From Sphaerochaetaceae bacterium (lineage in GTDB: Bacteria; Spirochaetota; Spirochaetia; Sphaerochaetales; Sphaerochaetaceae), in NCBI GenBank assembly GCA_024405015.1, contig JAKSPE010000006.1:1-64000 (forward strand): a stretch of DNA of 64,000 bases, given 5' to 3'. Under the pieces are notes generated by a model. The model was not told the DNA's origin, did not search any database, and saw only the letters and a program-made list of their open reading frames with translations. The stretch's first letter is position 1. The number at the start of each line of letters is the position of its first letter. The translations under genes and the position numbers were made by a program. This document shows positions 1-64,000 of this stretch, in pieces.

Positions 1-30
1 GAGCACGAAAAAGACCGAGCGGATAAAAGA

Positions 31-68
31 AAGGAGTGTCACAGTATCAACTGAAACACTCCTTTTTC
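31..68. terminator. Bidirectional intrinsic terminator
   Basis: An 8-bp stem (32-39 pairing with 56-63) is followed by a T tract on the + strand and preceded by an A-rich stretch that gives a T-rich tail on the - strand. It lies just beyond the stop of the minus-strand lipoprotein gene and can end that transcript, and possibly one entering from the left. Confidence 0.75.
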
Positions 69-87
69 TGTTTACTACGCGTACGAC

Positions 88-540
88 TTACTTGTTTGCA
101 GCATCCTTGTACAGGGCTGGAAGGTCCTTTGACTTGAAGGACACCAGAGACCACACGGTTCCGTCCTTTGCAGTCCATCGCTGCTCGACGACAACCTTAT
201 TCATGGCAAGGTCAACGGTCTGGACCATCACCTGCTCCATTGCCTCCATCGTACTTGCTCCAGATTCACTGTAATAGGAAGAGAGGTTCTCCTTGAGGTT
301 GACGCGAATCTGACGAGCAAGATCCAGGCGAGCATTGGCATCTGCTGCCATCTGGGAGCTGCTCTCGCCCAGAAGCTTTGCCTTGCCGACACCATAAAGG
401 TATCGGTTACTGGAAGGGATCTCGGTGGTCCAGATTGGAGAGCCATCTCTATTCTTCTGTGTGATGTCCGTACCTGTTGCACAGGAAACCAGTGCAAGCA
501 GCATCAGTGCTGCAAGAAACGCCAAGACGAATCTTTTCAT
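88..540 (-). CDS. LPP20-like envelope lipoprotein
   Basis: This is a 150-residue predicted lipoprotein. A charged start, a hydrophobic stretch and a lipobox LVSC put the lipidated Cys at residue 20. The mature part has a YxYGVGKA-type strand followed by a helix rich in Ala, Asp and Arg, then a segment with VVEQRW and a closing VSF strand, as in the LPP20/FlgT-like domain. It is the last gene of a three-gene minus-strand set with 13 nt to the gene upstream. Its neighbours carry the same type of domain, so the three may act together at the outer membrane. The molecular function is unknown; the family match is by eye and moderate. Confidence 0.75.
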   Translation of the reverse strand: MKRFVLAFLAALMLLALVSCATGTDITQKNRDGSPIWTTEIPSSNRYLYGVGKAKLLGESSSQMAADANARLDLARQIRVNLKENLSSYYSESGASTMEAMEQVMVQTVDLAMNKVVVEQRWTAKDGTVWSLVSFKSKDLPALYKDAANK

Positions 541-553
541 CCGAGGCCTCCTA

Positions 554-1072
554 TCAGTTGAAATACTTGTCGATTGCAGACTGCATCATCTGGTTTGCCT
601 GCTCCGCAGCCTCGGTCTTGGAGAAGGAAGAGGAGGCATTGTCCTTGAACTGCTGTGCAAGCACATCGGTTGGAAGAGCAGCAAGAACGTAGGTTGTTCC
701 ATCGTCCATGACCTTGAAGATGTAGGATACTCTGGAAAGGGTTGCTGTGGCGGTCTGCTTTGACTTGCTCTCAAAGGACTGGACAGCCTGCATGTAGTCG
801 GAATTGATTTCGCCGGACTCGTTTGTGTAGGTTGTCACAATGGCCTCAATGGAGTTGTTGATATAAGCAGCAAGGTTCTGGTTGGCATTTGCCTTGGCCC
901 ATTCCCTAGAGATCTGGACGGTCTGTCCCTTTGCGACACCAACCTCGTAATGCATCTCAGCAGTATCCATTGGAGGATTGTTCCACCACTCACCTCTGAC
1001 CTTTGTGCTCTTACAACCCACGAGGGTGAAAACCAACATAACAGAAACCAAAACGATAATGGATTTTCTCAT
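554..1072 (-). CDS. LPP20-like envelope lipoprotein, paralogue of the downstream gene
   Basis: A 172-residue predicted lipoprotein with lipobox LVGC (Cys20). After a WW-N-PP motif typical of LPP20-like proteins comes a YEVGVAKG strand, then a long helix (roughly residues 55-85) and two strands ending in YVLAALP. Layout and length resemble the 150-residue neighbour, which suggests an old duplication. It sits 29 nt downstream of the large barrel-type protein gene and 13 nt upstream of the second lipoprotein gene, so the three are probably co-transcribed. Role is not known beyond a likely periplasmic or outer-membrane location. Confidence 0.75.
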   Translation of the reverse strand: MRKSIIVLVSVMLVFTLVGCKSTKVRGEWWNNPPMDTAEMHYEVGVAKGQTVQISREWAKANANQNLAAYINNSIEAIVTTYTNESGEINSDYMQAVQSFESKSKQTATATLSRVSYIFKVMDDGTTYVLAALPTDVLAQQFKDNASSSFSKTEAAEQANQMMQSAIDKYFN

Positions 1073-1101
1073 TTTCTACTCCTATCGATAAATCTTATTG
1101 T

Positions 1102-3303
1102 TCAAAACCCGAATACAGCACCGAAATAGGCTCTGACGCTGTTCGGGGAATTCTCATATTCAATTCCAAGTTCCGGGACGAATCCATGCTTTTGCATGAA
1201 TGGAAGCATGATGCGCATATAAGCCGATGCAAAGAAGGTTCTTCCAATGCCAAAGCGCACGCCAAGGGAAGCGACATCCTCCAGGTAAAGGCCTGCATCC
1301 ACTGCGACATGGAAGGTTGTGGACCTCTCTCCGTCGCTCAGACGAAGTGACACGGCAGGACTGATGCCAAGGTAGGTGAATCGCGTTGTGTAATAGACGA
1401 AATCCAGTGCTGCGGAAGCCTCCACATCAAAGATGTCCATCACATCATCGGTTTCATCAAGGACAAACCCAAAGCCGAAATCGGTTCGAAGTCCCAATTC
1501 CCAGTCTCCTGCGAAACCGCTGTATCCACCACCTACGGTGTATGCATACGGAATGGTTGAGATATCCTCATACTGGACCGTCTTCTTGCCGTAGATTGTG
1601 TCATAGGAACTCTCATACGGAATCAGCGGATAGGTGTATCGGCCAGAGGTCGAGGATGCAACCTCCGAGACCGATTTGACTTCATTTTTCACAAGCCATG
1701 TGTAGCCGTGATCACTGACCGCAAACGGGCTATCAAACCACTGGTTTGTGTAGACGTAGTCCTTCTCATCCATCACAATCTCCGAGGAGGCTGAAATGAA
1801 TCGGATTCCATCAATCACATAAGCGTAACGGTCGTTCTTGGCATCCAGAACCAAGTGGTACTGGGCAATGAGGTCAAACAGTCTTGCACCGTCCTTAAGG
1901 GCAGCATCATAGGAAGCCTGAGCATTGACGTACTTGTAATACTCATCCCTGTTCTTCTTTCCGGCACTGTAGATGACAGGCTCCTGACCGGTAAGAAGTT
2001 CATAACCAACATGGATATCATGGATGGAAAAGTCTTCTGCCTGCAGTGAGACGTTCCAGTAGAAATCCTCACCATCATAAGAACCAATCACAAGAGAGGT
2101 TCTGTCATCACGGGAATCGAGGATGAACGACTGGCTCTGCACATCATCCAAAAGCTTTACACAGTGGTCATAGCGATCCTGAATGCTCTTTCGGAGGCTG
2201 TCCGACACAAGATTCTCCACACGGGTCTTCTGAAGATCCCTCTGCTGGACAAGCTCCTGCATCTCGTCGGCCCTGACTGCCAAGGCACTCTCGGTAGGAG
2301 TGCCATCCATCTTTAGCTCTGCAGTCTTGAAAGCCTTGTTCTCCAGTGCCGTGCGGTTCACCTCATATTCCAAATCGATTCTTTCAAACTCATCTGCCAA
2401 AAGCCCATCGTATAGCGCACACATGGCATCATAGTCAGCAATTGCCTGCAAAATTGCAGAAGTGCTTGAAGCAAAATCATTGTCAGAGACCTTTGCGGTG
2501 GTCTGCACAACCTTCTCAATCGCCTGCTGGATCTGCTCATTGATGCTGGCAAGATTCATGGCATTGGCCTGTGCCAAAGCGTTTTCCTTCTGAAGTGCAA
2601 GGCTCTTCTGCTCTGCCTCGTTCTGCTGCAAAAGGAACCTCAGCTCCATCTGGGCGGCATAGGTCGATGCACTGGAGGAGCTTTTGAGAAGAGAGTTCTC
2701 CTCTTCAATCAGAAGGCTTTCATATTCGGAATAGACGGACTGGAAGGTGATGGGAATGCCAAGCTCCGGAACACTTGCGGCATAGCCCATGCTGATGAGG
2801 ACCTGTCTGCTGTTGTTGTACTCGGAAAGCGCATTCAGAAGATTGGAAAGCTTTGCCTTTCTCTGGTCCATGCCATCGGCATTCTGGGCATAGATGCTGC
2901 GAACCGATGTCATGCTGTCGCGAAGTCGAATCAGGTAGACATCATGGGCAGAATCCGGGATGGTTGCACAAACTTTGTAGGTACCAAGCTTTTTATCACC
3001 GCCAGAGGTCTTTTCCGCATTTGAATACTGCACCGATACGAGATTCCCATAACTTAGGGTCGATACCGACTGGGAGAAGGAAGATCCATCGCCCTGGGAA
3101 TCCAGGGTCACAAGAGTTCCGGAAAAAACATTGGTACCGAATATGGTGCTTGTCAGGTTATGCAACGCATTTGCCTGGGCATCGGCAATGCTGTCGCCAT
3201 AGCCGATTGCAGACACGTCGGATGCAAAGGCGCACACGCAGCAAAGCATCAGACAAACGGTGCTGATGATCATCTGAATAGGTCTGGCGAATCTTTTACT
3301 CAT
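1102..3303 (-). CDS. Large secreted protein: LPP20-like N-terminus, helical middle, C-terminal barrel-like domain
   Basis: A 733-residue protein with a cleavable-looking signal peptide (cut near Ala-Phe-Ala, residue 26) and no lipobox Cys. Residues about 30-125 repeat the LPP20-like pattern (IGYGDSIADAQANAL, then beta strands). Residues about 170-400 are Gln/Glu/Ala-rich and probably coiled coil. From about residue 580 alternating strands end in a terminal Phe (FGAVFGF), the usual signature of an outer-membrane beta barrel. It is the first gene of a three-gene set with the two LPP20-like lipoproteins. It could be an outer-membrane protein with its own periplasmic LPP20 domain; no named family was recognised for the whole protein. 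Confidence 0.7.
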   Translation of the reverse strand: MSKRFARPIQMIISTVCLMLCCVCAFASDVSAIGYGDSIADAQANALHNLTSTIFGTNVFSGTLVTLDSQGDGSSFSQSVSTLSYGNLVSVQYSNAEKTSGGDKKLGTYKVCATIPDSAHDVYLIRLRDSMTSVRSIYAQNADGMDQRKAKLSNLLNALSEYNNSRQVLISMGYAASVPELGIPITFQSVYSEYESLLIEEENSLLKSSSSASTYAAQMELRFLLQQNEAEQKSLALQKENALAQANAMNLASINEQIQQAIEKVVQTTAKVSDNDFASSTSAILQAIADYDAMCALYDGLLADEFERIDLEYEVNRTALENKAFKTAELKMDGTPTESALAVRADEMQELVQQRDLQKTRVENLVSDSLRKSIQDRYDHCVKLLDDVQSQSFILDSRDDRTSLVIGSYDGEDFYWNVSLQAEDFSIHDIHVGYELLTGQEPVIYSAGKKNRDEYYKYVNAQASYDAALKDGARLFDLIAQYHLVLDAKNDRYAYVIDGIRFISASSEIVMDEKDYVYTNQWFDSPFAVSDHGYTWLVKNEVKSVSEVASSTSGRYTYPLIPYESSYDTIYGKKTVQYEDISTIPYAYTVGGGYSGFAGDWELGLRTDFGFGFVLDETDDVMDIFDVEASAALDFVYYTTRFTYLGISPAVSLRLSDGERSTTFHVAVDAGLYLEDVASLGVRFGIGRTFFASAYMRIMLPFMQKHGFVPELGIEYENSPNSVRAYFGAVFGF

Positions 3304-3375
3304 GGTACTCTCGTTTTATCACAATTGTTCACTAAATCAAACAATCCAAATCGCAAAACGTGACAAACAAATGGC

Positions 3376-4251
3376 TCATCCCTGCGGTCTGCGAATGATA
3401 TCGGTCACATCCTGAAGCGAAATGAAAGCATCTGCATCGATTTCCTGGACCAAGGTCTTGAGTCTGTTGATCTGAAAACGGTTCACAATGAAGTAGAGAA
3501 TCTGCTTCTCCTCCTTGGAGTACCCGCCAACGGCACTGACAATCGTGCCGCTTGCCTTGAACTTTTCCGAAAGGGCCTCTGAAAGTTCATTGGCCTTCGT
3601 CGTCACAATCATTGCGCATTTGGAGCTGTCAAAACCCTCAATGATGAAGTCCACCGTCTTGGAACCGACAAAATAGGTGACGATGGAATACAACGGAAGA
3701 ATCCAGCTTCGGATGACAAGACCACAGACGATGTAAAGGATGGTGTTGAACACCAAAACAAAGGATCCTATGGAGATTCCTATCCTTTTTGAGAACGTCA
3801 CCGAAAGGACATCGATGCCATCAATCGCACCTCCGTTTCGGATGGTGAGGCCACTTCCGACACCAGACACCACACCTCCAAAGATTGCACAAAGCAGAAG
3901 GTCAGAGCCTGCCAACGGGGACACAAATGAGACATCCACCGGAAGCACATACAGAATCAGGTAGGATGTAACAGAATAGACAGCCACCGCAAACACGGAG
4001 TACAAGGTAAAGGCCAAGCCTTGCCTGCGAAGTCCAAACAGGAAGATCGGAATGTTGATCACAACCAGAAACACAGACAAGCTAAGCGTTGGAGGTGTCA
4101 CCTGATCCAGCAGCATGGAGAGCCCCGAAATTCCACTATCATAGAGTTTGACCGGAAACAGGAACATGGTCACACCAAAGGCATTGATCACACCTGCGAC
4201 CAGAAGCCAGACAAAATTCTTGAACCGAAGTTCACTTCCTTTTTTTCTCAT
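3376..4251 (-). CDS. YitT family membrane protein (DUF161/DUF2179)
   Basis: A 291-residue integral membrane protein with five to six hydrophobic segments in the first 200 residues and a soluble C-terminal domain of about 80 residues. GVINAFGVTMFLFPVKLYDSG and GSGLTIRNGGAIDGIDVLS match the YitT/DUF161 pattern, and the tail (about 205-288, ending in FISLQDVTDI) matches DUF2179. The family is widespread and its transport role is unsettled. Single gene: an SD-like AGGAT precedes the ATG, and a TATATT -10 lies upstream in the interval shared with the divergent HAD gene. Confidence 0.88.
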   Translation of the reverse strand: MRKKGSELRFKNFVWLLVAGVINAFGVTMFLFPVKLYDSGISGLSMLLDQVTPPTLSLSVFLVVINIPIFLFGLRRQGLAFTLYSVFAVAVYSVTSYLILYVLPVDVSFVSPLAGSDLLLCAIFGGVVSGVGSGLTIRNGGAIDGIDVLSVTFSKRIGISIGSFVLVFNTILYIVCGLVIRSWILPLYSIVTYFVGSKTVDFIIEGFDSSKCAMIVTTKANELSEALSEKFKASGTIVSAVGGYSKEEKQILYFIVNRFQINRLKTLVQEIDADAFISLQDVTDIIRRPQG

Positions 4252-4323
4252 AGCATAATCCTCTTCCCTTCCAATATAACATAAAAAAGGAAAAACACAC
4301 TTTCCCGTTCGTAGAAAGGTCGA

Positions 4324-4352
4324 TTGATACCCATAGGATTTACCGTTAGAAT
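4324..4352 (+). promoter_or_regulatory. Sigma-70 promoter giving a leaderless HAD mRNA
   Basis: TTGATA (4324-4329), a 17-nt spacer and TAGAAT (4347-4352) form a near-consensus promoter. The -10 ends 7 nt before ATG 4360, so the expected start of transcription falls on or next to the start codon and leaves no room for a Shine-Dalgarno sequence. Confidence 0.7.
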
Positions 4353-4359
4353 GAAAGCC

Positions 4360-5067
4360 ATGAAAGATTACAAGATGATCCTTTTCGATTTGGACGGCAC
4401 CCTACTTCCTATGGAGCTGGAAACCTTCATGGGAGGTTATCTCAAGAGCATCGCAACCAAAATGGCCACGTACGGCTACGAGCCTAAAACCTTGGGAGCA
4501 GCCCTTTGGGACTCGATTGCAAAGATGATGGCAAACGATGGGGCAAAGACAAACGAAGAGGTCTTCTGGGACCGTTTCTGTGAAATCTACGGAAAAGATG
4601 CCATCAAGGACAAAAAGACGATTGATGGCTTCTATCGCAACGAATTCCAGAATGTGAAGAATTACTGTGGCTTCAATCCAAAAGCATCCGAGACCGTGTA
4701 CAAACTCAAGGCGGCAGGATTTCGAGTCGCACTTGCCACAAACCCGTTCTTTCCGCAGTACGCCACCTTCAGCCGCATCCGCTGGGCAGGTCTTGAGCCT
4801 TCTGACTTTGAGCTTATCACAACCTACGAGAATTCCCATACCTGCAAACCGAACCTCTCTTATTACAAGGAAGTCCTGTCCTCACTCAACATCATGCCTT
4901 CCGAAACCTTAATGGTCGGGAACGATGCCCTGGAGGATATGATCGCCGAGGAACTCGGCATTGACGTGTTCCTTCTGACAGACTGTCTCATCAACACAAA
5001 GAACAGAGACATCTCCCAGTATCCGCAAGGAAGCTTTGACGAGCTTCTGACCTACATAGGATTGTAG
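4360..5067 (+). CDS. HAD-superfamily hydrolase
   Basis: A 235-residue haloacid-dehalogenase-type phosphatase. Motif I is ILFDLDGTLLP at the N-terminus, motif II is the ALATNP segment (around residue 128), the conserved Lys is near CKPNLSYY (about 165), and motif III/IV is MVGNDALEDMIAEELG (about 185). A helical cap lies between motifs I and II. The upstream TTG at 4324 is the -35 box rather than a start. ATG 4360 is preferred over ATG 4351 because it leaves 7 nt after the -10 element. The substrate cannot be read from sequence; the closest named types are phosphoglycolate phosphatase-like enzymes. A 46-residue membrane protein gene follows at once. Confidence 0.85.
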   Translation: MKDYKMILFDLDGTLLPMELETFMGGYLKSIATKMATYGYEPKTLGAALWDSIAKMMANDGAKTNEEVFWDRFCEIYGKDAIKDKKTIDGFYRNEFQNVKNYCGFNPKASETVYKLKAAGFRVALATNPFFPQYATFSRIRWAGLEPSDFELITTYENSHTCKPNLSYYKEVLSSLNIMPSETLMVGNDALEDMIAEELGIDVFLLTDCLINTKNRDISQYPQGSFDELLTYIGL

Positions 5068-5072
5068 TGGCT

Positions 5073-5213
5073 ATGAGAAACAAGGATATGCCAAGAAGCA
5101 CCCCGATGTGGCTTAGAGTCTCGATTCTGGTGCTTCTTTCTGCCATTTTGCTTTCTGCATTCATTGCTGCCGCTTTGGCATTGATTCACATCTGGGCCCA
5201 GACCCACATGTAA
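5073..5213 (+). CDS. 46-residue single-pass membrane protein
   Basis: A small open frame starts at ATG 5073, five bases after the HAD stop, and ends with TAA at 5211-5213. An in-frame GTG at 5067 overlaps the HAD stop and is an alternative start. The product has a short charged N-terminus (residues 1-15, Arg/Lys-rich) and one strongly hydrophobic segment of about 23 residues rich in Leu, Ala and Ile, then a short tail. It ends just before the convergent MBL gene. Its position suggests translational coupling to the phosphatase, for example as a membrane anchor or modulator; that is inference, with no family recognised. Confidence 0.55.
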   Translation: MRNKDMPRSTPMWLRVSILVLLSAILLSAFIAAALALIHIWAQTHM

Positions 5214-5216
5214 AGG

Positions 5217-6656
5217 TCATTTGGCGACAGAGACCTCGTAATCCCGTTTGGCACCGTGGGCGCCGAAGATCTGCCACTTGCCAGCACCAAGGCGCGCAAA
5301 CAGAGCCTCTCGTTCCATGGCACACATCTTCGGATCCGTATCCACCGAGGTCATGAGAATCGGAGCACATCGGTTGTACTCAGCCTGCTCGGCTGTCATG
5401 CCCTTCATGTTCACATAGACATCGCCTGTGAATGCAACCTTGTTGCCATAATCCACAAGAAGGATCTCTCCAGGAAGATGTCCACCGGCACCTTCAAACA
5501 CCTCAAAGGAAAGGTCTGCAAAGCGGAAATAGCCGATTGGTGTAATAGGATTCACACACTTGGCAGGACTCTGCCAGAGCACCTTGAGCTTTTCAGGCTT
5601 GGTTGCCTCATAGGATGTCAGGGTCTTGCAGATGCCGATGTATGGCTTATGCAGAGGGTTCTCCTCCCGAAAGCCGTTTCGGCTCTCGGCCTCAAGTCTC
5701 AGACACTGTGCAGTTCTCTCGTTCACAAGAACCTCATCAAACAGGTTCAGAAGTCCACAGTGGTCAACGTCGGCATGGGTCACAAGAACACTCTTACGAG
5801 CGGCATCGAAATCCGGGATGAGCTTTCGAAACAGCTGCAGCTGCTCCTCTTTGTAACAGGCATAGCCGGTATCGATGAAAAGATATGCGTCGCCGCTTTT
5901 CAGAATCGCCGTATTGCTTCCGCAAGGAGGCTCAATCAGAATCATGTCGACCTGCTCTGTGAGTTTGAGCTCTGTCACCCTTGCGTTGTACTGTGAGCCT
6001 TTGCTCTTGGCCAGAAGTCCTGCAAAACGGCTGATGTTGTCAAATGTTCGGTATGGGGAAAGGCCTCTCTCATCCAGAACCTGCATGGCAAGGTTCGCAT
6101 CCACCAGAAGTGCGTTTCGGCTCTCCTGTGGAAGGTCCATGTTTTTCATGAGTTCTGAGACGAAGGAGTTGTAGAAGATGCTGTTGTCATAGATCTTCTC
6201 CGAGTGGTTGTAATCGATCACACGCACACTGCAAAGGTTGGATGACTCCAGGATGAAGTTCTGGATCTTCTGCTCATCGTCCACGAAAAGGCCCATCTTG
6301 AACAGCTGATACTCGGAGCCGTTCTCCTGGGAACTGATATAGGAGATGTTGAAGTTGTACTGCTGAATCAGCTGAAGCACCTTTTCGACACTGCCAGGAA
6401 CATCCTCAAGCCGGAACTCGATGAGAACGACGCTCTTTTCCCGCTGGGCCTGTAGGTATCCGATCTCCTTGAGCATCTGGGCAGCCTTCTCATGCTGCTG
6501 CTCCGTTCCCTCGGCGTCAATGAACAGTGTGTTGCTGTCGATGGCCTTGTTGTAGCTGGTTCTTGTGATGTTCATCCCCAAGGAAGCGAAGCAGTGGCTT
6601 GCCTTGAGAAAAGCCCCAATGTAGTCAGGCATTGTCGTGACATAGGTCTTTTTCAT
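5217..6656 (-). CDS. Tandem ACT domains fused to a metallo-beta-lactamase-fold hydrolase
   Basis: A 479-residue protein. Residues about 1-70 and 75-150 look like two ACT-type ligand-binding domains (the second reads SVVLIEFRLEDVPGSVEKVLQLI). Residues about 230-475 form a metallo-beta-lactamase fold. The metal motif is VTHADVDHCG, the HxDxDH version also seen in ComEC-type domains, and is followed by a His in GAGGHLPGE, an Asp in FTGDVY and a late His in FGAHG. The gene follows a GltD-like oxidoreductase gene after 12 nt and is probably in its operon. An amino acid or related ligand could control a hydrolase; the actual substrate is unknown. Confidence 0.8.
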   Translation of the reverse strand: MKKTYVTTMPDYIGAFLKASHCFASLGMNITRTSYNKAIDSNTLFIDAEGTEQQHEKAAQMLKEIGYLQAQREKSVVLIEFRLEDVPGSVEKVLQLIQQYNFNISYISSQENGSEYQLFKMGLFVDDEQKIQNFILESSNLCSVRVIDYNHSEKIYDNSIFYNSFVSELMKNMDLPQESRNALLVDANLAMQVLDERGLSPYRTFDNISRFAGLLAKSKGSQYNARVTELKLTEQVDMILIEPPCGSNTAILKSGDAYLFIDTGYACYKEEQLQLFRKLIPDFDAARKSVLVTHADVDHCGLLNLFDEVLVNERTAQCLRLEAESRNGFREENPLHKPYIGICKTLTSYEATKPEKLKVLWQSPAKCVNPITPIGYFRFADLSFEVFEGAGGHLPGEILLVDYGNKVAFTGDVYVNMKGMTAEQAEYNRCAPILMTSVDTDPKMCAMEREALFARLGAGKWQIFGAHGAKRDYEVSVAK

Positions 6657-6668
6657 GCAACCACCCCG

Positions 6669-7985
6669 TCAGATCTTCTTCTCGCTGAAGGCATCCTCAG
6701 GTGGTGCCTCAAACACAGGGATGTCGGCATAGATGTCCTTGCCATCCTTTGGAGGCAGGCTCTTCATGTAGTTGTCCATTGCCTCTGCAACCTTCTTGGC
6801 CATGGCAACCGCCTCTACGACGGTTCTGGCACCCTGAACAGCATCGCCACCAGCAAAGACGCCCGCTCGTGTGGTGCTTCCATCGGCATCGACTGTCAGA
6901 AGTCCCTTATGGTCCATATCGATTCCCTGGGTGGTCTTGATGAGAGTGCTTTCCGCAGCCTGTCCGATGGCAACGACGATTCCGCTATGTGGATAGAACT
7001 TCTCGCTACCCTCCACCACGGTCACGTTGCCGTTCTCGTCAGTGATGGTGTCGCAGCAGACCATACCGTTGGCACGAAGCTCGACCGGCTGCTTGTTGAA
7101 GCGGAAATGAACACCTTCCAACTTGGAATAGCTGTACTCATAGCTGGAAGCCTGAATGTTGTTGCGATCGCTTCTGGAGTAGCATGTGACATATCTGGCA
7201 CCGTTTCGGACAGCGGTTCTTGCGCAGTCCATTGCAGAATTGCCGACACCGATGACCGCAATGTCATCACCCAGTCGGAAGCCTTTTGAGTTGGCAAGAT
7301 AATCGATGGCAAAAGCGACATTTCCAAGGGACTCACCCTTGATGTGCATAGCACTTGGCTTTCTCAGGCCGCTTCCGATGAACACACTGTCATAGCCGTC
7401 GCGGAACAGGTCATCGATGGTGATGGTTCTACCGATTGAGGTGTGAGGACGGACCTTGATGTCTTTCAGAATCAGGTGGCGATATTCAAAGTCGTCCAGC
7501 ACGCTGTCCGGAAGTCTGAAATTCGGGATCCCATAGCGCATGATGCCACCGATTTTGTCGCGAGCCTCGAAAATCGTCACATCATAACCCCAACGTGCAA
7601 GAAGCACGGCAATGGTAAGGCCTGCAGGGCCAGAGCCGACGATGGCAGTCTTCATGCCATTCTTAGGAGCTGGTCCCATGACCATCTTGTTTGCGAATGT
7701 TGTGGAGATGTAGTCCTCAATAATGGAGAAATGCACAGGGTCGTGGGTAGCCATTCTGTTTCGGATGCAATGGCCTTCACACTGCTTCTCGTGATTGCAC
7801 ACGATGCAGCACACTGTGGTAAGTGGATTGTTCTCAAAGAGCATGCGTCCGGCATCATCCAGTTTGCCGTCCTTCAGAAGTCGAATGACCTCCGGGATGT
7901 TCGTACCAATCGGACAACCCTTCTGACAAAGCGGATTCTTACAACCCAGACACTTGTTCGCCTCATCCAAAACATGCAAAGCCAT
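6669..7985 (-). CDS. NAD(P)H-dependent oxidoreductase, glutamate synthase small subunit-like
   Basis: A 438-residue flavoprotein of the GltD family. The N-terminal part has eight Cys in two clusters (CLGCKNPLCQKGCP and CCIVCNHEKQCEGHC) for two 4Fe-4S centres. An FAD-binding GSGPAGL follows near residue 120, an NAD(P)-binding GVGNSAMDCAR near 245, and the closing flavin motif GGDAVQGARTVVEA near 385. No glutamate synthase large subunit is in the window, so it may serve another partner, as many stand-alone GltD-like proteins do. An SD (AGGAGA) precedes the ATG and a TATACT -10 lies upstream. It heads a two-gene unit with the ACT-MBL protein. Confidence 0.88.
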   Translation of the reverse strand: MALHVLDEANKCLGCKNPLCQKGCPIGTNIPEVIRLLKDGKLDDAGRMLFENNPLTTVCCIVCNHEKQCEGHCIRNRMATHDPVHFSIIEDYISTTFANKMVMGPAPKNGMKTAIVGSGPAGLTIAVLLARWGYDVTIFEARDKIGGIMRYGIPNFRLPDSVLDDFEYRHLILKDIKVRPHTSIGRTITIDDLFRDGYDSVFIGSGLRKPSAMHIKGESLGNVAFAIDYLANSKGFRLGDDIAVIGVGNSAMDCARTAVRNGARYVTCYSRSDRNNIQASSYEYSYSKLEGVHFRFNKQPVELRANGMVCCDTITDENGNVTVVEGSEKFYPHSGIVVAIGQAAESTLIKTTQGIDMDHKGLLTVDADGSTTRAGVFAGGDAVQGARTVVEAVAMAKKVAEAMDNYMKSLPPKDGKDIYADIPVFEAPPEDAFSEKKI

Positions 7986-8057
7986 AGCAGATCTCCTATC
8001 GTATCAAGTATAGCAAATCAAAAGCGATAAAAAAACCACACAATTGCTACGCAAATG

Positions 8058-8090
8058 CAAAATACTTTCTGCACTTCCCTGGTATATGGA
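8058..8090 (+). promoter_or_regulatory. Shared upstream block, copy 1 (CAAAAT-N16-TGGTAT)
   Basis: CAAAATACTTTC begins at 8058 and TGGTATATG at 8080, exactly 22 nt later. The same arrangement recurs at 16255 and 28310. TGGTATATG can act as an extended -10 with transcription starting near 8095, but no protein gene follows here, only a hairpin terminator. Confidence 0.45.
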
Positions 8091-8094
8091 TGGT

Positions 8095-8190
8095 GAAGGC
8101 GTAAAACCCAAATCCCAATGCCTTACGTGAAGCCTGTCCGAAGCCCAGTCCCCAAGTCACAACAAAACGGACAGGCTTCCGCTTTTTTTT
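8095..8190 (+). ncRNA. Possible small RNA of about 95 nt
   Basis: The interval between the extended -10 at 8080-8088 and a strong intrinsic terminator ending at 8190 has no open frame of note. A transcript would hold a first weak hairpin (the GCGTAA around 8099 against TTACG around 8124) and then the 12-bp terminator stem. This is an inference from promoter and terminator positions alone; no known RNA family was recognised. Confidence 0.3.
8129..8190 (+). terminator. Intrinsic terminator
   Basis: A perfect 12-bp inverted repeat (8129-8140 with 8168-8179, core AGCCTGTCCG) has a 27-nt loop and is followed by CGC and eight T. No + strand protein gene precedes it, which is why a small RNA is suspected. 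Confidence 0.7.
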
Positions 8191-8268
8191 GGAGGTGTCA
8201 TGGAATGTTGATTACATCTGATTATGTTACTAAAATGATGAGAGTCACTTCCCAAGAAGGAGCAAATC

Positions 8269-9594
8269 ATGCCAATTGCAGTGAACCTGAAAAATGCATT
8301 CGTCCTTGTGTTCGTCATCGGAACAACACTTTCCTTCCTGCTGAACCATGTGCTGGAAGCCATCGACTACAAGTACAGAAAAACCAACGGCGGAATCCTG
8401 CCGGACGTTCTCAAGAAATATCCAGAAGCATCCCTGTTCGACCAGGAGAAACTCAAGCGAATCTGCGAATACGAAAACGCAAAGTACTTTCTGTGGATTC
8501 CACAGAGCATTGCAAGCTATCTGCTTGAAATGGGTCTTGTCCTGTTCGGCTTCTATGTTCTGGTCTTCAATGGCCTCGTCTCCTGGGTCGGCATGCCGAC
8601 CACCGTGGGAAAGACCTTTGTGTGCTTCTTCCTGTTCATGCTGCTCACATCACTTCCATCCGACATCCTGTCCATCCCGTTCTCCCTGTATCGCGAGTTC
8701 AAACTTGAAAAGCGATTCGGTTTCAGCAACATGACACTTAAGATCTGGATCACAGACGGTATCAAGAACATCCTCGTCTCTATGGTGCTGAACGTCATGC
8801 TCACCGGCATTGCATCACCACTTCTTGTCAGCTGCCCAAACACTTGGTGGATCATCCTCTCCGCAGTTCTTGTCGTCCTCATCTTCCTGACCAACATCAT
8901 CTACCCGAAGTTCATCGCACCGCTTTTCAACAAGTTCCAGATGCTTGAGGAAGGTGAACTCAAAACCAGACTGGAAAACATGCTGGCAAAAGCAGGATTC
9001 TCCTCTGACGGACTTTTCAGAATGGATGCCTCAAAGCGCAGCAACCACTCCAATGCCTATTTCACAGGATTCGGAAAAGCAAAGAGAATCGTTTTGTATG
9101 ATACGCTGATCAACGCCATGACCGTCGATGAGATTGAGTCCGTCATGGCCCATGAAGTCGGTCACTACAAGCTCAAGCACATCACAAGACGCATGGTTCT
9201 CATGTTCCCTCTTGTCATTGTCGCAAGTTTTGTCATGTTCACACTGGCCCATGTCAGTGCTCTTTACACCGGTTTCGGATTTGAGGTTACAAACATCAAT
9301 GCCATGCAGTTTGTCGGTCTTCAGCTTGCCATCATGGTGTTCTCAAGCATCTCCTTCCCGCTCAAACCGGTCACAAGCTACGCTTCCCGTAGACATGAAT
9401 ATGCCGCAGACCGATTCTCGGCAGAGCTTTGCCATACCGGAAAGCCTCTCGTTTCAGCGCTCATGAAGCTCAACAGTGAGAACCTTTCAGAGATTCTCCC
9501 GCCGAAGATCTACTCCTTCTACCACTACTCCCATCCGACACTGGTTGAAAGGACCATGGCACTGGAGGAACTCGAAAAGAGTCTTGAAAAATGA
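8269..9594 (+). CDS. M48 family metalloprotease, Ste24/CAAX prenyl protease 1-like
   Basis: A 441-residue membrane-bound zinc protease. Several transmembrane segments lie in the first 220 residues and two more near 305-365. The zinc site is HEVGHYKLKH (HExxH, about residue 295), with the third ligand in the EYAADRFSAEL stretch (about 378). RSNHSNAYFTGFGKAKRIVLYDTL is the conserved strand before the active site, as in Ste24-type enzymes. Bacterial members act in membrane protein quality control. An SD (AAGGAG) lies 7 nt before the ATG. The gene stands alone and ends at a strong terminator. Confidence 0.92.
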   Translation: MPIAVNLKNAFVLVFVIGTTLSFLLNHVLEAIDYKYRKTNGGILPDVLKKYPEASLFDQEKLKRICEYENAKYFLWIPQSIASYLLEMGLVLFGFYVLVFNGLVSWVGMPTTVGKTFVCFFLFMLLTSLPSDILSIPFSLYREFKLEKRFGFSNMTLKIWITDGIKNILVSMVLNVMLTGIASPLLVSCPNTWWIILSAVLVVLIFLTNIIYPKFIAPLFNKFQMLEEGELKTRLENMLAKAGFSSDGLFRMDASKRSNHSNAYFTGFGKAKRIVLYDTLINAMTVDEIESVMAHEVGHYKLKHITRRMVLMFPLVIVASFVMFTLAHVSALYTGFGFEVTNINAMQFVGLQLAIMVFSSISFPLKPVTSYASRRHEYAADRFSAELCHTGKPLVSALMKLNSENLSEILPPKIYSFYHYSHPTLVERTMALEELEKSLEK

Positions 9595-9604
9595 TTGAAA
9601 ATCA

Positions 9605-9639
9605 GGGGTTGTGACAGAAATCTGTTGCAACCCCTTTTT
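9605..9639. terminator. Intrinsic terminator between convergent genes
   Basis: A 7-bp stem (GGGGTTG 9605-9611 with CAACCCC 9628-9634) is followed by TTTTT. It ends the protease transcript. Confidence 0.8.
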
Positions 9640-9662
9640 CATCTGTTTTGGATACACTCCGA

Positions 9663-10151
9663 TCAGAATTTATAGATGCTCTTCAAAAGGGCTTTACCTG
9701 TTCTTGTCTTGAACAGGATCTCATCCATCTTGCGGATGTTCTCCAGACTAAGGGAGCTTTCATCGGCATTCACAAGAAAATCAGCTTCCAGCAGAATCTG
9801 GTAATCCAGACCCTGCACATCGGTGATGGTATGATGATGGCTGACCAGATAGACGATACGCTCAAGCTCGCTTGCATCCAGGTCACAATCCGAAAGAAAA
9901 GCCCGCACCAAAGCAGGGCTTTCCAGCTCCTGATACTTTCCATTGGTGTTGCCATACCTGATGCGGCATAGCGGACACGCAATGTCATGGACAATGGCAG
10001 CAATCTCCAGCGTATGGAGGGTCCTCTCATCAAGATGCTCCAGAAGTCCGATGGTATGTGCATACCCCCAAACCTTGAGAAGGTGCGCAACATCGTGTGT
10101 GGTATGGCCCTCATAACCGATCATCTTCTGTAGTATCTGCTCAATTGTCAT
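9663..10151 (-). CDS. HD-domain phosphohydrolase
   Basis: A 162-residue HD-superfamily protein. The first His is in the HDVAHLLKV stretch (about residue 19), the HD doublet is in IAAIVHDIACP (about 54), a further His pair lies in YLVSHHHTI (about 104) and the last Asp is in LLEADFLVN (about 124). Small HD proteins of this type resemble YedJ/YpgQ-like nucleotide or phosphate hydrolases. Substrate not known. It has an SD (GAGGGA) and stands alone, convergent with the M48 protease gene. Confidence 0.85.
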   Translation of the reverse strand: MTIEQILQKMIGYEGHTTHDVAHLLKVWGYAHTIGLLEHLDERTLHTLEIAAIVHDIACPLCRIRYGNTNGKYQELESPALVRAFLSDCDLDASELERIVYLVSHHHTITDVQGLDYQILLEADFLVNADESSLSLENIRKMDEILFKTRTGKALLKSIYKF

Positions 10152-10271
10152 AACAGTCCCTCTTGTCCAAATGATAGCGCCCTAGGACTGCAAGAACAAG
10201 CGCTCTACCATAAGTAGGTTGCCTTTTCGGCAAGCCATCCATATGATTTCAGCTGTAAACAGGAGACGACT

Positions 10272-10904
10272 ATGGACCAGTATGTAACAGGTGCAACAAT
10301 CAAAAGACTTCGAGAAAAGCAGAACATGACACAGGCAGATCTTGCAGCAAAACTCAATGTCAGCGACAAGGCAGTATCCAAATGGGAAACCGGCCGAGGA
10401 TACCCTGACATCACATTCCTTGAGCCGCTTGCAAAGGTTCTTGGCATCTCCATCATCGAGCTTCTCAGCGGCAATGACATCGTGAACACAAACAAAGGTT
10501 CCAACATCAACAAGACGAACCTTTATGTGTGTCCGATCTGCGGCAACATCATCAGCAGTACCGGCGAAGCACTTGTCAGCTGCTGTGGCATCACCCTTCC
10601 AGCACTGGAAGCCGAAAAGGCCGACGAGGCACACATGATCCAGGTAGAGGAATCCGATGGCGAGTATTACGTAACCGTTGACCATGAGATGTCCAAGACG
10701 CACTACATCTCATTTCTTGCCTTCATGGGAGACGACTGCCTGAAGATGGTCAAGATGTACCCAGAGTGGAATTGCCAAGCACGTTTTCAGGTGCGCGGAC
10801 GTGGAAGACTCTATGCCTTCTGCAACCACCATGGTCTGTACTACACAGATGTCAGACCAATGCGAAAAACTCCCGTGAGAAAAGTGGGAGAAATGCCTGT
10901 CTGA
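10272..10904 (+). CDS. XRE-family regulator fused to a desulfoferrodoxin/superoxide-reductase-like domain
   Basis: A 210-residue protein. Residues 9-65 are an HTH_3 domain (IKRLREKQNMTQADLA, then VSKWETGRGYPD). A zinc-ribbon-like segment with CPICG and CC follows at about 86-108. Residues about 120-195 match the catalytic domain of class II superoxide reductases: HEMSKTHYISFLAFMG and CNHHGLYYTDV keep the His and Cys residues that bind the mononuclear iron. It may be an iron-based redox or superoxide sensor. Similar fusions are annotated in anaerobic Firmicutes. An SD (AGGAG) precedes the ATG, and the stop lies 1 nt from the convergent DUF554 gene. Confidence 0.85.
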   Translation: MDQYVTGATIKRLREKQNMTQADLAAKLNVSDKAVSKWETGRGYPDITFLEPLAKVLGISIIELLSGNDIVNTNKGSNINKTNLYVCPICGNIISSTGEALVSCCGITLPALEAEKADEAHMIQVEESDGEYYVTVDHEMSKTHYISFLAFMGDDCLKMVKMYPEWNCQARFQVRGRGRLYAFCNHHGLYYTDVRPMRKTPVRKVGEMPV

Positions 10905-10905
10905 A

Positions 10906-11601
10906 TCAGCCGATGAGGTTCTGCCAGAGTATGGTGATAGGAACCACGAGGAAAACCACCAGAACGGCATTCATCGGCTTTGCCTTGGAGACCTTGAACA
11001 TGCGAAGTCCGCTTATGATGTTCAGAATGCCGCCTGCTGCCATGAAGTTGGCGTAGACGGCATCGGTCATGAGCGGCATGATCAGCTTCGCACAGAAGAA
11101 GAACGCAAACAGACTTACCGTGCAAGGAACAGCGGCGATGGAAGAGATTGTTCCAAGTGTGGTGGCAAACATGGTAACTGTAATCAGGTCCGCCACAGCA
11201 CGAGCCAAAATGATGGAGGTATCGCCTGTCATGGACTCTGTCATGGCTCCCACGATGCCAGAGCCGCCAAACGTCATCAGAACAATCAGAACCGAAAGCG
11301 TATTGATGTCCAGCGCATCATTTCCCCTGAAAAGGCGCTTTGCCGCACCCAGAATCAAAGAGTTCACATGACCGTCAAAATCCAAAGCGTAGCCGATGAT
11401 GTAACTCAGAGACAAAGACAGCATCACCGCTCCGAAAATCTGCATTCTAGGAACCAGTGCGATACCAAGTGACAGAGCCCACACGCCAATGACGTTGTTG
11501 AGTTCTGCCTTGAAGTTCTCGGAAAGGTGGTTTCCGATCAGGCCGCCAATGATACCACCAAGAAGAATGGCAACGATGTCCGTGATGATTCCGTATGGCA
11601 T
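10906..11601 (-). CDS. DUF554 family membrane protein
   Basis: A 231-residue integral membrane protein with about seven hydrophobic helices. GIITDIVAILLGGIIGGLIG at the N-terminus and the GAAKRLF and GGSGIVGAMTESMTGD segments match the DUF554 (YdfK-like) family, whose role is unknown. The start ATG overlaps the stop of the cyclase-family gene by one base (TGATG), so translation is likely coupled. It is the last gene of a five-gene minus-strand run. Confidence 0.85.
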   Translation of the reverse strand: MPYGIITDIVAILLGGIIGGLIGNHLSENFKAELNNVIGVWALSLGIALVPRMQIFGAVMLSLSLSYIIGYALDFDGHVNSLILGAAKRLFRGNDALDINTLSVLIVLMTFGGSGIVGAMTESMTGDTSIILARAVADLITVTMFATTLGTISSIAAVPCTVSLFAFFFCAKLIMPLMTDAVYANFMAAGGILNIISGLRMFKVSKAKPMNAVLVVFLVVPITILWQNLIG

Positions 11602-12287
11602 CAGCAGAATTCCTTCAGGCCTTCCATGGCATACACTCTGACAGGACAGGAGTCCAGGCCCTTGATGTACATAGGAGCAAAGGAGATGAAGAACGTCTCG
11701 TTCTGAAGCTGCTCAAGATTCTTCAACACCTCAAGGAATGTGATGTTCTGTGCCATGCAGATGTCATGGAACGGCTTTACGTCCTCATTGCAGTTCTCAA
11801 TGGACACCCCATCACCAAAACCGACGCATTTGACCTTGTGGTCCACAAACCACTGGGCGGTCTCACCATTGACCAGAAGTCTCTTGTCGTTTGGACCATT
11901 GGTCTCTGGGGTAAATGGTGGGAATTTGTGGACAGAGTCCAAAATCACCACATCACCTGGTTTGACCTTGTTTCCGATGGCCTCTTCCAAATCCTTGGCA
12001 CTGATATGCGTACGAGGAGAAAGGTCCTTGAACTCATGATAAAGACCCCTTCCCACAAAATTGGTCAATGGAAGATCCGCAACGCTTGCACCATCCTCGA
12101 AGTGATGGTATGGGCACTCACAGTGTGTGCCAAGATGCGTCATGATATCAACATTGGTGTGAAAATCAGGAATGGCTCCACCGGTGTTGAATCGATCGAG
12201 TTTGCATCGTCTGGTCTCTGTAGCCGGATCGATATACTTGGTCAGATCAATCACCCGAAGGCCGTTCAGTTCATATACGGTTTCCAT
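11601..12287 (-). CDS. Cyclase-family hydrolase (kynurenine formamidase-like)
   Basis: A protein of about 228 residues. The family signature is HLGTHCECPYHHFEDGASV: HxGTHxDxPxH with Glu-Cys in the usual Asp region. It marks the metal-dependent cyclase/formamidase fold, and the closing PVRVYAMEG strand fits. ATG 12287 is chosen because GGGGAG lies 7 nt upstream; ATG 12293 is too close to that SD. Members hydrolyse formyl-kynurenine, isatin or other amides, so the substrate is open. It follows the GH3 gene after 22 nt and overlaps the DUF554 start. Confidence 0.82.
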   Translation of the reverse strand: METVYELNGLRVIDLTKYIDPATETRRCKLDRFNTGGAIPDFHTNVDIMTHLGTHCECPYHHFEDGASVADLPLTNFVGRGLYHEFKDLSPRTHISAKDLEEAIGNKVKPGDVVILDSVHKFPPFTPETNGPNDKRLLVNGETAQWFVDHKVKCVGFGDGVSIENCNEDVKPFHDICMAQNITFLEVLKNLEQLQNETFFISFAPMYIKGLDSCPVRVYAMEGLKEFC

Positions 12288-12309
12288 TTTCATACTCCCC
12301 AATCCCAGA

Positions 12310-14721
12310 TCATCCTCTGAGTCTTCTGATTACTCTTATCACCCTTCTGGCATTATGCGCAAGTTGTGTGCGTGAGATCCTTCCATCCTTGAGACCTGCA
12401 GCAAGGTCATCAATCTCAGCCTGGCTTCCAGGCATGAACATATCGTTTCCTGCATTTGCGACGTTGCATGCCACAGGAGCACCATACTTGGACTCCTTTC
12501 CTGGAGCCATCACAGAGACGACCCAGTCTGTCATCACAAAGCCGTCGAATCCGAAATCACATCGAAGGACATCCTCAACAAGAGCCCTGTTCTCCGATGT
12601 ATGGACCCCGTTGAGCAGGTTGTAAGACGTCATGACAGCCATAGGATGGCTCTCGCGCACCACAATCTCAAAGGCTTTGAGATAGATGTCCCTCAAAGCA
12701 CGCTCGGACACAACGCTGTTGTTGGCATAGCGGTTGGTCTCCTGACTGTTTGCCGCATAGTGCTTGATGGTAACACCACAGCCCTTGTGGGACTGCACCG
12801 CATTGGTGATACTGGCGGCGATCTTTCCGGTCAGAAGAGGATCTTCCGAATAGTACTCGAAGTTTCTTCCACACAGGATGCTTCTGTGAATATTGATGGC
12901 AGGTGCAAGCCACAGATGGACGCCGAAAATCTCCATCTCAGAGCCAATAATATCACCACAAAGCTTGGCGAAATCCACGTTGAAACTCTGTGCAATGGCG
13001 GTTCCGATTGGAATTGCAGTGCAGTACTGATGCAGAATCTGGCTATCCTTCTTTGGCTTTGGAGTGATGAGTTTCAAAGCAAAGCGAATCACTGGGCCTG
13101 CAAGCTCATCAAAACCCTCGAACAAGACCTTTCCAATGCTGTGATGGCCTTTCTCATCTCTGAAATAGTCCTTTGCCAGTCTAAGGCCGGCAGGACCATC
13201 TGCCATGACAAGTGTCGGAATTCCCTTGGCCTTGACGATGCTGGAGGTCTCTCCGGCCGCACCACAGACGCTGTCGCTGGCCTCGCCGATGACACTGGAA
13301 AGTCCTCCATCGGAGAACTGACCGACATTCAGGTGAATCAGTTCATCGTCTGTCAGGTTGTTTATCTCAGGACAGTCATCCTCTGCCTGCTCATAGGACA
13401 CAAGCGTAGGCTCAAATGCCTTGGCATCGACTACAAAGACAGGAAGGCCTTCTGTGTTGGAAGGCTCTTTGGCAAAGACTGCGTCAGTGATGTCCATCTT
13501 TGGGCTGAATGCCTTCACCTTCTTCACCAGGACGCTCTGTTCCAGGCGAAGGACTGCCACATTTTCAACATCCATGCTGTTTTTACCCAGTTGCAGGATG
13601 TAATCACCCTTCTCCAAGATATAGGAAGACTGTGCTTCGCTGAAAGAGACAAGCTCTTTCAGGTCAAAGTGCAGGTGCAGCACATCACCGGTTCCGGCCT
13701 TCAGACGGGAGGTTTTGGCAAATGTGGCAAGTACATTGGCAGGCTGGTCAAGATTTCCGGAAGGAACGGAAACATAGAGTTGGATGGTCTCTTTGCCCGC
13801 CTCTTTACCGGTGTTTCGCACATGAACCGAAACGTTTACGATGCTGCCGTCTATGCGAACGTTCTCCACGCTCTGGCTGAATGTCGTGAAGGACAGTCCA
13901 TAGCCGAATGGGAACAGTGGCTTGACCTTGGCACTGGCGAAGTAGCGGTATCCCACATAGAGGCCCTCGCGATAATAGGTGTCATCCCAAGCTCCGAAAT
14001 CTCCGATGCTCTGATAGTCGTCAGCCTTAGCCCATGTGGTGGCAAGTCTTCCAGACGGATTTGCCTTACCCAGAACGATATCAACAAGAGCATCTGCGGT
14101 GTCCACACCAAGCTGAGACAGCACCAGGATGTTACTGACATCCATAACCGGAGACAGATCCACAGGTCCTCCGACATTCAGAACCAGAAGAAACTTGTCA
14201 AATCGTCTGTCCAGTTCATGGATGGCATCGATTTCGGACTGTGTCAGAAGAACATCGCCAGAGGTGAAATGTCTGTCATTACCCTCTCCGCTGACGCGGG
14301 TCAGAACATAAAGGGCAAGTTCCCCTTCTCCTTTGAGAGGTATGTCAAACTCAGGTTCCGGTCTTGTCATGCCCATGGAATAGAACAGATAGAACTTGTG
14401 GTGAGCCTTGGCCTCTTTCTTGGTATTGCGGACAAAAGCCTTCTTGGAGGCATCCAAAGCGGCATCATAAGCATCAAGCCATGCACCGGTTGTGATCTCA
14501 AAGCCACTTTCCTGAAAAGCCTTCTCCACCGTGTTCCAGCAGCGGGAATTGACCTCTCCAGATCCGGTTCCTCCTTTTCGGGTATGCCTAACACCGTTTC
14601 CGAACAGTGCCACCTTACCAGGTTGAGATACTCTGAAATCCTTCTCGTTTCTCAAAAGCACGGTACATTCCGGAAGGTACTCTCTTAGAGCCTCCACATG
14701 CTGCTTTTCATAATCGTTCAT
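12310..14721 (-). CDS. GH3-family glycosidase with permuted domain order
   Basis: An 803-residue protein with GH3 domains in circularly permuted order. The GH3 C-terminal alpha/beta domain comes first (about 15-270, with GNGVRHTRKGGTGSG and VLNVGGPVDLSPV), then a fibronectin-III-like module (about 300-370). The catalytic barrel is last (about 450-800, with MADGPAGLRL, RNFEYYSEDP and KHYAANSQE). The expected nucleophile is the Asp of GFVMTDW near residue 730. No signal peptide is seen, so it is probably cytoplasmic and acts on imported oligosaccharides (beta-glucosidase-like, exact sugar unknown). An SD (GGAGAAAAG) precedes ATG. It lies between the exonuclease and cyclase genes with gaps of about 20 nt. 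Confidence 0.9.
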   Translation of the reverse strand: MNDYEKQHVEALREYLPECTVLLRNEKDFRVSQPGKVALFGNGVRHTRKGGTGSGEVNSRCWNTVEKAFQESGFEITTGAWLDAYDAALDASKKAFVRNTKKEAKAHHKFYLFYSMGMTRPEPEFDIPLKGEGELALYVLTRVSGEGNDRHFTSGDVLLTQSEIDAIHELDRRFDKFLLVLNVGGPVDLSPVMDVSNILVLSQLGVDTADALVDIVLGKANPSGRLATTWAKADDYQSIGDFGAWDDTYYREGLYVGYRYFASAKVKPLFPFGYGLSFTTFSQSVENVRIDGSIVNVSVHVRNTGKEAGKETIQLYVSVPSGNLDQPANVLATFAKTSRLKAGTGDVLHLHFDLKELVSFSEAQSSYILEKGDYILQLGKNSMDVENVAVLRLEQSVLVKKVKAFSPKMDITDAVFAKEPSNTEGLPVFVVDAKAFEPTLVSYEQAEDDCPEINNLTDDELIHLNVGQFSDGGLSSVIGEASDSVCGAAGETSSIVKAKGIPTLVMADGPAGLRLAKDYFRDEKGHHSIGKVLFEGFDELAGPVIRFALKLITPKPKKDSQILHQYCTAIPIGTAIAQSFNVDFAKLCGDIIGSEMEIFGVHLWLAPAINIHRSILCGRNFEYYSEDPLLTGKIAASITNAVQSHKGCGVTIKHYAANSQETNRYANNSVVSERALRDIYLKAFEIVVRESHPMAVMTSYNLLNGVHTSENRALVEDVLRCDFGFDGFVMTDWVVSVMAPGKESKYGAPVACNVANAGNDMFMPGSQAEIDDLAAGLKDGRISRTQLAHNARRVIRVIRRLRG

Positions 14722-14742
14722 ATCTTTTCTCCGCCCATTGTT

Positions 14743-15588
14743 TTAAAACAATCCTATCGCCTTCATAACCTCATTGGAGGTCATGAGGGTATTTTCATAA
14801 CGCAATGCCTCATAGGCATACGGAAGCTTTACGCCATCGTCCATGGTAATCAATCGACGATTCCTTTCCAATCGTTCCACCCCTGAAGAAATGGCATCTC
14901 TCAGTCTCTGACGCTCAATCTCTTCAAGATTCAGGAGCATTGCATCAAGGTCCCCGAATCGACAGATCAGATTTGTCGCTGTCTTGGGACCTATGCCATC
15001 AATTCCCCTGATATTATCCGCAGTATCTCCCGTAAGGCACTTATGGTCTACATACTGACACCCTCGAATGCCATACTTTTCCATCAGGTACGCATCGTCC
15101 CAGAATGTGCTGTGATTGCCACGGTAACGAAGAACCCTCACTCCCGGCTCAATCAGTTGAAAGAAGTCGCTGTCAAACGAGCTGATCACAATGTCCGTCT
15201 CGCCTTTATGGGCTTTAACATAGGAGGCGATCATATCATCGGCCTCACAGGTCTGCGTCTCGCAATGCACAAGGCCCATCTGGTCTAAGGCTCGGTAGAC
15301 ATAATCAATCTGCGCAAATGGGTTCTCCGATTCATCGGCCTCGGACAAATCTGGACGATTTGCCTTGTAAGCCTCGTCGATCTGCGTTCGTGCATTCTCA
15401 TGCTCACCATCGAAGATGACAATCACATGGGTCGGCTCTACCATTCTCATGATCTTGAGCGTTGCCGCCACAAAGCCAAGAACACCCTGAACAGGCTTTC
15501 CGTTTTTTCCGATGATGCGGGCCGGCATACCGAAGAACATCTGAAAAAGGAGGTTCATTCCATCAATGAGAAGAAGTCTGTCAGTCAC
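14743..15588 (-). CDS. 5'-3' exonuclease, PolA N-terminal domain-like
   Basis: A stand-alone FEN/5'-nuclease protein of about 281 residues. LLIDGMNLLFQMFFGMP starts the nuclease fold; FDGEHENARTQ, CEADDMIASY and ISSFDSDFFQL supply the acidic metal ligands; GDTADNIRGIDGIGPKTA is the helix-hairpin-helix DNA-binding motif. GTG 15588 is chosen because AGGAGG lies 7 nt upstream; it overlaps the vsr stop by 8 nt. It probably clears flaps or RNA primers or acts in excision repair, and its coupling to vsr fits mismatch repair. Confidence 0.9.
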   Translation of the reverse strand: MTDRLLLIDGMNLLFQMFFGMPARIIGKNGKPVQGVLGFVAATLKIMRMVEPTHVIVIFDGEHENARTQIDEAYKANRPDLSEADESENPFAQIDYVYRALDQMGLVHCETQTCEADDMIASYVKAHKGETDIVISSFDSDFFQLIEPGVRVLRYRGNHSTFWDDAYLMEKYGIRGCQYVDHKCLTGDTADNIRGIDGIGPKTATNLICRFGDLDAMLLNLEEIERQRLRDAISSGVERLERNRRLITMDDGVKLPYAYEALRYENTLMTSNEVMKAIGLF

Positions 15589-16036
15589 CTTGGCCCTCCT
15601 TTGCTCCAGTGAGTGCCAGGCCTCTGGCATGCAGCTCAGCGACAAGAAGACTCATCGTCTTGTCCCGTTCGGCCTTATCCAACTGACACTCCCAGATGGT
15701 TATCACATTCCAGCCCTTCATGGTAAGAGCCTCAAAATCAGAAAGGTCGCGAGCACGGTTACGCGCAATCTTCTCTTGCCAGAATGCCGTGTTGCTCTTC
15801 GGAACCACATAATAGCGGCAACCTTCATGACCGTGCCAGAAACAGCCGTTCACAAAGACCATGGTACGGTACTTCGGAAGCACAATGTCAGGGTGCCCAG
15901 GATAGCGCTTGTCATTCTTGCGGAATCGGAAACCCTGCGAGAACAGATAGCTTCGCACAAGCATCTCTGGCTTGGTATCCTTTCCTCGAATGCGGCTCAT
16001 TGTGAAATGTCTCTGCTGTGCTGTAATGCGGTCCAC
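15581..16036 (-). CDS. vsr: Very short patch repair endonuclease
   Basis: A 151-residue Vsr-type T:G mismatch endonuclease. MSRIRGKDTKPEMLVRSYLF, PGHPDIVLP and VFVNGCFWHGHEGC hold the conserved acid and zinc-site residues, and VPKSNTAFW with NxxRD and VITIWECQL completes the fold. GTG 16036 is the likely start: TATAAT lies exactly 6 nt upstream, and the resulting length fits the family. A longer frame reaching 16225 would add four 14-residue repeats, but that DNA lies upstream of the promoter. No DNA cytosine methylase gene, the usual partner, is in the window. It overlaps the exonuclease gene. Confidence 0.88.
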   Translation of the reverse strand: MDRITAQQRHFTMSRIRGKDTKPEMLVRSYLFSQGFRFRKNDKRYPGHPDIVLPKYRTMVFVNGCFWHGHEGCRYYVVPKSNTAFWQEKIARNRARDLSDFEALTMKGWNVITIWECQLDKAERDKTMSLLVAELHARGLALTGAKEGQGD

Positions 16037-16042
16037 AAGCTG

Positions 16043-16071
16043 ATTATAAACAAAATTCGCCGTCCTGTAAT
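16043..16071 (-). promoter_or_regulatory. vsr promoter, leaderless type
   Basis: On the minus strand ATTACA (16071-16066), a 17-nt spacer and TATAAT (16048-16043) are followed by 6 nt (CAGCTT) and then the GTG start codon. The -35 lies inside the first, partial copy of the 42-bp repeat array. Confidence 0.6.
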
Positions 16072-16240
16072 CTTGAAAAGCCATTTTTAGCCTCTTCAAG
16101 ATGACTATGTAATCTTGGAAAGTCATTTTGGGGTCATCCAAGATGACCATGTAATCTTGGAAAGTCATTTTGGGGTTATCCAAGATGACTATGTAATCTT
16201 GAAAAGACATTTTTGACTTCTTCAAGATGATTTTTCAATG
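16064..16240. repeat. 42-bp tandem repeat array with palindromic core
   Basis: Three full copies (16098-16139, 16140-16181, 16182-16223) are flanked by partial copies (16064-16097 and 16224-16240). Each full unit carries AAGAT-N9-ATCTT, in the middle copies extended to CCAAGAT/ATCTTGG, and a second nested inverted repeat ATGACT/AGTCAT. The units abut with no unique spacers. The array lies between the vsr promoter and the divergent AT-rich nuclease-like gene, so it could be a multi-site operator or a slippage-prone regulatory tract. Confidence 0.85.
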
Positions 16241-16254
16241 ATGCCCCATTTCCA

Positions 16255-16290
16255 CAAAATACTTTCGACACTTTTTTGGTATTGGGTAGT
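16255..16290 (+). promoter_or_regulatory. Shared upstream block, copy 2 (CAAAAT-N16-TGGTAT)
   Basis: CAAAATACTTTC at 16255 and TGGTAT at 16277 have the same 22-nt offset as copies 1 and 3. CACTT in between is also shared with copy 1. The block ends directly at ATG 16291 with no Shine-Dalgarno, so the downstream gene may be read from a leaderless mRNA. Confidence 0.45.
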
Positions 16291-17082
16291 ATGAAGGAAA
16301 ATTTGATTTTTAAGGAAATTGAGACCTATATCTCAAATCTCAAGTTGTTAGTCGGAAAGCTTAACCCTATTGAAGGCAGAAAGAACAAGCTTATCATCAG
16401 AAATGACAAAGGAAAGGTCAGATACTATCTGAAGTGTATTAAAACAGGGAAGGAAAAGTATCTGTCCAGTTCAAAAGCGAATATCATCAAACAGTATGCA
16501 AGACTGGAATATGGTGATTGTCTCAGAAAAGAGGTTTCAACCCTGATACATGCCCTAGAAGGTTGTCTTAAACTCCTCAAGCCTTGCAAAGATCCAGACG
16601 ATGTCTATGAAAGTCTTCCCAAAGCACGAAAGGATTATGCAGGAAAGAAAGTATCCTTTGTTGATGTCTCCCAATGGTTGAAACGACCACCTTTCTTGAG
16701 AAAAGGATTCAAAAAAGATGACTCGGAAATCTATGCCATAAACGGAATGAGAGTAAGATCGAAAAGCGAAGCATTAATCATTCGAGTTCTGATTGAATTT
16801 GATATTCCATTTCTCTATGAATATCCAATCCATATCGATGGACAAGACATTTACCCGGATTTTCATATCTTGAATACAAGAACAGGAGAAGAGTTCCTTT
16901 ATGAACATTTCGGGCAAATGGATAATGCAGAATATGTTGAGAAGAGATTTCTTTGGAAACTCAAAGAATATTCAAAAGTTGGTATTGAACTTGGAAAGAA
17001 TCTTGTTGCAACTTATGAGACTCAGCATTCCCCATTAAATGAAGCCGAGCTTCGCCAGTTCGTCGAGAAACATTTTCTATGA
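16291..17082 (+). CDS. AT-rich gene for a PD-(D/E)XK nuclease-like protein
   Basis: A 263-residue basic protein whose base composition is clearly richer in A+T than its neighbours. The first 150 residues are Lys-rich and helical. Residues about 155-240 carry MRVRSKSEALIIRVL, FLYEYPI, YPDFHI and YEHFGQMDNAEY. This is the pattern of the PD-(D/E)XK-like domain found beside or fused to helicase IV-type proteins (Glu of SKSE, Asp of PDF, Glu of EHF). It lies divergent from vsr across the 42-bp array. A DNA-processing or defence role is inferred, and the composition suggests horizontal transfer. Confidence 0.7.
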   Translation: MKENLIFKEIETYISNLKLLVGKLNPIEGRKNKLIIRNDKGKVRYYLKCIKTGKEKYLSSSKANIIKQYARLEYGDCLRKEVSTLIHALEGCLKLLKPCKDPDDVYESLPKARKDYAGKKVSFVDVSQWLKRPPFLRKGFKKDDSEIYAINGMRVRSKSEALIIRVLIEFDIPFLYEYPIHIDGQDIYPDFHILNTRTGEEFLYEHFGQMDNAEYVEKRFLWKLKEYSKVGIELGKNLVATYETQHSPLNEAELRQFVEKHFL

Positions 17083-17174
17083 GAAGCCATGCCAGAAATA
17101 CAGGATTGTACTCTTGTATGTTCCACTTTTTACCACTATTTTTTCACTATTTTTTCACTATTTACCATGAACAC

Positions 17175-17212
17175 CAAAAGAAAAAGCCTTCCCCGCACTG
17201 CGAAGAAGGCTT
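17175..17212 (-). terminator. Intrinsic terminator of the sugar operon
   Basis: An 8-bp stem (17184-17191 with 17205-17212, AAGCCTTC/GAAGGCTT) is followed on the minus strand by TTTTCTTTTGG. It lies just past the stop of the permease gene. Confidence 0.8.
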
Positions 17213-17231
17213 GTTTGCAAAACCAAAGGGC

Positions 17232-18890
17232 TTACATCATGATTTCGCCATCCTTGGATACCTTGTTGAACAGAATCAGGGAGATGACTGTGAAGACGGA
17301 AACGACAGTGGCAAGAGCACAAGCTCTACCGTCTGTTGCGTTTGCGACAGCCTTGTAGACGGCGATGTTGAGGGTCTGTGTCTTTCTGGAATACAGCAGC
17401 ATGGATGAGGAAAGCTCTGTAATCAGTGTGACCCAGCTCATGATGGCTCCAGCGAAGATACCGTTGAACATCATTGGGATGGTGACCTTGACCAAAGTCT
17501 TGAACTTGCCAGCTCCGAGAGACTCAGCAGCCTCATCGATTGACAATGGAATCTGGGACAGGATAGCAACAGATGATCGGATGGTGTATGGGATTCTTCG
17601 GACACACATGGCGATAACCATGATTGCTGCAGTACCTACCAGAGGCATGTACTTGTTGTTGAATGCGAGAATCATGGAGATACCGACAACAGCACCTGGG
17701 ATGACGTAAGGAACCATGGAAAGAGTATCGATGGTTGCATTCAGAACGTTTCTGCGTCTTACGGTGAGGTAAGAGATCAGAATGGCAAGGACAATGATCA
17801 GAATCAGTGCAAGACCACAGATGGTGACGGTGTTCCAGATGGTGTTACCCATCTTCTTGAATACATGCTGATAGCTCTGCAGAGAGAAACCCTGCTGGAA
17901 GACCTCTCCACTGGAGTTTGTCTTTCGGAAGGAAAGGTAAACCAGATAGAGCTGTGGAAGAAGTGCGACAGCGACAAGACCATATCCATAGAGATGGATG
18001 AAGAAATTTGTCACAGGCTTTGCCTTCTTTCTCTCGACGTGGTTCATTGCACTCATGGAGAAGCTGTTCTTCTTTGTCAGATATCTCTGAACCAGGAAGA
18101 ACATCAGTGTGATGAGAATAGCAATGACAGCGATGGCTGCTGCGAAGTTGTGGTTGGTTCCCATTTCACCGACATACTCCTTGTAGATGATGACAGGGAA
18201 TGTTGTATAACCTTCTCCGATCATAAGAGGAGTTCCGAAGTCAGCAATGGATCTCATGAAGACCATGAGAGTTGCAGCAAGGATCGATGGCATACAAAGT
18301 GGAATGACGACGGTGAAGAATCTCTTGACGCCGCTGACACCCATGTTGGCTGAAGCCTCAAGAAGAGACTTGTCGACGTTCTTCATAGCACCGGAGACAT
18401 ACATGAACACCAATGGGAACAACTTCAGGGACAAGACCAGAAGGATTCCATTGAAACCGTAGATCGGCGGAATGGTAACACCTGTTAACGATTTTATCAG
18501 TTTGGTGATGACACCTGCTCGACCAAGAAGCTGGACCCATGCGTAGGCGCCGATGAACGGAGCGGACATGGACGACAGAATGATGAGCATCTGCAGAAGC
18601 TTTCGGCCCTTGATCTCGTACATGTTGTAGAAATAGGCCAAAGGAATGCCGAGCACCAGGGAGATAAGACAGGTGAACAGTGCAACCTTGAAGCTGTTGG
18701 TGAGCGTCCTGAAGTAATACGGCTGGCTGAAGAACTTGACGAAGTGCTTCATAGTAAGCTTTCCGGTCTTCTCATCAAGAACAGACTGGCTTACGATCTT
18801 CAGAAGCGGGTAAACCATGAAAAGCAGGTAAAGGACAAGCACTGCAAGACTTGCGATTACCCAGAAATCGAATTTTGCCTTCTTCTTCAT
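17232..18890 (-). CDS. ABC transporter permease, double-length FbpB/AfuB type
   Basis: A 552-residue membrane protein made of two fused permease halves of about six transmembrane helices each. Each half carries an EAA-type loop (LLEASANMGVSG at about 200 and DEAAESLGAGKF at about 470). ATG 18890 (MKKKAKFDF) is the real start; the longer frame overlaps the ATPase gene. It forms the channel of an importer with the ATPase and binding protein upstream. Sequence family alone would say ferric iron, but the operon is built around sugar-phosphate enzymes, as discussed for the AfuABC class. Last gene of the operon. Confidence 0.9.
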   Translation of the reverse strand: MKKKAKFDFWVIASLAVLVLYLLFMVYPLLKIVSQSVLDEKTGKLTMKHFVKFFSQPYYFRTLTNSFKVALFTCLISLVLGIPLAYFYNMYEIKGRKLLQMLIILSSMSAPFIGAYAWVQLLGRAGVITKLIKSLTGVTIPPIYGFNGILLVLSLKLFPLVFMYVSGAMKNVDKSLLEASANMGVSGVKRFFTVVIPLCMPSILAATLMVFMRSIADFGTPLMIGEGYTTFPVIIYKEYVGEMGTNHNFAAAIAVIAILITLMFFLVQRYLTKKNSFSMSAMNHVERKKAKPVTNFFIHLYGYGLVAVALLPQLYLVYLSFRKTNSSGEVFQQGFSLQSYQHVFKKMGNTIWNTVTICGLALILIIVLAILISYLTVRRRNVLNATIDTLSMVPYVIPGAVVGISMILAFNNKYMPLVGTAAIMVIAMCVRRIPYTIRSSVAILSQIPLSIDEAAESLGAGKFKTLVKVTIPMMFNGIFAGAIMSWVTLITELSSSMLLYSRKTQTLNIAVYKAVANATDGRACALATVVSVFTVISLILFNKVSKDGEIMM

Positions 18891-18897
18891 CCTAACC

Positions 18898-19986
18898 TCA
18901 CTTGACCAAAGTCTTCTCACCGTCTTCGGTGAATACGTTGATCTTCTCAGCCTTGACGACCATCTTGACCTCTGTGCCGTTCTCGATGATGTCATCGATC
19001 TGGGATTCCTGGATGATCTCGGCTCTTGTTCCATCGGAGAGTTCTACGACATAGTGGGTATTGAGTCCGAGGAATGTGCTGTACAGAACCTTACCTGTGA
19101 GGCTGCCGCCTTCAGATGTGGTATCGATGACAAGCTCTTCCGGTCTGACGGAAACACAGACCTTCTGGCCGTCGGTGACGTCTGTGAGGTTGTCCATCTT
19201 AACAGTGTAGCCGTTGTTGAAGACGATGCACTTCTCTGCTCCGCTAACCTTGACGATTGCATCCATGAGGTTTGTGCGACCGATGAAGGTTGCGACGAAT
19301 CTGTTTGCTGGTCTCTGGTACAGAGCCTTAGGAGTTCCGATCTGCTGGATGACACCAAGGTTCATGACAGCGATTCTGTCGGAGACTGCCATAGCCTCTT
19401 CCTGGTCGTGTGTGACGTAGACAGTTGTGATGCCGAGTCTGTTCTGGATCTCCTTGATGGCAGTTCTCATCTCGACTCTGAGCTTTGCATCGAGGTTTGA
19501 CAGTGGCTCGTCCATGAGAAGGACTTCCGGCTCAATGGCAAGGGCTCTGGCAAGAGCGACTCTCTGCTGCTGTCCACCAGAGAGCTTCTCTGGAAGGCGA
19601 TCTGCATACTCATCAATCTTCATCAATGCCATGAACTCGTCTGTCTTGGCCTTTATCTGGTCTTTTGGAAGCTTCTTGTTCTTAAGTCCAAAAGCAACGT
19701 TCTTTCTTACAGTAAGGTGTGGAAAGATTGCATAGTTCTGGAACACCATACCGATGTTTCTCTTGGAAGGGTCCAGATCATTGATCAGACGCTCGCCGAA
19801 GTAGAACTTTCCACCTTCGATTGAGTTGAAGCCTGCAATCATTCTAAGCAGAGTTGTCTTTCCACAACCTGAAGGTCCCAAAAGTGTGAAGAACTCACCT
19901 GGCTGGATCTCCAAGGACAAATCTGGAATGGCGACAAAATCGCCGTATTTCTTTACTGCATCATTAATTGTAATTCTAACATCCAT
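18898..19986 (-). CDS. ABC importer ATPase, FbpC/AfuC/PotA type
   Basis: A 362-residue ATPase. Walker A is GPSGCGKTT (about 39), the Q-loop lies in VFQNYAIFPHLTV, the signature is LSGGQQQRVALARAL (about 140), Walker B is VLLMDEPLSNLD and the switch is VTHDQEEAM. Residues about 240-360 form a TOBE regulatory domain, as in sugar, iron and polyamine importers. It is 7 nt ahead of the permease start and 110 nt after the binding-protein gene, with a hairpin between that probably lowers its expression relative to the binding protein. Confidence 0.93.
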   Translation of the reverse strand: MDVRITINDAVKKYGDFVAIPDLSLEIQPGEFFTLLGPSGCGKTTLLRMIAGFNSIEGGKFYFGERLINDLDPSKRNIGMVFQNYAIFPHLTVRKNVAFGLKNKKLPKDQIKAKTDEFMALMKIDEYADRLPEKLSGGQQQRVALARALAIEPEVLLMDEPLSNLDAKLRVEMRTAIKEIQNRLGITTVYVTHDQEEAMAVSDRIAVMNLGVIQQIGTPKALYQRPANRFVATFIGRTNLMDAIVKVSGAEKCIVFNNGYTVKMDNLTDVTDGQKVCVSVRPEELVIDTTSEGGSLTGKVLYSTFLGLNTHYVVELSDGTRAEIIQESQIDDIIENGTEVKMVVKAEKINVFTEDGEKTLVK

Positions 19987-20048
19987 AATTGTTACAACTC
20001 CGCTGTTTTCTTAATAGTTTTTTTCAATGCCTAAAATGTGAAATAGTC

Positions 20049-20082
20049 AAAAGTGGCCCCAAAAAGCCTTGGGGCCACAAAA
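20049..20082 (-). terminator. Intercistronic hairpin, partial terminator
   Basis: An 8-bp GC stem (GTGGCCCC 20053-20060 with GGGGCCAC 20071-20078) is followed on the minus strand by TTTTGACT. It sits between the binding-protein and ATPase genes, where such hairpins commonly keep the binding protein in excess. Confidence 0.75.
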
Positions 20083-20096
20083 CATCTCAAACGGGA

Positions 20097-21152
20097 TTAG
20101 TTCTTGCCGTACTTTGCCCAGTACTCGTTCCACTTCTCCTTGATTTCTGCTGTGTGCTCAACGAAAGCCTCTGTGTCAGCAACCTTGACGACGATTGTGT
20201 CCATGTCAACCATGTACTTTGTAGCGTCTGCTTCAGAGACGAACTTGGAAGTTGAAGCTGGTCTAGCAGCTGCATCGAGGTAAGTCTGCTGTCCTTCGTC
20301 TGACTGGAGGAAGTCCATGAAGAGCTTTGCGTTCTCAAGGTTCTTAGCACCCTTGATGATTGCAGATGCGAAACCGACAGATGTTGTACCTTCCTCCCAG
20401 AAGACCATGTGAGAACCTGTGGAACCTGCTGCGAAGAGCTTAGCGATAGCTGGCTCATAGGAGAGACCGACTGTGTACTCACCAGCGATTGTTGACTTGC
20501 CAGGGATGGAAGATGAGCTGACGACTACGAGACCATTCTGCATGAGCTTAGCAATGTAGTCCCAAGCTGCTGGGCTATCCCAACCACCGAAGTCTGTAAG
20601 AAGGCACTGGAGGTTGTTCCATGCGGAAGAGGAAGCAGTTGGGTCAGCTGTGACGATCTTGCCATAGAGAGCTGGGTCGAGAAGAGAATTCCAACCTGTG
20701 ACCTTGACGCCAGCCTCAGCCTCGAGAGCATCGTTGACGATGAGAACTGGGAGCTGAACATCGTGGAATGTGAGCTTACCAGTTGAGTTGTTGTAACCAG
20801 CCTGCATCTTTGCATCGTTAGCGGAAACATATGTCTCGAAGAGGTCACCCATTGTCTGGAGGTCAACCATCTGAAGTCCACCGAACATTGCGTCAGCCTG
20901 TGGGTTTGCTGCTTCAGCTGCGATTCTTGCCTTTGTCTCACCAGCACCAGCGTAGACATAGTCAACTGTGATGTTTGGATAAAGCTCATTGAACTTTGCG
21001 ATAGCGACATCGTAGTGTGCCTGGCTTACTGTTGTGTAAAGGATGAGCTCACCGGATGGCTCGTTTGACTTTGCTGCCTCAGGGGCTGCCTGTGCGAAAA
21101 TGGCTGTGATTGCAACCAAAGCGATAAGTGCGATACTTAATGCTTTCTTCAT
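20097..21152 (-). CDS. Periplasmic substrate-binding protein, FbpA/AfuA type
   Basis: A 351-residue secreted protein. The signal peptide ends near AQA (residue 22), with no lipobox. Opening strand LILYTTVSQAHYDVAIAKF, YAGAGETKARIAAEA and TADPTASSSAW follow the layout of the iron(III)/sugar-phosphate binding cluster, and VGLSYEPAIAKL is the hinge-side loop. The neighbours (aldolase, transketolase, PfkB kinase) favour a phosphorylated or free sugar as ligand rather than iron, by comparison with AfuA, which binds sugar phosphates. That ligand is inference. An SD (AAGGAG) is present, and the gene starts 32 nt after the kinase stop. Confidence 0.87.
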   Translation of the reverse strand: MKKALSIALIALVAITAIFAQAAPEAAKSNEPSGELILYTTVSQAHYDVAIAKFNELYPNITVDYVYAGAGETKARIAAEAANPQADAMFGGLQMVDLQTMGDLFETYVSANDAKMQAGYNNSTGKLTFHDVQLPVLIVNDALEAEAGVKVTGWNSLLDPALYGKIVTADPTASSSAWNNLQCLLTDFGGWDSPAAWDYIAKLMQNGLVVVSSSSIPGKSTIAGEYTVGLSYEPAIAKLFAAGSTGSHMVFWEEGTTSVGFASAIIKGAKNLENAKLFMDFLQSDEGQQTYLDAAARPASTSKFVSEADATKYMVDMDTIVVKVADTEAFVEHTAEIKEKWNEYWAKYGKN

Positions 21153-21184
21153 TTTTTACTCCTTTTTATCTACACATCGTGTAG

Positions 21185-22099
21185 TTATTCACGAATCATC
21201 TTCAGAACCGTCTCCCTTGTCGGGATTCCAGCTCTGCCACCAGGCATTGCACACTTACAGCATGCAGTTGCGCTGGCGAATCTGATGCATGTCTCAAGGT
21301 CCATGCCTGACACATAGGCGTTCAGGAACGAACCGTGGAACACATCGCCACATCCGGTGGTATCCACCACCTTCTGTGCCTTGTAGCTTGGGAAGTTCAC
21401 GACCTTCCCGTCGATGACGAACTTGCTTCCCTTGTCGCCCAGGGTGCATCCGATGATGCTCTTATGTCCCCAGGTTGCCATTTCCAGCAAAGCCTCGTCA
21501 TAGGTTTCCTTTCCGCTTACGCGCAAAGGATATTTGGCGTTCATGATCAGGATGTCAGCCAAGGTTGCCAGAGCCTTGTTCTTCTCGTTGTCCTTCTGCA
21601 TGGAGCAGCCGTCCAGCGAAACCAAAGTTCCATACTCCTTGGCGATTCTTGCAGCATTGATGGCATTCTCATAATGGGTTCCATCAAGATGAAGAATCTT
21701 CGCATCTCTGATGACGTCCTTCAGTCCCTGGTCCCAGGTGATCGGTGGATTGAAGTCCCGCTGTGGGAACTTGGTCCTTGAACCGCTCTCCGGGTTGACC
21801 ATCACGATGGACTCAAGTCCGTAACAGTCGTCTCTTCTGACCATGTAGTCAGTACAGACACCGTCTTCCTTGAACTGTCTGACAACCTCATCAGACATCA
21901 TGTCGTTTCCGATGTTTCCGATGAAGGCGCATGGAACACCAAGCCTGGCCACTGCGACCAGTGCTGTTGCGACTGCACCTCCACCCTGAATCACTCTGGA
22001 GGTTATGTGAGTTGAACTGTCTTCCACCGGGAAGTCCTCAACCATGCAGATTTTATCCACACAGCCATATCCCACTCCCACAATCTGAAACTTATCCAA
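21185..22099 (-). CDS. PfkB-family carbohydrate kinase
   Basis: A 304-residue ribokinase-fold enzyme. GGGAVATALVAVARLG near residue 40 is the first signature. DTTGCGDVFHGSFLNAYVSG near 245 is the second, with the catalytic base Asp in GCGD (usually GAGD) and the anion hole around it. It sits between the transketolase and the binding-protein genes, 9 nt after the former. It probably phosphorylates the sugar or a breakdown product handled by this operon; which one cannot be read from sequence. Confidence 0.9.
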   Translation of the reverse strand: MDKFQIVGVGYGCVDKICMVEDFPVEDSSTHITSRVIQGGGAVATALVAVARLGVPCAFIGNIGNDMMSDEVVRQFKEDGVCTDYMVRRDDCYGLESIVMVNPESGSRTKFPQRDFNPPITWDQGLKDVIRDAKILHLDGTHYENAINAARIAKEYGTLVSLDGCSMQKDNEKNKALATLADILIMNAKYPLRVSGKETYDEALLEMATWGHKSIIGCTLGDKGSKFVIDGKVVNFPSYKAQKVVDTTGCGDVFHGSFLNAYVSGMDLETCIRFASATACCKCAMPGGRAGIPTRETVLKMIRE

Positions 22100-22108
22100 A
22101 ACGACCTC

Positions 22109-23047
22109 TTACCTTCTGTAAAGTTCCATTGCCTTGGCGGCAATGTTCTCTTTTGTGATGCCATAAGCCTCAAGAAGCTCTGCTGTTGCACCTGACTGAC
22201 CGAAGCGGTCCTCAATTGCGACATAGGACATCTTGATGCCATCCTCTTCCACCAATGAACTGGCAACAGCCTCTGTCAGGCCGCAAACCATGTTGGACTC
22301 TTCACAGACCAGGACCTTTCCACCGCATGCTCTGACTTCACGGATGATTCCGTCCTTGTCAAACGGCTTGATGGTATGGACATTGACAAGTGATGCATTT
22401 ACGCCATTTGCCTTGAGAATCTCAAGAGCCTGGTTTGCAAGACATGTCATCATACCAGATGCCACAATGCAGAGATCCTTGCCCTCAGCGAGTGTCTGGA
22501 TCTTGCCAAGCTCGATCTTGTCATCGAGACTTGTGATGTTCTCCATCGGCTCACGGGAGGTTCTGATATAGACAGGGCCTTTGTGCTCATATGCCATCTT
22601 TGCGATAAGTCTTGCCTGGTTTCCGTCACATGGCTGAAGAACAACCATGTTTGGCAGAGAACGCATGACACCGATATCCTCAACGCACTGGTGGCTTCCG
22701 CCATCACCGGCAGCTGTGATACCGCCATGGCTTCCGACGATCTTCACATTCAACTTGGAATAGGCAACGCCATTTCGGATGATCTCAAAAGCACGACCGG
22801 TTGCGAATACTGCCATAGAGGCACAGAAAGGAACGATTCCGACCTTGCTGAGTCCTGCAGAGATACCAACCATGTTCTGCTCTGCGATACCGACGTCGAT
22901 GTATCTTTCAGGGATTGCCTTCTGGAAAGCGACGGAACCTGTTGTCTTTGCAAGGTCTGCATCCAGGGCATAAATGTCCTGATGCTCCTTGGCAAGTTCA
23001 ACCAGACCTTCATAGAAACCGAATCTTGTAGCTTCCTTATTTGCCAT
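22109..23047 (-). CDS. Transketolase, C-terminal subunit
   Basis: A 312-residue protein matching the pyrimidine-binding and C-terminal domains of transketolase. DADLAKTTGSVAF, the YIDVGIAEQNMVGISAGL block with the Glu that activates thiamine diphosphate, and GSHGGITAAGDGGSHQ are characteristic; GKVLVCEESNMVCGL marks the last domain. ATG 23047 overlaps the end of the N-terminal subunit gene by 11 nt, so the halves are made together. With the aldolase this gives a non-oxidative pentose-phosphate module. Confidence 0.93.
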   Translation of the reverse strand: MANKEATRFGFYEGLVELAKEHQDIYALDADLAKTTGSVAFQKAIPERYIDVGIAEQNMVGISAGLSKVGIVPFCASMAVFATGRAFEIIRNGVAYSKLNVKIVGSHGGITAAGDGGSHQCVEDIGVMRSLPNMVVLQPCDGNQARLIAKMAYEHKGPVYIRTSREPMENITSLDDKIELGKIQTLAEGKDLCIVASGMMTCLANQALEILKANGVNASLVNVHTIKPFDKDGIIREVRACGGKVLVCEESNMVCGLTEAVASSLVEEDGIKMSYVAIEDRFGQSGATAELLEAYGITKENIAAKAMELYRR

Positions 23048-23855
23048 ATTCGACCCCCAGTTCCTTATAGGCTGCGGCAATCTCATCACCGGCAGGAAGT
23101 GCTCCATGCCATTTGATACCGTTCTCCATGAAGGAGACGCCCTTACCCTTGATTGTGTTTGCGACGATACAATGAGGCTTTCCTTCATAAGTCTTGTCCA
23201 ATGCCTCAAAGATCTGTGCGAAATCATGACCATCGATGGAATCGACTGCAAAGTTAAAGCTCTTGAGCTTCTCCTCTACGCTATCCAGAGGGTTTGTGTT
23301 CTCTGTGAAGTCAGACAGCTGGAGTCTGTTACGGTCAATGATGACAGTCAGGTTATCAAGTCCAAATGCATTGGCAGCCATGAAAGCTTCCCAGCAGATT
23401 CCTTCCTGAAGCTCTCCGTCACCTGTGATGACATAGACCTTCTCACTTCTTCCCTGCTTCTTGAGACCAAGAGCAATACCTGTGGCGATGCTCAGTCCCT
23501 GACCGAGAGAACCGGAGCTGCTGTCCAGACCAGGACACTTGCTTGAATCAGGATGGCCCTGGAATGGGCTCTTATAGCGTCTGAGAGTATCCTTTGCCTC
23601 CTTTGGGGCAAAACCGATATCCATGAGAACTGCATAGAGAATTGGGTTTGCATGACCCTTTGAGAGAACGAATCGGTCTCTATTCGGATCATCCGCACCT
23701 GTTCCAAGATTCATCTTATCGTAGTAAAGGGCTGTCAGAAGCTCTGCAATGGAATAGGAACCGCCAACATGGCCGGAACCTGCCTTGAGAATCATATCCA
23801 AGGTATCCACTCTGAGCTGTCTTGCCTTTTCCTTAAGGAAATCAAAATCTCTCAT
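23037..23855 (-). CDS. Transketolase, N-terminal subunit
   Basis: A 272-residue protein matching the thiamine-diphosphate-binding half of transketolase. SGHVGGSYSIAELL near residue 28, KGHANP near 70 and the cofactor motif GDGELQEGICWEAF near 145, followed by NRLQLSDFTE, are all typical. It pairs with the C-terminal subunit encoded by the overlapping gene. Split transketolases are common in bacteria. It lies 21 nt downstream of the aldolase gene. Confidence 0.93.
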   Translation of the reverse strand: MRDFDFLKEKARQLRVDTLDMILKAGSGHVGGSYSIAELLTALYYDKMNLGTGADDPNRDRFVLSKGHANPILYAVLMDIGFAPKEAKDTLRRYKSPFQGHPDSSKCPGLDSSSGSLGQGLSIATGIALGLKKQGRSEKVYVITGDGELQEGICWEAFMAANAFGLDNLTVIIDRNRLQLSDFTENTNPLDSVEEKLKSFNFAVDSIDGHDFAQIFEALDKTYEGKPHCIVANTIKGKGVSFMENGIKWHGALPAGDEIAAAYKELGVEYGK

Positions 23856-23876
23856 CAGATTACTCCATTAGCCCAA

Positions 23877-24743
23877 TCAAGCCTTTCCGATGCTTCCGAA
23901 AAGCTCCATCTTCTTGATGCACATTGCCTTTGTTGCCTCGAGACCAGGTGCCAGGACAGCTCTAGGTGTGAAGCCCTTGCTTTCCTTGTCCTTACCCTCT
24001 TCGAAGTACTTTCTTGTAGCCTCTGTGAATGCAATCTGGCATTCTGTGTTGACGTTGATCTTTGCAACGCCCTTGGAGATGGCTTCTCTGATCTGGTCAG
24101 CAGGAATGAGTGAACCACCATGGAGAACCAGTGGGAGATCACCAATCTGAGCCTTGATGTTTGCCAGAACGTCAAAATGCAGGCCTTCCCAGTCTGCAGG
24201 ATACTTTCCGTGGATGTTACCGATACCAGCTGCAAGGAAATCGATTCCAAGATCAGCGATCATTCTGCACTGGTTAGGATCAGCACACTCACCTCTTGAG
24301 ATGCGGCCGTCCTCCTCTCCACCGATTCCACCGACCTCAGCCTCAACGCTGATGCCCTTTGCATGTGCAAGTCTTACGACTTCCTTTGTCTTTTCGATAT
24401 TCTCTGCGATAGGAAGAGATGAACCGTCGAACATAACAGATGAGAATCCGTTCTCGATTGCATCCAAGGCCTCTGAATATTTGCCGTGGTCGACATGAAG
24501 AGCGACAGGAACTGTGATGTCAAGGAAATTGACGAAACCCTGAACCATGTCAGTGATTGTGCGATAGCCGCCCATGTACTTGGCAGTTCCGCCAGAGACA
24601 CCAAGGATAATTGGAGACTTGGTCTCCTGTGCAGCGAGAAGGAAAGCTCTTACGCTCTCCATGTTGTTGAGATTGAAATGTCCAACTGCATAATGTCCTC
24701 TGACGGCATCATCCAGCATTTCTTTTGCAGAAACAAGCTTCAT
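23877..24743 (-). CDS. Class II fructose-bisphosphate aldolase family protein
   Basis: A 288-residue zinc-dependent aldolase. Zinc-site residues are seen in ALHVDHGK (about 82), GIGNIHGKYP (about 180) and VLHGGSLIP (about 208); VEAEVGGIGGEEDG and KINVNTECQIAF (about 232) bind the phosphate side. It is the first gene of the operon and faces the DeoR gene. It may cleave fructose-1,6-bisphosphate or another ketose phosphate such as tagatose or sedoheptulose bisphosphate. A strong SD (AGGAGG) precedes ATG. Confidence 0.92.
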   Translation of the reverse strand: MKLVSAKEMLDDAVRGHYAVGHFNLNNMESVRAFLLAAQETKSPIILGVSGGTAKYMGGYRTITDMVQGFVNFLDITVPVALHVDHGKYSEALDAIENGFSSVMFDGSSLPIAENIEKTKEVVRLAHAKGISVEAEVGGIGGEEDGRISRGECADPNQCRMIADLGIDFLAAGIGNIHGKYPADWEGLHFDVLANIKAQIGDLPLVLHGGSLIPADQIREAISKGVAKINVNTECQIAFTEATRKYFEEGKDKESKGFTPRAVLAPGLEATKAMCIKKMELFGSIGKA

Positions 24744-24916
24744 AATATATAAGCCTCCTAGTTACCACCTTACAACGTGAATTTTCAGAAGTAAAGAATT
24801 ATTTTTACATTTTTTTGATAAGTTTTTTTCTTATTTTTGCAAGTTTCAACCTATAATTTGCATATTTTATGATAATTTGCCTTTATTTCCCTGTAAAATG
24901 CCACTATAATCAGGCT
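24744..24916. promoter_or_regulatory. Divergent control region of the sugar operon and its regulator
   Basis: A 173-bp AT-rich stretch between the aldolase and DeoR genes. ATAATTTGC occurs twice in direct orientation (24853-24861 and 24872-24880), 19 nt apart, and is a candidate operator. TATAAT at 24905-24910 lies 6 nt before the DeoR ATG at 24917, implying a leaderless regulator mRNA. No clear -35 is seen for it. Confidence 0.55.
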
Positions 24917-25699
24917 ATGGCACAACGATCACTCATCCAGGAAAGACGCAAACAGATTCTCGATTACATCACCCAGCACCAGAAGGCTGACATCCGCGAG
25001 TTGTCAGAACTGCTGAATGCCACCGAGATTACCATACGACGAGACCTCATCGAGCTCGAGAAGACCAAGATGCTCATCCGAACCCACGGAGGAGCTGTCG
25101 TCAGCGAGCAGAAGAAATCGGTCTGGCAGACGACATCGGTCTACAACAGACTGGAGCGAAACAAAGATCAGAAGGAACGGATCGCCAAGTTCGCCGCAAC
25201 CCTTATCAATGACAGCGAAAGCCTTTTCATCGATGGAGGAAGCACAACACAGACGCTGGCACCACTGATCAAGGACAGACGTAACATGCTTTTTGTCACA
25301 AATTCGCCTGATATCGCCGATATTCTGCTGGAAAACGAGGAGAACCGAATCATCCAAATCGGTGGAGAACTGACACGAGACACACATCTGACCATTGGGC
25401 CAGATGCAGAGGACGGAATCCGCAAATACTATGTGGACAAGTTCGTCACAGGTGTTACCGGCATCGACCCTGACGAAGGCTGCTATGCGGCAATCCCTGG
25501 AGAAGCCAGCATGAAAAGGACATTTGTCGCCCACGCCAGAGAAACGATTCTTCTGGTAGACAGCAGCAAATTCAGCCGAAAGGCATTCTGCCTAGCCTTC
25601 CCGGTTTCCGGTGTCGGCACCATCATCACCGACTCGGATACGCCGAAGGAGATTGTGGAAAAACTCAGAGAACGCAACATCAAGGTGTATGTGGTCTGA
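24917..25699 (+). CDS. DeoR/GlpR-family transcriptional regulator
   Basis: A 260-residue regulator. The N-terminal winged helix-turn-helix reads IQERRKQILDYITQH to NATEITIRRDLIELEKT and ends with IRTHGGAV. The C-terminal DeoR sensor domain (about 75-255) has LFIDGGSTTQTLAPLI, the GGELTRDTHLTIGPDAE loop and VDSSKFSRKAF, which bind a phosphorylated sugar in this family. It is divergent from the aldolase-transketolase-kinase-ABC operon and is its likely repressor, released by a pathway intermediate. No SD is present. Confidence 0.93.
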   Translation: MAQRSLIQERRKQILDYITQHQKADIRELSELLNATEITIRRDLIELEKTKMLIRTHGGAVVSEQKKSVWQTTSVYNRLERNKDQKERIAKFAATLINDSESLFIDGGSTTQTLAPLIKDRRNMLFVTNSPDIADILLENEENRIIQIGGELTRDTHLTIGPDAEDGIRKYYVDKFVTGVTGIDPDEGCYAAIPGEASMKRTFVAHARETILLVDSSKFSRKAFCLAFPVSGVGTIITDSDTPKEIVEKLRERNIKVYVV

Positions 25700-25751
25700 G
25701 TCTCATCCATAGCTGAGAAACGTTCATTTTTTTGAAAGATTCACGAAACAG

Positions 25752-25786
25752 AAAAAGCCACCGGATTTCAATTCCGATGGCTTTTC
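25752..25786. terminator. Bidirectional terminator between convergent genes
   Basis: A hairpin formed by AAAGCCACCGG (25754-25764) and CCGATGGCTTTT (25774-25784) has A and T tracts on both sides. It serves the DeoR gene and the P-type ATPase gene. Confidence 0.8.
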
Positions 25787-25821
25787 TCTTCTGCATTGGC
25801 GTCAATCGAACCTTTTTGATT

Positions 25822-27741
25822 TCAGAGGTTCTTCACCATAAGTGCTCGAATTGCATTGAGAACCGCAATGATCATGACACCGACATCCGCAAAGATGGCA
25901 GCCCACATGTTGGCGATTCCAAAAGCTCCCAGTATGAGACAACCGAACTTGATCACAAGTGCAATGGCGATATTCTGATAGACGATGCCAATGCATTTGC
26001 GGGAGATTCTGATAGCCTTGGCAATCTTCAGCGGATCATCATCCATGAGAACTACGTCGGCAGCCTCAATGGCAGCATCCGAACCCATGGCACCCATGGC
26101 AATACCGATATCCGCTCTGGTTAGAACAGGTGCGTCGTTGATGCCGTCACCGACAAAGACAAGCTTGTCCTTCTCACTTCCCTTTTCGGACAGAAGCCTT
26201 TCGACCTGGCTCACTTTGTCAGCTGGCAAAAGCTCGCTGTGCACTTCATCAACACCAAGTTCAGAGGCGACCTTCTCGGCCACACGCTTTGCGTCACCGG
26301 TAAGCATGACAGTCTTTTCAACACCCGAGTTTTTCAGTTGTGCGATTGCCTGCTTGGAATTCGGTTTGACAACATCAGAGATGACAACATGGCCTGCATA
26401 CGTTCCATCAACAGCGATATGGATGATGGTACCTGTGCTGTCACAGTCATTGCACTGTATGTTGAGTTTTCTCATCAACTTGATGTTTCCAGCTGCAACC
26501 TGATGGCCATCGACCTTACCGCAGACGCCGTGTCCGCTGATTTCCTCAATATCCGAGACTCGATTGCGGTCAATTTCTTTGCCATAGGCCTTCTGAAGGC
26601 TCTTGGAAATCGGATGGGAGGAAAAGCATTCCACCAATGCGGCATACTCAATGAGCTTTTCCTCTTCCATTGTGTTGTCATGTACACCAGTGACTTCGAA
26701 CACACCCTGTGTCAGAGTTCCGGTCTTGTCAAACACAACGGTCTTTGCCTGGGACAATGTCTCAAGATAGTTGGAACCCTTGATCAGGATTCCCTCATGG
26801 CTGGCACCACCGATTCCAGCAAAGAAGCTCAGAGGGATACTGATGACAAGTGCGCATGGGCAACTGATAACAAGGAAAGTCAGAGCTCTGTAGATCCAGT
26901 TGCTCCACATAGCTGGCTGGCCAAGGATAAGCATTCTGAAAACAGGAGGCAGAATTGCAAGGGCCAAGGCACTGTAGACGACAGCCGGCGTATAGACTCT
27001 GGCAAACTTTGAGATAAACTCCTCAGACTTGGACTTTCTGGAGCTTGCGTTCTCAACCAGCTCCAGAATCTTGGAGACTGTGGATTCCCCGAACTCCTTG
27101 GTGGTCTGGATTCTAAGAACACCTGTCATGTTGATGCAACCGCTGATGATTTCATCGCCCTCTCTCACTTCACGAGGTACGCTTTCTCCGGTGAGGGCAC
27201 TTGTGTTGAGACTGGAAGAGCCTTCTGTGACGATGCCGTCAATTGGGACCTTCTCTCCAGGCTGAACGGTAATGATGGTTCCGATTTCAACCTCATCAGG
27301 GTCAACCTGCTCAAGCTGTCCATCCACCTCGACATTTGCATAGTCAGGTCTGATATCCATGAGTTCGCTGATGTTTTTTCGGCTCTTTCCAACGGCATAG
27401 CTTTGGAAGAACTCACCAATCTGATAGAACAGAAGAACAGCGATTGCCTCGTTGTAGTCGCCGGTTCTCTCATAGATGGCGATGGCATAAGCACCGATGG
27501 TTGCAAAGGCCATGAGAAAGCATTCATCAAACGGTCTGCGATTGATGATGCCTTTGAAAGCCTTTCGAAGAATGTCGTAGCCTATCTCCACGTAGATAGC
27601 CGCATAGAGAATGCCATAGACCACAAGGTATGCAACCCCATCAAGTCCAAATGGATTTATCTTCTTTACAATATTGACCAGAACCAGCATCACAATGGCA
27701 ATGCAGATTCTGATGAACATCTTCTTCTGTTTCCTGTTCAT
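25822..27741 (-). CDS. Heavy-metal P1B-type ATPase (Zn/Cd/Pb type)
   Basis: A 639-residue metal-exporting ATPase. It has about eight transmembrane helices; the metal-binding SCPCALVISIP motif is in helix 6 (about 335), phosphorylation is at DKTGTLTQG (about 380), TGE occurs in ALTGESVPRE, and the hinge is VGDGINDAPVL (about 570). CPC with a short N-terminus points to a zinc/cadmium/lead exporter. The usual N-terminal HMA domain is missing, and a stand-alone HMA protein is encoded 124 nt upstream. Metal specificity is inferred. Confidence 0.92.
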   Translation of the reverse strand: MNRKQKKMFIRICIAIVMLVLVNIVKKINPFGLDGVAYLVVYGILYAAIYVEIGYDILRKAFKGIINRRPFDECFLMAFATIGAYAIAIYERTGDYNEAIAVLLFYQIGEFFQSYAVGKSRKNISELMDIRPDYANVEVDGQLEQVDPDEVEIGTIITVQPGEKVPIDGIVTEGSSSLNTSALTGESVPREVREGDEIISGCINMTGVLRIQTTKEFGESTVSKILELVENASSRKSKSEEFISKFARVYTPAVVYSALALAILPPVFRMLILGQPAMWSNWIYRALTFLVISCPCALVISIPLSFFAGIGGASHEGILIKGSNYLETLSQAKTVVFDKTGTLTQGVFEVTGVHDNTMEEEKLIEYAALVECFSSHPISKSLQKAYGKEIDRNRVSDIEEISGHGVCGKVDGHQVAAGNIKLMRKLNIQCNDCDSTGTIIHIAVDGTYAGHVVISDVVKPNSKQAIAQLKNSGVEKTVMLTGDAKRVAEKVASELGVDEVHSELLPADKVSQVERLLSEKGSEKDKLVFVGDGINDAPVLTRADIGIAMGAMGSDAAIEAADVVLMDDDPLKIAKAIRISRKCIGIVYQNIAIALVIKFGCLILGAFGIANMWAAIFADVGVMIIAVLNAIRALMVKNL

Positions 27742-27865
27742 GTGTTCTTCCTTTCCCCAACCCTAAAACCAAAACTGAAAACAAAACCTCCCTTCCGGGA
27801 GGCCTATCGTGAGAATTCAGGCAGTCACCTCTGCCCTATGCTTCTCGGCAAATGCAAATCTGAAA

Positions 27866-28084
27866 TCAGAGCTCAATCTCGCAATCCGGCTCAACCTTCT
27901 TGCATGCCTTGAGAACTGCCTGCATGACAGCCTTTGGATCTGCACCCTCTGCAAATTCAACGGACATCTTCTGTGTCATGAAATTCACTGTTGCACCAGC
28001 AACGCCAGCGACCTTCTTGGTGGTCTCTTCCATCAGATTTGCACAGTTTGCGCAATCAACTTCAATCTTGTATGTCTTCTTCAT
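27866..28084 (-). CDS. Small HMA-domain metal-binding protein
   Basis: A 72-residue heavy-metal-associated domain. The metal loop is VDCANCANLME, with CxxC at Cys11 and Cys14, followed by a typical beta-alpha-beta fold and a Cys-rich tail (ACKKVEPDCEIEL) that could add ligands. It lies upstream of the P-type ATPase gene and probably passes metal to it or replaces its missing N-terminal domain. The AGGAAA before ATG is SD-like. Whether the cargo is zinc-type or copper-type is uncertain. Confidence 0.88.
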   Translation of the reverse strand: MKKTYKIEVDCANCANLMEETTKKVAGVAGATVNFMTQKMSVEFAEGADPKAVMQAVLKACKKVEPDCEIEL

Positions 28085-28206
28085 GGGTGTTTCCTCCGAA
28101 ACTGAAAGTTCATTTAAACATTTTAGAATATGCTAATATGTTTACATGTGCAGAATAGTACGAAGGCTTCTGATTGTCAACCTCTTTTTGCAGAATTATG
28201 AAACCG

Positions 28207-28269
28207 ATGAGTCCCATGGTGGCGATGAATGCCATGAGACCCATGAAAGCCATGAAAGACCATGAAATG
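28207..28269 (+). repeat. Left array of degenerate 9-nt repeats
   Basis: At least six consecutive units of about 9 nt each begin with ATG and end in CC or CG (for example ATGAATGCC, ATGAGACCC, ATGAAAGCC). The same unit in reverse orientation forms the right array at 29077-29150, so the two arrays form imperfect inverted repeats around the transposase gene. Confidence 0.7.
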
Positions 28270-28309
28270 TCGATTTCAGAAGAATTGTCACATCTTTTCT
28301 TTCAGAGCT

Positions 28310-28345
28310 CAAAATGGTTTCAGCAGTGCAATGGTATATAGGGGT
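28310..28345 (+). promoter_or_regulatory. Shared upstream block, copy 3 (CAAAAT-N16-TGGTAT)
   Basis: CAAAATGGTTTC at 28310 and TGGTATATA at 28332 have the 22-nt offset seen in copies 1 and 2. TGGTATATA can act as an extended -10 for the transposase gene, with transcription starting near 28345 and an SD (AAAGGAG) before ATG 28370. Confidence 0.5.
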
Positions 28346-28369
28346 GAGAACAATGCAAAGGAGAAACCC

Positions 28370-29053
28370 ATGCCTATTACCTACAAAGACCTTCTATACT
28401 CGAAAAAGGATGAGATCTATGAGAAACATGTCGGCACAGCAAAGAGACACAATATTGATAAAACAGGAGTCTTTTATCATGTTGTTACGTCAACAAGAGC
28501 AAAGGAGAAGATCTACTACTCTGACGTGGCAAACTATCGGCACAATCTTCTGTGCAAGATCTGTGAGGATAAAGGCGTCAAGATCGTCTTTTCATTGACG
28601 ATGACAAATCATACGCATGACGTCTTGCTCACTCCGAACTGGGAAGTGCTTCCGGAGATTCTGAGAATCGTCAATCTGAATGTGAACAAATACATCAAAA
28701 GGCACTACGCAGAAAAGATCCGAAGGGGCAGGAACATCTTCGCGGGAGATATCGCATACATACCAATTCGAGACATACGAACGCTTTTCTATATTGGGAA
28801 ATACATACAATCAAACCCGGATTATATGGTTGAGGAGGGAAAGATCATCCCACATACATGCTTCTGGATGTTTGAAAGGAACTACTACCCGGCACCATAT
28901 GATGGAACTCTTTACCAGAACCTCTTTGGAATGACAGGACATGAACTTTTTGAACTCTATACGAAGCTGACCAGAAATCAGGCTTATGAATACGCAAAAA
29001 CGCATTTCAGGAATTGGACAGAGGAAAAGACGCATCTGATATTCTATAAATGA
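28370..29053 (+). CDS. IS200-type Y1/HUH transposase, REP-associated (RAYT)-like
   Basis: A 227-residue protein of the single-strand Y1 transposase superfamily. GVFYHVVTSTRAKEKIYY is the first strand, TNHTHDVLLTPN holds the HUH metal motif (about residue 81), and the candidate catalytic Tyr lies in FYIGKYIQSNPDYM (about 142). The extra basic segment and the absence of a tnpB partner fit the RAYT group, which is usually domesticated. It is AT-richer than its neighbours and has an SD. It is bracketed by inverted 9-nt repeat arrays and followed by a GC-rich inverted duplication. Confidence 0.82.
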   Translation: MPITYKDLLYSKKDEIYEKHVGTAKRHNIDKTGVFYHVVTSTRAKEKIYYSDVANYRHNLLCKICEDKGVKIVFSLTMTNHTHDVLLTPNWEVLPEILRIVNLNVNKYIKRHYAEKIRRGRNIFAGDIAYIPIRDIRTLFYIGKYIQSNPDYMVEEGKIIPHTCFWMFERNYYPAPYDGTLYQNLFGMTGHELFELYTKLTRNQAYEYAKTHFRNWTEEKTHLIFYK

Positions 29054-29076
29054 TGATTCAGTTTGCCCTATTCTTT

Positions 29077-29150
29077 GCATTCATGGGCTCTCATGGGCTT
29101 CATGGCAACCATGGCATTCATAGCCCTCATGGCATTTATGACGTTCATAG
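29077..29150 (-). repeat. Right array of degenerate 9-nt repeats, inverted
   Basis: Read on the minus strand, about eight units follow the same pattern as the left array (ATGAACGTC, ATAAATGCC, ATGAGGGCT, ATGAATGCC, ATGGTTGCC, ATGAAGCCC and so on). It begins 24 nt after the transposase stop. Confidence 0.7.
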
Positions 29151-29206
29151 GCGCAGAAATCCTGTGGGATAGTCAATTCCCAAGCTCATGTGCATAGACC
29201 GCGTAT

Positions 29207-29462
29207 AGGCTGGTGCATGCTCCCATTCCGGGACGCGGCCGGTCTCGCCATACGCTTGGGCTATCCTGCCCGCTTGGCGGCCCTGGCCACTAGAATGCAC
29301 AGCCTACACAGCAGCCTATTCACAATAGCAGATCGTCCATTATCCCGATTGTCCAGATGCGGTGCGATGCCTGTGCATTCCAGCCTCCATGAGGGCGAGC
29401 GGCCGAAAGAGGCCTGGCGAAGCCCTTGGATGGCGTGCCGCCAGGTGGCATGCATCAGGCCT
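29207..29462. repeat. GC-rich imperfect inverted duplication, two units of about 95 bp
   Basis: This occupies most of the gene-free stretch 29054-29550. Unit A (29207-29304) starts AGGCTGGTGCATGC and ends GAATGCACAGCC. Read on the minus strand, unit B (29462-29369) starts AGGCCTGATGCATGC and ends GAATGCACAGGC, with diverged GC-rich centres. Composition is clearly GC-richer than surrounding DNA. Short open frames here look incidental. The pair could be a REP/BIME-like structure or a remnant of a mobile element. Confidence 0.55.
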
Positions 29463-29495
29463 TGCACGGTATATGGGCATGAGGGAAGGCATAGA

Positions 29496-29530
29496 AAACA
29501 AAAAACCGACAGGTCACCCCGTCGGTCTTT
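29496..29530 (-). terminator. Intrinsic terminator of the acyl-CoA synthetase gene
   Basis: The stem ACCGAC (29505-29510) with GTCGGT (29521-29526) is followed on the minus strand by a run of T. Confidence 0.75.
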
Positions 29531-29550
29531 CTGAATATCCAGAAAAATGA

Positions 29551-31293
29551 TCAGCCGATCATCTTTGTCAGATTCTCATCAATACTTGCAATCTTGAATC
29601 TCTGAACCTTAGCGGTTGAGGAAAGTGGGAACTTCTCAAGAGAGATTGCCAGCTTGTGGATCTTCTTGTAGCTAGGAAGTGTTGCATTGACTTCCTTGAT
29701 GACCTTCTCGATGTTATCAAGCATGGCAGCATTGTCACCCTTGTACTTCTCAAGGAAAGCATCGGATGGATGTACGATTGCCATGATTCCCTCAACCTTC
29801 TTGGCTTCATCAGCGACATAGCCTCTTACGCAGATCTGGTCGATGTCATCATAGAGCTGGAAGCAATCCTCAATCTCCTCCGGGAAGACGTTCTTACCAC
29901 CCTCTGTAACGATGATGTTCTTCTGTCTACCTGTGAGATAGAGGTAGTTTCTGGAATCGAGGTGACCGATATCACCTGTGTTGAGCCAGCCTTCCTCATC
30001 CAGGATCTCTCTGGTAGCCTCTTCGTTCTTGTAGTAGCCCTGCATGACCATTGGTCCGCGGACATAGATGAGACCATTACCCTCAGAATCCGGATCGACG
30101 ATCTTCATCTCTGTGTGTGGAAGAACACGTCCGACAGATGTCTCAATGTAATCGAAGATAGGGTTCAGGTTGATGATTGGGCTTGTCTCGGTCAGGCCAT
30201 AACCCTGGACGAAGTCAACACCAAGTTCGTTGAACTGTCTGAATGTGGATGCAGGAAGTGGTCCGCCACCGGAAATGCAGATTCGGATCTTGTCCAGTGA
30301 GAGATTCTTGAGCAGGAACTTGAACCAGTGCTTTCCAAGGTTGATGTTGAAGTGCTTCTTAAAGAAACCGCTGACGGCCATCATGGCGTGAATGAGCCCG
30401 TTGACAAAAGCACCCTTTTCCTTGACTCCCTTCATCAGACCTGCAATCAGCTTGTTGAAGAGCATTGGAACGGCAAGGAGCATTGTGACTTCGCCCTTCT
30501 TGAGCTCGGAGAGAAGCTGCTTGACAACAAGTTTCTTACCAAAGACGATTTTTGCACCGCTTCCGACACCCTCAAGGAGAACGGCCAGCATTGTGTAGGC
30601 ATGGTGAATTGGAAGAATTGCATAGAAGACGTCTGTCGGATAGATGTTCATCCAACCCTGGGCAAGGAAGATATCGGATGTGTAGTTCTCATGGGAGAGC
30701 ATGACACCCTTTGGAGTTCCTGTTGTTCCACTTGTGAACATGATGGCAGCAAGCTCATTGCTCTTTGGAAGCTCGATCTCGTGCTTCTCTGTGCTCTGGA
30801 AGTGAAGGATATAATCCTCCTTCTTTCCGTCGAGAGCGATCTTCGGAAGATCCATATCAATCTTTGCAAGCTTGTCGCTGTCTGCGAAAAGGACCTTGAT
30901 CTCTGCGAAGGAGAAGAGGTTCTTCATGACATCGGCATCAAGTGTTGCGTCGACAGGAACGATGATTGCTCCAGCATTTGCGATTGCAAAATAGGCAAGA
31001 GCCCATTCCGGACTGTTCTTACCGGTAAGACCAACCTTGTCACCATGGCGAACACCAAGTTCGTAAAGCTTGTTTGCAAGAGCCTTGATGATGGTCTGGG
31101 CTTCCTTATAGGTGAAAAGGATGTGCTCTGGGTTGAAGCACTCAAAGCACTTGTTATCTGGGTATCTGTATGTTGTGATATCGAAGAGTTCATTGAGAGT
31201 CGGCCACTCAGAAGTGAAGAACTTGCCCTCTCCTACTCCTCTGAATTCATCCAAAAATTTCCATGGTTCAGGATTGTGAACTGTTTTTGACAT
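29551..31293 (-). CDS. AMP-forming long-chain acyl-CoA synthetase-like ligase
   Basis: A 580-residue ANL-superfamily enzyme. The P-loop is AIMFTSGTTGTPKGVMLSHENY (about 190), the core motif is GYGLTETSPI (about 375), the adenylate-binding GWLNTGDIG is near 445 and the hinge/lysine region GRQKNIIVTEGGKNVFPEEIE is near 465. The catalytic Lys is expected in SSTAKVQRFK at the C-terminus. It activates a carboxylic acid, probably a fatty acid, as an adenylate and thioester. Single gene with an SD (GGAGAG). Confidence 0.9.
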   Translation of the reverse strand: MSKTVHNPEPWKFLDEFRGVGEGKFFTSEWPTLNELFDITTYRYPDNKCFECFNPEHILFTYKEAQTIIKALANKLYELGVRHGDKVGLTGKNSPEWALAYFAIANAGAIIVPVDATLDADVMKNLFSFAEIKVLFADSDKLAKIDMDLPKIALDGKKEDYILHFQSTEKHEIELPKSNELAAIMFTSGTTGTPKGVMLSHENYTSDIFLAQGWMNIYPTDVFYAILPIHHAYTMLAVLLEGVGSGAKIVFGKKLVVKQLLSELKKGEVTMLLAVPMLFNKLIAGLMKGVKEKGAFVNGLIHAMMAVSGFFKKHFNINLGKHWFKFLLKNLSLDKIRICISGGGPLPASTFRQFNELGVDFVQGYGLTETSPIINLNPIFDYIETSVGRVLPHTEMKIVDPDSEGNGLIYVRGPMVMQGYYKNEEATREILDEEGWLNTGDIGHLDSRNYLYLTGRQKNIIVTEGGKNVFPEEIEDCFQLYDDIDQICVRGYVADEAKKVEGIMAIVHPSDAFLEKYKGDNAAMLDNIEKVIKEVNATLPSYKKIHKLAISLEKFPLSSTAKVQRFKIASIDENLTKMIG

Positions 31294-31408
31294 TTTTCTC
31301 TCCTCTGTAAAAAAAGCGAATATCTAATTTATAGCCGAAAAAAATCCCCCTGTGTAGGGGGATAAATTAATCAATTTACTAATAATTGGATAGTAAGGTC
31401 TAACTATT

Positions 31409-32620
31409 TCAGCCTTTGCGTGCGTAGGCTCTTGCCAAACCACCCTCGGAGGTTTCGCGGTAACGCTGATTCATATCAAGACCTGTGTAATACATACTCT
31501 TGAGAACCATGTCATAGCTGATGTTTCGTGTACCAGTAAGGAAGAATGCAATGTTTGCGGCATTGAGTGCTCTCATGGCAGCAACGGCATTACGCTCGAT
31601 ACAAGGGATTTGGACAAGACCGCAGATTGGGTCACAGGTAAGACCGAGATGGTGCTCAAGGGCGATCTCAGCAGCGTACTCAATCTGGTCAAGGGAGTAG
31701 CCGAATGCCTGGCCTGCAGCAGCGGCTGCCATAGAGCATGCAACGCCGATTTCAGCCTGACAGCCGCACTCTGCACCGGAAACCGAAGCATTCTGCTTTG
31801 CCAGCTCTCCGAAAAGACCTGCGACACCAAGGCAATGCAGAATCTGTTCATCGGAAAGGTTTCTCTTGCTCTTGAGGTAATAGAGAACTGCAGGAAGAAC
31901 ACCACAGGAACCACAGGTTGGAGCGGTGACGATGGTACCGTTATCTGCATTCTGCTCACTTACCGCATAGGCATAGGAACACACGAGCTGAGATTCACGA
32001 AGTTCTGCATGGTTGTTCTCAGGAACCTGAGAGAGAAGGAACTTGGCCTTGCGCTTGACATGAAGTGGTCCTGGGAGCACCCCGTCTTTTGAAAGACCAT
32101 CCTGAATAGCCTTCTGCATGGCTTCCCAGACAGTTGCAAGATAATCCCAGATCTCCTTTCCTTCGTTCAACTCGATGTACTGGACAAGATCAACATAGCG
32201 GAAAGAACAGAACTGTCGGATTTCAGCAAAGGAGTTCTCCATATAGATCTCCTCCTGTACACTTCGACTTTCACGTCCTTCTATGACGATATCCCCTCCA
32301 CCGATGCTTTCAAAACGCTGACGGGCAATCTCTTCATCTTCCTTGTAGGCGATGAGGTCCATGGTGTTCGGATGCTTCATATCCTCAGGATCCTCTTTAG
32401 AGAAAACCACTGTACATGGAATTGGAGAAAGTGCATCCACGATTGCTCTGTCTGTACCATGACCCTTTCCGGTCTTGCACAGACTTCCGTAGAGAATGGC
32501 CGTGAAAGAATCAGCAGCGCTATGGTCCTGTTTGAAAATGTTTGCGGCAAATGCAGGTCCCATGGTATGGGAACTGGATGGGCCCGTTCCTATCTTATAG
32601 ATATCTTTGATTGATCTCAT
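31409..32620 (-). CDS. L-serine ammonia-lyase, single-chain Fe-S type
   Basis: A 403-residue L-serine dehydratase that turns serine into pyruvate and ammonia. GTGPSSSHTMGP near the N-terminus and the Cys residues in TAPTCGSCGVLP, GAECGCQAEIG and CDPICGLVQIPCIERN bind the oxygen-labile 4Fe-4S cluster. The beta domain comes first and the alpha domain second in one chain. ATG 32620 is chosen because GGGATGAT precedes it. The cluster chemistry fits an anaerobe living partly on amino acids. Confidence 0.93.
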   Translation of the reverse strand: MRSIKDIYKIGTGPSSSHTMGPAFAANIFKQDHSAADSFTAILYGSLCKTGKGHGTDRAIVDALSPIPCTVVFSKEDPEDMKHPNTMDLIAYKEDEEIARQRFESIGGGDIVIEGRESRSVQEEIYMENSFAEIRQFCSFRYVDLVQYIELNEGKEIWDYLATVWEAMQKAIQDGLSKDGVLPGPLHVKRKAKFLLSQVPENNHAELRESQLVCSYAYAVSEQNADNGTIVTAPTCGSCGVLPAVLYYLKSKRNLSDEQILHCLGVAGLFGELAKQNASVSGAECGCQAEIGVACSMAAAAAGQAFGYSLDQIEYAAEIALEHHLGLTCDPICGLVQIPCIERNAVAAMRALNAANIAFFLTGTRNISYDMVLKSMYYTGLDMNQRYRETSEGGLARAYARKG

Positions 32621-32740
32621 ATCATCCCTTCTTAAAAAGCCTGCCGGTTGAGACACCTCAGGCATAGATAATCTACAGTTAAGGGATTAACTTTTCAAGT
32701 TATCAGAGCTGAGACACTATCCTTTTCCAGTTTTAAGGAA

Positions 32741-32746
32741 TACTAT
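32741..32746 (+). promoter_or_regulatory. -10 element 6 nt before the MATE start
   Basis: TACTAT lies exactly 6 nt before ATG 32753 and no Shine-Dalgarno is present. No good -35 is seen. Confidence 0.5.
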
Positions 32747-32752
32747 GGCATT

Positions 32753-34144
32753 ATGGCCACAAGCACTGCACTCAAATCCAAAGACATCGACCTCCTGAAC
32801 GGTCCAATACTGGGCAAGGTATTCGCGTTCGTTCTTCCTCTGATGATGACCAACGTTCTGCAGAATCTCTACAATGCCGCAGACATGGTTGTCGTAGGTC
32901 TTTCCAATGTGGAGGGTGCAATAGGTTCCATCGGAACCACCTCTGCCCTGGTGAACATGATTCTGAACATCTTCGCAGGTTTTGCAGTCGGTTCCAGCGT
33001 CATGGTCGCAAGGGCAATCGGAGAAGGAAGCCAGAAAAAGACGACAGAAGCAGTCCATACCGCCATGATGGTTGCCGTCATCTCCGGAGTTGCCTGTATG
33101 GCAGTAGGTCTTTTCATCTGCAAACCAGTTCTGAAGGCAATGGGTGATGAAGGCCATATCCTGGATCTTGCAACTCTGTACACACGTGTCTACTTCCTGG
33201 GCGTCCCATTTCTGGCCCTTACAAATTTCCTCATCTCCATTTTCCGTGCAAAGGGTGATACCAGAACACCTCTTTTCGTGCTGACAGCTACAGGACTTCT
33301 GAATGTCGCACTCAATCTATTCTTTGTCCTTGCATGCGGCATGTCCGTAGAGGGCGTTGCTCTTGCTACGACAATCGCCAACTTCACCTCCATGCTCGTG
33401 CTGGCCTACATTCTGCACAAGGACACAGGACTATGCCACTTCGAGATCAGAAAGATGTGCATTGAAAAGTACGCACTGAAGGGAATCTTCTACAACGGTC
33501 TTCCTGCAGGCATCCAGGGAGCCCTCTTCGCCTTGTCCAACATCATCATCCAAAGCAGCATCATCAGCATCAACAATGCTGTCTGCCCAGGTGGTTCTGA
33601 CATCATCGACGGAAACGCTGCAGGACAGAGTGTGGAAAGCTTTGCCTACGTTGCCACAAACTCAGTCAGCCAGGCGGCAGTCACATTCACAAGCCAGCAC
33701 TATGGAGCACGAAAGTTCAAGCGAATCGGCAAGGTCATGAGAGACTGCTATTTTGCAACCTTTCTGATTGCCACTGTGATTTCGCTTACCATCGTCGCCC
33801 TCCGAAAACAACTGGTGGGCATCTATGTGTCAAACCCTGCAGCCATCGAGGCAGGTTGTCTGAGAATCCTGATTCTCCTTACCGTCTACTTCCCTCTTGC
33901 TTTCATGGAAGTCGGTTCCGGAATCCTCAGAGGACTCAACAAATCAATCCTTTCAACAACCATCTCCCTCATTGGTTCCTGCGTTCTTAGAATCGTCTGG
34001 ATTGCTACCGTGGTCTATGCCCTTCCAAAGCTTGAGGTCATCTATCTGTCATACCCTCTGTCATGGGCTGTCACAGCAGCGACTCACTTTACGGTGAGTG
34101 TCATCATTCGAAAAAGGCTTATGAAGGCATATCCGGAAGACTGA
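32753..34144 (+). CDS. MATE family efflux transporter
   Basis: A 463-residue membrane protein with twelve hydrophobic helices in two related halves. The first half has VFAFVLPLMMTNVLQNLYNAADMVVVG and VGSSVMVARAIGEG; the second repeats this with QGALFALSNIIIQSSI and SVSQAAVTFTSQHYGARK. MATE proteins exchange Na+ or H+ for cationic drugs or metabolites. The substrate is unknown. No SD is present. The CaCA exchanger gene follows 52 nt later with its own SD and a possible -10. Confidence 0.93.
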   Translation: MATSTALKSKDIDLLNGPILGKVFAFVLPLMMTNVLQNLYNAADMVVVGLSNVEGAIGSIGTTSALVNMILNIFAGFAVGSSVMVARAIGEGSQKKTTEAVHTAMMVAVISGVACMAVGLFICKPVLKAMGDEGHILDLATLYTRVYFLGVPFLALTNFLISIFRAKGDTRTPLFVLTATGLLNVALNLFFVLACGMSVEGVALATTIANFTSMLVLAYILHKDTGLCHFEIRKMCIEKYALKGIFYNGLPAGIQGALFALSNIIIQSSIISINNAVCPGGSDIIDGNAAGQSVESFAYVATNSVSQAAVTFTSQHYGARKFKRIGKVMRDCYFATFLIATVISLTIVALRKQLVGIYVSNPAAIEAGCLRILILLTVYFPLAFMEVGSGILRGLNKSILSTTISLIGSCVLRIVWIATVVYALPKLEVIYLSYPLSWAVTAATHFTVSVIIRKRLMKAYPED

Positions 34145-34196
34145 TGGTAGCCATACGGACAAAAACTCACTATATTTTAATCTCCTAGGAGAAACT

Positions 34197-35168
34197 ATGA
34201 TCAAAGCAGTAATTCTTTTCGCAATCGGCCTCGTCCTTCTCATCAAGGGCGGTGATTGGTTTGTTGACGGTGCAGTCGGAATCGCACACAAGTACCACAT
34301 TCCAGAGATTCTCATCGGTGCTACTGTCGTATCCATCGGAACCACAATTCCAGAGGTTATGGTATCGTCCATCGCAGCAGGTCTTGGCCAGAGCCAGACA
34401 GCATACGGAAACGCAATCGGATCCTGTATCTGTAACACAGCCCTGATTGCCGCCATCACCATGTGCGCAAAGTCCTATGCTGAGGTCAACACAAAGACTT
34501 TCCGAATCCCTATCCTGTTCTTCTTCCTTGCAGCTGCCATCTACGCAGGTGTCGCCTACACAACAGGAACTTTCTCCAGAATCGTCGGAATCATCCTGCT
34601 TCTGATCTTTGCCATCTACATGACAATCACAATCCGACAGGCTTTCAGCGGAAAGCTTGAGATGGATGAAGAGGAAGAGGAGGAAGGTGAAGAGAAGCCA
34701 ATGTGGAAGAACATCGTTCTTCTCATCCTGGGCGCCGCAGTCATTGCAGTTGGTGCAGACCTTCTTGTTGACAATGGACAGGTCATCGCCTACGGCCTTG
34801 GTGTTCCAGAGTCTGTCATCGCCCTCACCTTCATTGCTCTTGGAACTTCCCTTCCAGAACTTGTCACAGCAATCACCTCACTGGTCAAAGGACACAGTTC
34901 ACTGTCTCTTGGAAACATCGTCGGTGCAAACCTGTTCAACCTTGTTCTGGTAAGCGGCATGGCAGTGACAATCCATCCATTCAGCATTCCTGCAGACAAG
35001 GTGATCGGTGGTATGAACGCATCTCTGGTACTGGATATTCCGGTGATGCTGTTTGTCATGGCATTCATGACAGTCCCAGCTCTTCTCACAAAGAAGATCC
35101 GAAGGTATCAGGGAATCATCCTGCTTGCCATCTACTTCTGCTATATCGCATTCCAGTTCTTCTTCTGA
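34197..35168 (+). CDS. Na+/Ca2+ exchanger family protein (CaCA, YrbG-like)
   Basis: A 323-residue antiporter with ten helices in two inverted halves. The two alpha repeats are GATVVSIGTTIPEVMVSSIA (about 42) and TFIALGTSLPELVTAITS (about 210), each with its ion-binding Glu, followed by GNAIGS and GNIVGANLFNL. An acidic loop of Glu residues (about 155-168) separates the halves. It exports Ca2+ or exchanges another cation for Na+ or H+. An SD (AGGAGA) is present and a strong terminator follows. Confidence 0.93.
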   Translation: MIKAVILFAIGLVLLIKGGDWFVDGAVGIAHKYHIPEILIGATVVSIGTTIPEVMVSSIAAGLGQSQTAYGNAIGSCICNTALIAAITMCAKSYAEVNTKTFRIPILFFFLAAAIYAGVAYTTGTFSRIVGIILLLIFAIYMTITIRQAFSGKLEMDEEEEEEGEEKPMWKNIVLLILGAAVIAVGADLLVDNGQVIAYGLGVPESVIALTFIALGTSLPELVTAITSLVKGHSSLSLGNIVGANLFNLVLVSGMAVTIHPFSIPADKVIGGMNASLVLDIPVMLFVMAFMTVPALLTKKIRRYQGIILLAIYFCYIAFQFFF

Positions 35169-35193
35169 TAAAGACAGAGATAAAGACAACGAA

Positions 35194-35219
35194 AGCGGGC
35201 GTTTGTGCCCGCTTTTTTT
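35194..35219 (+). terminator. Intrinsic terminator
   Basis: The stem AGCGGGC (35194-35200) with GCCCGCT (35207-35213) is followed by a run of T. It ends the exchanger transcript. Confidence 0.9.
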
Positions 35220-35337
35220 GTCGATGTAGGGTATAGATAAACGTGTTTTCTGTTTTTCCGCGAAATTGTTAAAAATAAACGGAGATTTCATTTATTGAAA
35301 AAATAGTTTATTTCACGGGCCAGATCCAAAGGTGAAA

Positions 35338-35781
35338 TCACTCCTTTGCTGTCAGTTCACTATCCTCAACCTTTGCGACAACCTTTGTGATCACAGGCAT
35401 GAGACGGCGCTTGTTGCGAACCGACACGATGGCAGCAATACCAAAAGCCAATGCCATGCATCCAAGGCCACCAAGGGCATGGATCACCTCGTTCTGAAAT
35501 GGCCAGATGGCTTTGCAAAGAAGATATCCGACAGGAAACAGAGCCAAAGGCAATGCGAACACCAGGACTGTGCTCATGATGGTCTTGGCTGGAGGCATGT
35601 AAAGCTCAACATAATCCCCCACACCGATGGATACCTTTTCAGGATTCAGAACCAGATAGTCGTTGTCATCCTTCGTGTTGCAAAAGAGGGAGGCCTTGCA
35701 GCCAGAGCATGCCGATGTCAGACATCCGACTTTCACGGTTCCATCTGCGTTCATGCATTTGACTTGGGAGACGGTATACAT
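35338..35781 (-). CDS. RseC/MucC family protein (SoxR-reducing type)
   Basis: A 147-residue membrane protein. The N-terminal Cys motif (GCLTSACSGCKASLFC) could hold a metal or Fe-S centre, and two hydrophobic helices follow (about 68-90 and 102-122). This matches RseC, which sits with the Rnf/Rsx electron-transfer complex or sigma-E modulators elsewhere. No rnf genes are in the window. The start overlaps the stop of the YmdB-like gene by one base, so the two are coupled. Confidence 0.85.
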   Translation of the reverse strand: MYTVSQVKCMNADGTVKVGCLTSACSGCKASLFCNTKDDNDYLVLNPEKVSIGVGDYVELYMPPAKTIMSTVLVFALPLALFPVGYLLCKAIWPFQNEVIHALGGLGCMALAFGIAAIVSVRNKRRLMPVITKVVAKVEDSELTAKE

Positions 35782-36596
35782 CAGGCATTCTCCTTGGCAG
35801 GAGGCATCTGTACATCCACATCAAGCTTGATGGTCTGGATTTCCGTGGTCTTTCCGGTCACTTCATCAATGGTGCAAAGAAGTCCCTGCATTTGAGGCTT
35901 CTCCCAGCTTTCGTGCGAGCGGGTCTGGACCTGTGTTCGGAACTTTCGGATCTCATGGTCCGGCTCGAAACCACCAACACTGACACTGGCTCCGCATCTG
36001 CCGAGGTCGGTGATGTAGGCAGTTCCACCATCAAGAATCTGAGCATCTGCCGTAAGAGCCTTGCAATGGGTTCCGACGACGGCACTCACCTTCCCTTTCA
36101 GAAGATGTCCCATGGTCAGCTTCTCAGCAGTTGCAGAAGCGTGGAACACATAAAGGACAATCGGAGTCTCAGCCTTTGCCTTCTCGCAGATGACCTCTGC
36201 AGAAAGGAACGGATTGTTCAGATGTGGGTTTGTGAAGTTGCACATGCCAAGAGTATTGATGATGCAGACCTTATGCTCTCCGACATTCAGGTATCTGAGA
36301 CCTCGACCTGGAACGGTCTCCGGATAGTTGGCAGGTCTGAGGATGTTACCGCGCTTGGCGATTCCCTCGACCATATCAATCTTGAAGAAGGATTTTTCTC
36401 CCATGGTCAGGACATCAATGCCCATGTGCTGCAAAGCGATCGCATTCTGAAAACCAAGTCCGAATCCGCCTGTAGCACCCTCGCCGTTTGCGATGACCAG
36501 ATCAATGTCGTTGTCACGTCGATAGCTTTTGAGGGCATTCTTGATGACCCCAATACCACAGCGACCTACAATCTCACCTAAGAAAAGTACCTTCAT
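35781..36596 (-). CDS. YmdB/TIGR00282-family protein with altered metal-binding site
   Basis: A 271-residue protein clearly related to YmdB phosphodiesterase through the whole fold (MKVLFLGEIVGRCG, NILRPANYPETVPGRG, FHASATAEKL, GTAYITDLGRCG). Several metal ligands of the family are replaced: GD of the first motif is GE, NGEN is NGEG, GNH is GEK and GTHTH is GTHCK. The fold is kept but the dimetal site is probably lost or changed, which suggests a pseudo-enzyme or a binding role. ATG 36596 is the natural start. It is divergent from lptC and overlaps rseC by one base. Confidence 0.88.
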   Translation of the reverse strand: MKVLFLGEIVGRCGIGVIKNALKSYRRDNDIDLVIANGEGATGGFGLGFQNAIALQHMGIDVLTMGEKSFFKIDMVEGIAKRGNILRPANYPETVPGRGLRYLNVGEHKVCIINTLGMCNFTNPHLNNPFLSAEVICEKAKAETPIVLYVFHASATAEKLTMGHLLKGKVSAVVGTHCKALTADAQILDGGTAYITDLGRCGASVSVGGFEPDHEIRKFRTQVQTRSHESWEKPQMQGLLCTIDEVTGKTTEIQTIKLDVDVQMPPAKENA

Positions 36597-36625
36597 ACCT
36601 GCAAATTTATCTATCTTTCTACTAC

Positions 36626-36654
36626 TTTGCAATAGCAATCATTCATTGTATATT
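36626..36654 (+). promoter_or_regulatory. lptC promoter, leaderless type
   Basis: TTGCAA (36627-36632), a 16-nt spacer and TATATT (36649-36654) are followed by 6 nt and ATG 36661. Confidence 0.6.
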
Positions 36655-36660
36655 TAACGC

Positions 36661-37182
36661 ATGAAAGCCAAACGCATGGCATACTTATTGCTAGTAGCTC
36701 TGATTCTGTCCGTCTCATGCAGCAGAAACGCAAGTTCAACGATACCAATCGGAGAACAGGAACTGCCTGACATGGTCATGGCAGATGCCCTTTATGTGCT
36801 GGGTCAGCCAGAGGAGAAACCTCTGTCTCTTAAAGCACAGAAGATCACCATCTGGTCATCGCAGCGGGGCACTATGCTTGAGAATGTAAGCTTTGAGCGG
36901 TCCGATGAGTTCAGCGGAAGCTGCACCAATGCCGTGATCCGAAGCGATTCCCGTCATGCGGTCCTTTCAGGCGATGTCCTCATTCACCAGAATGCCGATG
37001 ACATCACCATAATGACCCAGAGCATTGTCTGGGACCAGGACACCGAATCCTTCACTTGTGACGGAGAGGTAACCATGCAGTATGGCCAGGGAACCACGCT
37101 TAAGGCTTTGGGTTTCTATGCCAAGTTTGATGAAGGACTTTATGAGTTCGCCCAGATTCTGGAAGGAAGGATGTCAGAATGA
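36661..37182 (+). CDS. lptC: LPS export periplasmic protein LptC-like lipoprotein
   Basis: A 173-residue predicted lipoprotein: a hydrophobic N-terminus with lipobox SVSC (Cys20), then a beta-rich body of repeated strands (LSLKAQKITIW, VSFERSDEFSGSCTNAVI, SRHAVLSGDVLI, QSIVWDQDTESFTCDGEVTM) of the LptC/OstA type. E. coli LptC keeps a membrane helix instead of a lipid anchor. Identity rests on this fold together with the overlapping lptA and lptB genes downstream. It carries lipopolysaccharide or a similar glycolipid from the inner membrane toward LptA. Confidence 0.8.
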   Translation: MKAKRMAYLLLVALILSVSCSRNASSTIPIGEQELPDMVMADALYVLGQPEEKPLSLKAQKITIWSSQRGTMLENVSFERSDEFSGSCTNAVIRSDSRHAVLSGDVLIHQNADDITIMTQSIVWDQDTESFTCDGEVTMQYGQGTTLKALGFYAKFDEGLYEFAQILEGRMSE

Positions 37183-37811
37183 GAAGACTAATATCACTTA
37201 TGGCCGTTTTGATGGTTTCCCTTCTCTTTGCCCTACAGGCTGTGGCTGCTGACATCAGCTTCTCAGGCGGATACACAAAGGTCAACCTCCAGGAAGGCAA
37301 CAAAACTGTCACACTCTCAGGCGGAGCCAAGGTAAGCACCCCGGACATCGAGGTCCTTTCGGACGCAATTGAACTTTATGGCGACAACTACCGCTATGTT
37401 GACTGCACAGGCAATGTCAGGGCCTCACAGCCAAATGGAGGTATCAGCTTCTCCAGCCCAAGCCTCTTTTATGACAGGCAGTCGGGTCTTGTCTCCTCAG
37501 ACAGCTGGATTGAGATCCAGGATACCGACAACCAGGCAGCCCTCAGTGCCGCATGGTTTGAATATGACATGGACAAAGGCATCATCCAACTCAAGATGAT
37601 GGCAAAGATCGTCAAGGTCACCGAGGAAGGCCTTATGGTCTGTCGTGCAGATGTCATTGAATTTGACAGCAAAAGCAGAAAGATGACCATGAAGGGAAAC
37701 TCCAACGTAAACTGGAACGGCGACAGCTACAGTGCTGCGATGATTGTCGTGGATCTTGATACCAACGCAATCTCCATGTACGGAAGCATATCAGGAGAAG
37801 TCAATGGCTAA
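37179..37811 (+). CDS. lptA: LPS transport protein LptA/OstA-like
   Basis: A 210-residue secreted protein with a signal peptide ending near AVAA (residue 24). The mature part is a stack of short beta strands with OstA-type repeats: KTVTLSGGAKVSTPDIEVLSDAIELYG, YVDCTGNVRA, MVCRADVIEFDSKSRKMTMKGNSNV. It should form the periplasmic bridge between LptC and the outer-membrane LptD, which is not in this window. The start overlaps lptC by 4 nt with AAGGAAGG as SD, and the end overlaps lptB by 8 nt. Confidence 0.85.
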   Translation: MRRLISLMAVLMVSLLFALQAVAADISFSGGYTKVNLQEGNKTVTLSGGAKVSTPDIEVLSDAIELYGDNYRYVDCTGNVRASQPNGGISFSSPSLFYDRQSGLVSSDSWIEIQDTDNQAALSAAWFEYDMDKGIIQLKMMAKIVKVTEEGLMVCRADVIEFDSKSRKMTMKGNSNVNWNGDSYSAAMIVVDLDTNAISMYGSISGEVNG

Positions 37812-38535
37812 TACCCTTCAGATTGACCATCTTCGAAAGGTCTACGGAAAGCGCGAAGTCGTAAAGGACATCTCCTTCAAGATGCACGGCGGTGAGATCA
37901 TCGGTCTCTTAGGCCCAAACGGTGCCGGAAAGACCACAACCTTCTACATGATCGTCGGATTCATAGAGAACAATGGTGGAACGATTTCCGTCAACGGCAT
38001 GGACATTACTGGCATGCCGATGTACAAGCGCTCTCGCATGGGAATCTCCTACCTGCCGCAGGAGCCTTCCATTTTCCGAAAACTCAGTGTTGAGGACAAC
38101 ATCAGACTCGTCGTCGAGACACGAAACGACATCAATGCCGCACGCAAAGAGCAGATCACAAAGGGTCTTCTGAAATCATTCGGCCTTACAGAGCTTGCCA
38201 AGCAGAAGGGTTACACCCTCTCTGGTGGTGAGCGAAGAAGAACGGAGATTGCCCGCTGCATCGCAACAAGTCCGAAGTTTCTGCTTCTCGACGAGCCGTT
38301 TGCCGGAATCGACCCAAAGGCCGTCTATGAGATCAAGCAGATTGTCAGATCCCTTGCACGACTTGGAATCGGCGTTCTTCTGACCGACCACAATGTCCGC
38401 GACGCCCTGTCCATAACCACATGCTCACACATCATCAGTGAGGGCAAGATTCTCGTCTCTGGCGGTAAGGAAGAGCTTCTTGCCAATGAGATTGCACGGG
38501 ACATCTATTTCGGAGAGTCATTCGAGGATCAGTGA
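37804..38535 (+). CDS. lptB: LPS export ABC transporter ATPase LptB
   Basis: A 243-residue ATPase of the LptB/LivG class. Walker A is GPNGAGKTT (about 38), the Q-loop YLPQEPSIFRKLSVEDNIRL is typical of LptB, the signature is LSGGERRRTEIARC (about 140), Walker B is FLLLDEPFAGIDP and the switch is LLTDHNVRDAL. It powers LptFG-driven extraction of LPS; lptFG are not in the window. ATG 37804 lies inside the end of lptA, and the gene ends in TGATG overlap with rpoN. Confidence 0.95.
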   Translation: MANTLQIDHLRKVYGKREVVKDISFKMHGGEIIGLLGPNGAGKTTTFYMIVGFIENNGGTISVNGMDITGMPMYKRSRMGISYLPQEPSIFRKLSVEDNIRLVVETRNDINAARKEQITKGLLKSFGLTELAKQKGYTLSGGERRRTEIARCIATSPKFLLLDEPFAGIDPKAVYEIKQIVRSLARLGIGVLLTDHNVRDALSITTCSHIISEGKILVSGGKEELLANEIARDIYFGESFEDQ

Positions 38536-39929
38536 TGGATTTCGCAATTGGTCTCTCGCAGACGCTCAAACAGGAACAGACACTATCACCTCAGATGCTG
38601 CAGTCTCTTGCACTGCTGCCAATGCCGCTTTTGGAGCTGCAGGCACACATTCAGCAGGAGATTGAGAGCAACCCTGCCCTTGAGATTCCCGATTCTCAGT
38701 TTGACCTGTCGCTAGACAGTCCTGCCGAAAGATCTTTGGATGACCGCATGGACGATGCCGAAGGCTCTGACTATGAGGATATGGCCTATCAGGCAGGCTC
38801 TGCAGACCCAGAGGCATCCGATCGCAAGCAGATGATGATTGAAAACTCCTGTGCCAACGGAGAAACCCTAGCCCAGCATCTTCTCGTCCAGTTGGGAGAG
38901 ACCCCTACCACTGAAGTTGTCAATGAGATTGCCCAGATGATCATCAGCAGCCTGGATGCCAACGGATTCTTCCAGATGCCTTTGGAGCAGCTGTTTCAGG
39001 AGAAGAACTTCAGCAAAGCGGATATCGATAGTGCCGTGGCACTGCTTCAGAGTTTTGACCCAGCCGGTGTCTGCGTTGCGGATTTCAGAGCGTCTCTGAT
39101 TTTGCAGGCAAAGCTTTCCGGCATGGCACAGTCAGACCTTGAAATCTTCTCCCAAATGGTCAACACACACCTGGAAAAACTAAAAGCCGGAAAGTTCAAG
39201 GAAGTTGCAACCTCCCTGAAAATCCCGGAAGAGGATCTTCAGACCTTCTTCTCCATCCTCAAAGGCTTTACCCCTTATCCAGGTCAGAGTTTCTCTTCCG
39301 ACAGCCTTGCAGGTGTGGAACCGGATTTCTCTGTTCATCAGAAAAACGGCGAGCTTGTTCTGGACATCAACCGCTCCATGCTTCCAGAGCTTTCCATATC
39401 GGCCGACTTCGAAGCCCTGGCCGATGACCTCTCAGGCGACCAGGCCAAGGAGGCCGGTTCCTACATACGCGAAAGCATAAGAAACGCAAGAACCCTGATT
39501 AACCAGGTGAATCTTCGCTTCAAGACCCTCTACAGCGCCGCTTTGGCCATTATGGAATTCCAGAGCGAGTTCTTCTTCAAGGGACCGCGCTACCTCAAGA
39601 CCATGACGCTGAAGGACATCGCCGAGAAAATCGGTGTGCATGAGACCACCATGAGCCGCCTCGCCCAAAGCAAATGGGTCGAGACCGATTGGGGACTTCT
39701 GCAGCTCAAGTATCTGTTCTCACAGGGTGTTGCAAGCACATCAGACGAAGGGGCAAGCGTTTCACGAAACGCCGTCAAGGACATGATTGCCGAAATCATC
39801 CGAGAAAAGGGTGCCCTCTCCGACCAGAAGATTTCCGACCTTCTTCTAGAGAAGGGAATCAAATGTGCACGAAGAACCGTCGGAAAGTATCGTGCCGAGC
39901 TGAACATTGATTCTTCCTACTCCAGATGA
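38535..39929 (+). CDS. rpoN: RNA polymerase sigma-54 factor
   Basis: A 464-residue sigma-54. Region I is the Gln/Leu-rich activator-binding segment (LSQTLKQEQTLSPQMLQSL), region II is acidic (about 55-100), the core-binding domain spans about 115-300, the HTH lies in MTLKDIAEKIGVHETTMSRLA (about 360), and the RpoN box ARRTVGKYR is near the C-terminus (about 445). ATG 38535 overlaps the lptB stop. The lptA-lptB-rpoN order matches E. coli. No sigma-54 activator or clear -24/-12 promoter was found in this window. Confidence 0.96.
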   Translation: MDFAIGLSQTLKQEQTLSPQMLQSLALLPMPLLELQAHIQQEIESNPALEIPDSQFDLSLDSPAERSLDDRMDDAEGSDYEDMAYQAGSADPEASDRKQMMIENSCANGETLAQHLLVQLGETPTTEVVNEIAQMIISSLDANGFFQMPLEQLFQEKNFSKADIDSAVALLQSFDPAGVCVADFRASLILQAKLSGMAQSDLEIFSQMVNTHLEKLKAGKFKEVATSLKIPEEDLQTFFSILKGFTPYPGQSFSSDSLAGVEPDFSVHQKNGELVLDINRSMLPELSISADFEALADDLSGDQAKEAGSYIRESIRNARTLINQVNLRFKTLYSAALAIMEFQSEFFFKGPRYLKTMTLKDIAEKIGVHETTMSRLAQSKWVETDWGLLQLKYLFSQGVASTSDEGASVSRNAVKDMIAEIIREKGALSDQKISDLLLEKGIKCARRTVGKYRAELNIDSSYSR

Positions 39930-40005
39930 TTGCTGAAACCTAATCGGCAGTCATTTGTTATGATTTTGTAAACCAATCTTCCACATCCGGTTTTGGAGAT
40001 AGAAC

Positions 40006-40533
40006 ATGAGAAAAGCACTACTTTTAGTCCTACTTTCAGCAGTCATGCTGATGGCTTTTGCACAGGCTCCGACCTTTATGGTCTCATCTTCGGCCTTTGC
40101 AGGTCTGAATATCGTTGAGTTTGATGCAGGCGCGCAATTGGAAGTCGGAGTCAGAATCTCCGACAGCTTTGTTCTGACAACTGGTGTGAATGCAAGAATC
40201 ACAAAAAGCATTTTCACAGATCCGGATGCCGCACCATCCCCTTCCATTGGCCCTGTTGTCGGAATCCGACTCGGCAAATTTGAGTTTGGTGGAGGAATAT
40301 TGAGCAACTGGACCATCAGCAGTGCAGAGCCTGCCTACCAGAACTGGATTCCTTTCATACACACGGGACTTATGTTTCCCATCATCACAGGCAGCGGCAG
40401 ACTCAAATTGTGTCCAAGCTTAAACTGGTACATGAACAGTGCGGGAGAGAACCTTGAGGCCAAGACATTTGAAGGTATCTGGAACATCATCGTCCCGAAG
40501 GTGGACATTGGACTTACCTACGATTTCAGATAA
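40006..40533 (+). CDS. Small secreted outer-membrane barrel-like protein
   Basis: A 175-residue protein with a signal peptide cut near AFA/AQA (residues 18-20). The mature part has alternating amphipathic strands (FDAGAQLEVGVRIS, FVLTTGVNARIT, GPVVGIRLGKFEFGGGILSNW, HTGLMFPII, KVDIGLTYDFR), like an eight-strand barrel. It has one Cys and no lipobox. An SD (TTTGGAGA) precedes ATG. It lies between rpoN and a terminator shared with the convergent hpf gene. No specific family recognised. Confidence 0.7.
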   Translation: MRKALLLVLLSAVMLMAFAQAPTFMVSSSAFAGLNIVEFDAGAQLEVGVRISDSFVLTTGVNARITKSIFTDPDAAPSPSIGPVVGIRLGKFEFGGGILSNWTISSAEPAYQNWIPFIHTGLMFPIITGSGRLKLCPSLNWYMNSAGENLEAKTFEGIWNIIVPKVDIGLTYDFR

Positions 40534-40540
40534 ATGGACA

Positions 40541-40580
40541 AAAAAAGAAGGTCATCGCTTTGCGGTGGCCTTCAACTTTT
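40541..40580. terminator. Terminator between convergent genes
   Basis: A 12-bp stem with G-U pairs (40547-40558 with 40562-40573) and a three-base loop. Seven T follow on the minus strand, so it mainly serves the hpf gene. Confidence 0.75.
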
Positions 40581-40598
40581 GTTCCCCTCGAGGACCTT

Positions 40599-40895
40599 TC
40601 AGCCCTCAATTACTTTCCCTTTTTCCTTTCTTGCCGCAGCCTCGATCTTATCGGCTATCAGCTCAATGCCCTCATAGAGTTCGTAGCAGTCGTAGCTCAC
40701 GACTTTGACGGTTCCCCATGAGAAATGCAGTTTTGCATCTATATGAAACCCCTGACCAAGGGTCTCTCGCTTCATGGTAATATCCAGATCATGAAGATAG
40801 TCTGCTGCAAAATCCAGTTTTGCAAGTTTCTTGTCCAGGAACTCTCTTGTCTCTTCACTGACCTGATAATGGACACCTCTTACATTAAGATTCAT
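40599..40895 (-). CDS. hpf: Ribosome hibernation-promoting factor, short type
   Basis: A 98-residue protein of the HPF/YfiA family: MNLNVRGVHYQVSEETREFLDKKLAKL, then ITMKRETLGQGFHIDAKLHFSWG, and a final helix DCYELYEGIELIADKIEAAARKEKGK. It has only the N-terminal ribosome-binding domain, like E. coli HPF. ATG 40895 is chosen because AGGAGG lies upstream. In E. coli hpf follows rpoN on the same strand; here it is nearby but inverted. Confidence 0.88.
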   Translation of the reverse strand: MNLNVRGVHYQVSEETREFLDKKLAKLDFAADYLHDLDITMKRETLGQGFHIDAKLHFSWGTVKVVSYDCYELYEGIELIADKIEAAARKEKGKVIEG

Positions 40896-40998
40896 ATAGG
40901 ACCTCCTTGAATCCAAGGTTTTCTATACTTAAATCATAAGTTGGGAAATTCCAAAAGTCAAAAAGAATTTGTCTTTGATGCAAAGACCAAAAAAGGAC

Positions 40999-41300
40999 GC
41001 TGTAACACAATGCGGTTTTTGACTACGTGTTGCAGCCTCTTTTGCTGTGAAGGCTTTTTTGAACTGTGTTGTTGAGCTTTTCACTTGGGACAAGGCAGGA
41101 GTTTTTCTCTAATTTTTTCAAAAACTTAGCGTAAGGCAGAAGTTTTTCTCAATTTTTTCTTAAAACTCAGCACCCAGATAAAATGGGAGCCTGACAAGCC
41201 CCATCCAATGCCATTGTGTTTCTTCTTTGCTGTTATGCTTGAAAAAAAGGCTGCAACACCCTGGCCTCTGATGCAGACCTGTGTTGCAGCCTCTTTTGTT
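40999..41300. repeat. Repeat-rich 420-bp gap with duplicated hairpins
   Basis: The gene-free interval 40896-41317 has no credible open frame. A hairpin near 41000-41035 (GCTGTAACAC pairing with GTGTTGCAGC) and a second at 41249-41293 end in the same run GTGTTGCAGCCTCTTTTG. Between them a 41-bp unit starting AAGGCAGGAGTTTTTCTC (41092) is repeated at 41133 with few changes. The hairpins look like two related terminators. Confidence 0.65.
41243..41300. terminator. Strong bidirectional terminator
   Basis: A perfect 12-bp stem (41249-41260 with 41282-41293, AGGCTGCAACAC/GTGTTGCAGCCT) has seven A before it and CTTTTG after it. It ends the M18 aminopeptidase transcript on the minus strand. Confidence 0.85.
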
Positions 41301-41317
41301 CAAGTTGTTTGAATCTC

Positions 41318-42673
41318 TCAGATCTTGAGGAATGCCTTGTAGCACTCATAGGCCTGCTCGACATCGTAGGAGCTTGTGATTTCCCATGGTGCGTGCATGC
41401 TAAGAACAGGAACACCGCAGTCAAGGACCTGCATGCCATACTCGGCAGCGAAGTGAGCGATAGTTCCGCCTCCACCAACATCGACCTTGGAAAGCTCTGC
41501 AGTCTGGAAATGGACATCGGCATCGTACAGTGTGCCACGGACCTTTGCAATGAACTCTGGGTTGGCATCGGAAGCACCGGACTTTCCACGAGAACCTGTG
41601 TACTTGGTGAATACGACACCCTTTCCAAGGAAAGAGGTGTTCTGTGCATCGTAGAGACCAGGATTGAGTGGGTCAAATGCAGTACTGACGTCACTGGAGA
41701 GCATAAGGGAATTCACCAGAGCGCGTCTTACAGTAAGTTCTGTGTTGTTGCCATCCAGTCTTGCGACGACCTCAGCCACAGCATTGTCAAGAAGATGTGA
41801 ATTCATACCGGTAGCACCAGCGCTTCCGATCTCTTCCTTGTCAGCGAGGATGCAGCAGGTTGTTCTGCTTCCAGCTGGCACTTCCATCATGGCAGCAAGG
41901 CTTGTGAAGCCACATACTCTGTCGTCCTGGCCATAACCGAGAATCAGGGTCTTGTCGAATCCGAGGAAACGAGTCTTTCCGGCTGGGACCAGCTCAAGCT
42001 CTGCGGATGCAAAGTCATCTTCGGTAATGCCATACTTCTCGTTGATGATGGCAAGAATGCGCTTCTTGGCATCGCCTGGGGCATATTTCTTGAACTCAGG
42101 ATCCTTGTAATCCTTAACGTTAGGGAAAACGCCCATGATGGCATCGAGCTTTTCACCTTCCACGAACTCAGCGGCAGTCTTTTTCATCTGATCCTGGGCG
42201 AGGTGTGGCAGAATGTCAGAGATGCAGAAGACAGGATCTTCTGGGTCATCACCGATTGCGATGTCAACCTTTGTGCCGTCTGCCTTGTAGACGACTCCGT
42301 AAAGGGCAAGCTGGAGTGCAAGCCACTGGTACTTCTTGATCCCACCATAGTAGTGGGTGTTCAGATAGACAAGACCAGTCTTGTAGACAGTGTCCTCATA
42401 GATTGGACTCTGCTTGATATCAAGTCTTGGGCTGTCTATGTGGGCACCAAGGATGTTCATACCCTTTGCGATGTCATCAGTTCCGATGTTAAACAGAACA
42501 ACGCTCTTTCCCATCTTATCGAAATAGACCTTGTCACCAGCCTTGAGGCTTGTGACGTCTTCAATGTTCTTGTATCCGTGCTCGATGGCAATTCTGATGG
42601 CAGAGGAAGCGCAGCGACGCTCTGTCTTGTTGTCATCAAGGAAGTTCATATACTCTCTGATAAGGTTTTCCAT
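41318..42673 (-). CDS. M18 family aminopeptidase
   Basis: A 451-residue cytoplasmic zinc aminopeptidase. Metal ligands and active-site residues are in ILGAHIDSPRLDIK (about 77), GYGQDDRVCGFTSL (about 245), ADKEEIGSAGATGM (about 275) and VLSMHAPWEITS (about 425). M18 enzymes form dodecamers and remove acidic or neutral N-terminal residues. A strong SD (AAGGAGAGG) precedes ATG. It is a single gene with a terminator after it. Confidence 0.93.
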   Translation of the reverse strand: MENLIREYMNFLDDNKTERRCASSAIRIAIEHGYKNIEDVTSLKAGDKVYFDKMGKSVVLFNIGTDDIAKGMNILGAHIDSPRLDIKQSPIYEDTVYKTGLVYLNTHYYGGIKKYQWLALQLALYGVVYKADGTKVDIAIGDDPEDPVFCISDILPHLAQDQMKKTAAEFVEGEKLDAIMGVFPNVKDYKDPEFKKYAPGDAKKRILAIINEKYGITEDDFASAELELVPAGKTRFLGFDKTLILGYGQDDRVCGFTSLAAMMEVPAGSRTTCCILADKEEIGSAGATGMNSHLLDNAVAEVVARLDGNNTELTVRRALVNSLMLSSDVSTAFDPLNPGLYDAQNTSFLGKGVVFTKYTGSRGKSGASDANPEFIAKVRGTLYDADVHFQTAELSKVDVGGGGTIAHFAAEYGMQVLDCGVPVLSMHAPWEITSSYDVEQAYECYKAFLKI

Positions 42674-42755
42674 ATCCCCTCTCCTTGTTTTTCATTTACA
42701 TAATGAATCTACCATAGATAGTTCCATGGTTCAACAGAGAGACGACACTGGATTG

Positions 42756-43802
42756 TCAGAGTGTTGCGAATTTGAGTTCTCTGGAATGTCTGCCTTTGTG
42801 GCAGATGACATCCACGATGCAGCGCTCCATCATGATGCTCTGCATGGCGGTTCCGATTTCCTTGATCTTGATGTCATACTCGGAAAGGATCACAAGGATG
42901 CGCTCCATATCCTTCTGGTTGTAGCGCATGCAGGCCTCGCGATAGATTTCCCTGTCCTTTGGCATAGAGATTGGTCGGTCACCTTCAAAGACCTTCTTGG
43001 TGAAGGCACTGTTATCCTCACCATAGCGAAGGCTCATACCCATTCCGGCTTTCACATTCAGCTGAACGGAAAGTGCTCGACGGAAATAGGAGGAAAGTCT
43101 TGAGGCACACATGGCGGTGACAGTTGCTGCGTCCTTTGTGCGAAGCAGTGTATGAAGGCACTCCAAGGCACTCTCGAGCTTTCCCTTTGCGATATAGGAG
43201 AACAGTGTGAACTCATTCTCCTCTCTGGTATGGGCAAGAAAGTCCTCTACATCATCGTAAGTAACGGTGGTCTTATCCGGAAGTGTCTTGAGATAGATGA
43301 CCATCTGCGAACAGGTGTTCTCGAATTCCTGGACGTTGTTCTCCACCTTCTCGATGATTGCGGTGATGGCGCGATTCTCAATGGCAAGACCGTTTCTTCT
43401 GAAGTAGTTGGAAAGCCACTCGTTCTTCTTGCTCTCGAACATCTCATAGAACTTGACCACAAAGTCCTTGCCCTGCCCTTCGACGGCACCCATGATCGCT
43501 GCATTGACATACAGCTCGGTGCTTGTGAGAATCAGAGTGGAACAGTCCGAAGGGTTCTGGATGTACTCGACAAGAGGCTTTACCTTGTCCTGTGTCTTGA
43601 TGTCCTGGGCTTCATCGAGGATGACAAGCTTGTGGTCGGCAAAGAGGTCATTATTGTTCAGCTGGGCATAAAGCTCTGCCTCGTAGTCATCAAAGGCATA
43701 GAACTTTGAGACATCACAAGGACTGACCTGAGACTTTATCTTGCTGATGAAATCTTCCTTCAGACCCTTCTCAGGACCCAGAAGAAGATAGGAATGACCC
43801 AT
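42756..43802 (-). CDS. holA: DNA polymerase III delta subunit
   Basis: A 348-residue protein. SYLLLGPEKGLKEDFISKI holds the degenerate P-loop of the clamp-loader delta subunit; KLVILDEAQDIKT with TLILTSTE is the RecA-like core, and QMVIYLKTLPDKTTVTYDDVEDFLAH with the helical collar ending the protein fits HolA. It opens the beta clamp within the polymerase III loader. It starts 2 nt after the lexA stop, so replication and SOS control share a transcript. Confidence 0.85.
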   Translation of the reverse strand: MGHSYLLLGPEKGLKEDFISKIKSQVSPCDVSKFYAFDDYEAELYAQLNNNDLFADHKLVILDEAQDIKTQDKVKPLVEYIQNPSDCSTLILTSTELYVNAAIMGAVEGQGKDFVVKFYEMFESKKNEWLSNYFRRNGLAIENRAITAIIEKVENNVQEFENTCSQMVIYLKTLPDKTTVTYDDVEDFLAHTREENEFTLFSYIAKGKLESALECLHTLLRTKDAATVTAMCASRLSSYFRRALSVQLNVKAGMGMSLRYGEDNSAFTKKVFEGDRPISMPKDREIYREACMRYNQKDMERILVILSEYDIKIKEIGTAMQSIMMERCIVDVICHKGRHSRELKFATL

Positions 43803-43804
43803 GA

Positions 43805-44434
43805 TTACCTCCCGTACTGACGGATGATCATCAAAAGTTTACCATGAATCTCACAATGTGTGGAGACGATTACCTTGTAGGCGGAGTTTGCCGGTCTGAG
43901 CTCATAGCGGTCACCAACGTGGTAGAAGTGCTTGAGAGTGATGCCATAGGTCTCGTTGTCGCCGATACTGGCAGCTACGATGTCACCGTTCTCTGCATAC
44001 TTTGTCTTCTTGATGATGGCGATATCACCATCGTTGATACCATCCTCAATCATACTGTCGCCACGGATGTTCAGAGCATAGAGCTGGTCAGGATCGCTGT
44101 AGCCGACCATCTCCTGAGGAACGGAGATGAAACCGTCAAAGACCTGCTCGGACTCAATCGGTGCACCAGCTGCAGTGGTTCCAAGAAGAGGAACCTTGAT
44201 GACACTTCCGCTTTCTGGGGTTGTTCTCTTGAGAAGAGCCATTCCACGAGGGAGGTTGTCGGCTGTCTTGATGATGTTCTTCTTCTCCAGTGCACGAAGG
44301 TGATCATAGGCTGCCTTTGGGGAGAATCCGAAATGGTTTCCGATATCTCTGAGGCTTGGGGCATAGCCGTTCTCATCAAAATAATGCTCGATGAAAAGTG
44401 CGATTTCCTGCTGTCTTTCTGTAAGTCCCTTCAT
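43805..44434 (-). CDS. lexA: LexA repressor
   Basis: A 209-residue SOS repressor. The N-terminal winged helix reads LTERQQEIALFIEHYF to PSLRDIGNHFGFSPKAAYDHLRAL. The cleavage site is Ala-Gly in TTAAGAPIE (about 90). The catalytic Ser is in IRGDSMIEDGI (about 130) and the Lys in YGITLKHFY (about 167). An SD (AGGAG) lies 7 nt before ATG 44434; the frame's two extra upstream codons are not needed. CTTATCAAAAGTTAAG at about 44484-44499 is an imperfect palindrome that could be a self-operator. It is followed at once by holA. Confidence 0.94.
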   Translation of the reverse strand: MKGLTERQQEIALFIEHYFDENGYAPSLRDIGNHFGFSPKAAYDHLRALEKKNIIKTADNLPRGMALLKRTTPESGSVIKVPLLGTTAAGAPIESEQVFDGFISVPQEMVGYSDPDQLYALNIRGDSMIEDGINDGDIAIIKKTKYAENGDIVAASIGDNETYGITLKHFYHVGDRYELRPANSAYKVIVSTHCEIHGKLLMIIRQYGR

Positions 44435-44530
44435 GCGCAAACTCCTAAAGCGAAATAGTACTTAACTCATGGTAACACATTGCTTATCAAAAGTTAAGAT
44501 ACATTTTTCTTTTTTTTGCGCCTTTTCTCT

Positions 44531-46396
44531 TCAGACCTTAAGACGGGCCAGAAGATTCTCCGCAGTCTTGATTGGGATGCCTGCGCGCTGAGAGATCTCC
44601 TCTGGGCTGCACTGGACCACATCGTCCAAGGTGGTGAAGGCATTCATGATCTTGTCGCTTGAGACCTTTCCGATTCCCGGGACGCTCTGCAGCAGATGGA
44701 AGCTTGCCTCCTTGCTTCGCATGGCCTGGTTCGCACCGGTTGCAAAGCGGTGACATTCGTCTCGCACGGCAATCAGAACGCGAAGTGCGTCGTTGCTGTG
44801 GTCCAGGCGCAGATCCGGTCGGTCATCGTCAAAAACAATGGTCTCAAACTGCTTGGCAAGACCCACGACCGGCACATCGGCAAGACCAAGTTCGTCCAAC
44901 ACATCCCTGGCGACATTGACCTGTCCCTTACCACCATCGATGAGAATCAGCCCTGGCTTTTGGAGGTTCTCCTCAATGACTCTGCTGTATCGTCTGGTGA
45001 TTGCCTCACGCATAGCGCCAAAGTCATCGATGGCACCATTGAGAGACCTGATGTTGAATCTTCGATATCCAGATGGATTTGGATTACCGTTTACGAAGGA
45101 GATGAGACTTGCGACAGTGTACTTACCATTGAGCTGGGCGATATCAAAACCTTCGATGAGCTCAGGTGGCTCCTCAAGTCCGCAGACTTCCTGAAGCAGT
45201 TCCAATGCCTTTGAGTTGTCTCTGCTTTTAAGACGCTTTTCGACATCACGCGAGGCATTCTCCGCAGCCATACGGAGGATTCGGAAGTCTCGGCCTTCCT
45301 TCGGGACAAACACCTTGACCTGCTTTTTCAGATACTCCTGGAAGTACCTTGAAATGAGATCGATATCAATCTCGTGCGAGACATAAAGTTCGTTTGGCAT
45401 TTGCTGTCCATCTTCGTAATACTGGGTGAGGAAGTTCAGAAGCGTCTCGGATTCGTCACCAAAGGTCTGTGCGCGGTACAAGGCCCTTCCGATGAGCTTT
45501 CCGTCGCGGAACTGCATCAGAGAGACGGTACACAGCGGACTTCGCATCTCGATTGCGGCATAGTCTCGACTTTCGGTGTTTGAGTAGTCCTCAACCATCT
45601 GCACCTTGGACACGCTTTGCACAGCAAGAAGAAGGTCCCTCTTCTTGGCTGCAACCTCATACTGCATCTCTTTGGAGGCAGCCATCATCTCTTCGCGCAG
45701 CTGGTTCTGAAGGTCATCGTTCTTTCCGGAAAGGAAGGCACGGATGCGGTCAATGCTCTTTCCATACTCCGCTTTGGAGACCTTGCCGCAACATGGGGCC
45801 TGGCAACGGCCGATGTGATAGTAAAGGCAAGGCTGAGGTTTCTTGCGAAGCGGCGTTGAGCACTTGCGAAGCGAGAACAGCCTGTCAATCAGATCCAGAT
45901 ACTGGGACATCTTCGAAACGTCAGGATAAGGGCCGAAATAGTCGGAGCCATCCTTGATGATGCGTCGTGTCTTGTAGACCTTCGGAAAATCCTCCTTGGT
46001 GATGCGGATCATCGGATAGCTTTTGCCGTCCTTGAGAAGGATGTTGTAGTGCGGGTTGTATTTCTTGATGAGGTTGTTCTCAAGAATCAGAGCCTCATAG
46101 TCGTTTCCGGTGATGACATGGGAGATGTCACGGATCTTCTCGACCAAGGCCTGGGTCTTTCGGTCCCGGTTCGGGAGAAAGTACTGGCTGACACGTTTAC
46201 GAAGACTCTTTGCCTTTCCGACATAGATGACCGTACCCGATGCATCACGCATCAGGTAGCACCCTGGGTTCAGAGGAAGCTCGTGAGCTTTTGCCCTGGC
46301 CTTCTCGAAGTTCTCCCTGCGGGCTTTGAGCTCCTCCTCTGTCATCTGTTTGTCGACCTGGTAACTGAGACCGGCCTCGAATGCTTCTTTGTCCAC
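44531..46396 (-). CDS. uvrC: Excinuclease ABC subunit C
   Basis: A 621-residue nucleotide excision repair nuclease. The GIY-YIG domain is GCYLMRDASGTVIYVGKAKSLRKRV (about 45-70), a Cys cluster CLYYHIGRCQAPCC follows (about 200), the UVR motif lies near 215-250, the RNase H-like nuclease domain includes LILIDGGKGQVN (about 470), and the C-terminus has HhH motifs (LLQSVPGIGKVSSDKIM). GTG 46396 is supported by AAAGGA 8 nt upstream. It is divergent from the SplB-like gene. Confidence 0.96.
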   Translation of the reverse strand: MDKEAFEAGLSYQVDKQMTEEELKARRENFEKARAKAHELPLNPGCYLMRDASGTVIYVGKAKSLRKRVSQYFLPNRDRKTQALVEKIRDISHVITGNDYEALILENNLIKKYNPHYNILLKDGKSYPMIRITKEDFPKVYKTRRIIKDGSDYFGPYPDVSKMSQYLDLIDRLFSLRKCSTPLRKKPQPCLYYHIGRCQAPCCGKVSKAEYGKSIDRIRAFLSGKNDDLQNQLREEMMAASKEMQYEVAAKKRDLLLAVQSVSKVQMVEDYSNTESRDYAAIEMRSPLCTVSLMQFRDGKLIGRALYRAQTFGDESETLLNFLTQYYEDGQQMPNELYVSHEIDIDLISRYFQEYLKKQVKVFVPKEGRDFRILRMAAENASRDVEKRLKSRDNSKALELLQEVCGLEEPPELIEGFDIAQLNGKYTVASLISFVNGNPNPSGYRRFNIRSLNGAIDDFGAMREAITRRYSRVIEENLQKPGLILIDGGKGQVNVARDVLDELGLADVPVVGLAKQFETIVFDDDRPDLRLDHSNDALRVLIAVRDECHRFATGANQAMRSKEASFHLLQSVPGIGKVSSDKIMNAFTTLDDVVQCSPEEISQRAGIPIKTAENLLARLKV

Positions 46397-46456
46397 GTGT
46401 AAGTCCTTTCTTCGATTCTAAGCCTTTTGAGGCCGTTTTCCAAGCATCTGTCGTAC

Positions 46457-46485
46457 TTGTTGAAACATCTCTTGTGGATTATCAT
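46457..46485 (+). promoter_or_regulatory. Promoter of the SplB-like gene, leaderless type
   Basis: TTGTTG (46457-46462), a 17-nt spacer and TATCAT (46480-46485) are followed by 6 nt and ATG 46492. Confidence 0.6.
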
Positions 46486-46491
46486 TTCCCT

Positions 46492-47706
46492 ATGGCCACA
46501 ATCGATGATTTTGTTCAGGATATTCCGTTTCTCTCATTCCAGCAGCGACGAATGCTCAAGGAGCAGGCACAGGACCTGGTTCTCTGGGGACTTGATGGCA
46601 AGGACCACGACATCCAGAGCCTTTGGCCAGCGGAATATGACAAGACCTCAAAGAATGAGGTTCGCAAAATCTACAGTCAGGTCATGGCTCACATCGATGC
46701 CCTCAGACACACCGAGGTCGATTACAGCACCTTTCACCCAACCTTTGACTTCAAGGAAAAGGGAGCCAATATCGTAAAGGACTTCCTGGCACCAGAGAAG
46801 ATCATGGGGAAATGCCCATGTCCTCGCGACGGCGAGCAGACCAGATGCTGCAACCTCAAAACCCTGGATGCCGTCCAGCAGTGCGCTTTCGCCTGTGCCT
46901 ACTGCTCCATCCAAAGCTTCTATTCCAGCAATGAGGTGCGCATCGTCTCCGATCTCAAGCAGCATCTGGAGAATATGGTCCTGGAAGAGGGCACCTGGCA
47001 CATCGGCACCGGTCAGAGTTCTGATTCCCTGCTTTTAGGTGACGATTACGGCACCCTCACTGCCCTCTTCTCCTTTGCCAGATTGCATCCTGAGGTGGTG
47101 ATAGAGCTCAAGACAAAATGTGCAAGAACCGATTGGCTTTCCATGGACATTCCGGCGAACATCGTTTCCACATGGTCCCTCAACGCCCCTACCGCAGCAG
47201 CAAAGGAAGAGCACCTGGCAGCAACGCCACATGCCAGAATCAAGGCAGCAGCCGCCTGTGCACAGAAGGGAAACCTCGTAGGGTTCCACATTCACCCAAT
47301 GGTCCATTTCTGCGGTTGGCAGAAGGAATATGCAGAGCTTGTGAAATTTCTCTGTGACAGCATTGACCCGAAGAATGCGGTGATGGTGGGCATGGGAACA
47401 CTGACATTCACCAAGCAGAATCTCAGAACACTCAGAGAGTCTGAACGCCCAACTCGAGTCACCCAGATGCCTCTTTCACCAATTGCCGGAAAATTCTCCT
47501 ATGACCTTCAGACCAAGCGACAGATGTTCTCCCATGTCTATTCCTGCTTTCCTCAGGACTGGAAGGAAAACGTGTTCTTCTACCTATGCATGGAGGACCC
47601 AAGCCTGTGGCAGCCGTGCCTTGGAAGGTCATATGCGTGCAACGCCGATTTTGAGAACGACATGAAAGAGCACTATCTGGCCAAGGTGAGAGGAAAGGCA
47701 AATTAA
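46492..47706 (+). CDS. Radical SAM protein, spore photoproduct lyase (SplB)-like
   Basis: A 404-residue protein. The radical SAM cluster is bound by CAFACAYC (CxxxCxxC, about residue 125), preceded by CPCPRDGEQTRCC, which may bind an extra centre. IGTGQSSDSLLLGD and VIELKTKC are typical of SPL-like repair enzymes, as is GFHIHPMVHFCGWQKEY. True spore photoproduct lyase repairs UV thymine dimers in spores; this organism is unlikely to sporulate, so another DNA or RNA lesion may be the target. It faces uvrC. The start is the first Met of the frame and has no SD. Confidence 0.87.
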   Translation: MATIDDFVQDIPFLSFQQRRMLKEQAQDLVLWGLDGKDHDIQSLWPAEYDKTSKNEVRKIYSQVMAHIDALRHTEVDYSTFHPTFDFKEKGANIVKDFLAPEKIMGKCPCPRDGEQTRCCNLKTLDAVQQCAFACAYCSIQSFYSSNEVRIVSDLKQHLENMVLEEGTWHIGTGQSSDSLLLGDDYGTLTALFSFARLHPEVVIELKTKCARTDWLSMDIPANIVSTWSLNAPTAAAKEEHLAATPHARIKAAAACAQKGNLVGFHIHPMVHFCGWQKEYAELVKFLCDSIDPKNAVMVGMGTLTFTKQNLRTLRESERPTRVTQMPLSPIAGKFSYDLQTKRQMFSHVYSCFPQDWKENVFFYLCMEDPSLWQPCLGRSYACNADFENDMKEHYLAKVRGKAN

Positions 47707-47744
47707 CCAGATCATGTGTCACTTTTCAATGAAGTAGACAAAAA

Positions 47745-47773
47745 TTGATTTATTGTCATATTAATGGTAGAAT
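47745..47773 (+). promoter_or_regulatory. Promoter of the E2-like gene
   Basis: TTGATT (47745-47750), a 17-nt spacer and TAGAAT (47768-47773) are followed by 8 nt and ATG 47782. An earlier in-frame ATG at 47764 overlaps the -10 and is less likely to be used. Confidence 0.65.
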
Positions 47774-47781
47774 CACAAGCC

Positions 47782-48729
47782 ATGAGACGAAATGACGCAA
47801 AACTGGTATACGATATACCTCTCTATAACAAGATCTTCCCGTACATGATGAAGAGAAGATGTGATGCTCTGGTCTACCACAAGCTTCAGATGGATGTCAC
47901 AAAGACACTGGATTACATCCGAAAGTACAACGCAACAAAACCTGAGTTCCGACTCAAGTTCTTCTATGTGTTCTGTGCAGCTCTCATGCGAACCTTTGCC
48001 ATGAGACCAGAACTCAACCGATTCATCGCCCGCTATCACTATTGGCAGAGAAACGAGCTTTCCATGAACTTCGTCGTCAAAGAGAAGTTCACCGAAGAGG
48101 CTCCTGAGACAAGTTCTCCGCTGATTTTCCGCCCGGACATGACACTCTTTGAATATGCCAAGGTCATGGACCAGTACATCAATGATGCAAGAAACGTCTC
48201 CGAGCAGTCCAACTTCACCGATGACACCATTGGTCTTCTGATGCACTTCCCGACATGGCTCATCGCCCTTGCCGTCAAGATTCTGGGTTCCATGGACAGA
48301 CGTGGCTTTGCACCAGGATTCCTCAAGGAAGCCGATGGACTTCATACATCTGTCTTCGTCTCCAATCTCGGTTCCATCGGAATCGAGGGTGGAAGTCCAA
48401 TGCATCACCTCTATGAATGGGGAACAACCAGTGTGTTTGTAACCATTGGTGCTTTGGACAGAAAACGAGAGTTTGATGACGACGGCAAGGTCATCTCCTG
48501 CAAGGAGACCGTTGAAATCGGCGCTACCGTTGATGAGAGAATCACATCGGGTTTCTACTTTGTGAAGAGCATGCACTATCTGCAGTATCTTCTTGACCAT
48601 CCAGAGGAATTGGAGAAGGTTCCAGAGCTTCCACCTGCCCCTCTAACAAAGAAAGAGTACAAGCAAAAGCTCAAGGAGCAACAAAAGCTCATGAAAGAGA
48701 AAAAGAAAGCCAAGAAAAGCGAAAGCTGA
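47782..48729 (+). CDS. Stand-alone 2-oxo acid dehydrogenase E2-type acyltransferase domain, catalytic His absent
   Basis: A 315-residue protein related to the CoA-acyltransferase fold of E2 subunits (KLQMDVTKTLDYIRKYN, KFFYVFCAALMRTFAMRPELNRFI, SVFVSNLGSIGIEGG). No lipoyl or peripheral-subunit-binding domain is present. The family motif DHRxxDG appears as DERITSGF, so the catalytic His is Glu and the Asp is Ser. A Lys-rich tail of about 35 residues ends the protein. It may bind CoA esters or act by other chemistry, which is unclear. A terminator follows. Confidence 0.8.
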   Translation: MRRNDAKLVYDIPLYNKIFPYMMKRRCDALVYHKLQMDVTKTLDYIRKYNATKPEFRLKFFYVFCAALMRTFAMRPELNRFIARYHYWQRNELSMNFVVKEKFTEEAPETSSPLIFRPDMTLFEYAKVMDQYINDARNVSEQSNFTDDTIGLLMHFPTWLIALAVKILGSMDRRGFAPGFLKEADGLHTSVFVSNLGSIGIEGGSPMHHLYEWGTTSVFVTIGALDRKREFDDDGKVISCKETVEIGATVDERITSGFYFVKSMHYLQYLLDHPEELEKVPELPPAPLTKKEYKQKLKEQQKLMKEKKKAKKSES

Positions 48730-48737
48730 GTTGAGAA

Positions 48738-48769
48738 AGAGTGCTGAAGACTATGGCACTCTTTTTTTT
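48738..48769 (+). terminator. Intrinsic terminator
   Basis: The stem AGAGTGC (48738-48744) with GCACTCT (48756-48762) is followed by a run of T. Confidence 0.88.
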
Positions 48770-48952
48770 GTCCACCGACATCATTGCTTATCGATTCCAG
48801 CGTGCGCGGTGAGTACAGCGATCCCACTGATCCCGGCGATTGACATCAAGTACAGCGTTATAAGCGCCATTTATATGGATTTTGAGAAATCAGTGTTGTT
48901 CTGTGTAATCTGTGCAATCTGTTTTACATCCTGCACAGCATCCTTGTTCTGT

Positions 48953-49675
48953 TCAGAGTGCACCAAGCCTTGACAGCAGAACTGCAATACCACAGCTGCA
49001 GGCAGTCTCGGTTCGAAGGACGCGAGAGCCCAAAAGCATTGGTCGATAGCCGGCATCAGAGAAAGCCTTGCGCTCGCGATCTGACCATCCGCGCTCAGGT
49101 CCGATTGCCAAAACAGCGTTAGGAAGGACATCGGCCTGGCTTAGTGGAATGGCACCTACCACGTTATCCAGCATGATGAATGTCGTATCTTCACAAGACA
49201 GCTGCTTTGCCTTTTCGATGGCCGAATCCGCAGAGTATGTGAAGATAACTTCAGGCATCCCTGCATGACAGGCCTGCATGGCACCATCCAAAAGATATTC
49301 CTTGTACTCTCCTGTCTTGTAGAGATTGCTGGAAAGATAGGACTTCTCTCCGGTATCGGAGCCGCAAAGGATGATCCGCTGAACTCCAAGGCAGACGGCC
49401 TCACGCAAGATCCTTTTCATGCAGATCGGTCTCACCTGGGCACAGATGAGAGTGACAGGATAAAGGCTTGGCTTGATTTCCCCTTCATAGGAAATCTGAA
49501 TACCCTCCTCGGAAAGGGATACTACTGTTGCAGTGCCTTCGCTTTCGTTGAGGATACCCATTTTAAAGGTGTCACCCACCTTGAGTTTCAGGACCTGGGA
49601 AATGTGCTTTGCCCTCTCATCGGAGGCTGGAATAAGTCCGCCTTGCGGCATCTGTTCAAAAAGGATCATGTTCAT
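48953..49675 (-). CDS. rsmE: 16S rRNA m3U1498 methyltransferase RsmE
   Basis: A protein of about 240 residues of the SPOUT class. The N-terminal PUA-like domain (about 1-70, with HISQVLKLKVGDTF) precedes the knotted methyltransferase domain, whose SAM-binding loops are LAIGPERGWSDRERKAF (about 195) and LLGSRVLRTETACSCGIAVL (about 218). It methylates U1498 of 16S rRNA. ATG 49675 is preferred because TATGAT lies 7 nt upstream on the minus strand; ATG 49669 is possible. Single gene. Confidence 0.92.
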   Translation of the reverse strand: MNMILFEQMPQGGLIPASDERAKHISQVLKLKVGDTFKMGILNESEGTATVVSLSEEGIQISYEGEIKPSLYPVTLICAQVRPICMKRILREAVCLGVQRIILCGSDTGEKSYLSSNLYKTGEYKEYLLDGAMQACHAGMPEVIFTYSADSAIEKAKQLSCEDTTFIMLDNVVGAIPLSQADVLPNAVLAIGPERGWSDRERKAFSDAGYRPMLLGSRVLRTETACSCGIAVLLSRLGAL

Positions 49676-49682
49676 GAAAACA

Positions 49683-49688
49683 ATCATA
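49683..49688 (-). promoter_or_regulatory. -10 element 7 nt before the rsmE start
   Basis: On the minus strand TATGAT (49688-49683) is followed by 7 nt and ATG 49675, with no SD. The -35 is weak. Confidence 0.45.
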
Positions 49689-49712
49689 GCATAAAGCAAA
49701 AACCCTTTACAG

Positions 49713-49741
49713 TTGAAAACCCCTATCATTTGGAGTAAAAT
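49713..49741 (+). promoter_or_regulatory. Promoter of the peptide-binding protein gene
   Basis: TTGAAA (49713-49718), a 17-nt spacer and TAAAAT (49736-49741). Transcription should start near 49748, leaving a leader of about 9 nt without an SD before ATG 49757. Confidence 0.6.
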
Positions 49742-49756
49742 TCTCTTGCTCTACTT

Positions 49757-51199
49757 ATGAAGAAACTGTTTGCTATCACCATTGCAATGCTTCTGGCTGT
49801 TGCATGCCTTCCGCTTTTCGCACAGTCACAAAGCGAGACTCTACGCATCATGATGGATCCGGGAAAGGATCAGATCATACTCAATCCGTACACCGCATCG
49901 GACAGCAACAGCATCATCCTCATGCTCAACATGTATGACGGACTCTTCCAGTACGACAAGGCCACAAGTGATCCGATTCCAGCCATTGCCACAGGTTACA
50001 CCACATCAGAGGATGGACTTCAGTGGACGTTCTCCTTAAGGCATGCACGTTTTTCAGATGGAAGCGACATAACTGCAAACACCTTCATCGAGTCCTGGAA
50101 CTACATGGTCAACGGACCTTTGGGAAGCAATCTGGATTTCGTGCAGAGAAATAAAAGTGGCAAGCTCAGCCTTGAGGCTCCAGATCCATATACACTTGTG
50201 ATTAACCTCCGCTATCCGGTTCCCTACCTGCCAAGTCTGCTCTGCCAGCCTTGTCTTGCGGCAATCAAGGATACGGTGACCTACAGCGGCGCCTACAAGC
50301 TCATCAGCCAGTCCGACGAGCTGATCACGTTCCGAAGAAATGCCTATTACTGGGACACCGTTCAGACCGATTTCGTCGAAGTCATCTTAAGTGACCTCTA
50401 CGGTCAGGCTTTCCTGGACGGAGACATCCAGTGGTCCATGGCAGCGATTGCCGATGCCTCCGAACACATGGTTCTCTCAAAGCTCTATGCAACCACCTTC
50501 TTCTATTTCAGCGCAAAGGATGGTGCCTATGCCAATGACAACATCCGCAAGGCCATGATTTCCATCATTCCATGGGATATCATCCGAAGCATCCAGGGAA
50601 GCCTTTTGGAGTCCACATCCATCGTTCCGGACAGTGGTGTCAGCGCACAGATCAACGAAGACATCATCAGTCTTCTGGCTGCAGGCGGATACCCATATGG
50701 CCAAAAGCCTCTTCCTATGATCCGCATGGCCGTGACAAGAGGTTCCCAGAACTCCGCTGTCGCAGAGCTAATTGCAGAACTTTGGTCCAGAACACTCGGT
50801 GTTACCGTCACAATCAGCACCGTACCTCTTACCGTCTATGCCTCTGTTCCAGAAGAGAACCCATATGACTTTTGCACCATCACCTGGATCGGTGACTACT
50901 CCGACCCTATGGCATTTCTGGGACTCTTCGAATCGGATGGGTCTTTCAATCTTGCAAACTTCTCCAACGCTGAATATGACAACCTTCTAGACAGTGCCAG
51001 AAACGCAGCCGATGCGCTGACACGACAGAGTCTTCTCAATCAGGCAGAACAGGTTCTTTTGAATTCAGGAGTTGTCATTCCAATGTCCACCGCATTTGCC
51101 ACCAATTTTGTGCGCAAAGACCTGATCTCCGGTTGGGAGACCAATCCACTGGACATTCATCTTTTCAAGTACATTTCATTCTTTGCTGAGCAGACATGA
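49757..51199 (+). CDS. Peptide/oligopeptide ABC transporter substrate-binding protein (family 5)
   Basis: A 480-residue secreted protein. The signal peptide is cut near LFAQS (residues 20-24). Family 5 features include LNPYTASDSNSIILMLNMYDGLFQYD and LQWTFSLRHARFSDGSDITANTF (about 95-115), then the AYKLISQSDELITFRRNAYYW block. It has no lipobox. No permease or ATPase genes are adjacent, so it is an orphan binding protein that probably feeds an Opp/Dpp importer elsewhere. Its last 24 bases overlap the end of the convergent ispF gene. Confidence 0.9.
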   Translation: MKKLFAITIAMLLAVACLPLFAQSQSETLRIMMDPGKDQIILNPYTASDSNSIILMLNMYDGLFQYDKATSDPIPAIATGYTTSEDGLQWTFSLRHARFSDGSDITANTFIESWNYMVNGPLGSNLDFVQRNKSGKLSLEAPDPYTLVINLRYPVPYLPSLLCQPCLAAIKDTVTYSGAYKLISQSDELITFRRNAYYWDTVQTDFVEVILSDLYGQAFLDGDIQWSMAAIADASEHMVLSKLYATTFFYFSAKDGAYANDNIRKAMISIIPWDIIRSIQGSLLESTSIVPDSGVSAQINEDIISLLAAGGYPYGQKPLPMIRMAVTRGSQNSAVAELIAELWSRTLGVTVTISTVPLTVYASVPEENPYDFCTITWIGDYSDPMAFLGLFESDGSFNLANFSNAEYDNLLDSARNAADALTRQSLLNQAEQVLLNSGVVIPMSTAFATNFVRKDLISGWETNPLDIHLFKYISFFAEQT

Positions 51200-51655
51200 G
51201 CTCTGGCAAACGACAGCATCACCTGCTCCAAGTTCGCCCAGCATATGCTCTGCCGTTTTGGCTTTGACAGTAAAGTCCTCAAATCCGATGTCAAGAGTAA
51301 CAGACATGAACTGTCTGATATTATCCTTGTAAGGTCCAAGTTTCGGACTCTGGAGAATCACCGTGGTATCGACATTCACAATTGAGTAGCCCTTGCTGTG
51401 AATCATATCAACAACATCCTGAAGAAGAACAACAGAGCTGATTCCCTCGTAGTTTGGATCCGTATCCGGAAACAGCGTTCCGATGTCTTCCATGCCGGCG
51501 GCCCCCAAAAGAGAGTCGATTACCGCATGAATCAGGGCATCTCCATCGGAGTGTCCAAGACAGCCCTTGTCACTTTCGATCTCAATGCCGCCAAGAACAA
51601 GAGGTCTGTCTTTCACAAGCTTATGGATATCCCAACCGGTACCGATTCTTATCAT
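51176..51655 (-). CDS. ispF: 2-C-methyl-D-erythritol 2,4-cyclodiphosphate synthase
   Basis: A 159-residue enzyme of the MEP isoprenoid pathway. The zinc motif is GWDIHKL (DxH) at the N-terminus, with SDKGCLGHSDGDALIHAVIDSLLGAA next and the substrate loop DIGTLFPDTDP; KAKTAEHMLGELGAGDAV closes the fold. ATG 51655 starts 1 nt after the ispD stop. The gene overlaps the convergent peptide-binding protein gene by 24 bp, which is unusually tight. Confidence 0.95.
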   Translation of the reverse strand: MIRIGTGWDIHKLVKDRPLVLGGIEIESDKGCLGHSDGDALIHAVIDSLLGAAGMEDIGTLFPDTDPNYEGISSVVLLQDVVDMIHSKGYSIVNVDTTVILQSPKLGPYKDNIRQFMSVTLDIGFEDFTVKAKTAEHMLGELGAGDAVVCQSSCLLSKE

Positions 51656-51656
51656 G

Positions 51657-52376
51657 TCAGTGTCCCTCCTTAAGATCCTGGGCGTATGTGATTTTGCTGT
51701 TGCTCTTGCTCCCCTGCACAAAGGCCACCTTTTTGCCGAAGTCCATAAAGATCTCTGTGTCATCGGTATAGGCCTTACCCGCTATGGCCGCACAGTGTGC
51801 GTCATAGATGTCCGGGAAACGGAAAGACTGCGGCGTCTGGACGGTGCACACACCTTCGCGGCTGAGTCTTCCACATAAAAAGCCATCCTTATCAACCTGC
51901 ACAAGAGTATCGGTCATACGGATGCAAGGACAGGCGCCACCATGCTGAAAAGCTGCATTGATACAGCTAGACACAAGAGCCTTGTCTACATAAGGTCTGG
52001 CACCATCATGGATGCTGACAATATCAATGGCAAGTTCTTGTGCCATATCATTTAAAGCAGAAAGTGCATGGAAGACTGAAGCCTGTCTGGTATCACCGCC
52101 TTTCACATACAGAACTTTGACATCCGACAGGTTTGTAAGGACTGCTGACTGATCGATCAGAGCCTTTACCGCCTCAAGGTCACCATCGCGGTAAGTCACC
52201 ACGACTGCAACCAAACCAGGCACCTGAGTAAACGGAGCGATTGCCCTACATAATACAGGCATTTCACCGATAGTGAGAAATTCCTTTTTGACCGGATTCT
52301 TGGCGTCAGAGGACTCGTTGAATCTGCGAGACGATCCCGCAGCTGTCACAATCACTGCATGGCGCAATGGCATCAT
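51657..52376 (-). CDS. ispD: 2-C-methyl-D-erythritol 4-phosphate cytidylyltransferase
   Basis: A 239-residue CTP-dependent transferase. The nucleotide-binding loop is AVIVTAAGSSRRF followed by KKEFLTIGEMPVL, with VKGGDTRQASVFHAL, IHDGARPYVD, VQTPQSFRF and the DDTEIFMDFGKKVAFVQGSKSNSKIT end block. It acts just before IspE and IspF. ATG 52376 and 52373 are both possible; the second overlaps the carD stop as TGATG. It lies between carD and ispF in one transcript. Confidence 0.94.
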   Translation of the reverse strand: MMPLRHAVIVTAAGSSRRFNESSDAKNPVKKEFLTIGEMPVLCRAIAPFTQVPGLVAVVVTYRDGDLEAVKALIDQSAVLTNLSDVKVLYVKGGDTRQASVFHALSALNDMAQELAIDIVSIHDGARPYVDKALVSSCINAAFQHGGACPCIRMTDTLVQVDKDGFLCGRLSREGVCTVQTPQSFRFPDIYDAHCAAIAGKAYTDDTEIFMDFGKKVAFVQGSKSNSKITYAQDLKEGH

Positions 52377-52873
52377 TTCTCCAAATGAGAGAAGATGGTC
52401 TTTTCAATCTCTTTCTTGTCCTTGTTCAGGGCATAGGAACATTCGTCAATGAGAAGGCTCAGAGCATTGTCATAGAGCTTTCTTTCCTGAACCGGAAGCT
52501 CCTTGACCTTGCTTCTGTGATAGAGACCCTGTACGACCTTGGCAATGGAATTGATGGAACCTTCCTTGATGAGGTCAACATTCATCTGGTAACGGGCCTT
52601 CCAATCAACGGAGACAGGCTCGTACTTGCTGGAGATGATATCAAGTGCCTTGAGGGCCTCGGCTTCAGATACGATGGCACGAACACCGGAATCCTCAACC
52701 TTCTCAACAGGGATGCTAACAGTCATGTCAGACATGTCAATGTAGATGACGTAATACAGGACTGGAACGTTGCGAACGGTGCGCTCTCTGATGTCCTTTA
52801 CGACACCAACTCCCTGAAGAGGATAAACTACATGTTCACCGATTTTGAATTGAAGCTGCTTATCTGAAGTCAT
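52373..52873 (-). CDS. carD: CarD/CdnL-family transcription factor
   Basis: A 166-residue regulator. The N-terminal RNA-polymerase-interacting Tudor-like domain reads FKIGEHVVYPLQGVGVVKDI and YYVIYIDMSDMTVSIPVEKVEDSGVR. The C-terminal helical DNA-contacting domain spans about 85-160 (WKARYQMNVDLIKEGS, ERKLYDNALSLLIDECSYA). CarD stabilises promoter opening, typically at rRNA promoters. It heads a carD-ispD-ispF transcript, an order also known from mycobacteria. TATAAT lies exactly 6 nt before ATG 52873 with no SD. Confidence 0.93.
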   Translation of the reverse strand: MTSDKQLQFKIGEHVVYPLQGVGVVKDIRERTVRNVPVLYYVIYIDMSDMTVSIPVEKVEDSGVRAIVSEAEALKALDIISSKYEPVSVDWKARYQMNVDLIKEGSINSIAKVVQGLYHRSKVKELPVQERKLYDNALSLLIDECSYALNKDKKEIEKTIFSHLEK

Positions 52874-52879
52874 GGTCTC

Positions 52880-52908
52880 ATTATACCCCAAAATTGGGCA
52901 CTGAACAA
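52880..52908 (-). promoter_or_regulatory. carD promoter, leaderless type
   Basis: On the minus strand TTGTTC (52908-52903), a 17-nt spacer and TATAAT (52885-52880) are followed by GAGACC and ATG 52873. It is the clearest of the leaderless-type promoters here. Confidence 0.75.
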
Positions 52909-52995
52909 GCAAGCAATATAGAAAAAAAGTACTCGTTACGTTATAGTAACGCGATGTCTCAACGCTTTTGGCGGGGCATCTGAGGAAAAAGACAA

Positions 52996-54534
52996 ATGGC
53001 AAAGAAAACAGCAGGCGAAAACAAGCCGATTCTGAGCACCAGACGTTGTGGTGTTCTCATCCATCCGACATCATTTCCATCCCCTTTCGGCATCGGCGAT
53101 CTGGGAATCGAGGCAAGAAAGACTCTCCGAATGCTGTCCCAGGCAAAGGTCTCCCTTTGGCAGATCCTTCCACTGGGACCTACCGGTTTCGGTGACAGCC
53201 CTTATGCCGCAAGATCCACATTCGCAGGAAACGAGCTTCTGATTGACCTCAGGTCTTTGGACATGCTCTGCGATTCAGAAGGTCTTGGAAAGAAATACGA
53301 CGACTCTGAGAACCAGACCAAGGGCAGAGTCAGCTATCCGGATGTTTATGCCAACAAGATGGTCCTTCTAAAGGAGGCAGCCCAGCTTTTCATTGCCGGC
53401 AAGTTCCCAAAGACAGACTATGAGGCTTTCTGCAAGGAAAACACCTGGTGGCTGGATGATTATGCCCTGTTTCAAGCACTTGTGAACCACTTCAACGACT
53501 CTCGCTGGTTCCTTTGGGACGAGGACATCAAAACCCGCAAAAAGAGTGCCATCTCCAAGTGGACAAAGCAATTGTCCAATGAGATTGAAATCTACAAGGT
53601 CCTGCAGTACTTCTTCTTCAGCCAGTGGAATTCCCTTCACCGATTTGCCAATGAGCTTGGCATCAAGATCATCGGCGACATTCCAATCTACGTCGCGGGA
53701 GACAGCGTGGACGCCTGGACGAACTGGAGCCTTTTCAAAATCGATGCAAAAGGAAACCAGACAGCACTTGCAGGCTGCCCACCAGATGCCTTCACCGAAG
53801 ATGGTCAGCTGTGGGGAAACCCGACCTACAATTGGCCAGAGCATGAGAAGGATGACTATGCCTGGTGGAGAAAGCGCATGGAAATGACCTTGAAGATGGT
53901 TGATGTCGTCAGAATCGACCATTTCAGAGGCTTTGAGTCCTATTGGGAAGTCCCTATGGGCGAAACCACTGCCAAGAACGGAAAATGGCTTCCAGGACCT
54001 GGCATGGACCTTCTGAAGCACTTCAAGAACATGAACGTCATCGGCGAGGACCTGGGATTCATCACACCAGAAGTCCTGGCCATGAAGAAAAAAAGCGGTT
54101 TCCCAGGCATGAAGGTCATCCAGTTCGCATGGGATGCAAAGGATGGCTTCTTCGACACCACAAACACAAGCCTTCCTCACAACTACGAGGACAGTAACTG
54201 CATCGCCTACACAGGAACCCACGACAACGAGACCACACGAGGCTGGTACGAGAACCAGAGTGACTTCATGAAGGATATTCTCCGACGCTATTTCCAGAGC
54301 CCAGATGAAGATATCGTATGGCAGATCATCAGAACCCTCATGGGAAGCGTTGCCAACACCGTGGTGATTCCAATGCAGGACATCATCGGCCTGGACAACA
54401 GCGCCAGAATGAACCTGCCGTCTTCTGTTGGTTCTGCCAACTGGTCATGGAGATTCGATCCAGACACCGTTCAGCCTTGGATGCTCGACAGACTCAGCGG
54501 CATGATTGAGATCTTCGGAAGAGACGTAAAATAA
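52996..54534 (+). CDS. malQ: 4-alpha-glucanotransferase (amylomaltase, GH77)
   Basis: A 512-residue disproportionating enzyme. RRCGVLIHPTSFPSPFGIGDLG and WQILPLGPTGFGDSPYAARSTFAGN open the barrel. IGDIPIYVAGDSVDAW, VVRIDHFRGFESYWEVP (nucleophile Asp, about 300), VIGEDLGFITPEV (acid/base Glu, about 348) and YTGTHDNETTRGWY (about 400) are the GH77 motifs. It transfers alpha-1,4-glucan chains for maltodextrin or glycogen use. A weak SD (GAGGAAAAA) precedes ATG, and a strong terminator follows. Confidence 0.95.
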   Translation: MAKKTAGENKPILSTRRCGVLIHPTSFPSPFGIGDLGIEARKTLRMLSQAKVSLWQILPLGPTGFGDSPYAARSTFAGNELLIDLRSLDMLCDSEGLGKKYDDSENQTKGRVSYPDVYANKMVLLKEAAQLFIAGKFPKTDYEAFCKENTWWLDDYALFQALVNHFNDSRWFLWDEDIKTRKKSAISKWTKQLSNEIEIYKVLQYFFFSQWNSLHRFANELGIKIIGDIPIYVAGDSVDAWTNWSLFKIDAKGNQTALAGCPPDAFTEDGQLWGNPTYNWPEHEKDDYAWWRKRMEMTLKMVDVVRIDHFRGFESYWEVPMGETTAKNGKWLPGPGMDLLKHFKNMNVIGEDLGFITPEVLAMKKKSGFPGMKVIQFAWDAKDGFFDTTNTSLPHNYEDSNCIAYTGTHDNETTRGWYENQSDFMKDILRRYFQSPDEDIVWQIIRTLMGSVANTVVIPMQDIIGLDNSARMNLPSSVGSANWSWRFDPDTVQPWMLDRLSGMIEIFGRDVK

Positions 54535-54570
54535 TTCCGTTTTCGGAAAGGTAAACATAAACTTAAAGCG

Positions 54571-54607
54571 AAACGGCTGGTTTTCAGACGGAAAACAGCC
54601 GTTTTTT
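54571..54607 (+). terminator. Intrinsic terminator
   Basis: A long stem (AAACGGCTGGTTTTC 54571-54585 with GAAAACAGCCGTTT 54591-54604, one bulge) ends in a run of T. It ends malQ. Confidence 0.88.
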
Positions 54608-54742
54608 GTTTGCCATTACACCCACATCGAATGAAAGCTGCAGAAGGACAACTGTTGCTCAAAGTTGCACAAAAGCCTTTTTTCCCTGCCCTTTTATCGA
54701 AAACCGAATTGACACTAAATCATATAATTGAGATGCTATGGC

Positions 54743-55318
54743 ATGGACGAACTCAAAGCACGTATCTTGTCGGAAGGCAAAGTCCTTCCGGGCAACATCA
54801 TTAAGGTTGGCTCATTCTTGAATCACAAGATCGACACTGATCTCATGTCAAGAATGGCAGATGAATTCGGAAAACACTTTGATCTCTCAAAGGTTTCACT
54901 TATCCTGACAATCGAAGCCAGTGGAATTGCTCTTGCAAGCATCTGTTCCCTCAAGTGGGGAATTCCTATGGTATTCGCAAAGAAAGCCAAGAGCGACAAC
55001 ATTGAGAATGGAATCCTCCACAGCGAGATCTATTCCTATACTTATAAGAAGACCGTCAACGTCATGGTTGAAGCAGAGCACATCAAGCCTACCGACAATG
55101 TTCTCGTAATGGACGACTTCCTTGCCAACGGCGAGGCTGTCAGAGGACTTACCGATGTCGTCAAGGGTGCTGGTGCATCCCTTGCTGGTGTTGCCATTGC
55201 TGTTGAGAAGGGATTCCAGGGCGGCGGAGACAGACTCCGTGCAGCAGGAATCGACGTCTACAGCCTTGCAATCATCGACGACGCAAGCGACGGAACAATC
55301 AAATTCAGAGAGAACTAA
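54743..55318 (+). CDS. xpt: Xanthine phosphoribosyltransferase
   Basis: A 191-residue purine salvage enzyme. [31 protein letters not shown] is the Xpt N-terminus, ASGIALA and FAKKAKS are typical, and the PRPP loop is [16 protein letters not shown] (about 125) followed by [18 protein letters not shown] at 54723-54728 gives a leader of only about 8 nt, or TTGACA at 54709 with a poor -10 gives none; either way no SD is seen. guaA starts 1 nt after the stop, so XMP made here can be turned to GMP directly. Confidence 0.92.
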
Positions 55319-55319
55319 C

Positions 55320-56867
55320 ATGAACGCAAACGAAGAGAAGGTTCTGATACTGGATTTTGGTAGCCAGTACAACCAGCTTATCGCAAGACGCGTGAGAGAG
55401 ATCGGCATCTACTGCGAACTCAAGCCATTCTCAATGCCTTTTGAGAAGATCCAGGGGTTCGGACCTATGGCCATCATCCTCTCCGGAGGTCCTTCCAGCG
55501 TCTACGATGAGAAATCACCAAAGATTGACACACGCATTTTCGAGATGGGAATTCCAGTTCTCGGTATCTGCTATGGCGCTCAGCTCATGGCCTACACCCT
55601 TGGTGGAAAGGTCGTTCCAGCCGATAGCCTTGCCAACCGAGAGTATGGAAGAACGGAAACAGAGTTTGACACCAACTCTTCCCTTTTCGGCAATATATCT
55701 TCGAAAAGCATTACATGGATGAGCCATGGAGACAGTGTTGAGCGCATTCCTGACGGTTTCAAGGCCATTGCACACTCTGCAGGTTGCCCATTCGCAGGAT
55801 TTGAGAACACTGCCAAAAACTTCTATGCAGTTCAGTTCCATCCAGAGGTCAAACACACAGAGGAAGGCTTTGAGATTCTCAGAACATTCCTTATGGATAT
55901 CGCTGGAGCCAAGGCACAGTGGTCCATGGCCAACTACAAGCTCACTGCCATTGAGCAGATCAAAGCCAAGGTCGGCGACGGAAAGGCACTTTTGGCACTC
56001 TCTGGTGGAGTCGACAGCTCTGTTGCTGCAGCACTCATGTCCCAGGCCATTGGCGAAAAGCTCACTTGTGTCTTTGTTGACCACGGTCTTCTGAGAAAGG
56101 ACGAAGGTGACCAGGTAGAAGAGATTTTCTCCAACTACCCAGTCAAGTTCGTCAGAGTCAATGCCCAGAAACATTTCATGGACAAGCTTGCCGGCGTCAC
56201 AGAGCCAGAAAGAAAGAGAAAGATCATCGGCGAGGAGTTCATCCGCGTCTTCGAAGCGGAAGCAAAGAAGATCGGCGCTGTTGATTTCCTTGTTCAGGGT
56301 ACCATCTATCCAGATGTCATCGAATCCGGTATGGGAAGCAACGCAGCGGTCATCAAGAGCCACCACAATGTTGGAGGCCTTCCAGACTATGTTGATTTCA
56401 AGGAGATCATCGAGCCACTGAGAAACCTCTTCAAAGATGAGGTTCGCCAGCTTGGCAGAGAGCTCGGTCTTCCTGAGTATCTTGTCAGTCGTCAGCCGTT
56501 CCCAGGTCCAGGACTTGCCATCCGCGTCATCGGAGAGATTACAGAAGAAAAGCTTGCCATCCTCAGAGATGCCGACTGGATTTTCCGCTCCGAGGTCGAG
56601 GCAGCCAAGGTTCCTGAGGCCAGCCAGTACTTCGCCGTTCTTACCAACACAAAGAGCGTCGGTGTCATGGGTGATGGAAGAACCTATGACTACACACTGG
56701 CTCTTCGATGCGTCAGCACAAGCGACTTCATGACAGCAACCTTCACACGCATCCCTTATGATGTACTGGAGAAGGTATCACACAGAATCGTCAATGAGGT
56801 CCCACACATCAACCGCATCGTCTACGACATCACAGCCAAACCACCAGCAACAGTGGAGTGGGAGTGA
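55320..56867 (+). CDS. guaA: GMP synthase (glutamine-hydrolysing)
   Basis: A 515-residue two-domain enzyme. The glutaminase half has [18 protein letters not shown], the nucleophile Cys in [12 protein letters not shown] (about 85) and the His-Glu pair in [14 protein letters not shown] (about 175). The synthetase half has the ATP-pyrophosphatase loop [14 protein letters not shown] (about 225) and the dimerisation domain ending PPATVEWE. It makes GMP from XMP. The start follows the xpt stop directly, and a terminator follows. Confidence 0.96.
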
Positions 56868-56875
56868 CAAACAGA

Positions 56876-56905
56876 AAACTGACTCGAAAGGGTCAGTTTT
56901 TTTAT
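56876..56905 (+). terminator. Intrinsic terminator
   Basis: The stem AAACTGAC (56876-56883) with GTCAGTTT (56892-56899) continues into a T run. It ends the xpt-guaA transcript. Confidence 0.88.
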
Positions 56906-56966
56906 CCCCAAGCCAGACGGAATCGGTTATCATGAAAGCCAGGCATGAAACGTTTAGGAGAACCAC

Positions 56967-57686
56967 ATGACAAAAGGTGCTTTTGGTAAAAGTAAGGAGA
57001 AACATACATTCGCCGGCAGAATCCTGCTGATCACGCTTTTGCTCTGTTTCATGCTCATCTCCTGCAACCAGGAGGAGAAACTGGATTCCATGGGCCGTCC
57101 GTCTTTCCTTCCACCGGCAGTCACGCTGGACGCCCTTGAAGGGACCTACGAGATCGTGACTTCAACCGGTTTTCTGCCTGAGAAGCATCTCTACAGCTTT
57201 TCAGGCGGTGTCATCACATCTGTCCCATGCGGGGATTACTCCTCCTATCTTGATGATCCGGTTGTAACCGGGTCCTACACATTGAGCGGAAATTCCATCA
57301 CCATGAATTTCAATGGGCAGAACCGAAGTGGAAGTTTAGCCTTTGTCGAGGATGTAGGCATTGAACTTTCCTTGGCAGGAGAACAGACGATCAGGCTCAA
57401 GAAGTTCTCGGACGAGCAGATTGATACCAGCATCTACGGCAGCGGCAACATCGTGGGAACCTATATCGATGAGATGTTCGTATTCGACATCTATCCGAAC
57501 AAGACGATGCTTGTCATGGATTTTGATCTGAACGAACTCTTTCACTATCGATACGACTTCCAGGGCAACAACAATACAATCATCCACCTCAAACGCTATC
57601 TGGAAAACAGAGACGATAGGGTCAACATCGTGAAAGTCGGAAAATACCTGCTGTTCGGCAGCAGTGTGCTGATGAAGCTGCAATAG
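56967..57686 (+). CDS. Predicted lipoprotein of unknown function
   Basis: A 239-residue protein. A basic N-terminal extension of about 17 residues precedes a hydrophobic stretch and the lipobox LISC (Cys33). The mature part has two similar beta-rich segments: EGTYEIVTSTGF to GSLAFVEDVGIELSLAG (about 58-140) and VGTYIDEMFVFDIYPNKTMLVMDF (about 163-190). These resemble small lipocalin-like or META-type barrels. An SD (AGGAGA) lies upstream. No partner genes; function unknown. Confidence 0.75.
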   Translation: MTKGAFGKSKEKHTFAGRILLITLLLCFMLISCNQEEKLDSMGRPSFLPPAVTLDALEGTYEIVTSTGFLPEKHLYSFSGGVITSVPCGDYSSYLDDPVVTGSYTLSGNSITMNFNGQNRSGSLAFVEDVGIELSLAGEQTIRLKKFSDEQIDTSIYGSGNIVGTYIDEMFVFDIYPNKTMLVMDFDLNELFHYRYDFQGNNNTIIHLKRYLENRDDRVNIVKVGKYLLFGSSVLMKLQ

Positions 57687-57804
57687 AAACGGACAAGCCT
57701 TCAAATCTTTTCCAAACCTGCAGCTTTTTCATAATAGCCAAAGCATTTTCACTTACTGTTTTAATTTTCTTTTACTGTTCGTTACTGTTTATCAACCCCA
57801 AACC

Positions 57805-57843
57805 AAAGAAAAGGCCGCCTAGGAGAATTTCCCAAGCGGCCTT
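57805..57843 (-). terminator. Intrinsic terminator of the phosphatase gene
   Basis: The stem AAGGCCGC (57811-57818) with GCGGCCTT (57836-57843) is followed on the minus strand by TTTTCTTTGG. Confidence 0.8.
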
Positions 57844-57861
57844 GTTTGTCTTTCAAATGTG

Positions 57862-59391
57862 TCAGCGGTTTTTCTTGTTGACGCTGAGGCTGTCATACTG
57901 GATGCCATCGCTTCCATAGACATCCAAAGTGATGGCCTGTGGTGTCACGGAGACAACGACGAATCCGGATCCCTTCTCACCAACGTAGAAAGCACAGCGA
58001 TTTCCGGTCAGCTCAGGACGGTTCACAATGGCCTTCTCCTCCTGATACTCGGTGATCGGGCTTGTCATGTAAACGGTGCCATCCTCTGCAACCTGGTCAC
58101 CATACAAGGTGTAGCTTCTGCTGTAGGTGTGGGTGTCTGATGCAAGAACAAGATCAACTCTGCACTTGTCCATGACCGGTGCCCAGAACTCATAGGCGCC
58201 AGTTCCGCTGTTTTCACCCTCGAGCATGGAGTAATGCTGGGAAACGATGATGTAGTCGTACTTGCCCTTGTTTGCCTCGACAACGGATTCAAGCCAGATG
58301 CGCTCCATCTCCAACGTCTCCCGATTGGCATAGTTCATGGTTCCGTCATCCTCACGTCCGATGGAATCCAGACAGATGAACAGAACGTTCTCATAAAGGA
58401 ACCAGTAGTTGCTGTCGAGGACATCAGCGTCATCGTCAGGAACGGCAACCATATCAAGATAGTAGGCGCTGGTATCCATGTTCTTCTTACCAGCAGGATA
58501 GTACTCATGGTTTCCGACCAAGAAGGCGAACATGTTTCTGTGAAGTCTGTCACTGCTCTGCCAGTTGAACCAGTTGTTGTAGATCTGTCCCTTGTTGACC
58601 ATGTCGCCGGAGAACAGGACAAAGTTGATATCCTGGCCAAGGATTGCATTGGCACGATCGATTGCGGTGTCGACATTGAAAATCAGTGGATTGTTGGCCT
58701 GTGTGTGGTTATCACTGAGCCACAGGAAATGGAAGGTTCCATCAGAGCCTGCAGTCTTGAAGGTTCCAGCTTCGGAGACGCTACCGTCCGCATTCTTGAC
58801 TCTGTACTGGTAAGTGCTATCCGGCTCAAGGCCCTCGAGTTCGATGCGATAGCGGTAATAGCTTGTGCCGTCATTCCATTCCAGTGTGTTCTTGTTGCAG
58901 GCAACAGCGATTGTCTGCGTGAACTGCGTTGAGTTGGCATCTGTGAGCTCAAGCACACAATCTGGGTTCTGGCTATGCCATGAGATGGTCTGGCTGGTAG
59001 AGCTGTCATGACCCGGACCTGCCATGAGCCAGTTTGCCTGGCGGCTTGGGAATACGGTGATGACAGCAGAGGTCTTCTTGGTAGGGTCCTGGACCGATGA
59101 GACCTGGACCTGAACAGTCTCGGTCTTGTCGGAAGAATCAAGAAGATGGACGGTTCCATCTGGATCGATTGCGACGACATCCGGATTGCTGCTTTCAAAG
59201 ACAACAGCCTTGTTTTCAGCAGTTCCATTGACGGTCACACCCAGTTTGATTGTATCAGGGGCATACAGATACATGGTGTATTTGTCAAGTTTGACGCCAG
59301 TTACAGTTCCCTGGTCCTTTGCGGTTGCACAGGAAACCAGAAGTGAAATCACCAAAACGGCACATGCCATGACGATACAGATTCTTCTCAT
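57862..59391 (-). CDS. Lipoprotein with Ig-like, purple-acid-phosphatase N-terminal and metallophosphoesterase domains
   Basis: A 509-residue predicted surface or periplasmic lipoprotein (lipobox LVSC, Cys21). A BIG2-type Ig-like domain spans about 30-110, a fibronectin-like PAP N-domain about 115-205, then a metallophosphoesterase. Metal ligands lie in FLWLSDNHT, LFSGDMVNKG, VGNHEYY, IIVSQHYSM and LASDTHTYSRSY. The last motif is usually GHxHxYxR; its first His is Asp here. It probably releases phosphate from external esters. GGAAAAGA before ATG is SD-like. TTACTGTT repeats lie on both sides of the gene. Confidence 0.85.
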   Translation of the reverse strand: MRRICIVMACAVLVISLLVSCATAKDQGTVTGVKLDKYTMYLYAPDTIKLGVTVNGTAENKAVVFESSNPDVVAIDPDGTVHLLDSSDKTETVQVQVSSVQDPTKKTSAVITVFPSRQANWLMAGPGHDSSTSQTISWHSQNPDCVLELTDANSTQFTQTIAVACNKNTLEWNDGTSYYRYRIELEGLEPDSTYQYRVKNADGSVSEAGTFKTAGSDGTFHFLWLSDNHTQANNPLIFNVDTAIDRANAILGQDINFVLFSGDMVNKGQIYNNWFNWQSSDRLHRNMFAFLVGNHEYYPAGKKNMDTSAYYLDMVAVPDDDADVLDSNYWFLYENVLFICLDSIGREDDGTMNYANRETLEMERIWLESVVEANKGKYDYIIVSQHYSMLEGENSGTGAYEFWAPVMDKCRVDLVLASDTHTYSRSYTLYGDQVAEDGTVYMTSPITEYQEEKAIVNRPELTGNRCAFYVGEKGSGFVVVSVTPQAITLDVYGSDGIQYDSLSVNKKNR

Positions 59392-59513
59392 TCTTTTCCT
59401 CCCAAAAACGGATCTTTACCCATTACTGTTGTATCATAGGTTTTGCCACCTGTGTGCTTTTTCTCCATATTTTTTATTTCGTTTAGTGATAGCCAAGGGA
59501 CGCCAGTTCCCAA

Positions 59514-59519
59514 TATAGT
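59514..59519 (+). promoter_or_regulatory. -10 element 6 nt before the DUF362 start
   Basis: TATAGT is followed by GAAACC and ATG 59526. No SD and no clear -35. Confidence 0.5.
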
Positions 59520-59525
59520 GAAACC

Positions 59526-60635
59526 ATGTCAGATAAAAGCAAAGTCTATTTCACAGATCTCAGAACCGGTTTCAACAACACACTCATCGATAAGTTGAAT
59601 CGCCTCATGAAAAGCGCAGGAATCGAGACCATCGACTTCAAGGACAAGTACTGTGCCATCAAGATGCACTTCGGAGAGCTTGGAAACCTGGCCTTCCTAC
59701 GACCAAACTGGGCCAAGTGTGTTGCCGACGAAGTCAAGAGCCTTGGCGGAAAGCCATTTCTGACAGACTGCAACACGCTTTATGTCGGAAGCAGAAAAAA
59801 CGGACTTGACCACCTGGATGCCGCCTATCAGAACGGATTCTCCCCGCTTTCCACAGGATGCCATGTGATCATCGCAGATGGAATCAAGGGAAATGACGAG
59901 GTCGAGGTTCCTGTTGACGGCAACTACGTGAAAAACGCAAAGATCGGCAGAGCCATCATGGACGCCGATGTCTTTATCAGTCTTGCCCATTTCAAGGGTC
60001 ATGAAGCAACAGGTTTCGGAGGAGCACTCAAGAACGTGGGAATGGGATGCGGTTCCAGAGCCGGCAAGATGGAGCAGCACAGCCAGGGTAAGCCGACCGT
60101 CATTCAGGAGAACTGCATCGGATGCGGCATGTGTGCAAAGATCTGTGCCCATCAGGCACCAGTGATCAAGGACAGAAAGTGCACCATTGACCACACCAAG
60201 TGCGTCGGTTGCGGCCGCTGTATCGCCATTTGCCCAAAGGATGCCGTCGATGCCGACTACGGCAATGGCTCTGAGGCCCTCAACTGCAGAATGATGGAGT
60301 ACACAAAGGCCGTCGTCCAGGGAAGACCAGCGTTTTACATCAACATCGCCATTGACATCTCCCCAAACTGTGACTGCCACTCCGAGAACGATCTTGCCAT
60401 TGTTCCAAACGTAGGACTTTTCGCATCGTTTGACCCGGTAGCCATCGACCAGGCCTGTGCCGATGCCGTGAACCGCATGCCGATCGTTCCAGGTTCCGCC
60501 CTTGACCATGCCGAGCATCATCACCATGACCACATCATGGACAACCATCCGGACACAAACTACAAGCAGGGTCTGGAGTACGCACAGTCCATTGGTCTTG
60601 GAAGCAGAGATTATGAGCTGATTACCGTCAGATAA
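59526..60635 (+). CDS. DUF362 protein with two 4Fe-4S ferredoxin motifs
   Basis: A 369-residue protein. The DUF362 core (about 1-180, with KMHFGELGNLAFLRPNWAK and LTDCNTLYVGSRKN) is followed by two ferredoxin clusters, CIGCGMCAKICAHQAP (about 195) and CVGCGRCIAICPKDAV (about 223), then NIAIDISPNCDCHSEND. DUF362 proteins are common in anaerobes and are thought to move electrons; no reaction is established. A His-rich stretch (EHHHHDHIMD) near the C-terminus may bind metal. A terminator follows. Confidence 0.9.
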   Translation: MSDKSKVYFTDLRTGFNNTLIDKLNRLMKSAGIETIDFKDKYCAIKMHFGELGNLAFLRPNWAKCVADEVKSLGGKPFLTDCNTLYVGSRKNGLDHLDAAYQNGFSPLSTGCHVIIADGIKGNDEVEVPVDGNYVKNAKIGRAIMDADVFISLAHFKGHEATGFGGALKNVGMGCGSRAGKMEQHSQGKPTVIQENCIGCGMCAKICAHQAPVIKDRKCTIDHTKCVGCGRCIAICPKDAVDADYGNGSEALNCRMMEYTKAVVQGRPAFYINIAIDISPNCDCHSENDLAIVPNVGLFASFDPVAIDQACADAVNRMPIVPGSALDHAEHHHHDHIMDNHPDTNYKQGLEYAQSIGLGSRDYELITVR

Positions 60636-60656
60636 TCGTAATCCGGAAATCTCAAA

Positions 60657-60694
60657 GGGAAACTGTAGCAATAATTACAGTTTCCTTTTTTTTG
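60657..60694 (+). terminator. Intrinsic terminator
   Basis: A 10-bp perfect stem (GGAAACTGTA 60658-60667 with TACAGTTTCC 60676-60685) is followed by nine T. Confidence 0.92.
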
Positions 60695-60762
60695 TCAAAA
60701 AAGACTTTATTTCCTACTGTATTCTTTGTTACACTTCATACCGTTGAAAAAGGAGAAAGACT

Positions 60763-61530
60763 ATGTGGAAGACACCTAACCAGTATTTTGGAACACTTCA
60801 CATCATTTCAATCGTTGTCATGCTCTGCTGTGCAGCATGTGGCGTTTATCTTGGCATCAAGTACAAGGATGCCAAATATGACAAGAAAAAAGACAAGGCA
60901 ATGTCCATCCTCGGATTCACATTCGTCGCACTTGAAGCTTTCAAGATCATCTTCAGAGTTGCCAACAAGGCTGGTGCTAACGTAACACTGATTTCCTTCC
61001 AGATCTGTTCCATCCCACTTTGGCTCCTGCCATGGATTGCCTACATGAAGGAAGGCAAGCTCAAGAAGTCCTTCATCGGTTTCGTTTCCTTCCAGAGTTT
61101 CACAGCAGCATTCTTCTTCTTTGTAAAGCCAGCTGCCATCGTCATGCAGGAATCCAACTACGGCTACATCATCATGTCCATGCACTCCCTGCTCTGGCAC
61201 TGCCTCATGGTCGCCAGCGGCCTGTTCGCCATGGTTGCCTACAGACTCCTTACCAAGGAAGGCTTCAAGACTCTGGTCTACAGCTACATCCTCTGGGTCA
61301 TCTGTGCAGTCGTCGCCATGGTCCTGAACCTCATCATCGGTTACCCACTGGACCTCTTCTCCATCGCACCATCAACAAGTTTCTCCTACCCACTTCTTGG
61401 TGTGTTCTTCAAGAGTCCAAGTCCATATCCAGTGTACTTCATCAGCTTCCTGATCTACTACGGTCTGGGTGGACTGATCATCTACGGCCTTGGATTCGGA
61501 ATCACAAAGCTTGCTACAAAGAAAAAGTAA
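60763..61530 (+). CDS. YwaF/TIGR02206-family integral membrane protein
   Basis: A 255-residue membrane protein with about seven helices. YFGTLHIISIVVMLCCAAC at the N-terminus, the FQICSIPLWLLPW segment and the SMHSLLWHCLMVASG His motif match the YwaF (TMEM164-like) family, whose function is not established. The helices are mostly Phe/Ile/Leu-rich, with short basic loops (KYDKKKDK) on the inner side. A strong SD (AAGGAG) precedes ATG and a terminator follows. Confidence 0.82.
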   Translation: MWKTPNQYFGTLHIISIVVMLCCAACGVYLGIKYKDAKYDKKKDKAMSILGFTFVALEAFKIIFRVANKAGANVTLISFQICSIPLWLLPWIAYMKEGKLKKSFIGFVSFQSFTAAFFFFVKPAAIVMQESNYGYIIMSMHSLLWHCLMVASGLFAMVAYRLLTKEGFKTLVYSYILWVICAVVAMVLNLIIGYPLDLFSIAPSTSFSYPLLGVFFKSPSPYPVYFISFLIYYGLGGLIIYGLGFGITKLATKKK

Positions 61531-61552
61531 ATCACATAGAATTAAGAGAGTT

Positions 61553-61585
61553 AAAGGTCGCATCTTCGGGTGCGACCTTTTATTT
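61553..61585 (+). terminator. Intrinsic terminator
   Basis: The stem AAAGGTCGCA (61553-61562) with TGCGACCTTT (61571-61580) has a TCTTCGGG-type loop and is followed by TTATTTT. Confidence 0.9.
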
Positions 61586-61630
61586 TCTGCATGTGGCAGC
61601 AACCCCTTCTAGAGAAGCCCTGTTAACCGC

Positions 61631-61636
61631 TATACT
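61631..61636 (+). promoter_or_regulatory. -10 element 6 nt before the NhaC start
   Basis: TATACT is followed by ACAGCC and ATG 61643. No SD. The -35 is weak. Confidence 0.5.
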
Positions 61637-61642
61637 ACAGCC

Positions 61643-62938
61643 ATGGGAACTGCAATCTCCTTTGTCCTTTTCTTCGCGACTCTTCTCTTTACCCTCATCC
61701 GAGGCATCTCTGTCGTCTGGGCAATTGGTGTTGCACTTCTTGCATTCTCCGTCTCCGCCATAGCCTCCGGCACCCCGACAAAGAAGGTTCTGGGCTATGC
61801 TTGGGCGGAAATCCCGAAAGCCATGATTGTCGTAAGGGTTCTCATCTGTGTCGGAATCCTCACAGGTCTTCTTCGTGGAAGCGGAACAATTGCAGCCTTC
61901 GTGTATGCTGGAACAAGTCTCATTCCCAAAAGGCTCTTCCTTCTGACCGTCTTTCTGATTTGCGTCGCCCTCTCCTACGTTCTAGGCTCATCCTTTGCCG
62001 TCACAGGAACCGCAGGTGTCATTTTCATGGCCTTTGCCCGAACAGGTGGTGTGAACCCAGCCATCGTTGCAGGAGCGGTGCTCTCCGGTGTCTATTTCGG
62101 AGACCGTGGAGCCCCAACGTCCTCATGCCTTAGCCTGGTTTCCGTCATTACCGGCACCGATACGCTACAGAACTCAAAGCGTATCCAGCGCATCTCCTTT
62201 CCCGCATACCTTGTCATCATTGCCCTGTATGCAGGGCTCTCCTTCGCAAACCCTCTTATGCAGGTCGATGAGAGCATTCTCCATGCAATGGAAAGCACCT
62301 TCCGCATCACATGGGTTACCGCGATTCCTGCACTGATTGTTGTGATTCTGCCGCTTTTCAAACTCAGAATCTGGAAATCCATGCTGCTGGGAGCCCTGGC
62401 AGCACTGGTCATTGCCGTAGGATATCAGCACTACACACTACTACAGTCCGTCGGTTTCATGCTCTGGGGCTTTGTCACAGAGACCGAACTCAGCAGCCTG
62501 AACGGAGGAGGCATCGTCTCCATGAAGACAGCCATCATCCTGGTGCCACTAGCTTCCATGCTTTCGGGAGTTCTGGAAGGAACAAAGGTCCTGGACAAGG
62601 CAACCGCAAAGGCATCAGAGCTTGCAAAGAGAATCGGAAAGCTTCCGGCCATGCTCGCAGTTTCGGTGCTCTCTGCCATGGTCTTCTGCAACCAGACCGT
62701 CTGCGTGATGCTTTCCCGCCAGATGCTTCAAAGTGCCTACACAGACGGCTCCGAGATGGCAATGGACATTTCCCATACCTCGTCTCTGATTGCCGCCATG
62801 GTTCCATGGTCCATCGCCTGCTCCATTCCACTTGCGCTGCTTGGTGTGGGCTACAGCGCCATGCTGTTTGCCTTTCTTGTGTACCTGGTTCCCATCTACT
62901 ACACGCTTTTCAAGAAGAGACTTCTCAAAAGCAGATGA
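61643..62938 (+). CDS. NhaC-family Na+/H+ antiporter
   Basis: A 431-residue membrane protein with eleven or twelve helices. VGILTGLLRGSGTIAAFVYAG, GSSFAVTGTAGVIFMAFA and the VYFGDRGAPTSSCLSL motif match NhaC-type exchangers, as does the VFCNQTVCVMLSRQML stretch late in the protein. It should exchange Na+ (or a dicarboxylate or amino acid pair, as in malate-lactate antiporters of this family) against H+. Single gene, with a leaderless-type start and no SD. Confidence 0.88.
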   Translation: MGTAISFVLFFATLLFTLIRGISVVWAIGVALLAFSVSAIASGTPTKKVLGYAWAEIPKAMIVVRVLICVGILTGLLRGSGTIAAFVYAGTSLIPKRLFLLTVFLICVALSYVLGSSFAVTGTAGVIFMAFARTGGVNPAIVAGAVLSGVYFGDRGAPTSSCLSLVSVITGTDTLQNSKRIQRISFPAYLVIIALYAGLSFANPLMQVDESILHAMESTFRITWVTAIPALIVVILPLFKLRIWKSMLLGALAALVIAVGYQHYTLLQSVGFMLWGFVTETELSSLNGGGIVSMKTAIILVPLASMLSGVLEGTKVLDKATAKASELAKRIGKLPAMLAVSVLSAMVFCNQTVCVMLSRQMLQSAYTDGSEMAMDISHTSSLIAAMVPWSIACSIPLALLGVGYSAMLFAFLVYLVPIYYTLFKKRLLKSR

Positions 62939-63026
62939 TAAGCTAGAGCTGGCCAATTCAACAAAAAAGTGACAGAAGACTGAAAATGCAGTTTATGATA
63001 TACGACTGTAAGGTGGGAGAAGAAGC

Positions 63027-64000
63027 ATGGATAGAATGAGATTCATCATCGTGGGCTCCGGTTGGAGATCCCTTTACTTCGTCAGAATCGTCAAGGCACT
63101 GCCTGAGCGCTTTGAACTGTGTGCAATGTTGTGCAGAACACAGGAGAAAGCCGCTAAGATGGCCGCCGAATATGGCATTCACACCACAACATCCATTGAC
63201 GAATGCGTTTCTCTAAACCCTGATTTCGTTGTCGTTGTTGTCACCAAGACAATGGGCCATGAAGTGGCCATGCAGTGGATGGACCTCGGTTTCTGCGTCC
63301 TTCTTGAGACTCCTGCAGGCCTTGATCTGCAGGCTCTCAACGAAACCTGGAAGCGCCACGAAAAAGGTCAGAAGATCGTCATCTGCGAGCAGTACAACCA
63401 GTATCCGCAACTTCATGCCTTGATTCAGGTTGCCAACAGCGGGCTATTGGGAAACCGACATTGTCTGAACATCTCCATTGCACATGAATACCATGGGGCA
63501 AGCATCATGCGGGAACTTCTGGATGTTCCGACAAACGAACAGTTCACACTGACAGCCAAGACCTATGAGTTTCCGACCACGCAGACCCTCACGCGCTACG
63601 ATGATTTCAAGGATGGCCGCATCGCCAACAAGAAACGCACCATCGCAACCTTCGAGTTCGAAAACGGCAAGGTCGCCGTCTATGACTTTGACTCCGAGCA
63701 GTATCGCTCCCCGATTCGCAAGAACACTGTGAAACTGCAGGGAACCAGAGGGGAGATCATTGACGAGAAAGTCTATTATCTGGATGCCAAAAACGACGGC
63801 GTCGTCTCAGAAATCACCATTTCCGACCGCCTCGTAGAGACGCCATATGACAACCCCAATCTTAAGTTGGTTCGAGAAGTGATGGATGTCAGCTTCGAAG
63901 GAAAAAGCGTTTACAGCCCCGTTTTCGGGCCTTGTGGGCTCGCTCAGGACGAAACCGCCATTGCAACCATCATGCAAGGCACCTATCGATACGCCAAGGG
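63027..64000 (+). CDS. Gfo/Idh/MocA-family oxidoreductase, incomplete at the window edge
   Basis: An open frame runs from ATG 63027 to the end of the window without a stop (over 320 residues). The N-terminus FIIVGSGWRSLYFVRIVKAL is a Rossmann nucleotide-binding motif. DFVVVVVTKTMGHEVAMQWM follows, and VLLETPAG stands where the family has EKPxx. The second domain shows the expected beta sheet (KRTIATFEFENGKVAVYDF). Such enzymes oxidise or reduce sugars or cyclitols with NAD(P). The EKP Lys is replaced by Thr, so activity may differ. An SD (GGGAGAAG) lies upstream. Confidence 0.75.
   Translation, partial: MDRMRFIIVGSGWRSLYFVRIVKALPERFELCAMLCRTQEKAAKMAAEYGIHTTTSIDECVSLNPDFVVVVVTKTMGHEVAMQWMDLGFCVLLETPAGLDLQALNETWKRHEKGQKIVICEQYNQYPQLHALIQVANSGLLGNRHCLNISIAHEYHGASIMRELLDVPTNEQFTLTAKTYEFPTTQTLTRYDDFKDGRIANKKRTIATFEFENGKVAVYDFDSEQYRSPIRKNTVKLQGTRGEIIDEKVYYLDAKNDGVVSEITISDRLVETPYDNPNLKLVREVMDVSFEGKSVYSPVFGPCGLAQDETAIATIMQGTYRYAK

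What the first reader, a model, noticed from the sequence alone, without database searches (positions are those of the whole stretch)
4324..61645. Recurrent leaderless-type promoters: a -10 hexamer 6-8 nt before the start codon and no Shine-Dalgarno
Seen directly: TATAAT-6-GTG (vsr, 16036), TATAAT-6-ATG (DeoR 24917; carD 52873), TACTAT-6 (MATE 32753), TATATT-6 (lptC 36661), TATCAT-6 (SplB-like 46492), TATAGT-6 (DUF362 59526), TATACT-6 (NhaC 61643), TAGAAT-7 (HAD 4360), TATGAT-7 (rsmE 49675) and TAGAAT-8 (E2-like 47782). Several also have a -35 at 16-18 nt (TTGATA, TTGTTC, TTGTTG, TTGATT, TTGCAA). A -10 that close puts the transcription start on the start codon. Nearly all are first or only genes of their transcript. 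Other genes in the window keep strong SDs. A mixed system like this is well known in Actinobacteria and Deinococcus; I am not aware of it as a described trait in spirochaetes.
Basis: partly seen in the sequence, partly recalled or inferred. Interest (0 to 1): 0.78.

Follow-up and report, generated by a model that had tools for sequence, protein, structure and literature searches.

The report
Leaderless gene starts in a spirochaete
In the sampled part of this spirochaete genome roughly one gene in twelve to fifteen is estimated to have a promoter signal so close to its start codon that its messenger RNA is predicted to begin at the start codon itself, a way of starting genes already reported in other spirochaetes.

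Summary
All 11 hexamers and spacings are present. In 864 kb of the 2.03 Mb genome, TANNNT is over-represented 6-7 nt before starts: 96 of 708 genes, against 37-49 expected, about 7-9% of genes. A stricter set holds 74 of 757 genes against a decoy mean of 8.9. Hits have more -35 elements and fewer SDs than decoys. Close relatives and a Deinococcus control show the peak; 66 Firmicutes loci do not.

The novelty claim fails: leaderless genes were predicted in Spirochaetes in 2011 (PMC3160421), mapped in Leptospira interrogans in 2017 (PMC5243855) and called frequent in Borrelia (PMC10618245).

New here: the trait in this lineage; carD with such a promoter in 39 of 48 usable class loci but 1 of 24 outside the class; and divergent lptC and ymdB promoters placed around one self-complementary -35 (TTGCAA) in 9 of 10 same-genus loci, own included. 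The DUF362 element is not kept in relatives. No 5' ends are mapped, so leaderless transcription and translation remain inferred.

The parts
52880..52885 (-). -10 TATAAT of carD (start 52873), spacing 6; -35 TTGTTC 17 nt upstream
   Evidence: TATAAT in all 11 same-genus loci, own included (10 at 6 nt, 1 at 7 nt); TANNNT at 6-9 nt in 39 of 48 usable class loci
52373..52873 (-). carD (RNA polymerase-binding regulator)
   Evidence: PF02559 and PF21095
36649..36654 (+). -10 TATATT of lptC (start 36661), spacing 6
   Evidence: a -10 at 6-7 nt in 10 of 10 same-genus loci, own included
36627..36632 (.). TTGCAA, self-complementary, placed as -35 for both lptC (+) and ymdB-like (-)
   Evidence: both sides present in 9 of 10 same-genus loci, own included
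   Evidence: YmdB PF13277 aligns from residue 4
36661..37182 (+). lptC
   Evidence: PF06835
35781..36596 (-). ymdB-like gene
   Evidence: PF13277 E 2.1e-80
4347..4352 (+). -10 TAGAAT of HAD hydrolase gene (start 4360), spacing 7; -35 TTGATA
   Evidence: both relatives found in 30 genomes (39% identity) have TANNNT 6 nt before the start and TTGAC as -35
49683..49688 (-). -10 TATGAT of rsmE (start 49675), spacing 7
   Evidence: TANNNT at 6-7 nt in 7 of 9 same-genus relatives and at 6-8 nt in 5 of 8 other same-family relatives
47768..47773 (+). -10 TAGAAT of E2-like gene (start 47782), spacing 8; -35 TTGATT
   Evidence: TANNNT at 7-9 nt in 5 of 5 same-genus relatives at 66-73% identity
46480..46485 (+). 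-10 TATCAT of SplB-like gene (start 46492), spacing 6; -35 TTGTTG
   Evidence: TANNNT at 6 nt in 6 of 7 usable same-genus loci (4 of 11 loci lacked the start region)
32741..32746 (+). -10 TACTAT of MATE transporter gene (start 32753), spacing 6
   Evidence: TANNNT at 6-7 nt in 4 of 7 same-genus relatives
24905..24910 (+). -10 TATAAT of DeoR regulator gene (start 24917), spacing 6
   Evidence: conservation not tested
16043..16048 (-). -10 TATAAT of vsr (GTG start 16036), spacing 6
   Evidence: Vsr domain aligns from residue 1; conservation not tested
59514..59519 (+). -10 TATAGT of DUF362 ferredoxin-like gene (start 59526), spacing 6
   Evidence: not kept: only a weak TANNNT in 1 of 8 relatives (53-66% identity) and 1 of 13 named spirochaete loci (73-75%); SD-like words in 6 of 8 and 12 of 13
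61631..61636 (+). -10 TATACT of Na+/H+ antiporter gene (start 61643), spacing 6
   Evidence: only distant relatives (28-29% identity) found, not tested

Best explanation
These are likely sigma-70-type promoters whose -10 hexamer ends 6-7 nt before the start codon, so transcription likely begins on or within a base or two of the start codon and the mRNA would be leaderless. RNA polymerase with its housekeeping sigma factor would bind the -35 (TTGNNN) and -10 (TANNNT) and initiate on the A or G of the start codon; the 70S ribosome with initiator tRNA would then start on the 5'-terminal AUG without an SD contact. Shown: positions, excess, -35 enrichment, SD depletion and conservation. Inferred: promoter activity, transcription start, leaderless mRNA and mode of translation. 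It is a minority system (about 7-9% of sampled genes) beside a normal SD system. Of the nine window genes checked in relatives, the most widely conserved element is that of carD; inside the genus or family lptC with ymdB, rsmE, SplB-like, E2-like and HAD follow.
For: Position-specific excess: 96 of 708 genes at 6 or 7 nt vs 37-49 expected; bootstrap 8.6% (6.0-11.2) with the local null or 6.7% (4.2-9.4) with the far null. Features not used to pick hits: -35 in 60% of 96 hits vs 27-38% of decoys; SD of 4 or more matches in 15% vs 41-58%; pyrimidine at -1 in 84 of 96 vs 61-67% of decoys. Strict set 74 of 757 vs decoy pairs mean 8.9, range 5-16. Same method: D. radiodurans plasmid MP1 (150 of 177 kb) 8 of 129 vs 0.2; 13 named spirochaete loci 25 of 226 vs 3.1; G018 12 of 164 vs 1.0; G012 19 of 369 vs 2.6; 66 Firmicutes loci 13 of 978 vs 11.6. 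carD: 39 of 48 usable class loci vs 7-10 in decoy windows; 1 of 24 usable outside the class. HAD: both relatives at 39% identity keep TTGAC and a -10 at 6 nt. rsmE, SplB-like, E2-like. Some domains begin within 4 residues of the proposed start (peptidyl-tRNA hydrolase, formate-THF ligase; YmdB).
Against: No 5' ends are mapped. Spacings of 7-9 (rsmE, HAD, E2-like, many carD relatives) may mean leaders of 1-3 nt. The DUF362 element is not kept in relatives and NhaC could not be tested; some of the 11 may be chance. First place in the transcript does not separate hits from decoys. Gene starts come from my own simple caller. Away from the family the signal is weak: strict hits 11 of 176, 9 of 183 and 7 of 181 vs 2.2, 2.4 and 1.2; in the looser test with ATG starts G024 is not significant (P 0.20), and with all three start codons none of the three is (G023 P 0.063, G024 0.45, G025 0.073) while same-family G012 is borderline (P 0.050). 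G025 shows no excess for the tighter hexamer (1 vs 1.3). 9 of 48 usable class carD loci lack the element, among them both examined members of one family.
Confidence: 0.88

Rival explanations
1. The elements are ordinary promoters that start transcription a few bases upstream of, or just inside, the proposed start, so the mRNAs carry a 1-3 nt leader or use a slightly different start and are ultra-short-leadered rather than strictly leaderless.
For: 27 of 74 strict hits have spacing 7; many carD relatives have spacing 8-9.
Against: 47 of 74 strict hits have spacing exactly 6, which puts the usual start on the A of ATG; several domains begin at or near that ATG.
Confidence: 0.08
2. AT-rich, unstructured sequence before SD-less starts mimics a -10 and reflects mRNA accessibility or S1 binding, not a promoter.
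For: PMC5397173 raises the AT-rich/S1 alternative for non-SD genes (passages).
Against: The excess sits at 6-7 nt, with a -35 at 16-18 nt; the -10 and part of the -35 of carD and lptC are invariant in the aligned same-genus loci while nearby bases vary (10 and 8 loci).
Confidence: 0.03
3. Chance matches in AT-rich intergenic DNA, selected by eye.
For: TANNNT is common: about 24 of 708 genes at any one distance; DUF362's element is not kept in relatives.
Against: Decoy distances and 66 Firmicutes loci give no excess; conservation of carD, lptC, ymdB, HAD, rsmE, SplB-like.
Confidence: 0.01

Closest known systems
Leaderless mRNAs of Leptospira interrogans (PMC5243855, abstract and passages seen)
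   Same: Spirochaete; about 440 genes with start sites within 10 nt of the start codon, 170-184 exactly on it, beside SD genes
   Different: Mapped by dRNA-seq; its abstract says motifs other than sigma-54 were not found, whereas here TANNNT with TTGNNN is clear; Leptospira is another lineage of the phylum (recalled)
TA-led (leaderless) genes of bacteria, Zheng et al. 2011 (PMC3160421, passages seen)
   Same: Same signal: TANNNT about 12 bp before the start; Spirochaetes listed with 6 of 18 genomes, 1.8-6.9%
   Different: Here about 7-9% in a lineage not named in the passages I saw; conservation of individual promoters shown
Leaderless systems of Deinococcus-Thermus and Actinobacteria
   Same: Same geometry; D. 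radiodurans MP1 gave the same peak in my test
   Different: Lower share here than the averages of 39% and 19% given for those groups in PMC3160421
Bacterial bidirectional promoters (PMC12825309, PMC10268837, passages seen)
   Same: One symmetric core element serves RNA polymerase in two orientations
   Different: Those share the -10, with start sites 7-25 bp apart; lptC/ymdB would share a self-complementary -35, back to back, both leaderless

Membership tests
Bacterial leaderless (TA-led) genes | -10-like TANNNT about 12 bp before the start, position-specific | tested here: met
   96 of 708 vs 37-49 expected
Bacterial leaderless (TA-led) genes | No Shine-Dalgarno at the same start | tested here: met
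   SD of 4 or more matches in 15% of 96 hits vs 41-58% of decoys
Bacterial leaderless (TA-led) genes | Transcription start coincides with the start codon | not testable with these tools
   no transcript data
Bacterial leaderless (TA-led) genes | Translation from a 5'-terminal AUG/GUG | not testable with these tools
   no ribosome profiling or N-terminal proteomics
Sigma-70 promoter | -35 TTGNNN at 16-18 nt from the -10 | tested here: met
   -35-like hexamer (TTG, or 4 of 6 to TTGACA) in 60% of 96 hits vs 27-38% of decoys
Known shared-(-10) bidirectional promoter | Overlapping -10 elements, start sites 7-25 bp apart | tested here: not met
   lptC/ymdB start codons are 64 nt apart with separate -10s and one TTGCAA between; start sites themselves unmapped

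The most novel reading that the evidence does not exclude
In this genus lptC and ymdB are driven back to back by two leaderless promoters that share a single self-complementary -35 hexamer (TTGCAA), so that polymerase bound for one gene excludes the other: a bidirectional promoter built on the -35 rather than the -10. With it goes a leaderless or nearly leaderless carD conserved across most of the class, whose product acts on promoter opening itself.
Probability: 0.5. Interest if true: 0.55.

Novelty: new member of a known kind. Interest (0 to 1): 0.42.

Why it matters
It extends leaderless expression, mapped in Leptospira and stated for Borrelia, to a further spirochaete lineage, with a recognisable -10/-35 and with housekeeping genes in the set (leucyl- and cysteinyl-tRNA synthetase, peptidyl-tRNA hydrolase, signal peptidase II, FtsK). 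Gene callers that expect an SD could misplace such starts. carD gives one gene on which the switch between SD-led and leaderless expression could be dated on the spirochaete tree, and lptC/ymdB is a compact test case for two promoters competing for one -35.

Tried and rejected

First-in-transcript as evidence: rejected, because decoy hits show the same placement (58 of 63 vs 65 of 72). The neighbour counts of the strict set printed are wrong (a script identity error made genes their own neighbours); replace them. The window list is unaffected.

Loss of S1 as the cause: near-full-length rpsA matches occur in 6 of 10 same-genus genomes; G000 itself shows only one S1-domain match, but it is 85% complete. 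Not pursued.

The distribution outside the class therefore rests on carD alone: 25 of the 106 outside-class genomes with a match, of which 18 loci were my pick and 7 came automatically. Inside the class, 3 of the 27 genomes other than G000 matched were not examined; they belong to the family whose two examined members lack the element. Three class loci and one outside locus had no usable start and were dropped before the counts. In the carD column profile the one same-genus locus with spacing 7 was left out, and in the lptC profile two loci were.

Divergent pairs with both starts leaderless: 9 candidate combinations among 115 divergent pairs in the own sample. Their gaps vary; no general rule of a shared -35 emerged. 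That scan did not itself pick up lptC/ymdB, because my caller set the lptC start too far downstream.

Conservation was examined for 9 of the 11 genes: informative for 8, not for NhaC; vsr and DeoR not tried. Whether carD is leaderless in other phyla was not checked; the listing shows CarD papers that mention leaderless mRNAs, which I did not open.

Full report
Observation. The window belongs to a 2.03 Mb, 48-contig, 85% complete genome. The best matches of its DUF362 protein among named genomes include Bullifex porci and Candidatus Ornithospirochaeta; NCBI places Bullifex in Spirochaetota, class Spirochaetia. Pfam supports the names: Vsr, DeoR, CarD, MatE, LptC, a weak spore-photoproduct-lyase match, Na+/H+ antiporter, HAD, RNA methyltransferase, 2-oxoacid dehydrogenase acyltransferase, DUF362.

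Is it more than chance? With a simple coding-potential gene caller, and without fixing one start per gene, I counted genes having TA...T at each distance before any plausible ATG. Of 708 genes, 55 have it at 6 nt and 41 at 7 nt (96 different genes), against a mean of 24.3 at each of 14-51 nt and about 18 at neighbouring distances. Bootstrap gives 8.6% (6.0-11.2) or 6.7% (4.2-9.4) of genes, depending on the null. The hits differ from decoys in features not used to choose them: -35 in 60% versus 27-38%, SD in 15% versus 41-58%, pyrimidine at -1 in 84 of 96 versus 61-67%. A strict set that adds those features has 74 of 757 genes, decoy pairs averaging 8.9.

Controls. The same script gives a peak at 6 nt in Deinococcus radiodurans plasmid MP1 (11 of 120 vs about 1.7; 150 of its 177 kb) and none in 66 Firmicutes loci fetched around a DUF362 gene (13 strict hits of 978 vs 11.6). 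Thirteen named spirochaete loci (25 of 226 vs 3.1), G018 (12 of 164 vs 1.0) and G012 (19 of 369 vs 2.6) of the same family show it. Three genomes of other families in the class show it weakly (11 of 176, 9 of 183 and 7 of 181, vs 2.2, 2.4 and 1.2); in the looser test with all three start codons none of the three reaches P 0.05 and G012 is borderline (P 0.050), and G025 has no excess of the tighter hexamer.

Result that does not help. 65 of 72 strict hits are first in their transcript by neighbour geometry versus 407 of 642 other genes (P 1.3e-6), but decoy hits are too (58 of 63), so this is not independent evidence.

Conservation. carD: TANNNT 6-9 nt before a plausible start in 39 of 48 usable class loci, versus 7-10 in decoy windows of equal width; an SD-like word in 4 of 48. 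Outside the class 1 of 24 usable loci has the -10 and 15 of 24 an SD-like word. All 11 same-genus loci have TATAAT, 10 at 6 nt and one at 7 nt. Spacings of 8-9 in parts of the class would leave leaders of 2-3 nt. lptC: a -10 at 6-7 nt in 10 of 10 same-genus loci, own included. HAD: both relatives found, at 39% identity, keep TTGAC and a -10 at 6 nt. rsmE: 7 of 9 same-genus and 5 of 8 other same-family relatives; SplB-like: 6 of 7 usable same-genus loci; E2-like: 5 of 5, at 7-9 nt. MATE: 4 of 7. The DUF362 gene is the counter-example: a weak TANNNT in 1 of 8 and 1 of 13 relatives, SD-like words in 6 of 8 and 12 of 13. NhaC had only distant relatives. vsr and DeoR were not tested.

A side finding. 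The ymdB-like gene (start 36596, minus strand) is a further candidate. It faces away from lptC (start 36661). The 64 nt between them hold one TTGCAA, which reads the same on both strands, 17 nt from the ymdB -10 and 16 nt from the lptC -10. Both sides are present in 9 of 10 same-genus loci (own included), with spacers of 17 (ymdB) and 16-17 (lptC) and both -10s 6-7 nt from ATG. Described bidirectional promoters share the -10 with start sites 7-25 bp apart (PMC12825309, PMC10268837; passages). I saw no shared -35 in those passages; my only search on this was, so absence from print is not claimed.

Mechanism. Inferred: sigma-70 holoenzyme starts transcription on the start codon and 70S ribosomes start on the 5'-terminal AUG. 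The strict set includes FtsK, a Lon-like protease, leucyl- and cysteinyl-tRNA synthetases, peptidyl-tRNA hydrolase, signal peptidase II and formate-THF ligase (20 of the 74 scanned, 17 of them with a Pfam match; 10 window members), so the route would serve housekeeping genes.

What is known. My searches found no paper joining 'leaderless' with 'Sphaerochaeta', and only one, unrelated by its abstract, joining 'leaderless mRNA' with 'Treponema'. Only an open-licence library was searched.

Verdict. Real, well supported in silico, and a new member of a known kind; the carD and lptC/ymdB promoters are its most useful test cases.

Noticed in passing
window 36596-36661: lptC and ymdB-like genes diverge from a 64-nt region with one self-complementary TTGCAA placed as -35 for both leaderless-type promoters; both sides present in 9 of 10 same-genus loci, own included.
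   Followed up: partly
window 59526-60635: The DUF362 gene has a leaderless-type promoter here, while most relatives have SD-like words instead; the protein is also 64-71% identical to many Firmicutes homologues, so horizontal transfer is possible.
   Followed up: no
L297, L298 (G005, G006): Two same-genus genomes lack the rsmE -10, possibly because rsmE there follows another gene closely; not checked.
   Followed up: no
G000 versus same-genus genomes: Near-full-length ribosomal protein S1 was found in 6 of 10 same-genus genomes but only one S1-domain match in G000; probably an assembly gap.
   Followed up: partly
L134:6058-6113, L058:6292-6346, L211:9829-9885: Divergent gene pairs 53-55 nt apart with TANNNT at 6 nt on both sides, so each promoter's -35 would lie inside the other's spacer.
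   Followed up: no
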